From Plazaster borealis (taxonomy: Eukaryota > Echinodermata > Asteroidea > Forcipulatida > Labidiasteridae), in assembly GCA_021014325.1 (NCBI GenBank), contig CM037469.1:15860201-15924200 (forward strand): a stretch of DNA of 64,000 nt, read 5' to 3'. Shown here one piece after another: positions 1 to 64,000 of this stretch (its first letter is position 1; every line of letters starts with the position of its first letter). The position numbers and the translations under genes were made by a program. The notes under the pieces were generated by a model that had not been told where the DNA came from, ran no database searches, and was given only the letters and a program-made list of their open reading frames with translations.

Positions 1-2240
1 GAATCATTACCTTTTTTACGTTCACAATACTTACGCTAAATGTCGGCCAAATGTCACTCCAACCCGACAGTTCAACCTTACATTCACTGCTGCTGCAGTT
101 AAAATTTTGTTGACAACGGCTGCCATTTCATATGAAAATTATCTCGATTCCAAGACCCAACCAAAACGAAACTAGCCTACCCCCTTTCAAAGTCAAACTT
201 CTCACCCCTCAGTTTCGTATACTTTTTATTTTTTGTGCTGCAACTTTTCTTTGAGTACAACTTGAACGCGGGGTCGAGAATCACTGTACTTTTAATTAGA
301 GGACGAGGATCCCACACTAGTCGTAGAGGGCGGTATTTTCGTATTTTACTTTATGCACTGTTTTTAACGATACTGCCTGCTGCCTAATGAACGATGTGAT
401 GGCGCGCTCCGTTTACTAACGTTTAAGCCCATGCTCTGCTGGAAAGAACAAGATTTCTTCAAGAATCCAAGGTGAGAATATCTGTTTGTATTTGCAGATT
501 AGTTTTTGAAGGGTTAACTTAAGGGAAAGAGTCTTACTGTTGATCAAACAAAAGTAACAGCGTTACTGCATCATGCATGGGATTCATCCATTGACATGAT
601 TGAAGTTTGAACAATCCTTATCCTACCTGCCTCCATTTTTATGTCGATGATTGAACCAACCATCGGACCATGCCAACTCGTCCTTTGTTTTTCCTAAACC
701 CAGGCCAAGCCTTTAAAAGGTAGGTGAGGAACGATGTCGGTCACTTCGTACCCAAGTCACTTCGTACCCAAAATATCATACCCAGGTCACTTCGTACCCA
801 AGTCACTTCGTACCCAAGTCACTTCGTACCTCAATTGTCTGAGCATGGAGCTATAACAAGGTCTGAGTCATGTGGCCGGCCCGCCGCGGCCGGCAGTCGA
901 ATTGGACAAAAGACCTCTCCGAGTTCAATGTGAATCCGGTTTAAAATTTGGGGGGAAGGGAGGTGGTCTAGGGTGATGGTTTTTGTTGAAGAAATGTGGA
1001 AATATCATCGTTGAAATGCCCCGATGATGGCCGGGAAACACACAACTAAAATTTTCAGGGTGATGCTGACGTGCAGGGGTGCGTGGAGTTCCGGTTATAT
1101 TTTATGCAAAATTATAACATCGTACTCATAAACACATCGCTCTCGCTGCACTATTTTTTTCTTTTCTATGAATCTTTTCTGATCATAATATAAAAATTTA
1201 ACCCGATCCAATAAATTTGTTAGACAAACCAAAAAACCAACAGGACATTTTACACGGAGGTTGATTTTAACAATCGTACCCAAGTCTTGACTTGGGTACG
1301 AAGTGACTTGGGTACGAAGTGACTTGGGGACGAAGTGACCTGGGTACGAAGTGACCTGGGTACGAAGTGACTTGGGTACGAAGTGACTTGGGTACGAAGT
1401 GACCGACATTCGGTTAGGAATGCCTGCGACGTACTAGTACTAGTAATCTAGAACTATGGAGGTCTCCATAGTTCGCTCTCCGCTATCATCGCTATCAACT
1501 CCACGATAGCGGAATGAACCTCAAAAAAAAAATTACTTACAAGTTACAATACAATTACAAGTCAAAAGGGAGGCCATCAATCATCATCTAGACATGGGGG
1601 GGGGTAGTCGTCCAATGCAGTCAACTCGTCCTAAAGTCCAAGTATGTTTTTGATGGATCATTATAATTAATATTAAGTACTACATTAGCAAGGGGCTCTC
1701 GGCTTCCACCATGCATGGCGAGGATGTCATGATATGGTTGGCTCATGAAGACTTTGTTCATGTTTTTGTTATTGATCACAATATTCAAAACATCAATTGG
1801 GATTAGGCCTAAAATAAAAGTTATAAAAAACATAATATTTGTCAGACGTAAGCCTATCACAATTTTTGTGACAATACATTACCACCGATCAGGACCCTTT
1901 TCTCTTAGTTAGTGGATGAATGAACTTATGAAGAGATTTGTCCAATTGCCAGCATCGATAATCCAGGCCGGGGCAGTGGTGTAACCAGAGATGGTTGGGG
2001 GGGGGCAGGGGCGGAAACCCTTGCCCCCCCCAAATAATATCAAAAAATTCACAAATGACTTGATACATTAATTAGCCCCCCTCCAAAATGTCTTTGCCAC
2101 CGCTTGCTTCCTTGCTTGCCCCCTCTCCCCCCCCCACATATGAAAATGTCTGGTTACGCTTTGTGATTGAGAATGGAATAAATGTCTCCTTTAATGAAAT
2201 ATATTTGTTCTTTTTGAAAAAGATCTCGCCATCATTCAAG
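1..2240 (+). other. Upstream region of the EMSY-like gene, with candidate noncoding first exon ending at 471
   Basis: No convincing coding region is seen before 2241. A strong splice donor (caag followed by gtgaga) at 472 could end a 5' noncoding exon that splices to an acceptor just before the ENT-coding exon at 2241 (candidate AGs at 2225-2226 and 2239-2240). An ATG at 431 does not join in frame to 2241, so I treat this exon as untranslated. The interval also holds the foldback element at 734-1409 and a small palindrome at 1451-1474 (11-base arms, 2-base loop). The promoter itself cannot be placed from sequence. Confidence 0.3.
734..1409. mobile_element. Foldback element with tandem-repeat inverted ends
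   Basis: The left end starts ATGTCGGTCACTTCGTACC and continues as several copies of a 16-base unit (cacttcgtacccaagt). The right end is the same array in reverse complement, closing with gtgaccgacat at 1409. About 100-130 bases of short tandem repeats therefore form each inverted terminus around a roughly 450-base unrelated core. This matches Foldback-type transposable elements. No transposase is present and no clear target duplication was found. Confidence 0.7.
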
Positions 2241-2401
2241 ATGTGGCCCAAGTTACTGGACATGAGTAAAGATGAGTGCAAGAGATTGTTGAGACGAACC
2301 GAACTTGAGGCGTACGCTGGGATTGTCAGTGCGTTCCGTGCCCAGGGTGATTTGACGAAAGACAAGAAACATCTTCTCAACGAACTATCTTCGACACTCA
2401 G
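2241..2401 (+). CDS. EMSY: EMSY exon 1: ENT domain, first part
   Basis: Encodes residues 1-53, beginning MWPKLLDMSKDEC and running through the ENT helices (LEAYAGIVSAFRAQGDLTK). The ATG at 2241 aligns with the N-terminus of vertebrate EMSY, so I use it as the start, although an AG immediately precedes it and an upstream exon could add residues. The donor is gtaaaa at 2402; the exon ends in phase 2. Confidence 0.85.
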
Positions 2402-5400
2402 GTAAAAAATTGGCAAGCAAATTTGTGGGGCAATAGCCTATCCCATCCTTTTTTAATAGCTTGATTTGGCATAATATGAAATAAAGAATAACAAAATCAT
2501 CACAATCACTATAAAATGGAGGGTTTGTGTGATTTTGATGTTTTTAATTGTTTTGTTAAACCCATTTAACTCCAAGATGACATTTTCTGTAAGCATTTAA
2601 AAAAAACTAAAATGCAGTGTAGATTTTAGTAAATATTTGAAGAATTGTTCTTGTTTTTGCCAACATGAATAACCTTTCTTCAAACATCTTTTCCAATATA
2701 TAGATTTTGAAAAAATAACAGCTGACAAATCTTGGAGCCAAATGTGACTGAAAAAAATCATTGAAAAGGCCGTTTTTTATTATTAAAAAAAAAAAAAAAA
2801 ATGGGGTCGGGGGTTTTTGTAGGGTCGGGCGGGACGTTCAACAATTTTTTTTTATGTGGCCTAAGGGTTTAAACTTAAAACAAGTGTTCTGTCTCGTCAT
2901 TGTCATTCTGCACACGGTGACAAAAGTGAATTATTGCAATAATTTGTCACATTTCAATGTCTTTACAGTTACAAAAACTATAAAAAATTCTTCCTTAACA
3001 GTGTTCCGCTGGCCAAATGCTCGTTAAAACACCCAAGGACCAGTGGAAATTATCTGCATGTAGTCCAGCTGGCTAATTCAGTGTTGAAACATTCCCCCTA
3101 ATTAATATGGACTGTGACAAAACTTACGGACCAGTGAACTGACAAGCTAACTGGTCCTGCTGGCTAGTCACTGAAAAAGTTAGGGCAACCCCTGTAAACT
3201 ATTTTTTGCATCTATACCGTAGGTCCTGTTGGTTGGTGATCTGTTTGCAATCAGCTAATTGTATTTTCTGATTTAGATACTTACTTGGCAGCTGTTTTTG
3301 AATACTTCTGAGCTCTGAGTCACTGAAAAAGTTAAGGGCCAAACCCTGTCAGATAGTTCTGTGCAGATTTTGCTGTCATACACAACCTGTGCAGTTGAGT
3401 AGGAGGGTTAATGGAAAGAAGGAGATTGTGAAATGTGTTGCTTGTTTTGAAATTGTTGTGTCAGTGCGAAAACTTTCTCATAAAATAGCACTTATGTTAC
3501 GCATGAGTTTGAAATTGTCAAAACGTTGTATCTCGCTTAAAAAATAGTCCAGATGTCCACACAAAATAAGTATGCGCCGAGATATGACATTTGTGCACAG
3601 AACATTTTCGTGCGAGATATGACGATTTTGCAAAACTCAAGATACAATGTTTTTGTACTGACGCAACGGAATATCTTCATCTGCAATAAATATTGTTTGT
3701 ATCTTACCTCTTGTAGCATATCTACAGAACGTCATCGTGCCGAGGTCAGACGAGCCGTAAACGATGAGAAACTATCCACAGTTGCGGAGAGGTATGACAA
3801 GTTAATTGATGTAAACCCAGGCCAATAATGTCTGACACTTTGGTATCCATATTCTTCTGTTGTACAGCATTTTATGTTTACCAGACCAAATGTAAATTGC
3901 ACACTCGGTTTGTTTTTAAAAGTTGTTTAAATGTTTGTTTTACACACAACCCATTGAGTAGGAGGGTTAATTAAAAGAAGGAGATTGTGAAAAAAATGAA
4001 AAACAGCGATGGTGGGCAGTCAAAACTCTCATGAAAATACAACAGGCTAGGAGCAAGCATAGCAACAAAGCCCAGAAATGTGCTTGGGCAACTCTGAACT
4101 CTTATACGTGAAGCCGGGGACTATGTACATGTATGGCCTATAGACCCATTGCATACGACGTCACACTCTCAAAAAGGAGGCAGATCATTGGACGATAGCT
4201 GTTCTCTGTGCGTAAAAACGTGCGCGTGACCTCGGCGTATCTGTAGCGTTTCGCATTATGCAAGGAGGATCTATTGATTTCTATAGACCACTGGAACGCG
4301 CCTCCGAACAATCGTTCGGATGCGCGTCATTTTGGGTGTCAAAACTCTCTTTTGTGCATGTTTGTATACGATTTTGACACCCAAAATGACACCCAGGATA
4401 GGCGCATGTGAGTACGCTGCGCGTTGTGCAATGGGTCTATCAAAAAAATGGTGCACAGCATCCTTAAAACACTGAGCCCCCTCCTCTGAAGGCTGCCCGA
4501 TGACACCAGGCGGAAGCCTATTCCAGATGTTTGCAGCGACTGGTAGAAAACTCCTGTCATAATCCAGTAGGGTCCGGGCTCTTCTAATGCCAGGAGGGAG
4601 GGGATACTGTAGGGAGTACTGCATATGATGTCACAAGTCGAAACAGCGCCCTCACTGAGGTCAGTGAAGACCTATCATTGGCTTAGAATTGGCGGATGCG
4701 CGTGCACGTTTCCATTGTTTGACCTCAGCGATGGCGGCCAATGCGAGGGGGTCTAATGAAAGCATTGAGTTACTGTAAACTACTATAAATAACTGTCAAA
4801 TTTTGACTTTGATTGAAACGTGATTCCTTCATCCTACCCAGATTGAGTGGTTTGAATAACTCTGCGGAGTGGGCCATTGAAGGACGTCGACTGATCCCCT
4901 TGATGCCAAGGCTTGTACCACAGACAGTGTTTTCATTAACGGCTAACCAGGCAGCCAATGCAGCATTCAGTCACAATCTCACACTCCCTTTGCCCTCGGA
5001 AACAGCTAGAAAAGAAAGTAAGAAATGTTTCCTTTTTTTTCCCTATGGGCAATTCCAAGCAAACAAGGACATGGCCCCAAAAAATCAAATTCATTTCTGA
5101 ACTTCCTTTTTATTTTTAAGTTATTGCTAATAGATGTAACGATCAGGTTATAAACTTTTTTAGTCAAATCTTTATCGTTTTCTATGAAATATTTTATGTT
5201 TCTTCCTTGTTATGTTTGGCTTAAAAAATGTACTTATTTATATGCATTTTCATTTGTTTGCATTTTTTCTATGAAAAAGCAGTGGTCAATAAACTATTTA
5301 TGCAATTTAGTAGTATGACTGTATACCTTAATAATAAATAAATAGACAATCTGCTGATGACTTTTTTTGAAGACTTGTAGGTGCACAGCTTTGGACGAAG

Positions 5401-8400
5401 AGGAGTATGAAATGCGAGTGACAGAAAGATCTCTTTTTTATTATTTTTTTAAACTGGTAGTGATTATATTTTTGACAGTTGAGAATTTCCTTCTCCTACC
5501 AATGCCAATTATAAAAACAAAAAATATTAAAACAAAATACCCAGCACATTATAATACAGAGCCCTTGAAATTTGAAATGCGAGTGACGTGAAATGCGAGT
5601 GACAAATGAAATGTGACTGACAATACTGCTTTCCATTATAAGAATGCATACAAAGATAGTACTGAGGGAAAAAATGTACATATGTGTACAAGTTAAATTT
5701 TCTCAAAATTAAACAAAGTTGTTTAATTTTGAGAAAATTTAACTTAAATCAGGGTTCTCCCTATGCACAAGCTAGCGTATCGGGCTGATACGCGCGATTT
5801 GCGTGCCGATACAAGTATCAACACATCATGTGACCCAACATATACATGAAATAACAAACCTGTAAAAGTTTTAGCTCAATCGGTCATCGAAGTCACAAGA
5901 AAATAGTGAGGTGCTTGTTTTCACTGTTTTCAAACACTGGGTTTTTGAATCGCAAGATCAAAACTAATTGTTATATGCATTTCTCAAAAACTTGCACTCC
6001 AAGCAAAAATATTTCAAGGGAAGTTTTCCACCATGACCATCTTTATACCATTTAAGTTGTATGCAAGTCTGTGAACATTTGTATTTTCACTCTTACCAAT
6101 GTTACACACACCCTTTAAAATGACTGTTTGTATTATTTTTGTTAAGTACCGATTGGAAATGAGAATAGCAGTGTTGGAATGAAGCCTCAACATCAACCCC
6201 CGAGCCCTTCATCCAATGTCGTAGTTTTACCCTGTGGCATCTCCATTCCAGTGAAAGGTACACAGGCTTTAAACTAGTCTTGGTTACAAGACGTTCCAAT
6301 TTTGTAGTCACAAAAACCTAATTGCTATCACCCCAAGAACCACTCGCCACCAGAGGGCGCTATCATTCCGGTAACTGCTATCACACTACAAAGGAGCAGC
6401 GGTTCATGATTTGATACAGTTACAGGAATGATAGCGCCCTCTAGTGGCGAGTGGTTCGTGGGGGTGATAGCGGTTTAGATAGCAATTAGGTTTTCGTGAC
6501 TACACAACTGGATCGTCTTGGAACCAAGACTAGCTTTAAACCCTTACCTCCTCTTATTATGTATTAAAGGTAGGGTCATAGATTAGTTTTTGTCAACGTA
6601 ATGCTGATTTATAGGCAAAGTTATAAAGAAATATGCAATAAAAGTCCCATGTATGAAAGATTCAGCTGAATACAGTGTTTACTTGCTGAGAAAACAGCAA
6701 AAAACTTTCACTGTTTTTTGCACACAAACGTCAAATTCATCCATGTTTAGTGAGGTGACAGCGGGTACCAACCGCATCTCTGGCTGCAGCATTCATAAAA
6801 GGACACAAACAGTTGGAAATCTGAGAAACGATTCATGCATGAATCGTTTCTCAGTTATATTAATGGTAATAATGGTAGTGAACATTACCTTTTGCAGACC
6901 TGATACTTCATTATTGTTGAGGCAAGGCAGTTTTAGTAAAGTGCACCTGTATAACTTGCAGCTATATAAGGGAAATTGAAATATCTGCTGGAACATTTTA
7001 AGGGGCACCAAGGCTATGACCAGGAGCATGGAGGCAGATGCTTCTGTGAAGCATCAGGCACAGATTTTACTTAAAAGTTCTTAAATTAAGGAACAAGTCC
7101 ACAATATGTTCATCTTGTGACGTTGTAGAGTTTCTATAAGTCCTCTCAGGCCTTTCGCTTAAGCTTTTTGTAATGTAGCCCACGGGGCTATCCCCCAGGA
7201 AGTTTTGGTTGCTCAGATTTTAAATTGTCATCAATGTATCTTCTGATGTATTAATCAGGCCTGTGAGATCTCTGCTTTTTTTTGTTGCTTTTTTTCCCGT
7301 TTTTTTTTTTTCTTTTTTTTTTTCACTTTTTGGCCTTATATATGCTTGGCAACAGTAATGTACAACTACAATAGTGTGGAATAAGCCTAGTTTCTGGATC
7401 AATGGGGTGCCCCAATTCGACCAGCGTAAATGCGTGACGTGCGCTCACTTGATGTTCCACGATCATTCTTACATCTTGTAGTGTTTCAGCTCTTTTTTTA
7501 AGGGTCCACTCACAGTCCTGATTAATGGTAGTGATCACAACCTGTAACCAATTTAATGTTCAAATGAAGTTTACATTCACTCTCTAAAAAATAAATCAAC
7601 TCATTTTAAATATTTATAACTCACATCTGAAAAGCAAGAAACATGAGCATTTTAAACAAGTAGGTTGCACAGTTTTTAGTATCCCACGAGGCAAGTTGAG
7701 AAGTGGTGTTTACTAGCCCGTCGCAGTTTTTCCTAGACACTGGGCTAGTGTTAAGGGTGAGCCCTGCCTCTACAATGTAATGCCCTGTAGGTTAAAAAGC
7801 TTATCCGCAAGAAAGACCCAGGTTGGCCAACTTTGTCTCAGTGCTTTATATTTTTCTGAAATCTTGTAGGTGCCTCAGATATCGATGTCGAAACTCCTCC
7901 GGTGAAGAGAACTCGCTATGACTCGTCAAGCGGACCATCATCAAAGGAGCCACTGCCCTCTCCCCACGGCCAAACCTTGGCCTCGTCGAGTCTTCTCCCC
8001 CCACCGAGTCCCAAATCATCGAGTGGACACATCATCACGACCAGTCGGTCGCTGAGCCTACCCGCCACCAAACAACAGCACCTGGGATTCAACGCGAGTA
8101 AACAACACGTTGGTCTGAATTTATCGAGTAACAAGTCGCTGATTGGGTTGAGTATGACGCCGTCGGGCAAACCTTCGATGTCGTCGATGAGTAGTGTCAC
8201 CAAGGCTGGAATGAGTAGTGCACAGTCACCTGTTAAATATACTTACACCAAGGCATCAAGTGGACAATCAGCAAGTAGTAATGCAGCTCAGAAGGTAAGG
8301 AGTAAGGAAACCAACTGCCTGGAAATTTATTGAAATCTGACAGAATTAATGAGACCAGTAAGCAAGAATGTAAAAATGCAAAGCAAAAAAGTAGGATTTC

Positions 8401-11400
8401 AAAAGGGCAATAGACTGTGCAAGTCTTGCGGGTATCGAAAATGAGAAAACAACTTGAATGAAAACTATAATCTTATATGAAATCAAATTTTTCTTTTTAA
8501 ATTCTATTTATAAAAATTTCTTAAGCAAAAAAAAAACATAGCAATTTGTTTTGAATACATCTTCTATTTATATAATAATACAAATATTTTGTTCAAATTA
8601 ACGTTGAAACAAAATTTAAAACCCTGTTTGCCAATCACGCCTAATTTGTGTGACCATCACATGAATGACAGTTGTGGAAAATTCTTAATTTTCTACAAGT
8701 AACCGAAAATGGAAGTCAAGTCTTTTTCTCAGGTTTTCTTTGTTGATTTTTTTGAAAAAATTTACGTTTATATAATTCATGGCTAAATGTTACTTTTTCC
8801 AACAATACGGGATAATTTTGATAGCCATAAACTAAAAGTACATGTTAAAATAAAGTACTTGAAGAAACAGAATCATACACACGTAAGACTCACTATGGTT
8901 CGGACCAGCTTAGTCCCAGAAGTTCAAATAGGCAGGAGACTTGCAAATTCTGTAACAAAATATTATGTTTGATTTCAGGTAATCTTGGTTTCAAGCAGCT
9001 CCACATCCTTCACCCCGTCCATCCTACAACGGTCGCACAGTGTACCCTCATCAAAGTCACCCGTCATCAAAGCAGGCACCAAACAGTCCGTCATACTGAC
9101 CAGTATGTCCGGTCAGTCATTGTCCCGACAACCCGACATGAACATGAAACCAGGAGGGGCACAACCGGCTGTAACTCAAAGAGGGCGACAGCAGTCTGCC
9201 GCCAGCAGGTCAAATGTCAGACAACACACCCCGTTGTCTCGACAGCAGCTGGAGGGTAAAACGTGTCAGATTTCCAGCAGCCGTCAGTTTCCTAACCCTG
9301 AGGTCATGCCGGGGACGATCCCAGTCATCAGTACAGGGAGGAAACCATCAGGGAATACTGGAGCGATACCATCCATCAAAAGCACTGTCATCACTGCAAG
9401 GACTACCAGTAAGTACAATTTAACCCTCTCACTGTCTGACCATTCAATATCGTCCACTGTGGTTTTGAATAGTAGATAAAATATGCCAGCCTGCTATATG
9501 ATATCATGTAGTGAGTGCATCTACACAGTACACAATCAACCTTTCTACTGTCTGTAATATCATCTACTGCATTTGAATGATAGATATACTATAATAATAC
9601 AAAGCTATGCCAGTCAGCTATATGAAATTATGTGGTGAAATGAATGTATGTACACAAAGTACACAGTCAACCCTCCTACTGTCTGACCGTTCAATATCAT
9701 CCACTGTGGTTTTGAATAATAAATAAACTATGCCAGTCAGCTGTATGAAATCATGTGGTGAACGTTAATGTGTAAACAAAGTACACAGTCAACCCTCCTG
9801 CTGTCTGACCATTCAATATCATCCATTGTGGATTGGATTGATAAATAAACTATGCCACCCTGCAGTTTGGTATCACGTGGTGAATGCGTACACAGTAGAC
9901 ACATATAAACAACTAGTTCTGTGCACATGCCACCATACACAGCCCGTAGAGATGAATGGTTTCGAACGGTTGGTCATCTCACTGGGAAATAGTTACAGAG
10001 AGTAGGAGGGACAAGACATATAAATCTTCCACTCAATGTGATAGTAAGAATAATAATAATAATAATGATAATAGAGAGAGATTTATAAAGCGCAAACAGT
10101 CGTTGAATACAGCAAAAATTGATTAAACAACATAAATTAAATTAAAAGCAACGATAATTAAACAATTTTACAACAAATTACGTCTGGACCAGCCAAATAC
10201 ACAGTATTAGTTAAAAAAATAATAAAAAAAATAAAAAAAATGAACTAGTTAAAAATAGTTGTAGAAAATGAATAACAGATACAAACCTTTCAATAAGTTG
10301 CAATGTTACAAAAATACTGTTTGAAAAGATGAGTCTTAAAGGCATCGTACACGTTTGGTAATTGTCAAAGACCAGTGTTCTCACTTGGTGTATCCCAACA
10401 TATGCATAAAATAACAAGCCTGTGAAAATTTGGGCTCAATTGGTCGTCGAAGTTGCAAGAAAATGATGAAAGAAAAAACACCCTTGTTGTACAAATTTGT
10501 GTGCTTTCAGATAGGAATAAAAACTTCTTGCAAGAAATTTTTATTATTTTAGTGAGAAATTACCTCTTTCTCAAAAACTACGTTACTTCAGAGGGAGTCG
10601 TTTCCTACAATGTTTTATACTATCAACTGCTCTCTGTTGCTTGTTACCAAGTAAGTTTTTATGCTAATATTTGTTTTGAGTCATTACCAAACGTGTACGA
10701 TACCTTTAAGGCGAGACTTGAACAACTCGATGGTCGACGACTCCCTGATGGTCGGTGGCAGGCTGTTCCAAAGTGTTTGCGTTTATACTATAATTACTTT
10801 GTTTTTCAATTCTTGTATACACCCAGCATCATTGATAAGCTCTCAGATGGCATCCTATGTATCTACAAACATGGCCGGGAAACCCAGAGTGAGAGCTGTT
10901 GGTAAACAGAAACTCATGAAGCAGATGGCCCAACATCCTGATGTGACGACCCAGATGGCATCTGGGATGAACGCCATTAATAAGAAACAACAAATCAAAC
11001 CAGAGACAGGTAACCTTTTTTTTCAAATACATTGATATTTGGTTCATGCGGGTTAGACACCTCAAAATAATATATAGACCCCTTGCACAACGCGCAGCGT
11101 ACTGACAAGCGCCTACCCTGGGTGTCATTTTGTGTGTCAAAATCGTATACAAATATGCACAAAAGAGAGTTGACACCCAAAATGACGCGCATTATTCGGT
11201 GGTGCGTTCTGCGTTGTGTAAGGGGGCTATAAAAATCAATAGACCGCCCTTGCATAACGCTAAACGCTACAGGTACGCTGAGGTCACGCGCACGTTTTTA
11301 CGCACAGAGAACAGCTATTGTCCAATGATCTGCCTCCTTTTTGAGAGTTTGGCGTCATATGCAATGGGTCTATACACTGTGAACCAGCCAGTGTCTCAAT

Positions 11401-14400
11401 ACTGTTTGGCCAATTAGAGGCCAGCATAGACTTATGAATATGTATTAAGTAAAGTTGTTACTGTTCAGGTCATGAATATGTATAAGTGTAGTTATACATC
11501 TTTTCTTGTTGTAAGGTTTGAAAGTTGTCAGTCAGTCAGTCAGTGTCACTGCTACGAGTAAACACCAGAGGTCAATGGGTCAACCTACTGTTACCATAGA
11601 AACAACATCCAAGGCATCCATGCCATCCCCTGCTTTGATGACCTCGATGCCTGTGACTACAATAGCAGGTGAGACAAGAACAAAATGGACATTTCATTAC
11701 CTGTAACTTCTTCAAGCTCTAGCTGATCTCTAGCTAACTTCTATCTGACCTCTAGCTGACCTCTAGCTAACTTCTTTCTGACCGGTAGCTGAGCTCTAGA
11801 TAACTTCTATCTGACCTCTAGCTGACCTCTAGCTAACTTCTTTCTGACCGGTAGCTGAGCGCTAGATAACTTCTATCTGACCTCTAGCTGACCTCTAGCT
11901 AACTTTTATCTGACCTCTAGCTAACTTCTATGATAACTTCTATCTGGCCTCTAGATAACTTCTATCTGACCTCTAGCTATTTTTTAACTAATTTCTTTAC
12001 TGACCTCTAACTAACTTCTAATTTTGTGACCTCAATCTGACCTCTAGCTAACTTTCAGCTAATTTCTAACGACCTCTAGCTGACCTCTAGCTAAATTCTA
12101 ACTGACCTCAAGTAACCTTTAGCTGAGCTTTAGGTAATTTTTAACTGACCTCTGGCTGACCTGCAGCTCAACTCTTCCACCCTCTGGCTGCCGCTGATTC
12201 CAAACTGACTTCTCACTAACCTCTAAGTAGCCTCTGGCTGATCTCTAGGTAATCGCTAGCTGTCCTATAGGTAATGTTGTTAAATTGCAGATTTACTTTT
12301 CTTGAGTCAAGAATATCAGAGAGCGAATTTGAAGAGAGACTAATGGTTTTGTTGTTGGGTTACCGCTATTTTAAAGGAGTTTGACCAGTTTTGGACAGAA
12401 ATGCCAACAGTATCAATATGAACAGATTTTGATTATCTCGTATTGTTACCAATTTAACCTTCTAGGTAATAAAGTAGTGATTGGAACAAGTTCAGCCGGA
12501 GTGGTCTCTCATCACATGTCATCAATGTCTCCGGTATCTAGGACTAAACCTGGAGGTATCATCAGCACAACAGGAGCCAACAAACCAAAGACTGTTCAGA
12601 GCTTCAAAGCTGCCACAACTACAAGTAAGGCAGTGTCCGAATTTGTGGCTACGGCTAATAATAATAATAATAATCGGTTTTTATATCGTGCTTTACACAC
12701 CCCAAAGGGCGTCTCAAAGCGCGTCCAACATTATTACCCCTGGTCACTGGGCCATTTATTTCATTCCTTAAACCATCTCAGCTCCTTGGGGAGTATACAG
12801 CCTGTGCAACAAATATGCGCTACTAAGCTAAATCAATTACAAGAACCATCTCTGCCCTCACAGGTTCCCATTTTACTCCTGGGTGGAGAGAAGCAATTAT
12901 AGTTAAGTGTCTTGCTCAAGGACACAAGTGTCAAACCGGGACTCGAACCCACATTTTGCTGAACAGAAACACCAGAGCTTGAGTTAGGTGTTCTTATCCG
13001 CTCGGCCACGACACACCACAAGGCTGGATCGCCACGTCATCATGCATTGAAGTATATGACTTCCTTAGCAGCACTGTTAGCAACAGTCATAGCCATAGCT
13101 GTAGCCGCCAATTCGTATGTAGCCCAAGTTAAACATTATACCAGCCGAGAACTTTCATGTTTTGGTCTTTGCCTTAAATTACTTTCAGTGTTGTAGTCAA
13201 GTACTTTTCAGTCAAGTATCAAGTACTGCCGAGCACTACATGTAGGATGGCCAAGTAGTACTCGAATACGAGTACTGAGGCCTTCGAGTATGAGTACAAG
13301 TGTCCGAGTACCGAGTATTCTGATATTTGAGTACCAAGTTCAACAGCTGAGTACCAAGTACGTGGATCTCTGAGAACAAATAAACAAGTATAAATACGAG
13401 TATGAGTACTTTACAGAAAGAAATACTGCAAAATGAAGTATATAAACATTTATTTATTTTTTGACAAATTTTTAGCTGACAATGTGCGCTTGTTCTGAGA
13501 CAACTTCAATTTAACTGTTACCACAGCTTTATTCCTCTATTCCTTGCATTAACGCTCTAACAGGAAAGTGTTTTCTTGACCATGATTATGTAAAATTGTA
13601 CTCCCGAGTACATTTTTAGTCAAGTATTGAGTACATGACTTCGATTACAGATTGTTTTTAAGTCGATCATCTTGTATTGACTTTGAGTACGAGTATTTTG
13701 CTAGCCAAGTATGAGTATAAAGACCATCAAAATACTACTCGAAGAATACTTGAGTTTGAGTTCTACAACACTGAAAACTTCCATTTATGGTCTGATTTGT
13801 TCAAAGAAAAGTCTGGAAAAAGTATCAATGTTGAATTTTCTTTGTTTTTGTTCAGATGTTTGCCAAACGCTGACGAGTGGTACACAGAAGCTCACCGGTA
13901 AGACCAGCGTTGTGATGATGCACAAAGCGCACCCTCAAGCTTCTCAAGCTCAAATCACCGAGTCGGCTAAAAACTCGCCAGTAAGTACTGACAACTGTTT
14001 GTGGTCATCGCTGTTTAAAGGGTCTGTATACATTTGGTAATGGCTCTGAAAATTAATGGCAATAAAAACTTACTTGGTAAGAAGTGCAGCAGCTTTGGAT
14101 AGTATAATGCATTTTGAGAAACTTTTCATTTCGAAGTACTGCAGTTTAATGGAAAGAGATATCACTTTTTATCCCCAAAAATGTGAATCTGAGAAGTGTT
14201 TACTGACAGTAATGTTTCTCAGATTGTGTATTCCAATTGCAGATTATTCTTCCTGCGTGGACATAACCGCTCCAGAATTTCAGCAATATCTCAAAAACGC
14301 TACCACCTTTTGAAATGAAATTTTCACACGTTAGTATTACGGTATAAATCTACTGCTACATAGGATTTAACAAACAGTGGGTTCCAATTACCAATTGTAT

Positions 14401-17400
14401 AAAATCCCTTTAAAAAGGAACATTACAACTTTGGTTTATAATCATTAAACAATTGTTAAATTTTCAAAAAACCTTATTTTCAGGTGCACAACATCATGTC
14501 AGGCTCCCTCTTGCAGCGGCCCAGGATCGCCATGGTAACTGGGGTAACTTCAACAACGACTGCGTCTAATTTGTCAGCCTCGAGTATTCGCTTTCCGACA
14601 TTACAGAGTACCGGTAATATTACCATGACAACGACGGTGAAATCGCCGAAACGAATGAGAAGCCCAATAACAATAAGGACAAGTGGCAATCAGTCAAATC
14701 AGGTAGGAATTATTTGTGAATTATTTTAAAGAAAAGCGGAAAAGCTAGTTTTTTTTAATGATTAAAACCTTTAAGTGAGGGAGTAACTCCAGGAATTACA
14801 CAAATGCGGGAAGGTTCCACTAGTAACTGGCACCTCAGTTAGCCATAAAGTTTAATTGGCAGGGGAAGAGGATTTGGAAACCTCAGAACATAGCACAGGC
14901 TGTCAGCAAGACATCTGGAAGCCTGCTGCAAAGAACAGATGGCTCCACTTTACCAGAGGGTTCAGATCTGGGTAGGTCTGTATGTCTGTACAATGAGGTT
15001 GTTGGTTCAAATCCCACTCTATTCGGTGTTTCTTTGTTCAACCCAAATTATCTTAGAGGTAAAGCGGTGATGAAACAATAGCACAGGTTTGTACGTGCGG
15101 CACACAGTTGGCCAATGAACAACCACCTTTTGACCTCCAGGCGAGGGCGCCCTATTCAGTTGATGTCAAGTGCTTAAGGTCCTTTTGACATCCATAATAA
15201 CGGTCATTCTCCTCTTTTGCTTGGTATAGAGACGACAAGTGGCATCAATATCTCCAAACGCTTTGCAGAGCAGTAAAGCTCCGGGCTCCTTGGAGGACGT
15301 ACCTATACACAAAGAAGGTAGAACAAGTTTTATATTTACTGATTTTCTGAGTACTCCTGACGATGACTAGAGCAAGCTGGTCCAAACGTTGAGACCTATT
15401 TAGACTCACTCCGCGGCAGTGTAGTAATTAACAAGAAGTCCCCCCGATCCACATAGCGAAAGTAGTAGTCCCGCCCAGGTAGTAGTTAATGAGAAGGACA
15501 GTTCTTTTCAAAACTGAGAAGTCTCCCGAATTCCGAATATTCTACTCTGCGGCAGTAGAATAAAAAATGTTTGAAAAGCAAGACAAGTTCTCAAAGAACA
15601 AAATCTACCTAGCAAGTAGATATACACATGGTGTTACCGCAAACCAAATATATTGTGATGTTTTACTTGGTTTTTAATAGTTTGAAAACTTAATGTTCAG
15701 ACTTGAGCAGAGGCTAACCTGTTAACCAATTGCCAGTGGATAAAGGTCCCAGCTGTTGTCATTTTGAATAGACTTCTTGTTACTTATCTTTCGTTGTGTT
15801 TGTAGAGTTTGCAGGAAGTGTCAAGCGAGGGCTCCACCCCAATAGTGAATGGATTGATTACGATGGAGCGCCACCTGATTCGGCCTCCTCGGCCATCAAA
15901 GCTCTGCTGGAGTTCAGATCACACCCCGGTAAGACAATCACCAGGATATGGTTTGGCAGCAGCTATGGCTACTGCTAAGTGAATGTTTGGATATACTTTA
16001 ATGTTGGACATTGACAGAACATTGTCATGGCCTGTTCTGGCTGAGCGGTCAAGCGCACTGGGCTTAAAGCTCTGGTGTTTCTGATCAGCAGAGTGTGGGT
16101 TCAAGTCCTGGTCTTGACACTTGTGTCCTTAAGCAATACACTTAACCATTTTTGCTTCGTCCTTCGCTCTCGCCATACGTCTTGTGTGTTGTGTAATGCA
16201 CATATTAATAACCCAGTTACACTTATCGCTAATAGAAGAGGTTAGCCACGGTGTTTCTGGCAGTGGCTGCTGGATGTGCCTCAGCACCTTGTAAACCCTT
16301 ATATAAAGGTGCTACGTAAATCAGTTTCATAATTAAAAGAATCCAAACTATGTCTTAAAACGTGTGTTTTTTTTGTTCAAGCCCCTTGAGTACCTTTTTG
16401 CTATATTAAAAGACTATGTAAATATTTAGATGACTTGTTTTCGTTACCTACAGATGTCGGCAGACAGACGATTGATCTTACCCAAATGGCATCTTCCACC
16501 ACTTCCCCATCGATCACCAGAGTCTCCTACTCCCCGTCTCCGTCTGCTCCTCAGTCATCAAACCTTCCTTCAAGAATCTCACAGGCTGCACCCGTGATGC
16601 CAAGAGTGTCTCAATATGAACTATCCGCTGCCGGAGGAGGAGTGCAGATGGAAGGGGCGTCGCAGTTGCTGTCAAACATGCAGAGTAAACTGAAGAGAGC
16701 TTTGACTTCAGAAAGATCAGGTATTGGTTGAGAAAAAATGTTGATCAATCCTTAGTTCTGTTAGGTACTTTTAGCTTAGGTATTTGGAACCTGCCCATGC
16801 TCTTTAGGAAAGGTTTGACGATTTCTGATTTCCAGGATAATGCTAACAGCATGGAACCTATTGTTTGTAAGAATTATATTATATTACTATCTGTTTGCAT
16901 TTATAATCTTTGTTTTTGTGTCAAATTTATTTCTTTAGGAAAGTCTGCCCCATCTGCGTCCTTTCTCCAAACAGCCACTATGGAAGTTGAGAAAGCTCTT
17001 CAGGAACAGAATAAAGCTCTTTTAGCCAAGCAGATCGAGTCCCGCAGCCCACAACCTGGCGAAAGAACTGTCGGTCCAGCTGGTCTCTCCGATGTCACCA
17101 TCCACAAGAAGGTCCAACAAGAACGGTCAGGGGACGGCGGGCAGGACATGACAGTGGAAGAGCAAGGTGTGGTTACTGAGAGGATCAATCTGTCATCGGA
17201 GGATGTGTCGTCATTTGTCGATCAGTTCGAACAGTTCCTTGAGAGTGAGGGTCTAGAAGATGCAATTGAAGGAGTGGTCGGTGGCCATGGTGGTCGGGGA
17301 AAGACTCGAATTGATGGTCAGAAGTCCTCCGACTCCACTGGCCCTCAGAAGGCTGCAGATTCCGCTCAGGTTACAGCTGGACAAGTTTCAGAATTATCAA

Positions 17401-20400
17401 GTGAAAAAACAGAAGGTATTCGTGTGTCAGAGAAAGCAGTCTCTCAGATTGTTGTACCCCAACTTGGCGGACCGTCTTGGAGAAGTCAGACAGTGAGTAC
17501 AAACAACTCTCAAACTTTCTTTCTTGGGAGTCGAGGCAGTTTAAGGGGGCTAAATTCATAGGGTTTGAGGGACTGGGGAAGTTGACTGCCTCGAGGAAGC
17601 CAGGCTTTGCTTCACTACACACAGGGTTTTGTACGTGCACAAGTGCCCAGATTTAAAAAAAGAATTTCCAAAAGATTATTTTGCCTGGTGACTTCACATC
17701 TCTTTTTATGATTGACAGAACTTTGAACCGATCTTGTCCTCTGGTCAGAAGATGGCTGCCAGCGTCGTGATGGAATCCGGCTCCGTGGACATCTCCCAGA
17801 TGAAGCTTGAAGACTTTACGAGTCAGAGACTTCAAGAGGAAGAGGAAGACGAGGAGAAACAACTAACGAGTCCAGATACCAGCCCCGCCAAAATACAAGG
17901 TAGGGATGAGAAATTAGACGGGTACTATTTGTGACTGGCATTTTGCTAATTTCTGCTCAGCAGGAAATTGTTGAGCACTGTTTTCTACTTAAAGGCAGGG
18001 GATACTTTTGGTAATTGTCAATCCTCACTTGATGTTTCCCAACATATGCATAAAATAACAAACCTGTGAAAATTTGGGCTCCATTGGCCATCAAAGTTCC
18101 AAGAAAGAAATGGAAGAAAAAAACACTCTTGTATAGAATTTAGGCTTTCAGATGCTTGAGAAAGGCTTCATGCCTGAAGCCTCTCAGATTCAATTTTTGG
18201 GGGTGAAAATTACCTCTTTCTCTAAAGCATCATTACTTCAAAGGGGGTCGTTTCTAACAATGTTTTATAATATCAACAGCTCTCCAGTGCTCTTTATCAA
18301 GTCGGTTTTTATGGTCATTCATTTTTGGAGTAATTACCTAAGGTATACCCTCCCTCTTAGCAACTCTATGAAGTTTGGCCCAGGTAGGGACTGAAAACCC
18401 AAGTCTCAGAACCGTGATTCGAACGGTGGTCACAGAGGTGAAATGCAGCGAAGAAACCTCCGAGCCAACCTGAATATCTCATTCTCTTGATAGATGGTGG
18501 TTACACAGTCACTACTGGTTCTGGATCTGAGGAGCGGGGTACCAATGACTCTCTTAGCGTCAGGATTAGTAGCCGTAAGCGGAAGGCACCTGCTCCGATA
18601 GACGACGAGCCTGGACCCACCAGTATGTCCAGTTGGGCAAGAGCTGCTTTCAAGTAAGGCGTTGGACTAAGAATTTCTTTAAGGTGTTTGTGCAATGTTT
18701 GATTGATTATTTTCCACTGAAATGTTTGACTGATTACTGTCCACTGAAATGTTTGACTATTGACCACGATTGATTATTGACTACTGAAATGTTTGATTGA
18801 TTATTGACCACTGAAATGTTTGATTGACTATTGATCACTGAAATGCTTGATAGATTATTGACCACTGAAATGTTTGATTGACTATTGACCACTGAATTGT
18901 TGGATTGATTTTTGACCACTGGAATGTTTCATTGATTATTGACCACTGAAATGTTTGATTATTTACCACGATTGATTATTGACTACTGAAATGTTTGATA
19001 GATTATTGACCACTGAAATGTTTGATTGACTATTGACCACTGAATTGTTGGATTGAGTTTTGACCACTCGAATGCTTCATTGATTATTGACCACTGAAAT
19101 GCTTGATTGATTGACTATTAAAATATTTGATTGATTATTTTCCACTGAAATGTTTGATTGATTTTGGTTCATTGAAATGTTTGATCAACTATCTTCCATT
19201 GAAATGTTTGATTCATTATTGTCCACTGAACTGTTTGATTATTGTCCATTGAAATGTTTGATTGATTTAATTGTCCTCGGAAATGTTTGATTATTGTCCA
19301 TTGAAATGTTTGATTGATTACTGTCCACTGAAATTGTTTATTATTGATCGCTGAAATGTTGTTTGATTGAATATTGTCCACTGAAATATTTGATTGATTA
19401 TTGTTCACTGGAATGTTTGATTGACTGTTTTCCACTGAAATGTTTGATTGAATATTATCCATTGCAATGTTTGATCAATTATTTTCCACTGAAATACTTG
19501 AAATAAATAACAATACTTGAAAGCTTTGAAATGTTTAATTTTCAGATTTTAATTGATTATTAGTTTATTGTTACATGATACTGATACTTTGAAATGCTTA
19601 AAGTTGTTGATTGATTAATAATTCTTATATGATTATTATTTCTTAACTGATTATTAGTTCTTGATCGATTAATAGTTCTTGATCATTAGTTCTTGATTGA
19701 TTATTAGTTCTTTACTGATTATCAGTTCTTGATTGATTATCAGTTTGCTTCAGCGGGTGATGCGATTCCGAGGTGCCAACCGATCTAAGGGAGACTTGAA
19801 TGCTGCCTCATGGTTCACAAGACCGGGTAAGAAATGCAGTCGGATGCATCGTCTGGATATCAAAGTGATCTTTGAGTGATTTTGAAAACGTTATTTATTT
19901 GAAAGTATTTGTTACTTTGGCCAAAGTGATTGCATGTGTTGATTTTTTTAGCCAAGCATTTGAGAATATTATGGCCAGGAGGTGCCATCTCCTGCATGAT
20001 GATCACAAAAAGCATGTGTTCTGGTGTTGCCGAAGAGCCAACATTCTTCATAAAAAAATCATAACTCCTGAATATAAATTCAATGGAAATCAAATGTACA
20101 TGTATGTTTCCAGTACATTTTAAACACAGATTGGCTGACTGTCCATAAACAATTTCCAGAAATTACTCTAAAAAGGCTAATAAGAATGTTTTTTTTATTA
20201 TATTTACTCGCAATAAAAAATGTATTCTCATGGACTCTATAAAGTCTGTTTTATCTTCAAAGTACAAAAATTACTACATCTGAAAGACTAGTTTTTCTTC
20301 ACACTATAATTCACTTAATTATCTTCACAATTTATGAAATACTCACCAACTCGAACACCTTGTTTCTATTGTGACAAAAACCTATGTTTTAGTAGGTGTT

Positions 20401-22256
20401 GAAACCTCTCTGTCTAGTTTTTATTGTTATTCTTCTTGTGTCTCATAGTTGCAGCTGCTGAGGCTCCAGGTTATAATCGAGTTATAAAAATTCCCATGGA
20501 TTTTGGAACGGTCAAGAGGAAACTGGAGGTAATTATATCAAATCTTTATAGAACAACCTTTATCATAGAGCAGCCATCTTGCTTTTTCTCTTGTCCGACT
20601 CAATGGGCCGACTCTAAACATAGGAGTGGGTTTTGGCTCCGGCTTGGGTTCCGTCATGCAGTGTGCATTTTGCACATAATGTGGCAATGAACCAAAGGTT
20701 ATAGCTATGACTAAATCAAAAGAAGGCTTAAGCCAAACCCAGGGCCCAATTACATGGCTCTGCTTACGGTAGGCAAACAATCAGCGCTTACGGAAGCAGG
20801 GAATTCCGCGCTTACGCCAAGCGTATTTCACAGGTTAGCAGGAATTTTTGCTCGTGCGCATATGTACTCGATGTTACTAGGCATTTTTTGCTTACAGCGA
20901 GCCCAGAAATTCGGCGCTTGCACAATAAGCGGAGAATGATGATCGTAAGCGCAGAATTCGGTGGTAAGCAGAGCCATGAAATTGGGCCCTGGTGAACATA
21001 CCTTGTGTCTCTAACTTAAGCACTTTTTGAATGGATTCCTTCAGCCTGTTCCAAATATGACGGCCCTACAGTGAGGTTGCTATTTGGTTTAGATATACCC
21101 AAAAGATGATCATGTTTATTCATAATTGTATATTTTAATATTCTTTTGTACTTTTAATATTTGAATGGAAATATGTGGTAATTATTTGTAATAAGCCTTT
21201 GAATGTGTTTGTATGTAATTTGTGCAATATAAAATAATTATATGTATATTTTTTAGAAAGAGTTATACTCTGTGGGCATTTCTGACCATTGAGGCCATAT
21301 GGGTAAAAGTTATTGTTTGTCTCTGTTGTAATAAAGTGAAATAGTGCAATTTTTTTATTATGGCCACGTTTTGGGGGTTTTTCTTTGTTATTTGTTTTAA
21401 ATCACAAAAACACATTTTTGTTTCAGAGTGGCCAGTATGAAGATTTTTCGGGTTTCCATGCCGACATGATGTTGGTTCATAGTAACTGCATCCAGTACAA
21501 TCCTGCAGGTCACGAGATTCGAAAAGACTGCGAGGAAGTCTTTCAGTTTTATACGACAGAGTACGCCAAACTTACAGAACGTAGAGAAAGGGTATGAAAA
21601 ATACTTGGTTTTCAAAAAAAGAGTGACCTGGTACATTCCAGGGCCTTTCTAGCAGGCGAGATGCTACACTGTTCATAGGTTAAATTTTTACATTTGGTAC
21701 CATCATTACCACATAAGTTATACAAATAACAGCTGAGCAAGTTTTGAGAAGTGCCCGTTTTTCATATTAAAAATTGATACAAATCAGACAATGCAATCTC
21801 CATAAAGTCTAAGATTTTATGTTTTCTCCCATTGAGCTGTGTACAAATCGTGCCTGCAGAAAGTCGAGGCTCTGTGACTCTTTTGTAAACATGTGATGTC
21901 ACAGGTTACATGCTCTATAATATAGTGGACACTCCGTCATGTGGTGGCATGATAGTATATGATCGTTTTATAAACAATATGTTCTTGCTTAAAGTTCTTT
22001 CTTATAATAAGTAATGGTGGCTTTATGAATAGAGTACCTGACCGGGTGTAGGAGTTTTCCTGTCTTTGTAGTTTAATTTTGAGTTGATAAGATTTCTAAA
22101 AGACAGATGGTGTATGGTTTTCCTGTTAAATTTGACACCATGTTTTTCTTCTCCCTTCTTATTCTGCAGCCGTCTCCGAAAAAGTCCAAACCTGAGGATC
22201 TTCAATGCGACAAGGGCAGATCTCCCGCAGTAAGATATCTACCCTTGTCAAAATAA
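2241..22256 (+). CDS. EMSY: EMSY-like ENT-domain chromatin protein with C-terminal bromodomain (whole gene span, 20 coding exons)
   Basis: Proposed CDS: join(2241..2401,3717..3791,4842..5017,7870..8294,8979..9408,10827..11009,11516..11668,12466..12624,13856..13980,14484..14702,15230..15317,15806..15928,16454..16720,16939..17492,17719..17899,18494..18653,19744..19826,20449..20528,21427..21591,22170..22256). The sum is 3894 nt, 1297 residues plus stop, with GT/AG junctions and compatible phases throughout. Residues 1 to about 80 are an ENT domain closely matching human EMSY (WPKLLDMSKDECKRLLRR, then SISTERHRAEVRRAVNDE). A Ser/Thr-rich middle keeps SPVKYTYTK, SAIKALLEF and RQTIDLTQM in the human order. 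Residues about 1152-1265 form a bromodomain (PMDFGTVKRKL; SNCIQYNP, acetyl-lysine Asn about 1239). Human EMSY (about 1320 residues) is known as a BRCA2-binding nuclear repressor linked to Sin3/HDAC complexes and, as far as I know, lacks a bromodomain. The start could lie in an upstream exon. Identity as EMSY is near certain; the exact edges of exons 1, 6, 17 and 20 are less so. Confidence 0.88.
2402..3716 (+). other. EMSY intron 1
   Basis: No coding signal. It contains a dispersed repeat at about 3000-3190 whose sequence (gctggccaaatgc ... gctaactggtcctgctggc) is a single-copy relative of the block that has expanded into the 21-bp satellite at 22.99-24.03 kb. The rest is AT-rich. Confidence 0.5.
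3717..3791 (+). CDS. EMSY: EMSY exon 2: end of ENT domain
   Basis: Encodes S-I-S-T-E-R-H-R-A-E-V-R-R-A-V-N-D-E and following (residues 54-78), nearly identical to human EMSY. The acceptor is ttgtag and the donor gtatga; phases (2 in, 2 out) fit the neighbours. Confidence 0.9.
4141..4439. mobile_element. TA-flanked MITE (TAGACCC family), EMSY intron 2
   Basis: Inverted ends TAGACCCATTGCA at 4141 and TGCAATGGGTCTA at 4439 fit a non-autonomous mariner-like element with TA target. A second, oppositely oriented copy lies at 11075-11372, and diverged relatives lie in intron 1 of all three esterase genes. The interior contains the inverted pair tgggtgtcaaaa / ttttgacaccca. A further related fragment follows at about 4625-4757. 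Confidence 0.65.
4842..5017 (+). CDS. EMSY: EMSY exon 3
   Basis: Encodes residues 79-137, including SAEWAIEGRRLIPLMPRLVP and VFSLTANQAANAAF, which follow the ENT domain in human EMSY in the same order. Acceptor at 4841 (tacccag), donor gtaaga at 5018, exit phase 1. Confidence 0.9.
5690..5745. repeat. Perfect 56-bp palindrome
   Basis: Two 27-base arms are exact reverse complements around a 2-base centre (ag). The arms are AT-rich (begins aagttaaattttctc). No protein coding potential. Confidence 0.9.
6347..6361 (+). promoter_or_regulatory. CTCF-consensus-like site
   Basis: CCACCAGAGGGCGCT fits the known CTCF core CCDSYAGRKGGCRSY at every position. Its occupancy here is unknown. Confidence 0.45.
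6433..6447 (-). promoter_or_regulatory. CTCF-consensus-like site, opposite orientation
   Basis: The reverse complement reads CCACTAGAGGGCGCT, also an exact fit to the CTCF core, facing the site at 6347 inside the same palindromic element. Confidence 0.45.
6821..6854. repeat. Perfect 34-bp palindrome with no loop
   Basis: CTGAGAAACGATTCATG is followed directly by its exact reverse complement. The ctgagaaac word also occurs in nearby MITE families (for example about 14220), so it may be the remnant ends of such an element. Confidence 0.85.
7870..8294 (+). CDS. EMSY: EMSY exon 4: Ser-rich region
   Basis: Encodes residues 138-279. It opens ASDIDVETPPVKRTRYD, a small basic patch comparable to the human KPRKRRR segment and a plausible nuclear localisation signal. 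It ends SPVKYTYTKASSGQS...AAQK, equivalent to human SPVKITFTKPS...TTQK. Ser and Pro dominate between. Phase 1 in, phase 0 out. Confidence 0.87.
8411..8955. mobile_element. Decayed copy of a TIR element (tagactgtgcaag family)
   Basis: The left end tagactgtgcaagtct and right end agacttgcaaattct are degraded inverted repeats. A better-preserved copy lies at 58137-58829 with the same internal order (tgaaatcaaat..., acttgcacagtcta end). It fills most of EMSY intron 4. Confidence 0.6.
8979..9408 (+). CDS. EMSY: EMSY exon 5
   Basis: Encodes residues 280-422. VILVSSSSTSFTPSILQRSH aligns with human VIIVTTSPSSTFVPNILSKSH directly after the exon-4 match, which fixes both the frame and the exon junction. 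The rest is Ser/Gln/Arg-rich with no domain. Donor gtaagt at 9409, phase 1. Confidence 0.87.
9412..9905 (+). repeat. Tandem array, about four copies of a ~120-bp unit
   Basis: Units share the order caaccctcctactgtctgacc, atcatccactgtggttttga, ataaactatgccagtcagc and atcatgtggtgaa. The first copy abuts the exon-5 donor. Non-coding, in EMSY intron 5. Confidence 0.7.
10335..10710. mobile_element. MITE, cttaaaggcatcgtacacg family
   Basis: The left end cttaaaggcatcgtacacgt is mirrored by acgtgtacgatacctttaag at the right end. Related copies are seen at about 17988-18360, 22511-22750, 45909-46239 and, truncated, 62080-62207. Sister families with ends ttaaagggtctgtatac lie at about 14019-14413, 32007-32342 and 47955-48283, and one with ttaaaggaacattacag ends at about 43679-44045. 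All are 330-380 bp and non-coding. Confidence 0.7.
10827..11009 (+). CDS. EMSY: EMSY exon 6
   Basis: Encodes residues 423-483, SLISSQMASYVSTNMAGKPR onward. I chose the acceptor at 10826 (acacccag) because it supplies the two bases needed by the phase-1 donor of exon 5. The nearby AG at 10846 would force a frame with an early stop. Donor gtaacc, phase 1. Confidence 0.7.
11075..11372. mobile_element. TA-flanked MITE (TAGACCC family), second copy
   Basis: Reverse-oriented relative of 4141-4439, with ends TAGACCCCTTGCA and TGCAATGGGTCTA between TA dinucleotides. Lies in EMSY intron 6. Confidence 0.65.
11516..11668 (+). CDS. EMSY: EMSY exon 7
   Basis: Encodes residues 484-534 (LKVVSQSVSVTATSKHQ ... 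SMPVTTIA). Ser/Thr-rich and low in known motifs. Phase 1 in (acceptor gtaag), phase 1 out (gtgaga). Confidence 0.75.
11705..12275 (+). repeat. Minisatellite of ctagctgacct-type units
   Basis: Degenerate tandem repeats built from ctctagctgac, ctctagctaac and ttctatctgac (11-base modules, often paired as about 22 bases) fill EMSY intron 7. Units become more divergent towards the 3' end. Non-coding. Confidence 0.8.
12466..12624 (+). CDS. EMSY: EMSY exon 8
   Basis: Encodes residues 535-587 (NKVVIGTSSAGVVSHHMSSM ... FKAATTT). Acceptor ttctag, donor gtaagg, phase 1 on both sides. Confidence 0.8.
12655..13022 (-). mobile_element. tRNA-derived SINE (reverse orientation)
   Basis: Read on the minus strand, it begins with a tRNA-like head (gtggccgagcggataag, an A-box; ggttcgagtcc, a B-box) and ends near an (att)n tail at 12655-12675. 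The same family is at 16024-16330 (forward) and 57525-57968 (reverse, most complete). The tRNA region is not a foldable functional tRNA gene. Confidence 0.75.
13186..13773. mobile_element. MITE with CAGTGTTGTAG ends and GTACTC-rich interior
   Basis: The left end CAGTGTTGTAGTCAAGTAC and right end TTGAGTTCTACAACACTG are inverted. The CAG... terminus resembles hAT-type non-autonomous elements, but I could not find an 8-bp target duplication. The interior is full of cgagtac/gtactcg words. In EMSY intron 8, its right end lies only about 80 bases before exon 9. Confidence 0.65.
13856..13980 (+). CDS. EMSY: EMSY exon 9
   Basis: Encodes residues 588-629 (VCQTLTSGTQKLTGKTSVV ... KNSP). Acceptor gttcag, donor gtaagt, phase 1 in and 0 out. 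Confidence 0.8.
14484..14702 (+). CDS. EMSY: EMSY exon 10
   Basis: Encodes residues 630-702, VHNIMSGSLLQRPRIAMVTG through TTTVKSPKRMRSPITIR. The basic KRMR cluster is a possible nuclear signal. Acceptor tttcag, donor gtagga, phase 0 on both sides. Confidence 0.82.
14764..15010 (+). repeat. Dispersed repeat, copy 1 (tttaagtgagg family)
   Basis: Shares about 230 bases with 24327-24590 (tttaagtgaggg, aatgcgggaaggttccact, cacaggctgtcagcaagacat, ctgggtaggtct). Its 3' end contains a B-box-like ggttcaaatcc, so it may be another tRNA-related SINE. In EMSY intron 10. Confidence 0.55.
15230..15317 (+). CDS. EMSY: EMSY exon 11
   Basis: Encodes residues 703-731 (RRQVASISPNALQSSKAPGS ...). Short exon supported by acceptor ggtatag, donor gtagaa and phase agreement (0 in, 1 out). 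No homology is visible on its own. Confidence 0.65.
15806..15928 (+). CDS. EMSY: EMSY exon 12
   Basis: Encodes residues 732-772, ending with SASSAIKALLEFRSHP, the counterpart of human SATSTIKALLELQQT. This is one of the most conserved EMSY blocks outside ENT. Phase 1 on both sides. Confidence 0.88.
16024..16330 (+). mobile_element. tRNA-derived SINE (forward copy)
   Basis: Head with ggctgagcggtcaagcgc and B-box gggttcaagtcc, followed by the shared gacacttgtgtccttaagca module and a tail ending tatataaaggtgctacgtaaat. Lies in EMSY intron 12. Confidence 0.7.
16454..16720 (+). CDS. EMSY: EMSY exon 13
   Basis: Encodes residues 773-861. It starts with VGRQTIDLTQMASSTT, matching human RQPTIDLSQMAVPIQ immediately after the SAIKALLEF block, then Ser/Pro-rich sequence. 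Phase 1 on both sides. Confidence 0.88.
16939..17492 (+). CDS. EMSY: EMSY exon 14
   Basis: Longest exon, residues 862-1046. It contains a Glu/Gln-rich helical stretch (MEVEKALQEQNKALLAKQI) and an acidic-hydrophobic segment FVDQFEQFLESEGLEDAI, which looks like a protein-interaction helix. Donor gtgagt, phase 0. Confidence 0.85.
17719..17899 (+). CDS. EMSY: EMSY exon 15: acidic tract
   Basis: Encodes residues 1047-1106, with DFTSQRLQEEEEDEEKQ, an acidic tract of the kind also found near the human EMSY C-terminus. In this gene the frame continues into the bromodomain exons instead of stopping. Donor gtaggg, phase 1. Confidence 0.85.
18494..18653 (+). CDS. EMSY: EMSY exon 16: linker and start of bromodomain
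   Basis: Encodes residues 1107-1159, including a basic ISSRKRKAPAP patch and the bromodomain opening SSWARAAF. There is no ATG near its start and no polyadenylation signal between exon 15 and here, supporting one transcript. Donor gtaagg, phase 2. Confidence 0.8.
18660..19740 (+). repeat. Minisatellite of attgaccactgaaatgtttg units, EMSY intron 16
   Basis: Dozens of degenerate units of about 23-27 bases (attgattattgaccactgaaatgtttg and variants) cover 18670-19500. They are followed by a related ttgattgattattagttc array to 19740, which runs right up to the exon-17 acceptor. Confidence 0.85.
19744..19826 (+). CDS. EMSY: EMSY exon 17: bromodomain
   Basis: Encodes residues 1160-1187, LLQRVMRFRGANRSKGDLNA ... 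FTRP (first helix and ZA-loop entry). The acceptor at 19743 (tatcag) gives the single base needed by exon 16. The AG ten bases further on would create an immediate stop. Confidence 0.75.
20449..20528 (+). CDS. EMSY: EMSY exon 18: bromodomain ZA loop
   Basis: Encodes residues 1188-1214, AAAEAPGYNRVIKIPMDFGT then VKRKLE. The PMDFGTVKRKL motif is the hallmark bromodomain segment before helix A. Phase 1 in, 0 out. Confidence 0.9.
20740..20991. mobile_element. hAT-like MITE with CAGGGCCCAATT ends
   Basis: Inverted ends CAGGGCCCAATTACATGGC and GCCATGAAATTGGGCCCTG continue inward as ctctgcttac / gtaagcagag. The CAGGGCCCAAT terminus is a known hAT MITE style. The flanking 8-mers (gccaaacc / gtgaacat) are not a clear duplication, so the element may be old. 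EMSY intron 18. Confidence 0.65.
21427..21591 (+). CDS. EMSY: EMSY exon 19: bromodomain helices and acetyl-lysine Asn
   Basis: Encodes residues 1215-1269: SGQYEDFSGFHADMMLVHSN then CIQYNPAGHEIRKDCEEVF. It matches the BC-loop pattern of bromodomains (SNCYKYNP in BRD4), so the Asn of QYNP (about 1239) is the expected acetyl-lysine contact. Phase 0 on both sides. Confidence 0.93.
22170..22256 (+). CDS. EMSY: EMSY terminal exon 20
   Basis: After a good acceptor (ttctgcag) it encodes PSPKKSKPEDLQCDKGRSPA and a few more residues to TAA at 22254. A gtaaga within it (22230) could instead act as a donor to an unseen exon, so the very C-terminus is uncertain. An AATAAA follows 127 bases later. Confidence 0.6.
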   Translation, partial: PSPKKSKPEDLQCDKGRSPAVRYLPLSK

Positions 22257-22382
22257 GTTATGGAGGGAAAAAAAAAGAGACTTTGTACAAGTCCCTCATG
22301 CGTTTCAAAATCAGGACCCGTTGATCGTCCCAAATCCTCAATGAAGTTTGAGGATTGCAGATGATTGAGGACGGAAGGCCCA

Positions 22383-22388
22383 AATAAA
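22383..22388 (+). terminator. Candidate polyadenylation signal of the EMSY-like gene
   Basis: AATAAA, about 130 bases after the proposed stop codon and before the satellite block. Confidence 0.4.
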
Positions 22389-22864
22389 AATCACTTAAAC
22401 ATTTTGGTGTGAAGTAACATAACAGTGGAGGATAGTGGAGGATTGAGGTCACCTGTGGGCAGAGCAGTAAGGGTTGTAGATTACGTGCATAATTTTGTTA
22501 CCTTCAAACTTAAAGGCAACGTACTTCTTGTTCAAGTAAAGTTTAAAGCTTGCACAATCTCTCCTCAAGATTTAAAAATTCAAAGATTTTATGAAAGATA
22601 TTATGGTAACTAAGTTACAGGATAAACAGTTGTCAAAATGTTTACTTATTGAGCCCAAATTTTCACAGGTTTGTTATTGTATGCATACGTTGGGACACAC
22701 AAAAGTGAGGATACTTGTCTTTGACAATTACCAATATACCCTGCCTATTAAGTACCAAAACAGTAAAACATGGTCGCATGAGAGTCTGTGGAAAGAGAGT
22801 CTGTGAAATGAATAAGGTTCAAACAGATTGGTCTCCTTAAGCACGGCATGCCTCGTTGCTCTCC

Positions 22865-24060
22865 CTTTACAGAGGTCTGCTGGCCAAATGCCAGTTAGAA
22901 CACCTGAGGACCAGTCAAAATTCCAGCTGGATAGTTCAGTGTTGAAAATCTTCCCTATTTAATATGAGTTATGGACAAGTGCAAAAGCTGACAGACCAGT
23001 GAAATGAAAAGCTAACTGGTCCTGCTGGCTTGGCCAACTAGTCCTGCTTGCTAGGCTAACTGGTCCTACTGGCTAGGCTAACTGGTCCTGCTTGCTAGGC
23101 TAACTGGTCCTGCTTGCTAGGCTAACTGGTCCTGCTGGCTAGGCTAACTGGTCCTGCTTGCTAGGCTAACTGGTCCTACTGACTAGGCTAACTGGTCCTG
23201 CTGGCTAGGCAGACTGGTCCTGCTGGCTATAGGCTAACTAGTCCTGCTGGCTGGGCTAACTGGTCCTGCTGGCTAGGCAGACTGGTCCTGCTGGCTTGGC
23301 TGATTAGGCTAACTGGTCCTGCTTGATGGGCTAACTGGTCCTGCTTGCTGGGCTAACTTGTTCTGCTGGCTAGGCTCACTAGTCCTTCTGGCTAGGCTAA
23401 CTGGTCCTGCTGGCTAGGCTAACTGGTCCTGCTGGCTAGGCCAACTAGTCCTGCTTGCTAGGCTAACTGGTCCTGCTGGCTAGGCTAACTGGTCCTACTG
23501 GCTAGGCTAACTAGTCCTGCTGGCTAGGCCAACTAGTCCTGCTTGCTAGGCTAACTGGTCCTGCTGGCTAGGCTAACTGGTCCTGCTTGCTAGGCTAACT
23601 GGTCCTGCTTGCTAGGCTAACTGGTCCTGCTGGCTAGGCTAACTGGTCCTGCTTGCTAGGCTAACTGGTCCTACTGGCTAGGCTAACTGGTCCTGCTGGC
23701 TAGGCTAACCGGTCCTACTGGCTAGGCTAACTGGTCCTGCTGGCTAGGCCAACTAGTCCTGCTTGCTAGGCTAACTGGTCCTACTGACTAGGCTAACTGG
23801 TCCTGCTGGCTAGGCAGACTGGTCCTGCTGGCTATAGGCTAACTAGTCCTGCTGGCTGGGCTAACTGGTCCTGCTGGCTAGGCAGACTGGTCCTGCTGGC
23901 TTGGCTGATTAGGCTAACTGGTCCTGCTTGATGGGCTAACTGGTCCTGCTTGCTGGGCTAACTTGTCCTGCTGGCTAGGCTCACTAGTCCTTCTGGCTAG
24001 GCTAACTGGTCCTGCTGGCTAGTCACTGAAAAAGTTAAGGGCAAACCCAGAGACCTACAT
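22865..24060 (+). repeat. 21-bp satellite (ctaactggtcctgctggctagg) with higher-order structure
   Basis: From about 22990 to 24030 the unit gctaactggtcctgctggcta recurs nearly 50 times with a small set of variants (cttgctagg, tactggct, aggcagactgg, ctataggc). Unusual variant strings around 23180-23410 recur in the same order about 605 bases later (23785-24015), so a block of about 29 units has itself been duplicated. The flanks match the single-copy relative in EMSY intron 1 (about 3000-3190). Confidence 0.9.
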
Positions 24061-24326
24061 GTACAACCCTACGACTACTACCAACTTTTCAGTTAAAAGT
24101 ACTGTTGTAAAAATATACTCACTTGTAAATCATTCTATAGATCAGATATTCTTTGTTACAATTTACAACGAGTCACCTGCAGGCTAAACCTACTTTCTAA
24201 GCACATGTTTTGTTTTAGAAACTACCGCATTAAACATTGTGATAAAACTCTGAGAGCTTTGTGAGATCTTACTATTTTGCTGGACTTTCACTAATTCAAT
24301 TGTTTGTTACTTAAATACTCAAATAA

Positions 24327-24590
24327 GATTAAAGCCTTTAAGTGAGGGGGTAATGAGGAACTACACAATGCGGGAAGGTTCCACTAGTTACTGGCACCCC
24401 AGTAAGCCAAAAAATTTGATCGGCAGCGGGGGAGGGTTGTTGGAAACCTTAGAACCTAGCACAGGCTGTCAGCAAGACATCTGATATCCTGCTACAAAAA
24501 AACAGATGGCACCACATTATCAGAAGTTTAGACCTGGGTAGGTCTTTGTACAATTTTGTGCACAAAGTATACGAGTGAAAATATATTGTT
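24327..24590 (+). repeat. Dispersed repeat, copy 2 (tttaagtgagg family)
   Basis: Relative of 14764-15010, sharing aatgcgggaaggttccact and cacaggctgtcagcaagaca in order. Absent at the matching position of block 2 (about 34150), so it inserted after, or was lost from, one block. Confidence 0.55.
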
Positions 24591-24812
24591 CAGCCCCTCA
24601 ACAACAACAACAAATGCACAACGCTAGGACCTGATCCCCCTCTTATGGTGGAATAGTCTGGTCTCAGATCATGGACTTTGACTCCCCCAGGGCATTGTAG
24701 TTTGGGGAAAATAGTTTAATAATTAACATGTGCCATGATCACTTAGTGTTAAACATAAGAGTTTAAATACTCAAATGAGTTTAATCAAAAACATTTGTCC
24801 AGCATTAGTCCT

Positions 24813-25605
24813 TTAAAGATTTTTCCTGATAAATTTCATGAAATCTTCGTCAGACACAACCCCAGATGGTGAGGTAATTACGCTACTTTGGTTACCAAAC
24901 ATGCCGTGAAAGCCATTCTTGTAGTTTTTCCATGCGACTTTAACGCCTGCCTCTTCAAGACGTTTAGCATAGATGATGCCTTCATCTCGCAGACAATCAT
25001 ACTGAGCCGTTAAGATGTACGCCTCCGGTAGACCTCGAAGATCTTCACGCATAAGAGGGGCAAAGTCCGGATTCCAAAGAACTTGATGTAGCTCCTCGTA
25101 CAACTCCTGGTCACCATCGACCGCTGGTGGCGCTGCATAGCCACTCTGTTTAAACTCAGCAGGGATATAATCATGTGAGAGCATTTTTTTAATCTTCGGC
25201 AACATCTTGGCTTGTTGAGTTGTGTGCTTGTTTTGTGACATTGCAGTTTTAAGATACGGTTTGTTGTTGAGGTAGACTGCCCAGAAATCCGCTATCATCA
25301 CCCTGTCCAGAACTACAGTGGAATAGTCGCCATTCTGCTGGTACGATGGAAGCTGGAAGTCAAACGCCTGCAAGGCAGGGTAAATCAACACCTGTAGTTT
25401 CAGTCTGGGTAACCCCTCATACTTAGGGTCAAAGGTCAACCTCTGAGCGACAGCCGCGGCAAGGTTGCCGCCAGCACTGTCACCCATGATAGCAACTCTA
25501 GCTGGATCGACATTGAACTCTTGAAGGCGTCGTAAGAAAGCAACTGTAGCTGTCGTACAGTCATCTATGGCAGCGGGGAAGGTGTACTTCGGGGCCAATC
25601 GGTAT
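24813..25605 (-). CDS. Esterase copy 1, exon 4 (catalytic core)
   Basis: Begins with YRLAPKYTFPAAIDDC and contains GDSAGGN, the catalytic Asp and His and the stop codon. Phase 2 in. Confidence 0.92.
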
Positions 25606-27208
25606 CTAAATTAAAAAAGATTTAAAGAAACTGTCTCGTTATTCGTGCTTCTTGAATCAATATTTTACGGCTCCGATTTTCAACGAGGTAACACAATCGC
25701 TCTTATGGTAAAGGTGCAGCTGGATTGGGGGTGGGGGTTCAAGTCATAGGTTTATATCAGTAAAAATATCACGAAGGGTGCAATGCTCTATTCTGTAGGT
25801 CTACTGGTGTACTTCTAGCCCAAAACGGTGTTCTTGGTGCTTGTTGGGGGAAAAATTATTTGATTTTGAACTTCATTGCTATACCAACTTCAAACCCGTC
25901 TGTTTCTACTTTTCCCAGTGATTTATATTATTTTTTGAAAAAAAACCCTTTTTGGACGAATATTTTTAATTTGTTTGTGAAAATCTGTGCAGTTTAAACT
26001 GTACCTACTCGACAGAGACGATCACAACTCCCAAAGTTCTTGCGTAGTCGGAGAGTAACGCATGATGCATGTCTAAATTTAACAAATAAAATACAACAAT
26101 ATTTTTTTCAAACAAAATTTGAAACCTTTGAAAGCACTTATATACATTCACTTGTTTGTGTGTGAAAGTTTGGGAAATAATTAGTGGTTGGTCAAGCTCT
26201 TCTTGTTGGAAATATTTATGTTTCTCTTCTTTGTAGGTAAATAAATATAAAACAAAATTTAACAGGTGCTGGATATACGAACCATCAAGTTTAAATCTAG
26301 TCATATTTTGGCAAAACTATGTGAAGTTAAATTTGACTACACTTTCGTGCAAATTTACGGCAAAAATACTCAAACTCACCAATGTGGCCTAATCGCCAGC
26401 CACCACCGTGATAAAAAACGATCGCCGGGGGCTTGGCGGAAATCTCCTCGGTCTTTCGATCATCAAATACCCGCACGAGTACCCCATCAAACATGGTGTC
26501 TGTATAGGTAACGTTTGGTCCATTTTCACGCAGGCCAGGTCGATAACGCTCGTCGAGATATTTCACCATCGACGGGAAATAGTCCCCCACACGAAACATC
26601 TGAAAAGAAATATTGTTTAGGCACTAAATCGTTAGGCCTACGTTTTGTTATATGTTATACTATTACCACGTGGGCATCAATTCAAAGTTGTGTAATGAAC
26701 ACAGCCACGAGTCAGCGTTTTCTTTTTGAAAGTTAGATACCGAATCTTCAACAGGGTGTTTGAAGTGTTTTTATCGTTTACACGAAACACTATCACAAAC
26801 AATCTTGCTAAGGTCGTTCATTTTGTTTCAAAGACAATAAATAACAGTGTGGAGACAATATTAAGCACAGCTAGACCCCTTCATGAACGTGCAGAGCGCT
26901 GTCGGTACGCTGAGGTCACGCACACGGTTGTGCACCAAGAACAGCTGGACGTCGTCCAATGATCTGCCTCCTTTTGCCTCAGTTAGGGCGCTGTTTCACA
27001 GTGTGACGTCATATGCAAGGGGGTTTATTGTTTTACTTGAGTAGCAATACTCACCACTTTCATAATGATTGACAACATCTTCAGTTTCCATGGGTTTTCT
27101 ATACCCTCTGGTACAGGTAGTAGGACAACGTACGCCACCACCGCCAGTGCAGACACTAGCGCAGACACCAGTAAAATCTTTCTTATCATGGTGGCTGCAC
27201 TAATCTAC
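24813..27208 (-). CDS. AADAC-like membrane-anchored serine esterase, copy 1 (whole gene)
   Basis: CDS: complement(join(24813..25605,26009..26072,26380..26599,27055..27189)), 403 residues, the usual arylacetamide deacetylase length. Residues 5-28 are a hydrophobic N-terminal signal anchor (type II, ER-lumenal in the known family). HGGGW at 109-113 is the oxyanion loop. GDSAGGN holds nucleophile Ser183, and Asp343 (QYDCLRDEG) and His373 (NGFHGMF) complete an alpha/beta-hydrolase triad with family-typical spacing. Such enzymes hydrolyse lipid or xenobiotic esters and amides; the substrate here is unknown. AADAC and NCEH1 cannot be separated by eye. Exon 1 has an acceptor at 27209, so a 5' noncoding exon must lie upstream (see 30580). 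Intact. It is convergent with the EMSY-like gene across the satellite. Confidence 0.9.
26009..26072 (-). CDS. Esterase copy 1, exon 3
   Basis: 64-base exon encoding DMHHALLSDYARTLGVVIVS and VE between the HGGGW loop and YRLAP. Identical length in all three copies. Confidence 0.88.
26380..26599 (-). CDS. Esterase copy 1, exon 2 (oxyanion loop)
   Basis: 220-base exon starting MFRVGDYFPSMVKYLDERY and ending VFYHGGGWRLGHIG before donor gtgagt. Confidence 0.9.
26870..27035. repeat. TAGACCC-family MITE fragment in esterase intron 1 (block 1)
   Basis: Diverged copy with agctagacccctt at one end and gtgacgtcatatgcaaggggg at the other, interior aatgatctgcctccttttg as in 11075-11372. Equivalent copies are at about 44665-44860 and 56810-57083, so it predates the block duplications. 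Confidence 0.55.
27055..27208 (-). CDS. Esterase copy 1, exon 1 (membrane anchor)
   Basis: Coding from ATG at 27189 (context ccaccATG) for 45 residues: MIRKILLVSALVSALAVVAY followed by VVLLPVPEGIENPWKLK. The 19 bases 27190-27208 are untranslated exon after acceptor ttttcag. Donor gtgagt. Confidence 0.88.
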
Positions 27209-27300
27209 CTGAAAAAAAACCCCAAAACGGTATAACCTGAGGTATTAACAACAAAGAGACTGAACAAAATATCCAAAAATGAGGTGTAACTTGAGGAAAA

Positions 27301-27600
27301 TATTGGCACGTGTCGTGGCGAAGCCGTTTGAACAGTAGACTCGAGCTCTGGTGTTTCTTAGCAGTATGGGTTCGAGTCCCGGTCGTTGCCCTTGTGTACG
27401 TCATTGGGCAAGATACTATTGACCTTTATCACACTGCCGCCATCTTGGTCATGTTCCCTGTATCCAATAATAGTAATGAATGCTAATATTCAATGTACAA
27501 TTGCTTTGTCATGCCGTATAGGTCCCGTGTATTAGGATTGGTAGCTTAGTGCATGTAAAAGAACCCACAGAATACTCATCGTGGAAGAGTAGGTTTAACC
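27301..27600 (+). repeat. SINE-like tRNA-related segment upstream of esterase copy 1
   Basis: gtcgtggcgaagccgtttga and gggttcgagtcccggtc are A-box and B-box-like parts of the same SINE family as 16024-16330. The equivalent segments in blocks 2 and 3 are at about 45140-45400 and 57366-57485. Old insertion shared by all blocks. Confidence 0.55.
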
Positions 27601-27609
27601 CCGGTGTTT

Positions 27610-30570
27610 CTGGTTCACATTAAGCACCCTCGTTACAGGTTTCCTCATGCTTGCGAGATAATTGATTAAGTTCAGTATGCGGCATCCTTGATGTGATAAC
27701 AACAACATACACATCGGTGTAAGGGTAGAAGACAAAATATTCTTTATCCCCGATGCAAAATTATAACATCTATTAATAACATACTGATCAAAGCGTTGCC
27801 GATTGTAGGCGCTTTTCAAAACCATTGGTGTGCCCCACTACTGTTGTACATTTTTCTGCCCATTGCATTCTAAAGGAAAAGTAGGCCTACTTTGACGTTT
27901 AGGCCTACTACTATACAAGGAGTTGTCGCCCTAACTTCTTTGGGGGTACGCTTCAACCACGATTGATACCATTTTTTCTCCCAATGGGGATTGTCCCCCA
28001 ATAAGCATACCGTTTGACGATAATACTTACTGTGTAAATAAGTAAACCCTGGGAACGTTAATGCAAAACTAGTGTTCAAACATTCGGTTCGTGGCCGAGG
28101 ATCACCGATGCCTTTATACAATTTAAGTAATAATATATATAAAATATTTCAAGATCAATGTGTTGGCATTGGACTGCCTGCAAAAAGCAAGTTGACATTA
28201 AAGGGTCATTGTCGTCAATGTCGTCGTTATCATAGTCTGCTGTGGCTGGACATGGAAACATATGAACTCTCACCCAGTTAATACTGCACACGCGCTTGCG
28301 TTGACGGTGTCCCAGTAGCCTTGATCTAGGCGTTGGAGTTTTCTCAATTTGATTTTATTGTTTTCATTTTTATTTTGTTTGCGCCGCGCTACCCACCCGA
28401 ACTATGACTTGTATTGGGGGCGCTATTTGATTTATCAAACCATTCATATGTGAATGTTTTCGATCTCATTTGGGGGAAAGAGGGCCCCCCCCCACACACA
28501 CACCATGTTTGTAAATCCCGCTTACCGAGGACTTCTCTTTGTTATCGCATTGTTTGGACATAGGTTTTTTTAGCGACGTCCCCATTGGGTTTGTACACGA
28601 AAACGAAGCGAGGACGTCCTCGCTCTGTCAAACACCCGCGGATCCCTTTTGTTAAAGTCTCGGTTTGAATGGATAGACACGCTCAAACACCGTAATATAC
28701 GACCTAAGTCATAATTTATGAGATAATGGCCACGTCACTACACGAGGCAATTTACAGGCAACCAGTTCCAGGCAATCTCCACGAAGAAGAAACATTCACA
28801 TGATAAATGTCCACATAATTTTCCTATGAGAAGTTAAGATATTGTTTGAAAAATGTGTTCCATTTTGCATGCAGTGTTGGTGGTTGCCTCCAAGTTGCCT
28901 GTAAACATTGCCCTGTGTTTGACATGGCCTTTATAGACACAATTATCGACTTTCTTTTGTTTTTCTCAATGCCCCTTTCACGGTTCCGTATAGAGAGACG
29001 AAACCATCGTGATAATTATCTTCGCGGATTGTGTGATGATTCAAATCTAAAGAAATGTCTTCTTTTTTCCCCCAAAATAAAATAATGAATAAATAAATAA
29101 ATAACAAACTTTCAAAACGCTATTTTCAGATGAAAATATTTCTCGTGGAGGGATGGCGCTCATAAATTGTGTATTTGCTTTCTAAGAAATATAATACCAG
29201 GCAGTTGGGAATATACAATATACACGAAGGTTGATTTGACTGAGCGCCTGACAGCAGCCACTCAAATCAGCTCTGTATTTGTTTGTTTTTTTGTTTTTTT
29301 TACTGCGCCTTGAACACCCAGCAGGGTGGATATGTGTGTCTTATTACTATTATTATTATTATTTATTGCAAAACAAAAGCGGTCAAAGGTCAGCATATTA
29401 CCAGCCCGTTGCAAGTGTCAAATTTACTATATTGCTGGGCTCTGTTGGAAGCAGACTGGTGCTCTGTTTATGTAAATGTTATTACTATGGCGAGGCATGA
29501 GGATCCAGTCTACATCCAACTCAAAGGAGAGTATAAACAACCGACAAATACGTACACGCGTCAGTCCAATGCAATAATAATGGTTCCTTCGACATCCAAA
29601 GATCGACCCTCCAAAAACACAAAGGAACAAACCAAAATATGGTAGAACAACAAGAAAAAGTCAAAAAAGCATAATTAATCCAAAGGTGACTGTTGACAAT
29701 AGACACGGGGTTTAAAAGAAAGAGAAAAAAAACTAAATTAGTAAAGACATCAGAACTCAGAAAAGCACTTTAAAAATATTATGATAAATTGCACATAAAA
29801 TCGATAATTGTTTTTATTAGCCTATAATAATCTTACATTAAATTTATTTTGGATTGTATAATAAATTGAGTTCGCCTTCAGACTAAAACTAATCAATTCA
29901 CACTTCCGATAACAAAACACAATTTTACAAAGGCCTGTTTACAGGTAAAGGTCAAGGGGGCAACTAATTCAGATCCGCTTCATTTATATTAAAATTATCG
30001 CGCGATCACGTTTTCCATTGTTGTTGTGATGGTTGTTGTACTGAACAGCATTCGATGGAAATAACATCAGAAGAATGACTGTGTATATTATATAGTATCA
30101 GGAAATTATCATCAACTGTAGTTTTTAGATAAAAAACAAAATCGACAATGTTTATACTGTCGTCTAACATAGGCCTATATTAAATACAAAGGGATGGTAC
30201 AATATATCAGTAAGCCTACATTTACATGTAGACCTAAGTCTCTAATACAACTCATGCCTCCATGAGGAGTACGCATCTCGAGGCTAAGTCAAGACCAAAA
30301 CATGATATCAAGGATGTTCGATATGTTCCTCCTTATTCTAAAGACCCGCGAACCATGCACCCAGCAATTCAAGAGGTTTACAGACTCTGTGCATCACTAG
30401 AAATACAATAGTCTCACAGTTAGACAACATGTTTGGACACAATGTGGACTAATTATTTAAAGAAAAAATTGAAAATCCTCAAATCAGGAACAACTCTGAG
30501 AAATCACATACTCAAGTTCCGGGAGTATAGTTGGGACTGCTACATCATAAATCATGGAATGAATCCATTA
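27610..30570. other. Intergenic or 5' intron of esterase copy 1; nothing coding recognised
   Basis: AT-rich sequence with short simple repeats (aataaataaataa near 29085, ttattattatt near 29340). Parts of the interval (29100-30570) align with block 2 (about 45440-46800). The stretch 27.8-29.1 kb has no clear counterpart there. Confidence 0.45.
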
Positions 30571-30579
30571 TGAACCTAC

Positions 30580-30700
30580 CTTGTATTCAGCAAAGTCATC
30601 GGATTCGGCAAATGGAGCAATCGTGTGTAGAGTATACCCCCCCGGTGCAGTTCGATTGCTTTCAGGAGGAGCGAATTTTGTGTTTGCGAGAAATGAGGGT
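30580..30700 (-). promoter_or_regulatory. Conserved exon-like segment upstream of esterase copy 1 (probable noncoding first exon)
   Basis: On the minus strand this ends cgctgaatacaag (tgctgaatacaag here) followed by a donor (gtaggt). The same segment with donor gtaagt lies at 46822 and 62774, each upstream of the matching esterase exon 1, which starts after an acceptor. Joined reading meets stops before the ATG, so it would be 5' UTR. The 5' end of the exon is not defined. Confidence 0.45.
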
Positions 30701-30914
30701 CACGCGCACGTCAAACAATAATACAGAGGGAGTACAATGTACACAGCTAGTTCGGGTCAGTACGGGCTTTCCCTGTGGCTCGGGTGAAGGTAGTACAATG
30801 TACATGACATTTACATGTACATGTACAGCATGCAACGGTGTGTATAAATGCAAAAATGTATACGGATTCTGATCCTCGGCCCAATTCGTGCCAATGTCCC
30901 GAATGCATACTTTT

Positions 30915-31125
30915 TTTTACACCGCAGCGAGGGGTTTTGTACTGCAATACTGCCAATTCCTGTCTTGAGATGAGACTACAAACATTTATGCCTACAAAGG
31001 GTTAGGGGTGGAGTGGGGTTAGGGTTAGGGTTAGGGTTAGGGTTTATAGGGTTAGACGTAGTCTCCTATCTCAAGACGGAATCATGACAGTGTTGCAGTA
31101 CAAAACCCCTCGCTGTGGTGTAAAA
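30915..31125. mobile_element. Palindromic insertion with telomere-type (TTAGGG)n in the loop
   Basis: Arms of about 65 bases (ttttacaccgcagcgagg ... gatgagactac and gtagtctcctatctc ... gctgtggtgtaaaa) flank about 78 bases that include four to five TTAGGG repeats at 31016-31047. Blocks 2 and 3 lack it at the equivalent site (47140, 63055), so it inserted into block 1 only. Confidence 0.7.
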
Positions 31126-32541
31126 GAAAATACGCGTAGGCCGACCGGATATAGGAATTCCATGTCTCTTCGAGGACGGTGTGTGATTTTTGGCATGTGA
31201 ACATCAACATTCTCTGATTTTGTGAGAGTATTTCACTATATTCATTCATGTGGTAACGAACATGGCTATGACTAGATCCAGAAAAGCCACGGACGGGTGC
31301 CCATTCATCTAATGTGTAAAACCCTTTTTGAATGGATTCATATGGGTGCACTACACTTAATAGGCAACATTTTGTGCGCCAGACTAATTATCGTTATTAA
31401 TTGTAGGCCCTAAATTTCTTTTGACTAATAACATTGTGGGGGTTATGCAATTAATAGATTGTGAAATTATTACAAGTACATCACAACCTGGGGGTTCTGT
31501 GCTTTGGGAGACTTGAGAATATAGGCTTTAAAAGTTTGTCACATTGGCTTGGGAAGAGTGCTTCATAAAAACTGGCAACAAGTAAGTTTTGGAAAAAACA
31601 CATTTTCGGGGGTGTTTTTTCTGGGGTATTTAGCAAAAAATTCCAACGGCTGGCCTGCCAAAATTTGAAAAGAAATCTGAAGTTTAGTTGTACGAAAATA
31701 TATATATGTTTGGTTTTCAAGAGGCTGAGAGACTTTAAAGTGTTTGTTGAGTATTTAGCATTTAGCATTGGTTGCTGTGGGAGTTTATTTAGTGTGGCGC
31801 ACACGGGTACACCCAAACTAAACAGCGCCCTCATTGAATCTAACATCTCATAAAGGCAAAATATTGTGGTAGGCCTACAACTCTTTTGTACTTTTGTTTC
31901 TGACCCGTTGAGGCCATATGGGTAAAAGTTATTGTTTGTCTCTTTTTATAATAAGAAGCAGCGCAATTATTAGGCATCGATCGCAACAGAAAAATGCGGT
32001 TGTTTAAAGGGTCTGTATACGTTTGGTAATGACTCTGAAAATTAATGGCAATAAAAACCGTTTTGGTAAGAAGTACAGCAGCTTTGGATAGTATATAATG
32101 CATTTTAAGAAACTTTTCACTCAGAAGTATGGAAAAATATATCACTTTGTATCCCCAAAAATTTGAATCTGAGAAGCTTGTGTATTTCAATTGCAGATTA
32201 TTCTATCGCCCCAGACTTTCGGCAATATCTCGAAAAAACGCTACCACCTTTTGAAATGAAATTTCACAGGTTAGTTTTATCTACAAATAATCAATAGGAT
32301 TGCCAGTGGGTTCCAGTTACCAAACGTATACACTCCCTCCAAGCGAGTCTATGAAAAAAGAGCCTGTGAAATGCAATAGTTCAAGGGATTTATTCTTTCC
32401 AGATGTAGATGTAGGCCTACTGTAGTAAAATCACACCCAATCTTTCTCTGTTAGTTTAGTGTAATCATTCCACCAATATGTTTTCTGGGGTTAACAAAAG
32501 TAATGTGAAAGAAATAAAAATCAAACAAAATTGCTTCCACG
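31126..32541. other. Shared intergenic segment of the duplicated block
   Basis: No coding region. Includes conserved strings such as gcgccctcattgaatctaac (31830) and gttgaggccatatgggtaaa (31908), repeated in blocks 2 (47.78, 47.86 kb) and 3 (63.84, 63.92 kb), and a MITE at about 32007-32342. The ccatatgggtaaaagttatt string also occurs at 21295 in EMSY intron 18. Confidence 0.5.
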
Positions 32542-32691
32542 TTAATTTCTCATAGCTGATGGCTCAGAGGTGCCCGGAAGCTCAATGGTGACCTTATCGT
32601 CGCGAGACTTACACGGTCTGTTCCATGTACAGCCACAGGCCTGCTCGATCATGACGACAGTGCCCCCTTTTATTAGCTGCTTTGTTACAAC
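32542..32691 (-). CDS. Conserved exon-like coding segment, C-terminal end of an unknown protein (block 1)
   Basis: Read on the minus strand after an acceptor-like gtgacag, it encodes about 49 residues, including TVVMIEQACGCTWNRP and SRDDKVTIELPGTSE, then TAA. The block 2 copy (48461-48595) keeps the frame with a mix of silent and replacement changes. I do not recognise the protein and see no upstream exons, so it may be a remnant terminal exon. Confidence 0.4.
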   Translation of the reverse strand, partial: VVTKQLIKGGTVVMIEQACGCTWNRPCKSRDDKVTIELPGTSEPSAMRN

Positions 32692-33598
32692 CTGTCACCT
32701 ACAAACTGTTTTCCTTTTTATTCCCGGAGGAAATTTGTTATTCAAACGTTAAACAACTCTTCACTTTTAATACAAAAATACTGAAAAGCCATGGCAACAA
32801 AACAAAATATAAAGTTGACCGACATAACACTTTATCAACAAATACAGAGTTAACCTTGACACAATAATTTAAAGGAGTCCCATTTTGTGTGGAATTTCAC
32901 ACTATAATCAGTTAATAGAGATGTACTTTTCCAAAGTATAATAGAAAATCCATTTTAAATAATGCAAGGGATGGCCATCCCTTGGATTGTTATTATTCAT
33001 CTTCACAATGTGGAAACGACACAGAAGAAGGATCAGATTAAGAGCACTCCACCATTTCTTAGTTATACCAAAAAGAATAGCCTCATTGTCTAAACGTATG
33101 TCTAGATTAAGAGTGTTCCTTGAGATGGCCTACCGGTCTGCAGCCAGTAGACCGAAAACACATTTTAGTTAATTACTCATTAAGTTTTTAGCAAAAATAG
33201 TTGAAACCCTTTAAGTTCTATCCTCAGATAGGCCCGATTGACACAGTCATATGATCCTATAGGCGGTGTGACTCTGGGCTCGGAATCTCCAGTTAGAAAA
33301 CACTTTCTACATAGACTTGTGCACAATTTTGTTTGCGGTTTTACAGTGAAAACACATACTAAATAACAGAAACAAATTAAATATTAATATTTGTTAATTT
33401 TTTTTCTTCAAACTGTCTCTACAACATCTGGAGAGGTTATTAGCTCTGAAAAAAGTATGAAATCAACATTACAGAGGATACACGTTTCCCGACGGTCTAC
33501 TGGCTGCAGTACCTAATGGCATTCGTGTAAATCTGACAGGGGTGGGGCATCGCAGGGCCAATCCTCCAGTCAGTTGGGTCAAAAACATAGTTGAAAAC

Positions 33599-33850
33599 TT
33601 ACATACAAAATAAATGAACAAGCGTCTCACTCTTTAATTGACAGAATGTACAAAGATCATTATCCTTTTTACCGATTTTCGCTAAGAATGAATTAACGCC
33701 AACTATTCTGTGGACTAATCTATATTGAAACCATCGTAATCTAGTGTCAATTGTAACACCAAACCGGATATTACAAAGTACCATCCACCTAGAATTAGTA
33801 AGTTTAACACTCAATTTTGTTTCCCACTTAGCGGTAAAATTAAACTACTT
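33599..33850 (-). pseudogene. Non-LTR retrotransposon (LINE) remnant
   Basis: Minus-strand reading contains RWFQYRLVHRIVGVNSFL and DNDLCTFCQLKSETLVHLF. These match the C-terminal CxxC...H region that follows the reverse transcriptase in many LINE ORF2 proteins (zf-RVT-like). Only the tail remains and no RT core is seen. Confidence 0.6.
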
Positions 33851-34194
33851 TTTTAGTCACCTACAAACTTTCTTTAGACAACAAACTGTTAGCTAACCTT
33901 AGTTAACATGGTTAGGCCTAAATATGGTTACGCACAGGAACTCAACAGATGTTCACTTCTGAGTTGTAACTTTCGGTCTTATAACTGGCAGTCTGGTGAG
34001 TTTTGTCCAGCTGACAACTAACTTTCTAAAAACACACAGTTTTATTTTAGAAACTACCACATCAAAAGTCATAATTTTACTCCAGAGCTTTGTGGACTCT
34101 ACGATCTTGCTGTACCTTCACGTTTTGACTACTAATAACTGGTCCTTAAATTCTCAAAAGTGATTAATATAAAATTTGTCCAGATTCAAGTCCT

Positions 34195-34987
34195 TTAAAG
34201 ATTCTTCACTATAAATTTCATGAAATCTTCGTTGGCCATAACCCCAGATGGTGAGGTAAATGGGCTAGTTTTGTAACCAAACATGCCGTGGAAGCCATTC
34301 TTGTAGTGTTTCCATGTGACTTTAACGCCTGCCTCTTCAAGACGTTTAGCATAGATGATGCCTTCATCTCGCAGTACATCATACTGAGCTGTTAAGATGT
34401 ACGCCTCCGGTAGACCTCGAAGATCTTCTCGCATAAGAGGGGCAAAGTCCGGATTCCAAAGACCCGGATGTAGCTCCTCGTACAACTCCTGGTCACCATC
34501 GACCGCTGGTGGCGCTGCATAGCCACTCTGTTTAAACTCAGTAGGAATATAATCATGTGAGAGCAACTTTTTGATCTTCGGCAACATCTTGGCGTGTTGA
34601 GTTGTGTGCTTGTTTTGTGACATTGCAGTTGTAAGATGTGATTTGTTGTTGAGGTAGACTGCCCAGAAATCCGCCATCATCACCCTGTCCAGAACTACAG
34701 TGGAATAGTCGCCATTCTGCTGGTACGATGGAAGCTGGAAGTCAAACGCCTGCAAGGCAGGGTAAATCAACACCTGCAGTTTCGGTCTGGGTAACCCCTC
34801 ATACTTAGGGTCAAAGGTCAACCTCTGAGCGACAGCCGCGGCAAGGTTGCCGCCAGCACTGTCACCCATGATAGCAACTCTAGCTGGATCGACATTGAAC
34901 TCTTGAAGGCGTCGTAAGAAAGCAACTGTAGCTGTCGTACAGTCATCTATGGCAGCGGGGAAGGTGTACTTCGGGGCCAATCGGTAT
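34195..34987 (-). CDS. Esterase copy 2, exon 4 (catalytic core)
   Basis: YRLAPKYTFPAAIDDC to stop, with GDSAGGN, AQYDVLRDEG and NGFHGMFG intact. 793 bases as in the other copies. Confidence 0.92.
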
Positions 34988-37900
34988 CTAAATTTAAAAA
35001 GATTTAAAGAAACTGTCTCGTTATTCATGCTAATTGAATTAATATGTTACGGCTTAGATTTCCAACGAGGTAACATAATCGCTCTTATGGTAAAGGTGCA
35101 GCTGGATTGGGGTGGGGGTTCAATCAGTCCAAATTTCACGGCAGGTGCAAACCCGTCTGTTTCTACTCTTTCACAGTGATTTATATTAGTTTTTGAAAAA
35201 AATAAACTTTTTGGACGAACATTTTCCCCAAAAAAATTGGGTGAAAATCTGTGCCATTTTTACTGTACTTACTCGACAGAGACGATCACAACACCCAAAG
35301 TTCTTGCGTAATCGGAGAGCAACGCATGATACAGGTCTAAATTTAACAAATAAAATATAACAATATTTTGTTTTAATCCTTTGAAAGCACTTATATAACA
35401 TACACTTTTTGTTGCGTGAAAGTTTGGGAAATAATTATTGGTTGTTCATGTTCTTCTTGTTGGAAATATTTATGTTTCTCTTGTAGTGAATGAACTTTAC
35501 AGTTAAGTACGCTCAAAGTCGCCAGAGGGCGCCATTCAAATAAACAAACATACTATGACTACAGAAGGTCAAAGGGTACGGGTTTGAGCGGGAAATGAGG
35601 GTCTAGAGATTGGAAGTGGAATAGAGAGAGGAGAGAGGTGGGCTCGACTGGGAGGACGAGTGGGCCCAGACGGGCTGTGTCTTGAGCGGGCTTCATTGTG
35701 TGTGTCACTGTTCCTTAAGGAAGCCCCAGTGCGTGAATTGGTAACACGGATGGGGTGCTGAAAGGAGGGTTTTTCGAGTGCAGTGGCGGAGCGGCTTGAT
35801 CGTGTTGATGTTTTCTCTCTCCTGTGGTGTGGCTGTGCACGGTGGCGCTGACTGTTGTTGCGGTGTGCTGTATGCTTATTGCATGGAGGAAGAACACGCA
35901 GGAGGTACATGTACATGTGCTTGTCGTTAGCGTTGTGTAATGTGACCGGCTATCAACACCGTTTATTGATCTTCGACGGCCAGTGAATAACATTGCTGTG
36001 TTTCTGCGAGTGGCGTGCTTTTGGTTTTTGAACAAAGCGATTGGGAAGGTGGGACCAGAAGGGATGGTGGACTGTTCCCGAAATCATTACATGTGAACTG
36101 TGTTGTGACATGTGAAGAGTGACATTACCGATCAGCAGCAGGCTACAGTAAAGAACGGCAAGGAGGCGAAGGGAGTGTCGACCGGTGTGGATAGGGATAC
36201 GTCCATCAGAGTGAGAGGCCGGACGGGAGAACTGACAGAGTAACAGGCGACAGGCTTACTGGGCTGGGAAGCAGTAGTCAGGACCCGGTAGTGTGATGAA
36301 CTTTATATTATCAGTTATTTGAAACTAATGCTTACTGTTGGCTTGTATTTATTAATGTTTTATGTAAGGCTTCATATCAGATTATAACCATAGACAATGA
36401 TACTATAGTAAGATACATTGAAGTTAGGCATAACACACATGTGCATGTAGGGTATAAACAAGTGCAGGCATTCATTTTGCTCATTGGGCTTATTTAATAC
36501 TGGCGCTATTGTATATTTTGGTCAGTCTGTGTGGGGTTTGTTTAGATACTGTTACAGGGCTAAACGCACAGTAGTATAGCGTAGGGCCGGCCAGTAGTGA
36601 ACATGGCAACTGCACCTGACCCTGAGGGAGGGGTGTTGGCACAATTGGTGTCTAATCTGTCGGAAGCATTGCAGAAAAACAATGGTACTAGAGAAAGACC
36701 CATTAAGCTTGAAAGGTTTAAGGGGAAGCCAATTAGGGCTGAGGACCCAACACTCAAGGAGTGGTTGGAGGAGGTGAACATTTATTGTAGACAATGCAAT
36801 ATCCCTGCAGAAGATAAGGCACAGGTTGTTATTGACCATTTGGCTGGGTCGGCGCGTATTGAAGTTAAAAGCCGTGCTGAAGTTAAATCTGATTATTCCC
36901 TTTTGGTGAAGCTGCTGCAAAACCAGTTTGGGGGAGGGGAAACGCTGCAATCACTACAAAAGGCATTTTTCGAGAGGGGACAACTTGAGGATGAGAACCT
37001 TATGGAGTTTTCCCGTGGACTCATAAGGTTATATGATAGGATCTTGCGCATAGCCCCCGAGGCTGAAAAAGAGTCTCTTAAAATTTTGAAAGACAAGACG
37101 CTGATAGGGCAGTTTGTGGCAGGGGCGCGAGGCCAAAGTGCGCGGTTTGAGCTGAAGAGACTTCAGATTGCAAACCCCAGTCAAAGCTTTAACCAGTTTA
37201 GGGACATGACCCTTGAACTATTCAGGGATTTTGAAAGTTCGACCAGGGTTAAGCATGGACAAATCCGCCAGGTGGGAGCCTCAGTTTTGGGAGAGATAGT
37301 TGACGTTGGGGCATCAGCGTCACATGTTAATGTGGGTAGCGAATGGGTGGCAAGTGGTACGGACCACATCCAACAGCAACATTCCGAAATGATGAAGTAC
37401 AGAACATGCAGGTGCAATTAAATAAGCAACAGGAACAAATAACATTCCTGATGCAGTGCATGATGCGTACACCCAATCAGGCTGGGGCAAGGGGTAGTGG
37501 CCTGGGTGGTGGAAACAGATCATCAGTGATTTGTTACAATTGTAAGAAACCTGGCCATATCAGATCACAGTGTCCACTCATATTGAAAGAACACAGCGAC
37601 ACTACAGACCCTAAAGCTGGGTATCAAAGACCTAACACACATACGTCCCAAAACAGTGAAGGGAACGAGCAGTTAAACTAAAAGCCTCCATTTCCATGGG
37701 CCGGGTGGTGGAGGAGGGTCACAAAGAGGCCTTATCCAGTAATAGATCATGTAATGATGGGGTATCGGTGCCTGACATGTCTGCGGACGAGTTATTAACT
37801 AAACTAGTTAAAGGGAGCCCCAGGGCTAAAGTGATATTGGCTGGGGTACCAGTCCAATGTGTTTTAGATACAGGTGCCGAGACATCCCTCATGAGTTCTT

Positions 37901-40900
37901 CATTCTATCGAGAGTATTTAGCAGACAAACTTAGCGGGCTAAAGCCACTGGGAACTTACCTGGAAGTGTATGGGGTTGGTGGGTTGGAAGTTCCGATCTC
38001 CGGGTATATTCAAGTCCCTCTTACCGTTTTCCACAAAACGGTTGAGGCTCACTTTTTAGTGGTAAAAGACTCATGCAGCGATGGGTTGTTGAGCAGTAAG
38101 CAAAGCCCACTATTATTAGGATGTAATGTACTGGAGCTGTTCAAAGATGTGATAGTTGAACAGGGACAAATGGATACAGAGGCCTGGGAATTGACCCTCC
38201 GATGGTACAGGTTAACTAGGGACAAATCTCAACATGAGATGCAGGGGGCTCAGATAACAGAAAAGATGCCACTTGCTGCCCGGACAGGTAGGCATGAAAT
38301 ATTGATCCCCCCTAGACAGGTAATGACTTTACGCTGTAATGTTAGAGCGCCCGTGCACGTTCTCAGGAACAAAGTGGTTATTGTAGAGGGTATACAATCG
38401 CTGGCGCAGACGGAAGGCGCGAATAATCTGAGAGCAGCGGCCAGGGTTTACGACTCTTGTGAGGTATCAAACGGGAAAACGGTAAAAGTGCTGGTTGCCA
38501 ATTTAGGAACGCAATCGTTGGAAATTCCCCCCTTCACTAAATTAGCTTCAATTATTGAAGCATCCTCAACAGATTGCATTAGGTTAGATCGCTCACCTGA
38601 CAGCATTAAAGTTTCTATCAACCACGTGTTGGTTGAAAATATGGGGGATAAGCTTTCAAAGAGTGACTCAGGAGGAGGGTTAGGAGAGCCTCAGGAGGTG
38701 TTCTCGTTCGAAGATGGCGAAAAATATAAACTTCCCCCGGGGCTGAGCGTTGAGTCAAGTATTTTAAGTGATGGCCAAAAGGAACAAGTTGTGAGGCTCA
38801 TCCAAAAGCATGAGTCAATCTTTTCGAAAGACGATTTTGATGTCGGTTACTGTGACAAAATACCTCACAGGATCAATACGGCCGATAATCATCCAATAAG
38901 CGAACCATACCGAAGAATTCCTCCACACCGTGTGCAGGAGGTAAAAGCACTTTTGCAAAAACTGCTAGATCAGGGAATCATTAGGCGTAGCGAAAGCCCG
39001 TACGCAAGTGCAGTGGTGCTAGTGAGCAAACGGGATGGGTCATTGCGTCTTTGTGTTGACTTTCGTAAATTAAACGCAAAGGTCGTGCGTGATTCGTTTC
39101 CGTTACCACGCATAGAGGAGTCGTTAGAGGCGATGCAGGGAGCTAAATATTTCTCGTCTCTTGACTTAGCACATGGTTACCACCAAGTAGCTATGGATCC
39201 TAATTCTGTAGAGAAGACGGCGTTTCGAGTACCCTTCGGGCTTTACGAGTTTACTCGTATGCCTTTTGGGTTAGCAAATGCGCCAAGCACGTTCCAGAGG
39301 GTAATGGAACAATGCCTGGGTGACATGAATTTGTCAGAATTGTTGATATACCTGGATGATATATTAGTGTATTCGTCTTCATGGGAAGAGCACCTAGAGC
39401 GGTTGGACAAGGTCTTTTTGAGGCTCGCAGCGTTCGGATTAAAGGTAAAAGGCAAGAAATGCAGTCTTGTCCGCAGTGAAGTGACTTATCTGGGCCATGT
39501 TGTCAGCGCCCAGGGAATATCAGTAGATAAGGATAAAATCCGACGGATTGTGGAGTGGCCGGTTCCGCAAGGGGCGGCTGACTTACGGGCATTCATGGGG
39601 CTTGCGGGATATTACCGCCGATTTGTTAGCAACTTTGCAAAAATAGCGTCCCCACTACATGCCATACTTCCGGCAATCACAAAAGGGAAACATAAACATG
39701 TTGATAAGTTAGGTTGGAACGCTGAGGCACAATCTGCCTTTGACAAGCTCAAGCAAGTATTAGTTCAGGCTCCCGTGCTGGCGTACCCTGATTTCAAACA
39801 GCCATTCGTGCTGGAAATTGATGCTTCATTGAAAGGGCTTGGTGCTTGTTTGGGACAGAGAGACGAAAGGGGAAGACTACATCCTGTTGCTTATGCGAGT
39901 AGGGGCTTGCGTGGCGCAGAATCGAAGTACCCAGATTATAGTTCCTTCAAGTTAGAACTTTTGGGGTTAAAGTGGGCAGTCGTAGATAAATTCAGGGATT
40001 ACTTGGTTGGGGGAACATTCACCGTCCTTACGGACAATAACCCTCTGTCACACCTAAACTCAGCCAAGCTAGGGGCAAGTGAAATGCGATGGGCCGCTCA
40101 GCTCGCAGCGTTCAACTTTGACATCAGGTATAGATCGGGTAGCAGCAATAAGTGTGCAGATGCTTTAAGCCGGTACCCCGGACATTGTTTGGAGGATGAA
40201 GTGACAGAGATATTTCAAACTAAAACCCACTCTACCTCAGTCCCGTTACAAGTTAGAGCTTGTAATGCCAATGTCAAATTAGAAGGATGCACACCCGATG
40301 GTGGGGGACCTCCCGGGATCTTTCCTTCCTGTTCACCGGATCAACTGGGAGCTTTGCAGCGGGCAGATCCGATTTTGGGTATTGTTTGGGAACGTTGGGA
40401 TAAGAAGTGGTCACCAGGCGAAGTGTCACCTGGGTTGCTCAATGACACCCCCGAGTTGAAGCGCTGGTTATGGCAGTGGCCACGTTTTGTGGTACGGGAT
40501 GGAGTTTTGTGTCGAAGAGTAGAAGATCCTGTCATTGGAGAGATATTTCAGATACTCATGCCCAAATGCCTACGTCCCCGAGTGATTGCGGGTTGTCATG
40601 AGGGTTGGGGACACCAGGGAGTCACTCGATCGTGTTCCCTGATCAGGAGACGTGTTTATTGGCCTAAAATGGCTGCTGATGTTCGAGCGCACATTCGGAA
40701 ATGCCAGCTTTGTGTCAGGGCAAAAGCGTCTGAACCTATACCCAAGATTCCCATGCGCCATCTAATGGCTTTCAGGCCATTAGAAGTTCTAGCTATTGAC
40801 TTTGTAAAGGTTGATAGAGGTCGTGGAGGATATGAGGATGTATTGGTCATGACAGACGTATACACCAAGTATGTTCAAGCAGTGCCTTGTAGGGATCAGG

Positions 40901-43900
40901 CCGCTCAAACTGTAGCCAAGGCACTGCGGGATAATTGGTTTACTAGGTTTGGAATTCCAAATAGACTCCACAGTGATCAAGGGCGGAACTTTGAAGGTGA
41001 AATTGTGCGCGAATTGTGTGCTCTGTACGGCATTAAGAAGTCGCGCACCACGCCCTATCACCCAGAAGGAAACGCGCAGGCAGAAAGATTTAACCGGACA
41101 TTGTTTGGGTTGATTAAGTCTTTTAGTGAATCAGAGCGTAGGAGGTGGCCCGATTTTCTGCCCCATGTGGTGTTTGTCTATAATTCGACCCCCCATTGTA
41201 CGACTGGGGTGGCGCCATTTACGTTGCTGTTTGGAAGGGAACCTCTAATTCCCCTCGACCAGATATTAGGGCGTACAGATGCAAACTGGGATCAGAATTT
41301 TGTTAGAGAGCAATCAGAGTTGTTGGGAAGGGCAGGTGTGCTAGTGAAGGAACGAATGGAGCAGCGAGCTCAACGAAATGAAAGGGGGCATAATTTTAAG
41401 GCAAAAAATGCACCACTGGCGGTTGGGTTACAAGTGCTTCTTCGAAAGTGTGCCTTCAAAGGCCGCCACAAATTAGAAGATGTCTACGGCAGAGAGTCGT
41501 ATACAGTAGTGTGGAGGAATGAGCAAAATGATGTTTATCGGATCCGCCCAGTGAACCGTAAATACTTGCGTATAGACCCGTTGGCCGTAGCAGAGTCAGG
41601 AGAGGAGTCGGATTCCTCTGAGAGTTCAGATTGGGACCTTGTAATTACCAAACCAAAAAGCTCAGACTCGGGTGTGGTGGATCAATGTGTAGATGCTGAA
41701 ATAGTAGGGGAGCCCCCACCGGATTTGGAAGATGCAGTGATCCCCTGCCGAAGGTCCCAAAGAACCACTAAGGGGACTCATAGAAACCCACACAAACTGC
41801 CTCGTTCAGTATTACAGTAGTATGTGCGGAGGTCCAGGTTGCGGGTGTGCTCGGTGGCAGAGACTTGGGGCATCCAGTCTTGCTAGTGATAAATCTGGCC
41901 TTGGCTTCCTGCGCATGCTCTGTTTAACAGTTAAAAATACTTAAGATATAGCCTGTGCGTATTAAAGGAATGTCTTGTTGTTCCTAAATGCAGGTGTTGT
42001 TGTTTTTGTATAGTGTATGTAGGCTTATAGTAGACTATTGTTTTATGACAAATTTGGTGTCATGTCTGGAAGATTGGGTGTGGCCTGGATGGGGATGACT
42101 GGGGTATCCGGTTCCCTTGGGGTTACGTCCAATCCGATAGCATGACAAGATTGTAATGGTTTATTCCGCTAAACTACCGAGATTGTTATATACATTGTGT
42201 ATATTTTTGGGGTTCTCAACAGTGTTGTGGATCTATTCATTTGGGGGTAATGGGGTTATCCAGTTTTGGGTAACGAACAAAGCTGAGGGCAGCCTCGGGT
42301 ATTCCTGATTATGGTATTTTTGTATCTGGCCAATTTGTTTTCCATGTGTAAATATTCTTGCAGGGTTGCAGAAAGCCGTGGTGGTACATTGAGGAAGGAT
42401 TCGGGGTTATCCAGCTTCCCTAGATTGCCACCAGACTCATCAGCACCCTCAAGCAGAATGGGGAGTTTTGTGTTGTTTGGCCACAGCTTTGTCAGAAGAT
42501 TAAGCAGCAGACACGGTTGTGTGTTTGAAATAGAGTTACATAGAGGCAGGATTCAAGTGACATGTCTCGGTGAAGGTGGACTAACCATCAAAAGGATTCA
42601 GAAGAATCCAGGTTATTATTTCAGCGAGTTGAAAAGATGTCAGCCAAAAGTGCTCATTGTAGATATAGGAACCAATGACCTATGTTCGAGGTCGTCCAGT
42701 CCCCTTGAAGTGCATGCAGCACTTTGTCAGATTATTTGTGGGCTTCCCAAATGGGGGATAAATCCCGACGCCATAGTATTGTTTCCGGTTCTTCCTCGGG
42801 CTGGGGGGCTTAGAACACATCAAGTCTCCCTGGAGGAATTTAATGAGAGAGTGGAAACATTCAATGAGCTGTTGAGGTGTTCCTCTTTTACAGAGGACCG
42901 ATGGTGGGTCTGGAACCATCGGAACCTGAGGCATCCGCGCTATAGTCTCGATGGGGTGCACTTGAATGAGCTGGGAATGGCACAGTATCATAGGACGCTT
43001 CGACAGCTCGTTAAATTCTTTGAAGCTCGAATTTGGTAACTGACATTAGAGGGTCGTTTATGGTTCTAAGTGAACTGTGCTATTAGATAACCATTTGATT
43101 AATTGTTGAGTTGATATTAGAGTAACCTTACGATAAATCTGTTAGTGTTCGTAAACGGAACTTGAAACTTGATGTAAAGGATACAGAACAAAGTGTTTCA
43201 CGGTTTGTGGTTTAATAAAAAGTGGGGTATCAGAAAAAAAACCATCTCCAGGAGGAGATAAGGCCAGTAGGGGAGCTTGTAGTGAATGAACTTTACAGTT
43301 AAGTACGCTCAAAGTCGCCAGAGGGCGCCATTCAAATAAACAAACATACTATGACTACAGAAGGTCAAAGGGTACGGGTTTGAGCGGGAAATGAGGGTCT
43401 AGAGATTGGAAGTGGAATAGAGAGAGGAGAGAGGTGGGCTCGACTGGGAGGACGAGTGGGCCCAGACGGGCTGTGTCTTGAGCGGGCTTCATTGTGTGTG
43501 TCACTGTTCCTTAAGGAAGCCCCAGTGCGTCGCACGGCGTCGTTCGCTGTACTCTTCTTTGTAGGTAAATAAATAAAAAACAAAATTTAACAGGTGCTGT
43601 ACGAACCATCTAATTTAAATCTAGTCATCTTTTGACAAAACCATGTGAATTTACATTTTCTATACTTTCGTGCAAACCTTAAAGGAACATTACAGAATTG
43701 TTTTTTGCTAACTGGCAGTGTAAGCACTTTATATAATCCACCATATACATCAACTGACAAACCTGTAGAAGTTTGAGATCGATCGGCCATCTGGGTCACG
43801 AGAAAATAGTGAAAAACCGATTACACGTTTGCATGTGTTATACAATGCATGAATAAAACGCTCATGAGCGATAAACTCCAATCGGAAATTAGTTTTATTT

Positions 43901-45044
43901 ATTTCTCATCAAATATGGCATTTCAGACAGAAATATTTCTAGGGATGTTTTCTACTAACATCATCATTAGACCGTGTAAGTTTTGTGTAAATCCGTGATC
44001 ATAATTTTTTTTTTTATTACCAGTTCTGTAACATTCCTTTAAATGCAGTGTAATCAAGTTCGTACATAAACATTCAACATTGTTGTTAAAATACGGTTGT
44101 GTATAATATTTAAAAAATGTCACACAGCTGCTGTAATTGCATGTAATTTAACAAAATAGTTACTTCAAATCAAAGGCAAAACACTCAAACTCACCAATGT
44201 GGCCGTGTCGCCAGCCACCACCGTGATAAAAAACGATCGCCGGGCGCTTAGCGGAAATCTCCTCGGTCTTTTGATCATCAAATATCCGCACGAGTACCCC
44301 ATCAAACATGGTGTCTGTATAGGTAACGCTTGGCCCCTTTTCACGCAGGCCAGGCCGAGAACGCTCGTCGAGATATTTCATCATCGACGGGAAACAGTTC
44401 CCCAGACGAAACATCTGAAAAAAAATGTTGTATAGGGCTGAACAGTTAGGCCTACGTTTTGTTATATTTTATACTTTTATCACGTGGGCATCAATTCAAA
44501 GTTCAGTAAACAGTGTCAGTGTTTTCTCAAAGTTGGATACCGAAACTTGATGTATTATACAATAGGGTTTTTGAAGTGTTATCGTATACACGAAACACTA
44601 TCACAGACAATCTTGTAAAGGTCGTCCATTTTGTTTCAAAGACAATAAAGTGGAGAAAATTAAGCACAGCTAGACCCCCTTGAACGCGCAGCGCTGCCGG
44701 TGTCATAGGGAAATCTTTCCCATGGAGACTATACAACATGCTGAAATGCCCGGCTACGTCGCACCAAGAACAGCTGTCAGTTGTCCAATGATCTGCCTCC
44801 GTTTGCTTCAGTGAGGGCGCTGTTTCACATGTGTGACGTCATATGCAAGGGGGTTTATTGTTTTGTTTGAGTAGCAATACTCACCACTTTCATAGTGATT
44901 GATAACATCTTCAGTTTCCATGGGTTTTCTACACCCTCAGGTACAGGTAGTAGGACAACGTACGCCACCACCGCCAGTGCAGCCACTAGCGCAGACACCA
45001 GTAAAATGTTTACTACCGTTATCATGACGAATGCACTAATTTAC
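34195..45044 (-). CDS. AADAC-like serine esterase, copy 2, intron 2 disrupted by Gypsy element (whole gene)
   Basis: CDS: complement(join(34195..34987,35273..35336,44195..44414,44885..45025)), 405 residues. Same architecture as copy 1: N-terminal anchor, HGGGW, GDSAGGN, YDVLRDEG and GFHGMF. All four exons are open with intact splice sites. Intron 2 is 8.86 kb because a Ty3/Gypsy element sits in it in the opposite orientation, against about 0.3 kb in copy 1. Whether the intron is still spliced correctly cannot be told from sequence. Confidence 0.88.
35273..35336 (-). CDS. Esterase copy 2, exon 3
   Basis: 64 bases encoding DLYHALLSDYARTLGVVIVS and VE, donor gtaagt. Confidence 0.88.
35478..35481. 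repeat. Target-site duplication (ctct), left of the Gypsy element
   Basis: The empty site is preserved in esterase copy 1 intron 2 (tttctcttctttgtagg, about 26218). Here it reads tttctct then the LTR, and on the right the LTR then ctcttctttgtagg. The 4-base ctct is thus repeated at 43552-43555. Confidence 0.75.
35482..35734 (+). repeat. 5' LTR of the Gypsy element
   Basis: Begins TGTAGTGAATGAAC and is identical over 253 bases to 43278-43530. It lacks the 21-base tail seen after the matching point of the 3' LTR. Contains a CTCF-like core at 35519-35533. Confidence 0.9.
35519..35533 (+). promoter_or_regulatory. CTCF-like motif in the 5' LTR
   Basis: TCGCCAGAGGGCGCC fits CCDSYAGRKGGCRSY at 14 of 15 positions. 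The identical motif is in the 3' LTR at 43315-43329. Confidence 0.35.
35739..35756 (+). promoter_or_regulatory. Candidate primer-binding site
   Basis: TGGTAACACGGATGGGGT starts 4 bases after the 5' LTR core and has the TGG start expected of a site complementary to a tRNA 3' CCA end. I could not assign the tRNA. Confidence 0.4.
36603..37421 (+). CDS. gag: Gypsy gag (matrix/capsid part)
   Basis: About 272 residues from ATG 36603 (aacATGgc). The segment LERFKGKPIRAEDPTLKEWL and following helices resemble Ty3/Gypsy and PNMA-type capsids; FELKRLQIANPSQSFNQF lies near the capsid C-terminus. The last ~25 codons drift into a short stop-terminated tail, while the expected nucleocapsid continues in another frame from about 37340, consistent with a 1-base deletion (or an unrecognised -1 shift) between 37340 and 37420. 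Confidence 0.8.
   Translation: MATAPDPEGGVLAQLVSNLSEALQKNNGTRERPIKLERFKGKPIRAEDPTLKEWLEEVNIYCRQCNIPAEDKAQVVIDHLAGSARIEVKSRAEVKSDYSLLVKLLQNQFGGGETLQSLQKAFFERGQLEDENLMEFSRGLIRLYDRILRIAPEAEKESLKILKDKTLIGQFVAGARGQSARFELKRLQIANPSQSFNQFRDMTLELFRDFESSTRVKHGQIRQVGASVLGEIVDVGASASHVNVGSEWVASGTDHIQQQHSEMMKYRTCRCN
37340..37681 (+). CDS. gag: Gag nucleocapsid segment with CCHC zinc knuckle (shifted frame)
   Basis: In the frame offset from upstream gag it reads NDEVQNMQVQLNKQQEQITF and then the zinc knuckle CYNCKKPGHIRSQCP (CX2CX4HX4C, about 37532-37576), ending at TAA 37679. It is out of frame with the capsid part, so full-length Gag needs a frame change upstream. Its end overlaps the start of pol. Confidence 0.75.
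   Translation, partial: RMGGKWYGPHPTATFRNDEVQNMQVQLNKQQEQITFLMQCMMRTPNQAGARGSGLGGGNRSSVICYNCKKPGHIRSQCPLILKEHSDTTDPKAGYQRPNTHTSQNSEGNEQLN
37672..37678 (+). promoter_or_regulatory. Programmed -1 frameshift site GTTAAAC before the gag stop
   Basis: G TTA AAC lies in the X XXY YYZ register directly before the gag TAA (37679). A -1 slip puts the ribosome into the pol frame, which is open from 37660. GUUAAAC is a known natural -1 slippery heptamer (used by arteriviruses). A stimulatory structure downstream was not modelled. Confidence 0.6.
37696..41820 (+). CDS. pol: Gypsy pol: protease, reverse transcriptase, RNase H, integrase
   Basis: Intact 1374 codons from ATG 37696, open upstream to 37660. 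Aspartic protease DTGAE (Asp58 region). RT with SLDLAHGYHQV and catalytic YLDD at 552-555. RNase H with EIDASLKGLG, LTDNNPLSHL and ADALSR. Integrase with an HHCC zinc finger (about 967-1000) and a DD35E core at Asp1035, Asp1094 and Glu1130. The C-terminal acidic tail has no chromodomain I recognise. Probably made as Gag-Pol by the slip at 37672. Confidence 0.95.
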   Translation: MGRVVEEGHKEALSSNRSCNDGVSVPDMSADELLTKLVKGSPRAKVILAGVPVQCVLDTGAETSLMSSSFYREYLADKLSGLKPLGTYLEVYGVGGLEVPISGYIQVPLTVFHKTVEAHFLVVKDSCSDGLLSSKQSPLLLGCNVLELFKDVIVEQGQMDTEAWELTLRWYRLTRDKSQHEMQGAQITEKMPLAARTGRHEILIPPRQVMTLRCNVRAPVHVLRNKVVIVEGIQSLAQTEGANNLRAAARVYDSCEVSNGKTVKVLVANLGTQSLEIPPFTKLASIIEASSTDCIRLDRSPDSIKVSINHVLVENMGDKLSKSDSGGGLGEPQEVFSFEDGEKYKLPPGLSVESSILSDGQKEQVVRLIQKHESIFSKDDFDVGYCDKIPHRINTADNHPISEPYRRIPPHRVQEVKALLQKLLDQGIIRRSESPYASAVVLVSKRDGSLRLCVDFRKLNAKVVRDSFPLPRIEESLEAMQGAKYFSSLDLAHGYHQVAMDPNSVEKTAFRVPFGLYEFTRMPFGLANAPSTFQRVMEQCLGDMNLSELLIYLDDILVYSSSWEEHLERLDKVFLRLAAFGLKVKGKKCSLVRSEVTYLGHVVSAQGISVDKDKIRRIVEWPVPQGAADLRAFMGLAGYYRRFVSNFAKIASPLHAILPAITKGKHKHVDKLGWNAEAQSAFDKLKQVLVQAPVLAYPDFKQPFVLEIDASLKGLGACLGQRDERGRLHPVAYASRGLRGAESKYPDYSSFKLELLGLKWAVVDKFRDYLVGGTFTVLTDNNPLSHLNSAKLGASEMRWAAQLAAFNFDIRYRSGSSNKCADALSRYPGHCLEDEVTEIFQTKTHSTSVPLQVRACNANVKLEGCTPDGGGPPGIFPSCSPDQLGALQRADPILGIVWERWDKKWSPGEVSPGLLNDTPELKRWLWQWPRFVVRDGVLCRRVEDPVIGEIFQILMPKCLRPRVIAGCHEGWGHQGVTRSCSLIRRRVYWPKMAADVRAHIRKCQLCVRAKASEPIPKIPMRHLMAFRPLEVLAIDFVKVDRGRGGYEDVLVMTDVYTKYVQAVPCRDQAAQTVAKALRDNWFTRFGIPNRLHSDQGRNFEGEIVRELCALYGIKKSRTTPYHPEGNAQAERFNRTLFGLIKSFSESERRRWPDFLPHVVFVYNSTPHCTTGVAPFTLLFGREPLIPLDQILGRTDANWDQNFVREQSELLGRAGVLVKERMEQRAQRNERGHNFKAKNAPLAVGLQVLLRKCAFKGRHKLEDVYGRESYTVVWRNEQNDVYRIRPVNRKYLRIDPLAVAESGEESDSSESSDWDLVITKPKSSDSGVVDQCVDAEIVGEPPPDLEDAVIPCRRSQRTTKGTHRNPHKLPRSVLQ
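41821..42310 (+). other. Spacer between pol and the third ORF
   Basis: About 490 bases without an open frame. If the third ORF is translated from a spliced subgenomic RNA, its acceptor would lie here; tttgttttccatgtg/ttcttgcag near 42350-42362 is one candidate just inside the ORF. Confidence 0.35.
42311..43039 (+). CDS. SGNH/GDSL-like hydrolase encoded in the env position of the Gypsy element
   Basis: 242 codons from ATG 42311; an internal Met at 42458 (residue 50) and the ttgcag acceptor near 42362 offer alternative starts. Block I is VLFGHSFVRRL (Ser59; GHS in place of GDS), block III DIGTNDL (120-123), block V DGVHLNEL (Asp214, His217). These supply the Ser-Gly-Asn-His set of SGNH hydrolases. 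No transmembrane anchor or envelope features except a weakly hydrophobic first dozen residues. Esterase domains are known in ORF1 of CR1-like LINEs. In an LTR element this position usually holds env, so a function in membrane or ester chemistry is only inference. Confidence 0.75.
   Translation: MVFLYLANLFSMCKYSCRVAESRGGTLRKDSGLSSFPRLPPDSSAPSSRMGSFVLFGHSFVRRLSSRHGCVFEIELHRGRIQVTCLGEGGLTIKRIQKNPGYYFSELKRCQPKVLIVDIGTNDLCSRSSSPLEVHAALCQIICGLPKWGINPDAIVLFPVLPRAGGLRTHQVSLEEFNERVETFNELLRCSSFTEDRWWVWNHRNLRHPRYSLDGVHLNELGMAQYHRTLRQLVKFFEARIW
43278..43551 (+). repeat. 3' LTR of the Gypsy element
   Basis: 43278-43530 is identical to the 5' LTR. A further 21 bases (cgcacggcgtcgttcgctgta) precede the target duplication and have no counterpart in the 5' LTR. 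A purine-rich tract (cagtaggggagc) just upstream is the likely polypurine primer. Confidence 0.88.
43315..43329 (+). promoter_or_regulatory. CTCF-like motif in the 3' LTR
   Basis: Same TCGCCAGAGGGCGCC as in the 5' LTR. Confidence 0.35.
43679..44045. mobile_element. MITE (ttaaaggaacattacag family) in esterase copy 2 intron 2
   Basis: The left end ccttaaaggaacattacagaa is mirrored by ttctgtaacattcctttaaa near 44045. About 365 bp, non-coding. Confidence 0.6.
44195..44414 (-). CDS. Esterase copy 2, exon 2 (oxyanion loop)
   Basis: MFRLGNCFPSMMKYLDERSR through VFYHGGGWRHGHIG, donor gtgagt. 220 bases. Confidence 0.9.
44885..45044 (-). CDS. Esterase copy 2, exon 1 (membrane anchor)
   Basis: Coding from ATG 45025: MITVVNILLVSALVAALAVV, then AYVVLLPVP. 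It is two codons longer than copy 1. 45026-45044 is untranslated exon after acceptor tttcag. Confidence 0.88.
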
Positions 45045-45049
45045 CTGAA

Positions 45050-46810
45050 ATAAAAAAGGAAAAAGCGGTATAACCTGAGGTTTTAACAACAAAGAGACTG
45101 AACAAATATCCAAAAATGAGGTGTAAAGATGAGGAAAATATTGGCACGTGTCGGGGCTAAGCGGATTAGAGCAGTAGACTCGAGCTCTGGTGTTGTTTCT
45201 GATCAGCAGATATATGAGTTAATTCGAGTCCCAGTCATTGCAGTTGTGAACGTCCTTGAGCAAGATACTATTTATATGCTTTGTCATGCCGTATAAATAC
45301 TAGGATTGGTAGTGCACGTAAAAGGACCCACAGAATACTCATCGTGGAAGAGATAGGGTTAACCCCGGTGGTTCTGGTTCACAGAGCAAGCACCGTTGTG
45401 TACAGGTTTCCTCGGGCTTGCGAGCTAATTGATTACGCTATGTTCAGATGAAAATATTTCTCAAGGAGGAATGGCGCTCATAAATTGTGTGTTTGCTTTT
45501 TAAGAGAATTTAATACCAGACAGTTGGGAATATAAAATACACACGGGTTTAAAAAAACAAACACTAAAAACAATAGAGCTCAGAAAAGCACTTAAAACAA
45601 GTAATGATAAATTGCACATAAAATCGATAATTATTTTTATTAGCCTAGTCTTACATTGAATCTATTTTGTTAGCCTTCAGACTAAAACTAATCAATTCAC
45701 ATTTCCGATAACAAAACACAATTTTACAAAAGGCCTGTTTATATATAGGTAAGGTCAAGGGTAACAAATTCAGGTCCGCTTCAATTATACGCGATTGCGT
45801 TTTCCATTGTTGTTGTGATGGTTGTTGTACTGAACAGCATTCGACGGAAATAACACCAGAAGAATGACTGTGTATCAGGACATTTTCATCAACTGCAGTT
45901 TTTAGGTCGAAGGCATCGTACACGTTTGGTAATCACTCAAAATATATATTAGCATAAAAACTGACTTGGTAACGAGCAACAGAGAGCTGTTGATAGTATA
46001 AAACATTGTGAGAAACGACTCCCTCTGAAGTAACGTAGTTTTTGAGAAAGAGGTATTTCTCATATCTGAAAGCACACTTGTATAACAAGGGTGTTTTTTC
46101 TTTCATCATTTTCTTGCAACTTCGATGACCAATTGAGCCCAAATTTTCACAGGCTTGTAATATTTTATGCATATGTTGGGATACACAAAATGAGAACACT
46201 GGTCTTTGACAATTACCAAACGTGTAAGATGCCTTTAAAACAAAATCGACAATGTTTATATTGCTGTCGTATACACAGGGATGGTACCATTGAAAACTAC
46301 GTCTATACTTTATACGTACCGTCAAAGCCACATATATCTGAGCACATAATTATTGTGGTCACGGCGCGCTGCGCAGGAAGCCTTTATTTACATGTAGACC
46401 CAAGTCTCTAACATGACCCATGCCTCAACGAGGAGCACGCATAATGAGTCGAGGCTACTGTACGACCAAAAAACGTTTATTAAAATTGTCAAGGATGAGG
46501 TTTGATGGGTTCCTCCTTATTCTAGAAGACCCGGCGTCCGGAACCACCCAGATGTTACAATTCAAGAGGTTTACAGACCCTGTGCATCACTACAATAGTC
46601 CCACACAGTTAGACAACTTGGACACAATGTGGACTGTTCTATCGATCGCATGGTGACCGCTTTAATTATTTCAAGGAAATTTAAAACTCCTGAAATCAGG
46701 AACAACTCTGAGAAATCACATGCACGTTATTATTTTGGTAGAATTGATCAAGAGGTTGTAATTCCGGGAGTAGTCGGGACTGTTCATCATAAATCATGGA
46801 AGGAATCCAT
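45050..46810. other. Intergenic or 5' intron of esterase copy 2
   Basis: SINE-like segment at about 45140-45400, MITE at 45909-46239, otherwise duplicated non-coding sequence aligned with 27.2-30.6 kb. Nothing coding recognised. Confidence 0.5.
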
Positions 46811-46821
46811 TATGGACTTAC

Positions 46822-46950
46822 CTTGTATTCAGCGAAGTCATCGGATTTGGCAAATGGAGCAATCGTGTGCACCCCGGTGTGGGAGCAACAAGGCTTCACT
46901 ACTGCTTTTAGGAGGCGCGCTTTTTGTGTTTGCGAGACCGCGGGAGGGTC
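46822..46950 (-). promoter_or_regulatory. Conserved exon-like segment upstream of esterase copy 2
   Basis: Minus-strand cgctgaatacaag then donor gtaagt, as in blocks 1 and 3. Probable noncoding first exon; its 5' end is unknown. Confidence 0.45.
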
Positions 46951-46959
46951 ACACGTACA

Positions 46960-48460
46960 CAATATGTTGTCAAACAATAACACAGAGGTAGTACAATGTA
47001 TACAGTTCGGGTCAGTTCGTACGTGTTACAATGTACATGACTTGTACACAGCCTGCAACGGCACAGCCTGCACGGTGTGTATGCATACATGTACTGTCGT
47101 ATTCTGATCCTCGGCCCAATTCGTGCCAATGTCCCGGATAGGAATCCATGCCTTTTCGAGTACGACGTGTGATTTTGCAATGTGAATACATTACATCCAC
47201 GATTTTGTGAGAGTATATCTGAGTAACAAACAATAAGGCTGTGGCTAGATTCAGAAAAGCTACAGCCAGACGGATGACCCTATTCATCCTATGTCAACCC
47301 CTTTTGAATGGACATAGCCTTGGGATACTGGTAGGCGCACAATTTGGGTGTGATAGTGGTTTGAATGGGTGTATGACACTAATGGGCAAAAATTCGTGCG
47401 CCAGACTCTAATAAGTCATTATTTTTTGTAGGCCCTCAGTTTCTTTTGACTAATATAATAACAGTTTTGGGGTCATGCAGTTAATAGATTGTGTAATTAT
47501 GACAAGTTATGTCACAACCTGGGGGTTCTGTGCTTCAACTTTTGAGGAGAGGTGTTTTCAAGGTGTGTTTTTTTCTAAAAATAATTAGCAAAACTTCCAA
47601 ACGGCTGGCCTGCCAAAAATTGAAAAGAAATCTGAAGTAAAGGTGTCCGAAATATATTTGTTTGGCTTTCAAGAGGCTTAGAGACTTTAAAGTATTTTTT
47701 TGAGTATTTAGCATTTAGCATTGGTTGCTATGGGAATTTATTTAGTGTGGTGCACACGGGTACACCCAAACTAAACAGCGCCCTCATTGAATCTAGCATC
47801 TCAAAAAGGCAAAATATTGTGGTAGGCCTACAACTCTTTTGTACTTTTGTTTCTGACCCGTTGAGGCCATATGGGTAAAAGTTATTGTTTGTCTCTTTTT
47901 ATATTAAGTGAAGCAGTGCAATTGGCATCGATCGCAACAGCAAAATGCGGTTGTTTAAAGGGTCTGTATACGTTTGGTAATGACTCTGAAAATTAATGGC
48001 AATAAAAACTTGGTAAGAAGTACGTCAGCAGCTTTTGATAGTAAATGCATTTTGAGAAACTTTTCACTTAGAAGTACTGCGGTTATGGATATAGATCCAA
48101 AAATTTAAAATCCGAGAAGCGTCTTCCAATTGCAGATTATTCTTCCTGCGTGGACGTAACCGCTCCAGATTTTCGGCAATATCTCACAGGTTAGTTTTCA
48201 CAGGTTAGTTTTATCTACAACTATATAGGATTGAAACAAACAGTGGGTTCCAATTACCAAACGAATACAATCCTTAAGCGAGTCTATGGATATAGAGTCT
48301 GTGAAATGCAATATAAAGTTCAAGGGATTTATTCTTTCCAGATGTAGATGTAGGCCTATCTGAGTGTAATCATTCCACAAATATGTTGTTGGGGGGTTAA
48401 CAAAGGTGATGAGACAGAAAAAAAATATAACAAGATGCACCTACGTTAACTTCTCATAAC
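46960..48460. other. Shared intergenic segment of block 2
   Basis: Counterpart of 30.7-32.5 kb without the telomere-motif palindrome. Contains a MITE at about 47955-48283. No gene seen. Confidence 0.45.
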
Positions 48461-48595
48461 TTATGTCGCAGAGGTGCCCGGAAGCTCAATGGTAACCTTA
48501 TCGTCGCGAGACTTCCACGGTCTATTCCATGTACAGCCACAGGCCTGCTCGATCATGACGACAGTGTCCCCTTTTATCAGATGCTTTGTTACAAC
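48461..48595 (-). CDS. Conserved exon-like coding segment, unknown protein (block 2)
   Basis: Minus-strand TVVMIEQACGCTWNRPWKSR followed by DDKVTIELPGTS and an earlier TAA than in block 1. See 32542-32691. Unknown function, possibly a remnant. Confidence 0.4.
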   Translation of the reverse strand, partial: VVTKHLIKGDTVVMIEQACGCTWNRPWKSRDDKVTIELPGTSAT

Positions 48596-49101
48596 CTGTC
48601 ACCTACAAACTTGCTTTAGACAACAAACTGTAGCGGACCATGAAATACACACAATTTCCGGAAACTGTCGACCAGGCAGTACAACATGACCGTGCAGAAA
48701 AATGCCACTAGATGGCCAACTATAGCCAACAGATGGGGCTTATAACACTTGCATATAGCATGAATGCTACAATGGGTTGTATAGGGCTGTTTTTGTAATG
48801 TTTGAGGATGGAATACAGGACCAAAAGTTTGGTGTAGCAAATATGCTACAATGGTAAATCTGGTTACGCATGCAATGACTCAACAGATGTTCACTTCTGA
48901 GTTGAAACTTTCAGTCTTATAACTGGCAGTCTGGTGAGTTTTGTCCAGCTGACAACTGACTTTCTAAAAACACACATTTTTATTTTAGAAACTACCACAT
49001 CAAAAGTCATAATTATTGTCTCCCAGAGCTTTGTGGACTCTACAATCGTGGTGTACTTTCACGAATTAACTATTAATTGCTCCTTAAATTCTCAAATGTG
49101 A

Positions 49102-49105
49102 TTAA
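49102..49105. repeat. Target duplication (ttaa), left of the nested LTR-like element
   Basis: Block 2 keeps the empty site gtgattaatataaaatttg (about 34160). Here gtgattaa precedes the element and ttaatataaaattt follows it at 55022. Confidence 0.6.
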
Positions 49106-49659
49106 TGTAGAGACACGGGGGAGGCCGGTCCTCTATTTAAGAAGGACGAGGATTCACCAAGAGAAAATAGTGCAAATAACAAATTCTACATGATGACGTG
49201 TGAAATATAAAACAATCTCCTCTACTGATTTAATTCTAATAATCCAGTGCGACACCGTACATTGAATACAAAATAGCTCATAAAAATAGTACAATACAAA
49301 TGCACACAGTCACTTTATGTACAGCTAGGGCAAAAGGTCAGCGCAACACGAGGCTGGCTACACACACAAGTTTACAAATAGTGTACCGAGTGAACAGCCC
49401 CTATAAATCACAGTATATCTCGAATCAAAAGGTAATTTAAATCAAAATAATACTCACAGAGAGTTCTAGGGCATTAGCCCTCCCAGATACATAGTTTTAG
49501 GAGCATGGCCAGAGCCATGCTCCACACAAAATGGAGACAAATTGAGACAAATTATAATGTGCTCTCTCGTGCTCAAGGCTACCAAAAGAAAAAGAGCGAG
49601 ATTGTCACGTGACAACTCCAAAAGTAAACTTTCCTACAAGTTGAACAATGAGGGCGCAC

Positions 49660-51696
49660 TGTAGCGTCACACCCCCGACGTAGAGGGCGCGACGCGGACG
49701 GCAACGACGAGAACGTCTCCTAGCGGTTAGAGACGAGTCCGTTGGGATAGAAATATACCGTTCCGAGAATGGTTTAACCTTTGTTGTACGTAAAGGAAGG
49801 AACGCCTCAAACTCAGACGGGTTGACAACAGAGGGCGTCCTAACGTTCAGCTTTCATGACGAATATGTCGCAGCAGCAGCAGCAGTAACAGCAACAGTAT
49901 ACCAGCAATGACCTAAACCACCCAGTGTGACCCACAAGCTCTACGATTGGACTATGTAACTTCGTTATTGGACCAGTAGGGAAATCGCCATGACTGGCAA
50001 TGAACCCCTCAAAGAGCTCCTCAAGGAACCCCTAATCGCCGCACTACCTCATGGGCCCCTCAAAGGAACCTATTCGCCGCACAACCCAATATGGTCCCTC
50101 AACTACACTACAAAGCCCCCTCAATTAGCTCGTATCAGAATCGTTACAGCCGACTGCAAGTCAACCGATCCTAACACACGCAACAGCCCCTCAGTCCAAC
50201 TTACCCAGTAGGACGGGATGTGGTATAACGCAACTTAACTGCAGTCAGCTCACCCTTAGCCAACTCTAGTGTACACTAGAGTTTTTAGTGCCTTTCTGGT
50301 GTACTTTTAGTGTACCTGTTGCCTGCACCAAAAGTGCACCAATACAAAACCCAAACCAATAGACACCAAAAGAGCACCAATAAAGCACCAAATTGCCTTA
50401 GTCAATTTACAGCTTGCACCAATAATGCACCAGATATACTTAGTTTAAATCAAGCTACACCAATAAAGCACCAAATTGCCTTAGTCAATTTACAGCTTGC
50501 ACCAATACTGCACCAAATAAACTTAGTCTTGTTTCAGTGTATTACTTTATTATGGGGCTGGTCACCACACTGTGTACAGCCCATGGTAAGCAGTTTGGGT
50601 CAGGGTCACAGGTCAATATGGTCCAATTACAGCTGCTGACTCCTTCATGTATAGGCCATTTGAAAAACGGTTGGCTGATGCACAGAGTACATGTAGACCA
50701 AGAGTTGAGTGTGGTGTACTTCTCCAGTTGTGATCAGAATGTGTATCAGTTGTATCAGTTGTACTGCAGCATAATCAAGTCTAAGTTTGTCAAAGGACAA
50801 CAGTTACACCATCATCATTACCATCAACCAAAGGTACTGCACAAATTGTATTTACACTGATCTTTCATAATTTGACCCAACCAGATAAATATATCTTACA
50901 TAGTTGTTAGTCTTATTGTTGTCAAAGTTTATTTAGATAATGAAAGTAAAGGTCTTTCTTGATATTTGTGTTTTTCAGTTTAATATGTATCTGTCAGCCA
51001 CAGCTCTCAAAGGCATTGTTCATTATAAAGTTCAAACATGAAGTGATACAAAAAATAATTGCCATACAAAGGGCAGAATTTTAATTATACTGCAGTTCTT
51101 TTTAATTTTTACAGCATGTACCATAAACAACAGGACTACATGTACACCCAATCCATACATGCCATATGCACCAAACTACACCATTTTTGTTGTGTGCACC
51201 ATTACTACACAAGTTGTGTATATATACATGTACACCAAAACTACACCAAATTTGTATATGCACCAATACTACACCAATTTTGTAAGCACCAATACTGCAC
51301 CACTGGTGCTCTTTTAGTGCTAATTTAAATAATTGGGACTACACCAAAACTGCACCAACGTGTACAAATTGTAGGTTAGGTGTTTTCAATGTACACCAAA
51401 AGTGCACCAATAAGAGGCTCTGGTGTAGTTTTAGTGTACACCAATCTTTTTCAAATGACTACACTAAAACTACACCAACTTAGCACCAAATTGGCCCTAG
51501 AGTTGGCTAAGGGCAGCGTGTCGCAATCTTACACAGATAGGACTTATCCGCCTTCATCACTCTGCACTCGCTGCTTTTATAGCCTTCGCCACGTGCACAC
51601 GTGATCGCGCTCACCAATAGCACGCGCTAGTGGAGTCACTGTATGTGGGACTGTTCCACCCCTCGCGCAGGGGTGTTTTACCTCTGTTGCGCCACA
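49660..51696. mobile_element. 2.0-kb TG...CA insertion inside the left LTR-like repeat
   Basis: Begins TGTAGCGTCACACC and ends TTGCGCCACA, flanked by gcac on both sides (49656-49659 and 51697-51700). The host repeat is uninterrupted in its right copy (gcgcacttgggatc, 54794). This fits a solo LTR or a small non-autonomous LTR element. It contains a cag microsatellite near 49870 and the inverted-repeat element at 50253. Confidence 0.65.
50253..51513. mobile_element. 1.26-kb inverted-repeat element made of short gcaccaa-type repeats
   Basis: CCCTTAGCCAACTCTAG at 50253 and its exact reverse complement ending at 51513 form the termini. The sub-ends are rich in gcaccaataaagcaccaa on one side and the complementary sense (ctggtgtacttttagtgtac) beside the left terminus, giving extended imperfect inverted repeats. 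No transposase is recognised; the central part (50540-50860) has an open stretch without a known domain. Confidence 0.65.
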
Positions 51697-51714
51697 GCAC
51701 TTGGGATCCCTACA

Positions 51715-54390
51715 GGTTCCCTAATTTATAACCACGCGACCCGAGTGGTCTAAAACACAAATACAAGTGCGACCTGAAGTTATTTAGGAAAATACAATTT
51801 ACACAGACAACCCATATTCATCTGAAAATAATATATATATTGATACACAAGATCCATCCTGTTTAGATGTATTCTGAGTCCTTCATACATCAGAAAAATA
51901 CATTGCAAATAATATCCACTGAACGTTCACTCAACAGGTTTTCTAAATATAAACTGACACACATGCATGGATAAAACATCCTTATCGAAAAACGTATTAT
52001 AAGTCAGCTCAAAAATTATGTAAAGGGTAACTAAAAGTTTAGGTACATGTACCTCCCAATACAAAACCTGTCTGCCAAATTTCACATGGGAATACACAGT
52101 TCAAACAACAAATTCTTGAACCCAATCTCAAATAACAAAGTTGTTGCAATGTAATACATTGAGGTCATTCAACCACAGGGTTGAACAGACACGGTGGGAG
52201 TACACGGTGGGAACTTTCTTATATCCACACACTATGATAACATATATAAATGGTGATTCAAGACTATCAAAGTTCTACATAACACTTGGTATACATGTAG
52301 TCTTAAAACTGCATGAACAAATCATTAAGTATAAATTACATTCAAACCTTACTTCAGGCAATCTATACTCTAACATGAACAATTGGATTTCAAAAGGCAG
52401 GCAAAACAGTTTGGTTCCCTTCAAGTCTAAGAAAGATTACAATGGAGAATGAAATACAGCTGGCTGACAGTTCACGTAATTGCTTAGAAAGCAAAAAGGT
52501 GAATATATTATCAATCACCAAAAAATATATGCATCCACAATTAAGGATAATATGAGAAGAATTTAAATACAATAAAAGCATTTCTTGAAAAGTGGTCCTA
52601 TAATTGGCAGTATACATGGTGAAAACATCAGACAAAAATATCTCACTACAAAAGAGTATATAAAAATATCCCATAAATTGGTGAGAATAAACAGTTGGTT
52701 TACACCAAACTATAAAACTGCTGACTAAAAATATATTTCACTTAGCAACTACACTAAATTTAGGAACCGACAATCCCGTCGCGAAACGTTCTTAGGGAAT
52801 AAAGTTAGAAATGCAATTAGATATCATCAAATTCCCATATTACAAAGATTGTGAAAGATAAATACTACATACATGAAAACTATCTCCATGAACCAAACTT
52901 TGACAAGTCAGGATATAAACCTGAATAAAAGCATCTGCACAATCATGAAATTATAGAGATCCAAAAGTCAAAACACATACATGCACATATTATACATTAT
53001 ACCAAATTTCCAATGGCATTGGCATGTAATAAAACAATAGCTGTTTAATAAAATACAACAGGTAAAACTCATCCATAAATTATGAATGAAAGCAAGTTTC
53101 AAAGTATCCAAAAATGGAAAAATACAAAAAGGAAACTTGAAATTTATACATTGCAAAAGACTACATAATAATGGTGTGGAAAACATCCAGTCTCTTTTAT
53201 GAAGAGCAACACCATGTTAGGTTGATCAGAGGCAGCTTGAGCTGACACTACAAGTATGCAGGATTCCTCTGCTAATATACAAAATTTAAGTAATGGCATT
53301 TGGCCACAGACCCAAGATAAAATATACTGTGGGTCTACCGATGGTCCCCGCTACTGCCAAGGCATGTACATACAAATGAAAATAAATTGCAATCCCTAAA
53401 TACAAGGGAGACTTCCCTACTTTTTCCTTCGCTTTGCCATTTGGCAAACAAAATGAGGGGCGGTTGAAGCTGACATGGTGGCTATCATTAAAAACACTCA
53501 CAGTAAGAGAAACAAGTACTTCTCCTGCCACCTCCAAACTACAAAAACTAGCAGCTTCTAAAACAACTGGCTTAATAGTAAGCGGCACAGCCTCCTCAAG
53601 AAATACATCATTTAGATGAGAAAAAGAAGGGGAAAAAGTAACTGGGTCAGGTCACTGCAATTCATCAACCCTGTCTGCATTCAAATGTTCAAGACACTTG
53701 AAAATATTAGAAAATCTAGCATCTGATGCAGCTTTGATGTTATCGACCACATTTGTGTTAACAGGACATTCATATTCATCATCATCTTCACGTAAAAAAA
53801 CAAGTGAGGGAACTCACAATGGATTCAGCTAAAGCACTATTTGACTTTGAAATATTGTCTGGCACATACATCGTTGGAACACATATATCATAAGCATAAC
53901 GTACACAAATATGACTCGTTAAAATACACTGAGGCCTAAATCATTGACCTTCAAAACAGTCTGCACTGATACAGACAAAAATACAATTCCAAAAGATGTC
54001 TTACCACACGGTAGACAAAAAGTATAATTGCAATTCAAAAATTCCCAACTGACACAGTCTTACAAAGACTTAAAGGTTTATACAGTATTTGCCAAGACAA
54101 GTAAAAATGCACAAAAAGTCATACATATACACCATTCACACAGGTGCCAAAACAAAAGATGCAATTAGCTGAAAACTCAGTTACAATAATATGTGTGCAA
54201 CAAGAAAACTTATTTGACTAAAAAACACTTTATCCAAAGCACAGGCCTACAACTGGCTCTAAAATTATCTGTTCCTCAAAATATCAAATCTTTAAAAGAC
54301 TCACAAAAGACACAACTACCTTTAAACTACAGTACAAGTACAACAGATCTAAAAAGCTTGGATATAAATTGTCAAATTACAAACAATTCT
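51715..54390. other. AT-rich interior of the nested element, mostly non-coding
   Basis: No gag, pol or transposase motif on either strand. The only coding-like stretch is 53652-53813 on the minus strand. Confidence 0.45.
53652..53813 (-). pseudogene. Short coding-like remnant ending in a stop (unknown protein)
   Basis: Minus-strand reading gives VDNIKAASDARFSNIFKCLE and then HLNADRVDELQ before TGA, preceded by an acidic EDDDEYECPV. The amino-acid pattern looks protein-like, but upstream is closed by a stop. Possibly a terminal exon or transposon relic; not recognised. Confidence 0.3.
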
Positions 54391-54398
54391 ACAACGCA

Positions 54399-54812
54399 CA
54401 TTGAATACAAAATAGCTCATACATAGTACAATACAAATGCACACAGTCACTTTATGTGCAGCTAAAGGGCAAAAGGTCAGCGCAACACGAGGCTGGCTAC
54501 ACACACAAGTTTACAAATAGTATACCGAGTGAACAGCCCCTATAAATCACAGTATATCTCGAATCAAAAGGTAATTTAAATCAAAATAATACTCACAGAG
54601 AGTTCTCGGACATTAGCCCTCCCAGATACATAGTTTTAGGAGCATGGCCAGAGCCATGCTCCACACAAAATGGAGACAAATTGAGACAAATTATAATGTG
54701 CTCTCTCGTGCTCAAGGCTACCAAAAGAAAAAGAGCGAGATTGTCACGTGACAACTCCAAAAGTAAACTTTCCTCCAAGTTGAACAATGAGGGCGCACTT
54801 GGGATCACTACA
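54399..54812. repeat. Right copy of the LTR-like direct repeat
   Basis: Matches 49258-49659 with few differences (for example gtgcagctaaaggg for gtacagctaggg) and continues to the terminal cttgggatcactaca. Confidence 0.7.
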
Positions 54813-54813
54813 T

Positions 54814-55014
54814 CAGAGCCGTATATTGAGAGAGTTGCGACAACTTGCGATTAGAAGCCATTTTGTCTCCAAAAAATGCATTGGCGAATACAGGGTGCCA
54901 GACTAGTCTGCCCATTGGGTTGTACTGCATTTTGGAACAAAATGGCGTCCAGCAACCACGTGACCGGAGAAAGCTGGTCCCTCCATGTCGCAACTCTCTC
55001 AATACACAGCTCTG
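54814..55014. mobile_element. hAT-like MITE with 8-bp target duplication
   Basis: Ends CAGAGCCGTATATTGAGAGA and TCTCTCAATACACAGCTCTG are inverted repeats of about 29 bases with a few mismatches. cactacat is duplicated at 54806-54813 and 55015-55022. The 8-bp duplication and CAGAG ends indicate hAT. The interior has a second inverted pair (gccattttg / caaaatggc). Confidence 0.85.
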
Positions 55015-55052
55015 CACTACATTAATATAAAATTTGTCCAGATTTAAGTCCT

Positions 55053-55845
55053 TTATAGATTCTTCCTTATAAATGTTATGAAATCTTCGTTGGCCACAAC
55101 CCCAGAAGGTGAACTAAACCGGCTGTATTTGTGACACAACATGGCATGAAAGCCCTTCTTGTAGTGTTTCCATGTGACTTTAACGCCTGCCTCTTCAAGA
55201 CGTTTAGCATAGATGATGCCATCATCTCGCAATACATCAAACTGAGCCGTTAAGATGTACGCCTCCGGTAGACCTCGAAGATCTTCTCGCATAAGAGGTG
55301 CAAAGTCCGGATTCATAAGACCCGGATGTAGCTCCTTGTACAACTCCTGGTCACCATCGACCGCTGGTGGCGCTGTATAGCCGTTCTTTTTAAACTCAGC
55401 AGGAATATAATCATGTGAGAGCAACTTTTTGATCTTCGGCAACATCTTGGCTTGTTGAGTTGTGTGCTTGTTTTGTGACATTGCAGTTTTAAGATGTGGT
55501 TTGTTGTTGAAGTACACTGCCCAGAATTCTGCCATCGTCGCTCTGTCCAGAACTACAGTGGAATAGTCGCCATTCTGCTGGTACGATGGAAGCTGGAAGT
55601 CAAACGCCTGCAAGGCAGGGTTAATCAACACCTGCAGTTTCAGTCTGGGTAACCCCTCATACTTAGGGTCAAAGGTCAACCTCTGAGCAACAGCCGCGAC
55701 AAGGTTGCCGCCAGCACTGTCGCCCATGATAGCAACTCTAGCTGGATCGACATTGAACTCTTGAAGGCGTCGTAAGAAAGCAACTGTAACCATCGTACAG
55801 TCATCTATGGCAGCGGGAAAGGTGTACTTCGGGGCCAATCGGTAT
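55053..55845 (-). CDS. Esterase copy 3, exon 4 (catalytic core)
   Basis: YRLAPKYTFPAAIDDC to stop, 793 bases. Nucleophile Ser, Asp and His retained. Confidence 0.92.
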
Positions 55846-57272
55846 CTAAATTAAAAACGATTTTTTCTTTTAAGAAACTGTCTCGTTATTCATGCTCCTT
55901 GAATTAATATTTTACGGCTGAGATTTCCAACGAGGTAACATAAACGCTCGTATGGTAAAGGTGCAGCTGGATTGGGGTGGGGGTTCAATCAGTCCAAATT
56001 TTACAACAGGTGCAAACCCATCTGTTTCTACTCTTTCACAGTAATTTATATTAGTTTTTTGAAAAAAAACTTTTTTGGACGAACATTTTCAAAAATAAAT
56101 TGTGTGAAAATCTGTGCCATTTTTACTGTACTTACTCGACAGAGACGATCACAACACCCAAAGTTCTCGCGTAATCGGAGAGCAACGCATGATGAATGTC
56201 TAAATTTAACAAATAAAATATAAAATATTGTGTATAATATTAACAAAATTTCACAACAGCTGCTGTAATTACATGTAATTTAACAAACTATTTACTTCAA
56301 ATTTAAGGCAAAATACTCAAACTCACCAATGTGGCCGTGTCGCCAGCCACCACCGTGATAAAAAACGATTGCCGGGCGCTTGGCGGAAATCTCCTCGGTC
56401 TTTTGATCATCAAATATCCGCACGAGTACCCCATCAAACATGGTGTCTGTATAGGTAACGTTTGGCCCCTTTTCACGCAGGCCAGGTCGAGAACGCTCGT
56501 CGAGATATTTCACCATCGACGGGAAATAGTTCCCCAGATGAAACATCTGAAAAAAAATATTGTATAGGGCTGAACAGTTAGGACTACGGTTTTTTTTATT
56601 ATATTTTATACTGTTATCACGTGGGCATCAATTCAAAGTTGTGTCAGTAAACAGTGTCAGTGTTTTCTCAAAGTTAGATACCGAAACTTGATGTATTATA
56701 CAACAGGGTTTTTGAAGTGTTATCGTATACACGAAACACTATCACAGACAATCTTGCAAAGGTCGTCCATTGTGTTTCAAAGACAATAAAGTGGATAAAA
56801 TTAAGCACAGCTAGACCCCTTTGAACGCGCAGCGCTGCCGGTGTCATAGGGAAATCTTTCCCCTGGAGACTATACAGTATGCTGAAGTGCCCGGTTACGT
56901 CATCCGGATAGCTGAGCACGCCGGATAGCTGAGACCGTGACATGGTAGGCCTACGCTGAGTTCACGCGCGCGCGCACGGTTTTTTTACGCACCAAGAACA
57001 GCTGTCAGTTGTCTAATGATCTGCCTCCATTTGCCTCAGTGAGGGCGCTGTTTCACATGTGTGGCGTCATATGCAAGGGGGTATATTGTTTTATTTGAGT
57101 AGCAATACTCACCACTTTCATAGTGATTGTTAACCTCTTCAGTTTCCATGGGTTTTCTACACCCTTAGGTACAGGTAGTAGGACAACGTACGCCACCACC
57201 GCCAGTGCAGCCACTAGCACAGACACCAGTAAAATGTTTACTACCGTTATCATGATGAATGCACTAGTTTAC
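55053..57272 (-). CDS. AADAC-like serine esterase, copy 3 (whole gene)
   Basis: CDS: complement(join(55053..55845,56136..56199,56327..56546,57113..57253)), 405 residues, all exons open. N-terminal anchor, HGGGW, GDSAGGN (followed by LVAAVA rather than LAAAVA), AQFDVLRDDG and KGFHAML are present, so the triad is intact, although the residue after His changes from Gly to Ala. Intron 2 is only about 0.13 kb, the shortest of the three. Confidence 0.9.
56136..56199 (-). CDS. Esterase copy 3, exon 3
   Basis: 64 bases encoding DIHHALLSDYARTLGVVIVS and VE, donor gtaagt. Confidence 0.88.
56327..56546 (-). CDS. Esterase copy 3, exon 2 (oxyanion loop)
   Basis: MFHLGNYFPSMVKYLDERSR through VFYHGGGWRHGHIG, 220 bases, donor gtgagt. 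Confidence 0.9.
57113..57272 (-). CDS. Esterase copy 3, exon 1 (membrane anchor)
   Basis: Coding from ATG 57253: MITVVNILLVSVLVAALAVV, then AYVVLLPVPKG. 57254-57272 is untranslated after the acceptor. Confidence 0.88.
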
Positions 57273-57524
57273 CTGAAATAAAAAAGCAAAAAGCGGTATA
57301 ACCTGAGGCAACAACAAAGATACTGAACAAATATCCAAAAACGAGGTGTAAAGATGGGGAAAATATTGGCACGTGTCGTGGCTAAGCGGTTTAGAGCAGT
57401 AGACTCGAGCTCTGGTGTTTCTGATCAGCAGATATTTGGGTTCGAGTCCTGGTCGTTGCACTTGTGTACGTCCTTGAGCAAGATACTATTTAATTGCTTT
57501 GTCACGCCGTATACCCGTATACTA

Positions 57525-57968
57525 GGATAATAATAATAATAATAATACTAATAGTGGCTTCTTATATAGCGCACATATCCGTCACTCAGTGACGCTCAAG
57601 GCGCTTTTAACGTTCATTATTTTCCCTTAAGGTATTGTGGAGCTACGTTTTGAAGTATGAGACCAAGTCCTTTACATAGCACCATGCAATGGTTTACAAG
57701 GTGCTGTGGCGCAATATGCTGCCGATCAAACCAGGAACACCGGGGCGAACCCCTTCTCTTTTCGATAAGTGCACTGGGTTCTTTAACGTGCATTACACAA
57801 CACACGGGACCTACGGCTTAACGTCCCATCCGAAGGACGAAGCATGTGGTTAAGTATCTTGCTTAAGGACACAAGTGTCACGACTGGGATTCGAACCCAC
57901 ACTCTGCTGATCAGAAACACCAGAGCCTGAGTTCGGTGTTCTTATCCGCTCGGCCACGACACGCCACG
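57525..57968 (-). mobile_element. Full-length tRNA-derived SINE, specific to block 3
   Basis: Minus-strand head gtggcgtgtcgtggccgagc (A-box) and gggttcgaatccc (B-box), a 3' part with gcgccttgagcgtcactgag and tatataagaagcc, and an (att)n tail at 57527-57548. Blocks 1 and 2 read actaggattggta uninterrupted at this point (27535, 45300), giving a pre-insertion site and a minimal gat duplication. Confidence 0.8.
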
Positions 57969-58136
57969 ATTGGTAAGTGCATGTAAAAGAACCCACAGAA
58001 TACTCGTCGTGGAAGAGGAAAGGGTTAACCCCGGTGTTTCTGGTTCACAGAGCAAGCACCCTTGTTTACAGGTTTCCTCATGCTTGCGAGCTCATTGATT
58101 ACGTTCAGTTATGCGGCATCCTTGATTTCATTACAA

Positions 58137-58829
58137 TAGACTGTGCAAGTCTCGCGCGTATCGGAACGAGAAAACACGTCAAACGAAGGACATTTTTTTC
58201 TCTGAAATCAAATCTTTGTTTTAAATTATATTCAATGATAAAATCTGAACAACAAAAATACTCATTACATGTTTAAAAAAACAGTTTTCGTTTTTATAAT
58301 AAATACAAAAATCATGTGTTAATTATTATTGAAGCAAAATTAAAGCTCTGGGACAAGGATGCTTATTTGGTCTTAACTTTTCAGAAACCACTTTCGCGGA
58401 TTCGCGAAGGTCACACCGGCGTAAAATGAACGCTTGATGCAGTTTACAGAGGATAATGACGCCTCAACAACCACAGACTGCTATGAAAAGGTTTTACGTT
58501 GCAATTACATCATCGCGCATCCAAAACAAGCGTTTACATAAGTTTTGTGATCGGAGGTGAGCACAACATTCTTAATTTTTTGCAGCAACCGGAAGCTGAG
58601 GTCAAGTTTAATTCTCGGATTTTCTTCGTTATTATTGTTGAATTGATTTTAATTTTCTATTTGTTATCACTAAGTATAACATTCCCAACAACATATATAT
58701 TTTTCATGGTCATAAACCACGTTAAACTAAAATAATTGACAAAACAAAATCTTGCCCACGTAAATCTCCATATGGTTGGGACCACAATGGTCCCGGAAGT
58801 TCAAATATGCGCGAGACTTGCACAGTCTA
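58137..58829. mobile_element. 693-bp TIR element (tagactgtgcaag family), best copy
   Basis: TAGACTGTGCAAGTCTCGCG at the left and CGCGAGACTTGCACAGTCTA at the right are exact inverted repeats. The interior is AT-rich without transposase. A decayed relative is at 8411-8955. Probably a mariner-like non-autonomous element. Confidence 0.75.
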
Positions 58830-58869
58830 TTATGTGCTAACAACGACAGTAGTATAGAGTGAGGATGAC

Positions 58870-59360
58870 ACGCCTCATTTTGTTGTGGTTAACCACGCGA
58901 GGGCACGCGTGGTTAATGGCGCACAGTCGTATGCGCGTTTCGGATGCGTGTTGTAGGTGCGCATAGTGATGCGTGGGTTTACCACGCAGTGGTGAATCTC
59001 GGTTCGGGGCAGTGTTGGGGAGGTCCGAAGGGCCGTAGGCGAGCCACGCAGTGAGGAGCGTTCGGCCTCACGGCAGTGTTCGTGAGGCCCTAAGGGCCGA
59101 TACGTGGGCCCAACATGATGCACGGCATCATGTTGGGCGGCGTCTGATAGACGCCTGAGGGAACTGGCTCACGGCAGTGAAGCTGAGTTCAAACCCGATA
59201 ATGTTTGAACTCAGGATGGAGGTGCGTTAGTGATTTTTTAAAATCACGGAGCGCCGGAAAACATACCACGCAGCACAGACGAGACGTTTACGTCTCGTTT
59301 GTATTTTCACGAAGTGAACAAAAAGCGACTGATTCCACGACGTCTGACAAGACGTCGAGG
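58870..59360. repeat. GC-rich array of consecutive stem-loops
   Basis: Inverted pairs in order: 58889-58915 (11-base arms), 58971-58987 (6), 59064-59089 (8), 59108-59138 (13), 59139-59155 (6), 59183-59214 (11), 59230-59247 (8), 59281-59296 (6), 59306-59318 (5) and 59338-59357 (7). Loops are 2-10 bases. Several loops and spacers share a cacggcagtg or ccacgcagtg word. Base composition is unlike the AT-rich surroundings, and the arms are too short and varied to be MITE ends. Not coding. Confidence 0.75.
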
Positions 59361-59760
59361 AAGAAGAAATAAGGGTGGATAGAAAAGTGTTAAGTAATGT
59401 TGCTGTAGTTGTGCTGTATTTTATTTAATTTTAGATATGAAATAAGAAACCATAATAGTCTTTAGGTATTTTTTTTATATAGATTGTAAGGTGATTGCAA
59501 CCTACCCTATGGTTAAAATACACATACCCTATGGCTAACCCATTAAAATACAGCCCGCCCTAGCAAGGTTGTTTGTCACTCGAGTTTGAATGCGTTATTT
59601 GCTGCGTCAAGCTACGGGTTGGTTGCTCGGCCATCCGGATCGGTTGCCGATTCATCAGGCTAACCCGTTGATAATACAGGTTAGATTCTTTGTTGATTTT
59701 TGCACGGGCACCCTACGTCAAGGTAGGCAGGAGTCGCGCATAAGTGGTTTTCTTTGTTGA

Positions 59761-60180
59761 GTGGTACCGTGTGGTTTTTGCACGGTCCTTGTCGAAATGT
59801 GGGAATGCGAGTGGGAAGACACCCAGAAAAATGATACAGACTGTAAACAATTCTTGAAGTCCGTGAGACTTCCACATTTTAATGTGTGGAAAATGACCAT
59901 GGAACAGATCTTAAAGGGGGTCAGGGACGGGTCCATATTTGGTTTGGTAGAATGCGACCTTCGGGTACCGCCCGAAAGTAGAGATTATTTTTCCGAGATG
60001 CCACCCATATTCAAAAATGTAAACATCTCCATGGCCGATATTGGAAACCACATGCGGTAGTACGCCGAAGAAATGAATATCATGAAAAAACCACGTAAAA
60101 CTCTGATTGGGAACATGTTCGGGGTCAAATTACTACTCGCAACCCCACTATTGGTTTGGTATTGGTTCTTTTTAATGTAA
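59761..60180 (+). pseudogene. Fragment of a mobile-element/viral family-B DNA polymerase
   Basis: The reading frame gives VEMWECEWEDTQKNDTDCKQ, then after an apparent internal deletion GLVECDLRVPPESRDYFSEM and PPIFKNVNI. After an in-frame TAG (60058) it continues YAEEMNIMKKPRKTLIG and LLATPLLVWY. These blocks occur in protein-primed-type DNA polymerases (DNA_pol_B_2 kind) found in invertebrate genomes in Polinton-like or other large DNA elements. It is truncated before the polymerase catalytic motifs, so it cannot be active. Confidence 0.65.
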
Positions 60181-60189
60181 CTATTTCTT

Positions 60190-60290
60190 AATAATTTGTG
60201 TAAAGCGCCTTACTTGTTTTTTTGTTTGTTTGTTTGTTGTTGTTTTTTCATGAATTTTGGCGCTATATAAATGATGTATTATTATTACTT
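60190..60290 (+). repeat. SINE-like tail fragment
   Basis: gtgtaaagcgcc, gttttt-rich spacer, ttggcgctatataaatg and (att)n resemble the tails of the SINE family seen elsewhere (57525, 10048). Confidence 0.4.
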
Positions 60291-60904
60291 TATAACACCG
60301 GCAATTTCCTATGGAGGATGCCTTGTTTACTGATGTTTGATACCAGCTATATGTCACGTGACGTGGAGAGCGCAATCGGTATATACTAAATGGGTTATGT
60401 TATTTAACAGATGAGTTGGAAGGGTTGAAATTGTATGGACCCATATGCCAAATATTTACAATTAATAAATAAAGAAACACAAAACAATACGTCTAAAACA
60501 AAGTCAAAATTTAAAGGAAGTCACGTTTTTATTTATCTCTGCCATCGGAACTATTTACAAGGTAAAAAGTTCACGAAAAATCTTACAACCTTATTATATT
60601 ATTGTAATTATTATTATTATTAGTAGTATTATTATTTTTATTATTTTTATTTTTTTATATACATAAAAATAGTAGGGAGATTGCCTTAGCTTAAAGGTAT
60701 CAAGATTCAACCAAATTTATCCATGTGCGACGAGCCCACTTATTCCACTCCTCGTGATACAATTGAAAGAGTATGTTTCCAAAAGCATCCATTGATAATT
60801 ATTGTTCTCTATTCACCAAATGAAACAATAACAACTTCGGTTTGTAGGATTGAGGTACTTTTCATCTTTGAAATATAAATTTTGCATTTTTAATCGAAAC
60901 ATTT

Positions 60905-61876
60905 AGTATTTTCTTCAGACGTCTCCCGCTCTCCCCCTCGTTATATCCATCATCACAATCGTCTCCTTCGACATCGTCATCGGTTTCCTCTATACAATAT
61001 TCCTCGTCCGAATAATTAATGTCATCGCTCTCATCAAATTATTTCCAACTGATGCATTCGTCACAATCACCCCTGCTTCTCCTCCTCCCCCTCTTCCTCC
61101 CCCTCCTCCTCCTCCTCATTATCGTCATCATTATTATAAACATCAACATCGTCGTCATCTTCTGATGATGTATCACTATCGTCTTCATGGGATTTCTCAC
61201 CCTCCTCCTCCTCCTCCTCCCCCTCATAAACAAAATCACCATCATCTATTGATTCATCACTATCATCTTCAAAAAACTCCTCCTCATTATCGTCACAATC
61301 ACTATCATCTGTTGATTCCTCAGTATCATGTTCATCGAATTCCTCCTCCTCATTATCGTCATCGTTATTATAAACGTCAACATCGTCGTCATCTTCTGAT
61401 GATGTATCACTATCGTCTTCATGGGATTTCTCACCCCTCCTCCTCCTCCTCCTCCCCCTCATAAACAAAATCACCATCATCTATTGATTCATCACTATCA
61501 TCTTCAAAAAACTCCTCCTCATTATCGTCACAATCACTATCATCTGTTGATTCCTCAGTATCATGTTCATCGAATTCCTCCTCCCCATTATCGTCATTAT
61601 TATTATAAACGTCAACATCGTCGTCATCTTCTGATGATATATCACTATCGTCTTCATGGGATTTCTCCTCCTAAGGTGCTTCTTAATATTGTGGGAACTG
61701 AAAAACACCTTGTCACAAATGGGACAAGCGATCGTTTGTCTGTCATCACTAGGGTGCTTATGTACCTGTCTGTGTCGTTTCATATTATCGCTACGCGAAA
61801 ACTTCTTCCCACAAACCGGACATGACACCTTTACCGGTAAGGGTCTTAAAAAAGTGTTTAGACGCTTCAACTCCAT
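60905..61876 (-). pseudogene. Broken C2H2 zinc-finger gene with acidic 78-codon tandem repeats
   Basis: From ATG 61876 the minus strand encodes one good C2H2 finger (CPVCGKKFSRSDNMKRHRQVH in two parts: C2 then H2) and the first half of a second (CPICDKVFFSSHNIKKHLRR). The frame then shifts into an acidic tail (EDDSDISSEDDDDVDVYNN, FDEHDTEESTDDSDCDDNEE, DDSDESIDDGDFVYEGEE). The tail is about two and a half copies of a 234-base unit, with one extra base between copies 1 and 2 that again shifts the frame, and an in-frame TAA near 61040 before a last acidic stretch to about 60905. Probably a pseudogene; sequencing errors in the G/C runs could explain part of it. Confidence 0.6.
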
Positions 61877-62773
61877 TATTTCTATCAGTGAGACAGTCCG
61901 AGAAAGTTATGGATGTATAGGCTTCAAAGTTTAAACTATCGCCAGGAAACTTGCATTAGGTGGAATCAGCATAGTGCTGACTAACCTATATTATAAAGTA
62001 ACATGAGCTCAGGACACTGTGAAGCTCTGACACTGTCCAAATTTTTGGAATCCTGGTACTTTATAATCTAAAGTTATCATTTTTTGCAACTTCGATGACC
62101 AATTGAGCCCAAATTTTCACAGGCTTGTTATTTTATGCATATGTTGGGATACACAAAATGAGAACACTGGTCTTTGACAATTACCAAACGTGTACGATGC
62201 CTTTAAAACAAAATCGACAATGTTTATATTGCTGTCGTATACACAGGGATGGTACAATTGAAAACTACGTCTATACTTTACAAAGCCATGGCACTATCTG
62301 AGCACATAGTGTGGTGGCGCGCTGCGCAGGAAGCCTTTATTTTACATGTAGACCCGAGTCTCTAACACGACCCATGCCTCAACAAGGAGCACGCATAATG
62401 AATCGAGGCTATTGCCCGACCAAACCACGCTTATTATAATTATCAAGGATGAGGTTTGATGGGTTCCTCCTTATTCTAGAAGACCCGGAGTCCGGAACCA
62501 CCCAGTGTTACAATTCAAGAGTGTTTATACAGCCTCTGTGCATCATTATAAATACAATAGTCCCACACAGTTAGACAACATATTTGGACACAATGTGGAC
62601 TGTTCTATTATTTCAAGGAAATTTGAAACTCCTGAAATCAGGAACAACTCTGAGAAATCACATGCATGTTATTATTTTGGTAGACTTGATCAACTCCAAG
62701 AGGTTGTAGTTCCGGGAGTAGACGGGACTGCTTCATCATAAATCATGGAAGGAACTATCCATTACGAACTTAC

Positions 62774-62890
62774 CTTGTATTCAGCGAAGTCATCGGGTTC
62801 GGCAAATGGAGCAATCGTGTGTGCACCCCGGTGTGGAACAACAAGGCTTCACAACTGCTTTTAGGAGGCGCGCTTTTTGTGTTTGCGAGG
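62774..62890 (-). promoter_or_regulatory. Conserved exon-like segment upstream of esterase copy 3
   Basis: Minus-strand cgctgaatacaag then donor gtaagt, as upstream of copies 1 and 2. Distance to esterase exon 1 is 5.5 kb here because of block-3-specific insertions. Confidence 0.45.
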
Positions 62891-62899
62891 CGTGAAGGT

Positions 62900-64000
62900 C
62901 ACACGTACACAATTTTGTCAAACAATAACACAGAGGACGGTAGTACAATGTATACAGTTCGGGTCAGTTCGTACTCGTTACAATGTACATGACTTGTACA
63001 CAGCCTGCAAACATGTACTGTCGTATTCTGATCCTCGGCCCAATTCGTGCCAATGTCCCCGATAGGGATCCATGCCTTTTCGAGTACGGTGTGTGATTTT
63101 GCAATGTGAATACATTACATCCACGATTTTGTGAGAGTATATCTGAGTAACAAACAATATGACTGTGGCTAGATTCAGGAAAGCTACAGCCAGACGGATG
63201 ACCCTTTGAGGATTCACTTTAATAACCCTGGGATACTGGTTGGCGCACAATGAGGGTGTGATAGTGGTTTGAATGGGTGTACTACACTGATGGGCAAAAA
63301 TTCGTGCGCCAGACTAATAAATCATTATTATTTGTAGGCCCTCAGGTTCTTTTGACTAATATAATAACAGTTTTGGGGTCATGCAATTAATAGATTGTGT
63401 GATGATATGACAAGTAGGATTTGAAACTTTGCATGGTGGAGATACGATATGGAAAGGTTTGCGGTAACACCATGTAATGACTATCTAATTATGACAAGTT
63501 ATATCACAACACGGGGGGTTCTGTGCTTCAACTTTTGAGGAGACTTGATAATTTAGGCTTTAAAGTTTGTCCTATTTGGCTTGAAAACTGGCAGAAAATC
63601 GGTTTGGGAAAAATCACATTTTCGAGGTGTTTTTTTCTGGGGAAAATAAGTAGCAAAACTTCCAAACGGCTGGCCTGCCAAAAATTGAAAAGAAATCTGA
63701 AGTAAAGGTGTCCAAAATATATTTGTTTGGCTTTCAAGAGGCTGAGAGACCTTAAAGTATTTTTTGAGTATTTAGCATTTAGCATTGGTTGCTATGGGAA
63801 TTTATTTAGTGTGGTGCACACGGGTACACCCAAACTAAACAGCGCCCTCATTGAATCTAGCATCTCAAAAAGGCAAAATATTGTGGAAGGCCTACAACTC
63901 TTTTGTACTTTTGTTTCTGACCCGTTGAGGCCATATGGGTAAAAGTTATTGTTTGTCTCTTTTTTATTAAGTGAAGCAGTGCAAAACGCATCGATCGCAA
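62900..64000. other. Shared intergenic segment of block 3, to the window edge
   Basis: Counterpart of 30.7-32.0 kb and 46.96-47.95 kb (gtgcacacgggtacaccc, gcgccctcattgaatctagc). One extra piece (about 63400-63480) has no match in the other blocks. No gene seen. Confidence 0.45.

What the first reader, a model, noticed from the sequence alone, without database searches (positions are those of the whole stretch)
2241..22256. EMSY with a C-terminal bromodomain
ENT-domain EMSY exons and bromodomain exons join through 20 phase-compatible GT/AG junctions into one 1297-residue frame, with no start codon, stop or poly(A) signal between them. Vertebrate EMSY reads no acetyl-lysine mark by itself as far as I know. 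A built-in bromodomain would let this Sin3/HDAC-linked protein bind acetylated chromatin directly, and raises the question of loss in vertebrates or gain in this lineage.
Basis: partly seen in the sequence, partly recalled or inferred. Interest (0 to 1): 0.8.

Follow-up and report, generated by a model that had tools for sequence, protein, structure and literature searches.

The report
EMSY with its ancestral bromodomain
A starfish-like animal's EMSY gene ends in a module of the kind that reads acetylated proteins; many other invertebrates have the same layout, while the EMSY of reptiles, birds and mammals stops just short of that module and so looks like a shortened version.

Summary
The join is real. 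Guided by an Asterias amurensis protein, the window gives 21 exons and 20 GT/AG junctions in one 1334-residue frame, with ENT at one end and a bromodomain at the other. It is not a starfish oddity: of 74 database proteins with this bromodomain, 69 also have ENT. They come from echinoderms, hemichordates, amphioxus, brachiopod, annelids, nemertean, molluscs, tick, centipede, Hydra, octocorals and probably a sponge. Fourteen sit on contigs of 3.7-7.1 kb, about mRNA length. The other 81 EMSY proteins listed (80 named amniotes, one unnamed) lack the bromodomain; most end just after a motif that here lies in exon 16, directly before the bromodomain exons. So amniote EMSY is best read as a C-terminal truncation of the ancestral animal protein. 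The bromodomain has a canonical fold, with the acetyl-lysine Asn and Tyr in every filled column. Five paper searches found no description of this architecture, though databases annotate it. Plants and trypanosomes have ENT and bromodomain proteins in one complex. Acetyl binding and SIN3/KDM5 coupling are inferred.

The parts
2241..2401 (+). Exon 1: start codon and first part of the ENT domain
   Evidence: Pfam ENT E=6e-11; 94% identical to A. amurensis
3717..3791 (+). Exon 2: further ENT part (SISTERHRAEVRRAVNDEK)
   Evidence: residues 6-136 match human EMSY 2fmm_E, 206 bits
4842..5017 (+). Exon 3: conserved block after ENT (EGRRLIPLMPRLVPQT...), within the EMSY fragment of PDB entry 2fmm
6147..6257 (+). 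Exon 4 (VVVLPCGISIPVKG)
   Evidence: found by tblastn with A. amurensis P0001, 95%
7870..8294 (+). Exon 5, low-complexity middle region
8979..9408 (+). Exon 6
10827..11009 (+). Exon 7
11516..11668 (+). Exon 8
12466..12624 (+). Exon 9
13856..13980 (+). Exon 10
14484..14702 (+). Exon 11
15230..15317 (+). Exon 12
15806..15928 (+). Exon 13 (NSEWIDYDG...SASSAIKALLEFR); an acceptor at 15815 also keeps the frame
   Evidence: tblastn, 95% to P0001
16454..16720 (+). Exon 14; a shorter donor at 16684 also keeps the frame
16939..17492 (+). Exon 15, with a conserved stretch (SSFVDQFEQFLESEG) modelled as a helix in orthologue P0008
17719..17899 (+). Exon 16: motif VVMES..DISQMKLEDFTSQRL, the last segment shared with amniote EMSY
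   Evidence: profile of this segment from 21 invertebrate sequences hits 70 of 81 amniote-type EMSY at over 10 bits, ending 16-19 residues from their C-terminus
18494..18653 (+). Exon 17: basic RKRKAP motif and start of the bromodomain alpha-Z helix (SSWARAAF)
   Evidence: helix at the homologous site in the model of P0008
18694..19495 (.). 27-bp minisatellite inside intron 17 (not coding)
19744..19826 (+). Exon 18: rest of alpha-Z and ZA loop (LLQRVMRFRGANRSKGDLNAASWFTRP)
   Evidence: 100% identical in A. amurensis and Patiria
20449..20528 (+). Exon 19: ZA loop to alpha-A, with the conserved Tyr (codon 20472-20474); an acceptor at 20455 also keeps the frame
21427..21591 (+). Exon 20: alpha-B and alpha-C, with the acetyl-lysine Asn (codon 21499-21501)
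22170..22256 (+). Exon 21: short basic tail (SPKKSK) and stop codon
22383..22388 (+). AATAAA 127 bases after the stop, candidate poly(A) signal
   Evidence: function not shown

Best explanation
This is the starfish orthologue of EMSY in its ancestral animal form: an N-terminal ENT domain and the block after it, a long mostly disordered middle, a short conserved segment (FTSQRL), a basic patch, and a C-terminal bromodomain. Shown: one continuous frame here, the same two-domain protein across animal phyla, and a canonical bromodomain fold (modelled on a sea urchin orthologue) with the acetyl-lysine Asn and Tyr conserved. Shown for the amniote proteins listed: no bromodomain, and in most a C-terminus in the segment just before it. 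Inferred: the bromodomain binds acetylated histone tails at active promoters, so an EMSY-containing corepressor (SIN3/HDAC/KDM5 in flies and mammals) is held on acetylated, H3K4-methylated promoters by EMSY itself. Also inferred: the vertebrate line lost the last exons, so its EMSY must be brought to chromatin by partners in trans.
Against: No RNA from this species was available. No binding data for any EMSY bromodomain were found. The shelf is W-F, without the proline of the BRD4 WPF motif, so affinity may differ. In flies EMSY knockdown did not change SIN3 on polytene chromosomes; whether fly EMSY has the bromodomain was not tested. Sampling is biased: one search lists the best 120 of 815 hits and a bromodomain raises the score, while look for the bromodomain itself. 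Invertebrate EMSY without it may lie in the 695 unlisted hits, so how often it was lost is unknown. Fishes, cyclostomes and tunicates were not seen, so the date of the vertebrate loss is open.
Confidence: 0.82

Rival explanations
1. Two neighbouring genes, EMSY and a separate bromodomain gene, were joined by wishful splicing.
For: Intron 17 is long and mostly a 27-bp minisatellite. In-frame ATGs exist in exons 16-18, and AATAAA occurs in introns 17-19.
Against: The same join is found in 69 database proteins, 14 of them on mRNA-length contigs. The alpha-Z helix is split between exon 17 and exon 18, so a bromodomain gene starting at exon 18 would lack part of its fold. No poly(A) hexamer between exons 16 and 17.
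Confidence: 0.02
2. The bromodomain was gained in echinoderms or deuterostomes rather than lost in vertebrates.
For: None found.
Against: Both domains occur in Hydra, two octocorals and a probable sponge protein (P0148, P0146, P0149, P0153) and in brachiopod, annelids, nemertean, molluscs, tick and centipede. Thirty named EMSY bromodomains form one group against 7 outgroup bromodomains (99/97 support, with long outgroup branches).
Confidence: 0.02
3. The domain is a bromodomain by fold but not an acetyl-lysine reader (structural role, or another ligand).
For: The WPF shelf proline is missing. Atypical bromodomains are known in general (recalled).
Against: Asn and Tyr are present in every filled column, and W, F, PMD and NC are near-invariant over 75 sequences, as expected for a pocket under selection.
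Confidence: 0.13
4. The bromodomain reads an acetylated partner protein or its own complex rather than histones.
For: Not tested; bromodomains can bind acetylated non-histone proteins (recalled).
Against: The plant and trypanosome ENT-bromodomain complexes sit on acetylated chromatin at genes or transcription start regions.
Confidence: 0.15

Closest known systems
Human/amniote EMSY (BRCA2-interacting transcriptional repressor)
   Same: ENT and the block after it (206 bits to 2fmm); C-terminal FTSQ segment
   Different: Amniote proteins stop after that segment: 0 of 81 listed have the bromodomain
Invertebrate proteins already named EMSY or EMSY-like in NCBI/UniRef (e.g. Patiria miniata P0002, Lingula P0018, Hydra P0148)
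   Same: Same two domains, same order, precomputed Pfam PF03735 + PF00439
   Different: None in kind; the window adds one more species, 90% identical to Asterias amurensis
Arabidopsis GTE4-EML1/2 complex (commentary PMC11749275 on Qian et al. 2024; whole text of the commentary)
   Same: An EMSY-like protein and a bromodomain protein act together, co-recognising acetylation and H3K4me3
   Different: Two proteins bound in trans; GTE4 is a BET protein
T. brucei BDF3-BDF5-HAT2 complex with ENT protein Tb927.11.5230 (PMC8559703, passages)
   Same: ENT protein in one complex with bromodomain proteins at transcription start regions
   Different: Separate proteins, with an acetyltransferase
BET and other human bromodomains (BRD2, BRD4, PBRM1, TAF1)
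   Same: Nearest solved sequences; same fold and pocket residues
   Different: Best single solved domain 83 bits (BRD2, 4qeu) with a 10-sequence family profile; with another profile, of 43 members, family proteins reach 114-209 bits and 7 other bromodomain proteins 55-74. No ET domain; distinct SWARAALxLLQRV start

Membership tests
EMSY | N-terminal ENT domain | tested here: met
   Pfam E=6e-11 in the exon 1 frame; 206 bits to human EMSY 2fmm_E over residues 6-136
EMSY | Conserved block directly after ENT, inside the EMSY fragment of PDB 2fmm | tested here: met
   aligned without gaps to residue 136; HP1-beta binding itself not tested
EMSY | C-terminal FTSQ segment shared with vertebrates | tested here: met
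   shuffled amniote sequences reach at most 5.3 bits (810 made, 380 gave any hit)
EMSY | Binding to BRCA2, SIN3B/KDM5A/PHF12/GATAD1 | not testable with these tools
   needs protein biochemistry; SIN3/KDM5 link known for fly and human from papers
Bromodomain | Four-helix fold (alpha-Z, A, B, C) | tested here: met
Bromodomain | Acetyl-lysine Asn and ZA-loop Tyr | tested here: met
   both present in the window; 74 of 75 and 73 of 75 in the family, the rest gaps
Bromodomain | Binding of acetyl-lysine | not testable with these tools
   needs a peptide-binding assay
BET family | ET domain (PF17035) | tested here: not met
   not among the Pfam matches of the window's C-terminal piece nor in the relatives' precomputed Pfam; present in 6 of 7 outgroups, P0156-P0158 and P0160-P0162
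BET family | WPF shelf | tested here: not met
   W and F kept, proline absent against BRD4 BD2

The most novel reading that the evidence does not exclude
The ancestral animal EMSY corepressor sensed acetylated chromatin by itself, joining in one chain a pairing that plants (GTE4-EML) and trypanosomes (BDF-ENT) keep as two proteins.
Probability: 0.35. Interest if true: 0.75.

Novelty: new variant of a known kind. Interest (0 to 1): 0.6.

Why it matters
EMSY is studied mainly in mammals, as a BRCA2- and SIN3/KDM5-linked protein, and no reader domain of its own is described in the papers I saw. If the animal ancestor carried an acetyl-lysine reader, mammalian EMSY is a truncated form, and results from it miss an ancestral function. 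It gives direct tests: put the sea urchin or oyster bromodomain on human EMSY, or look for the trans partner that replaced it. It also ties together the animal, plant and trypanosome ENT proteins as one old ENT-plus-bromodomain theme.

Tried and rejected
Two-gene reading and lineage-specific gain: rejected, see rivals. The first exon model (19 exons, 1244 aa) was incomplete and replaced; the searches used that shorter model. Weak Pfam hits were taken as chance, all under their cut-offs: Peptidase_A25, BRCA-2_helical and DBR1 in the exon 15 frame (E 0.002-0.08) and Poxvirus_B22R in the C-terminal piece (E 0.09). I looked for a counterpart of the bromodomain among solved structures (best 60 of 398 and of 419 shown): none stood out as an orthologue. 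Unsolved human bromodomains were not tested. Five paper searches for ENT and bromodomain together gave none describing them in one protein; I read only listings for most of these, and the library lacks most subscription journals, so this is no proof of absence. PMC2993927 was checked by word search only (nothing). Insects, tunicates, nematodes, fishes and cyclostomes did not appear among the named listed hits, but only 120 of 815 hits were shown, and depends on shared 5-residue words, so absence there is not shown. Nothing could be learned about other EMSY copies in the window's own genome (genome search did not complete). In the bromodomain tree (30 of 75 family members, chosen because they carry organism names, plus 7 outgroups) relations between phyla are mostly unresolved: 17 of 34 inner branches are open, and the tool warns of long outgroup branches. 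It shows grouping only. One fold search (pdb) and one second look (pdb_via) were used; no absence of a family is claimed from them.

Full report
Observation. I rebuilt the gene from the raw window. Splice sites and frame alone gave 19 exons and 1244 residues. A tblastn search with the closest relative, an Asterias amurensis protein (P0001, 1335 aa), added exons at 6147-6257 and 15806-15928 and a longer exon 14. The final model has 21 exons, 20 GT/AG junctions and 1334 residues; one search left 4 splice choices that keep the frame, and I took the one that fits P0001 best. Every exon has its counterpart in P0001, at 84-100% identity. ENT is found in the exon 1 frame (E=6e-11) and the bromodomain in a joined piece of exons 18-21 (E=2.4e-19). 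Its statement that no start codon or poly(A) signal lies between is too strong: in-frame ATGs exist in exons 16-18, and AATAAA occurs in exon 15 and introns 17-19, but neither AATAAA nor ATTAAA occurs between exons 16 and 17. An AATAAA lies 127 bases after the stop.

Is it a real single gene? The best evidence is outside the window. A whole-length search gave 815 hits, of which the best 120 were listed. The first 39 all have both ENT and bromodomain; the other 81 have ENT only, and 80 of them are named as reptiles, birds or mammals (one, P0052, is unnamed). A bromodomain-only search with the starfish sequence gave 16 hits from 144 candidates. A search with a consensus C-terminal unit gave 70 hits from 194 candidates, of which 63 belong to this family and 7 are other bromodomain proteins. 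Together that is 74 database proteins with this bromodomain; 69 also have ENT by precomputed Pfam. The five without are P0121 (Diadema, 963 aa), P0129 (774 aa), P0154 and P0155 (Mytilus, with a damaged bromodomain) and P0152 (sponge Corticium, 1336 aa, no ENT at E 0.01). These counts are biased towards holders of the bromodomain: it raises the score, and search for it. They show that the two-domain protein is widespread, not how many invertebrates lost it. Fourteen of the 69 lie on contigs of 3.7-7.1 kb, long enough for the whole reading frame and not much more (for example P0126, 1217 aa on 3,737 bases). In the window the same gene covers 20 kb with 20 introns, so these contigs are most likely spliced RNA. 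That is inference: the source tags (lgn, jgi, ena) are not explained by the tool.

Spread. Named holders of both domains are starfish, sea urchins, sea cucumbers, crinoids, three hemichordates, amphioxus, a brachiopod, two annelids, a nemertean, many molluscs, a tick, a centipede, Hydra and two octocorals. A protein with the prefix scpid (P0153) I take to be from the sponge Sycon (recalled). The placing of names in phyla is general knowledge. In a tree of 30 named EMSY bromodomains and 7 others, the 30 stand apart with 99/97 support, but relations between phyla are mostly unresolved and the tool warns of long outgroup branches. The simplest history is one ENT-bromodomain protein in the animal ancestor.

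What amniotes have. A profile of the bromodomain unit, built from 43 of the 75 family members (window included), hits all 75 at 114 bits or more, 7 other bromodomain proteins at 55-74 bits, and none of the 81 amniote-type EMSY proteins, with filters off. A profile of the exon 16 segment (VVMES...FTSQRL), built from 21 invertebrate sequences picked by that motif, hits 70 of these 81 at over 10 bits, each time ending 16-19 residues from the C-terminus; 810 shuffled sequences reach at most 5.3 bits (380 gave any hit). In 69 of 81 the motif FTSQ(Q/R)LD lies 36-37 residues from the end, counted from its F. The other 12 are 10 shorter proteins ending ...SQVTEY, one with another end (P0058), and one (P0093) whose end is typical but whose motif differs. 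So amniote EMSY runs to the segment encoded here by exon 16 and lacks what exons 17-21 encode. Since amphioxus has the domain, the loss lies on the vertebrate line. Whether fishes and cyclostomes share it was not seen.

How it most likely works. Fly EMSY is a SIN3 complex subunit that is needed for viability (PMC6242963, passages). Human EMSY has been found with SIN3B, PHF12, MORF4L1, GATAD1 and KDM5A (PMC8143632, passages) and acts with KDM5B (PMC3988886, passages). An EMSY that carries its own reader could hold such a complex on acetylated promoters, where deacetylase and H3K4 demethylase act. Two distant lineages support a functional tie between ENT and bromodomain. In Arabidopsis the BET protein GTE4 binds the EMSY-like proteins EML1/2, and the pair reads acetylation and H3K4me3 (commentary PMC11749275, whole text; the research paper itself was not read). 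In T. brucei BDF3, BDF5 and HAT2 purify with an ENT protein (PMC8559703, passages; PMC9236257, passages), and in Leishmania an ENT protein is enriched near BDF5 (PMC9279504, passages). Against a simple recruitment role: fly EMSY knockdown did not change SIN3 on polytene chromosomes, and I did not test whether fly EMSY has the bromodomain.

Known or new. NCBI names many of these proteins EMSY-like, and Pfam marks both domains, so the data are public. Five paper searches found no description of the two domains in one protein, within an open-access library only. I class it as a new variant of a known kind: a known gene family whose ancestral form differs from the mammalian one. On checking against the calls I added the sampling bias, the circular part of the profile and the correct best solved score (83, not 73 bits); the odds did not need to change.

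Noticed in passing
window 18694-19495: A 27-bp minisatellite fills most of intron 17, between exon 17 and the remaining bromodomain exons; a second repeat (19602-19745) runs up to the acceptor of exon 18.
   Followed up: partly
window 24816-25610, 34198-35046, 55056-55850 (-): Three very similar Abhydrolase_3 frames on the minus strand, probably copies of an arylacetamide deacetylase-like gene (Pfam; gene name is my guess).
   Followed up: partly
window 36585-37418 and 37660-41817 (+): A retroelement frame of 1386 residues without a stop, holding reverse transcriptase, RNase H and integrase domains, preceded by a gag-like frame without a Pfam hit.
   Followed up: no
window 42287-43036 (+): A frame just after the retroelement with a marginal GDSL-like lipase/acylhydrolase match (E=4e-8, 34.3 bits against a cut-off of 32.9).
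   Followed up: no
window 61484-61906 (-): A frame with two C2H2 zinc fingers.
   Followed up: no
window 23011-24022: A 22-bp tandem array of about 45 copies downstream of the gene.
   Followed up: no
window 16939-17492 (exon 15); P0008 residues 786-803: A short conserved stretch (SSFVDQFEQFLESEG here) is modelled as a helix of moderate confidence in the otherwise disordered middle of the orthologue, perhaps a partner-binding helix.
   Followed up: no
P0152 (sponge Corticium candelabrum): Family bromodomain but no ENT by Pfam at E 0.01: lost, diverged or mis-annotated start.
   Followed up: no
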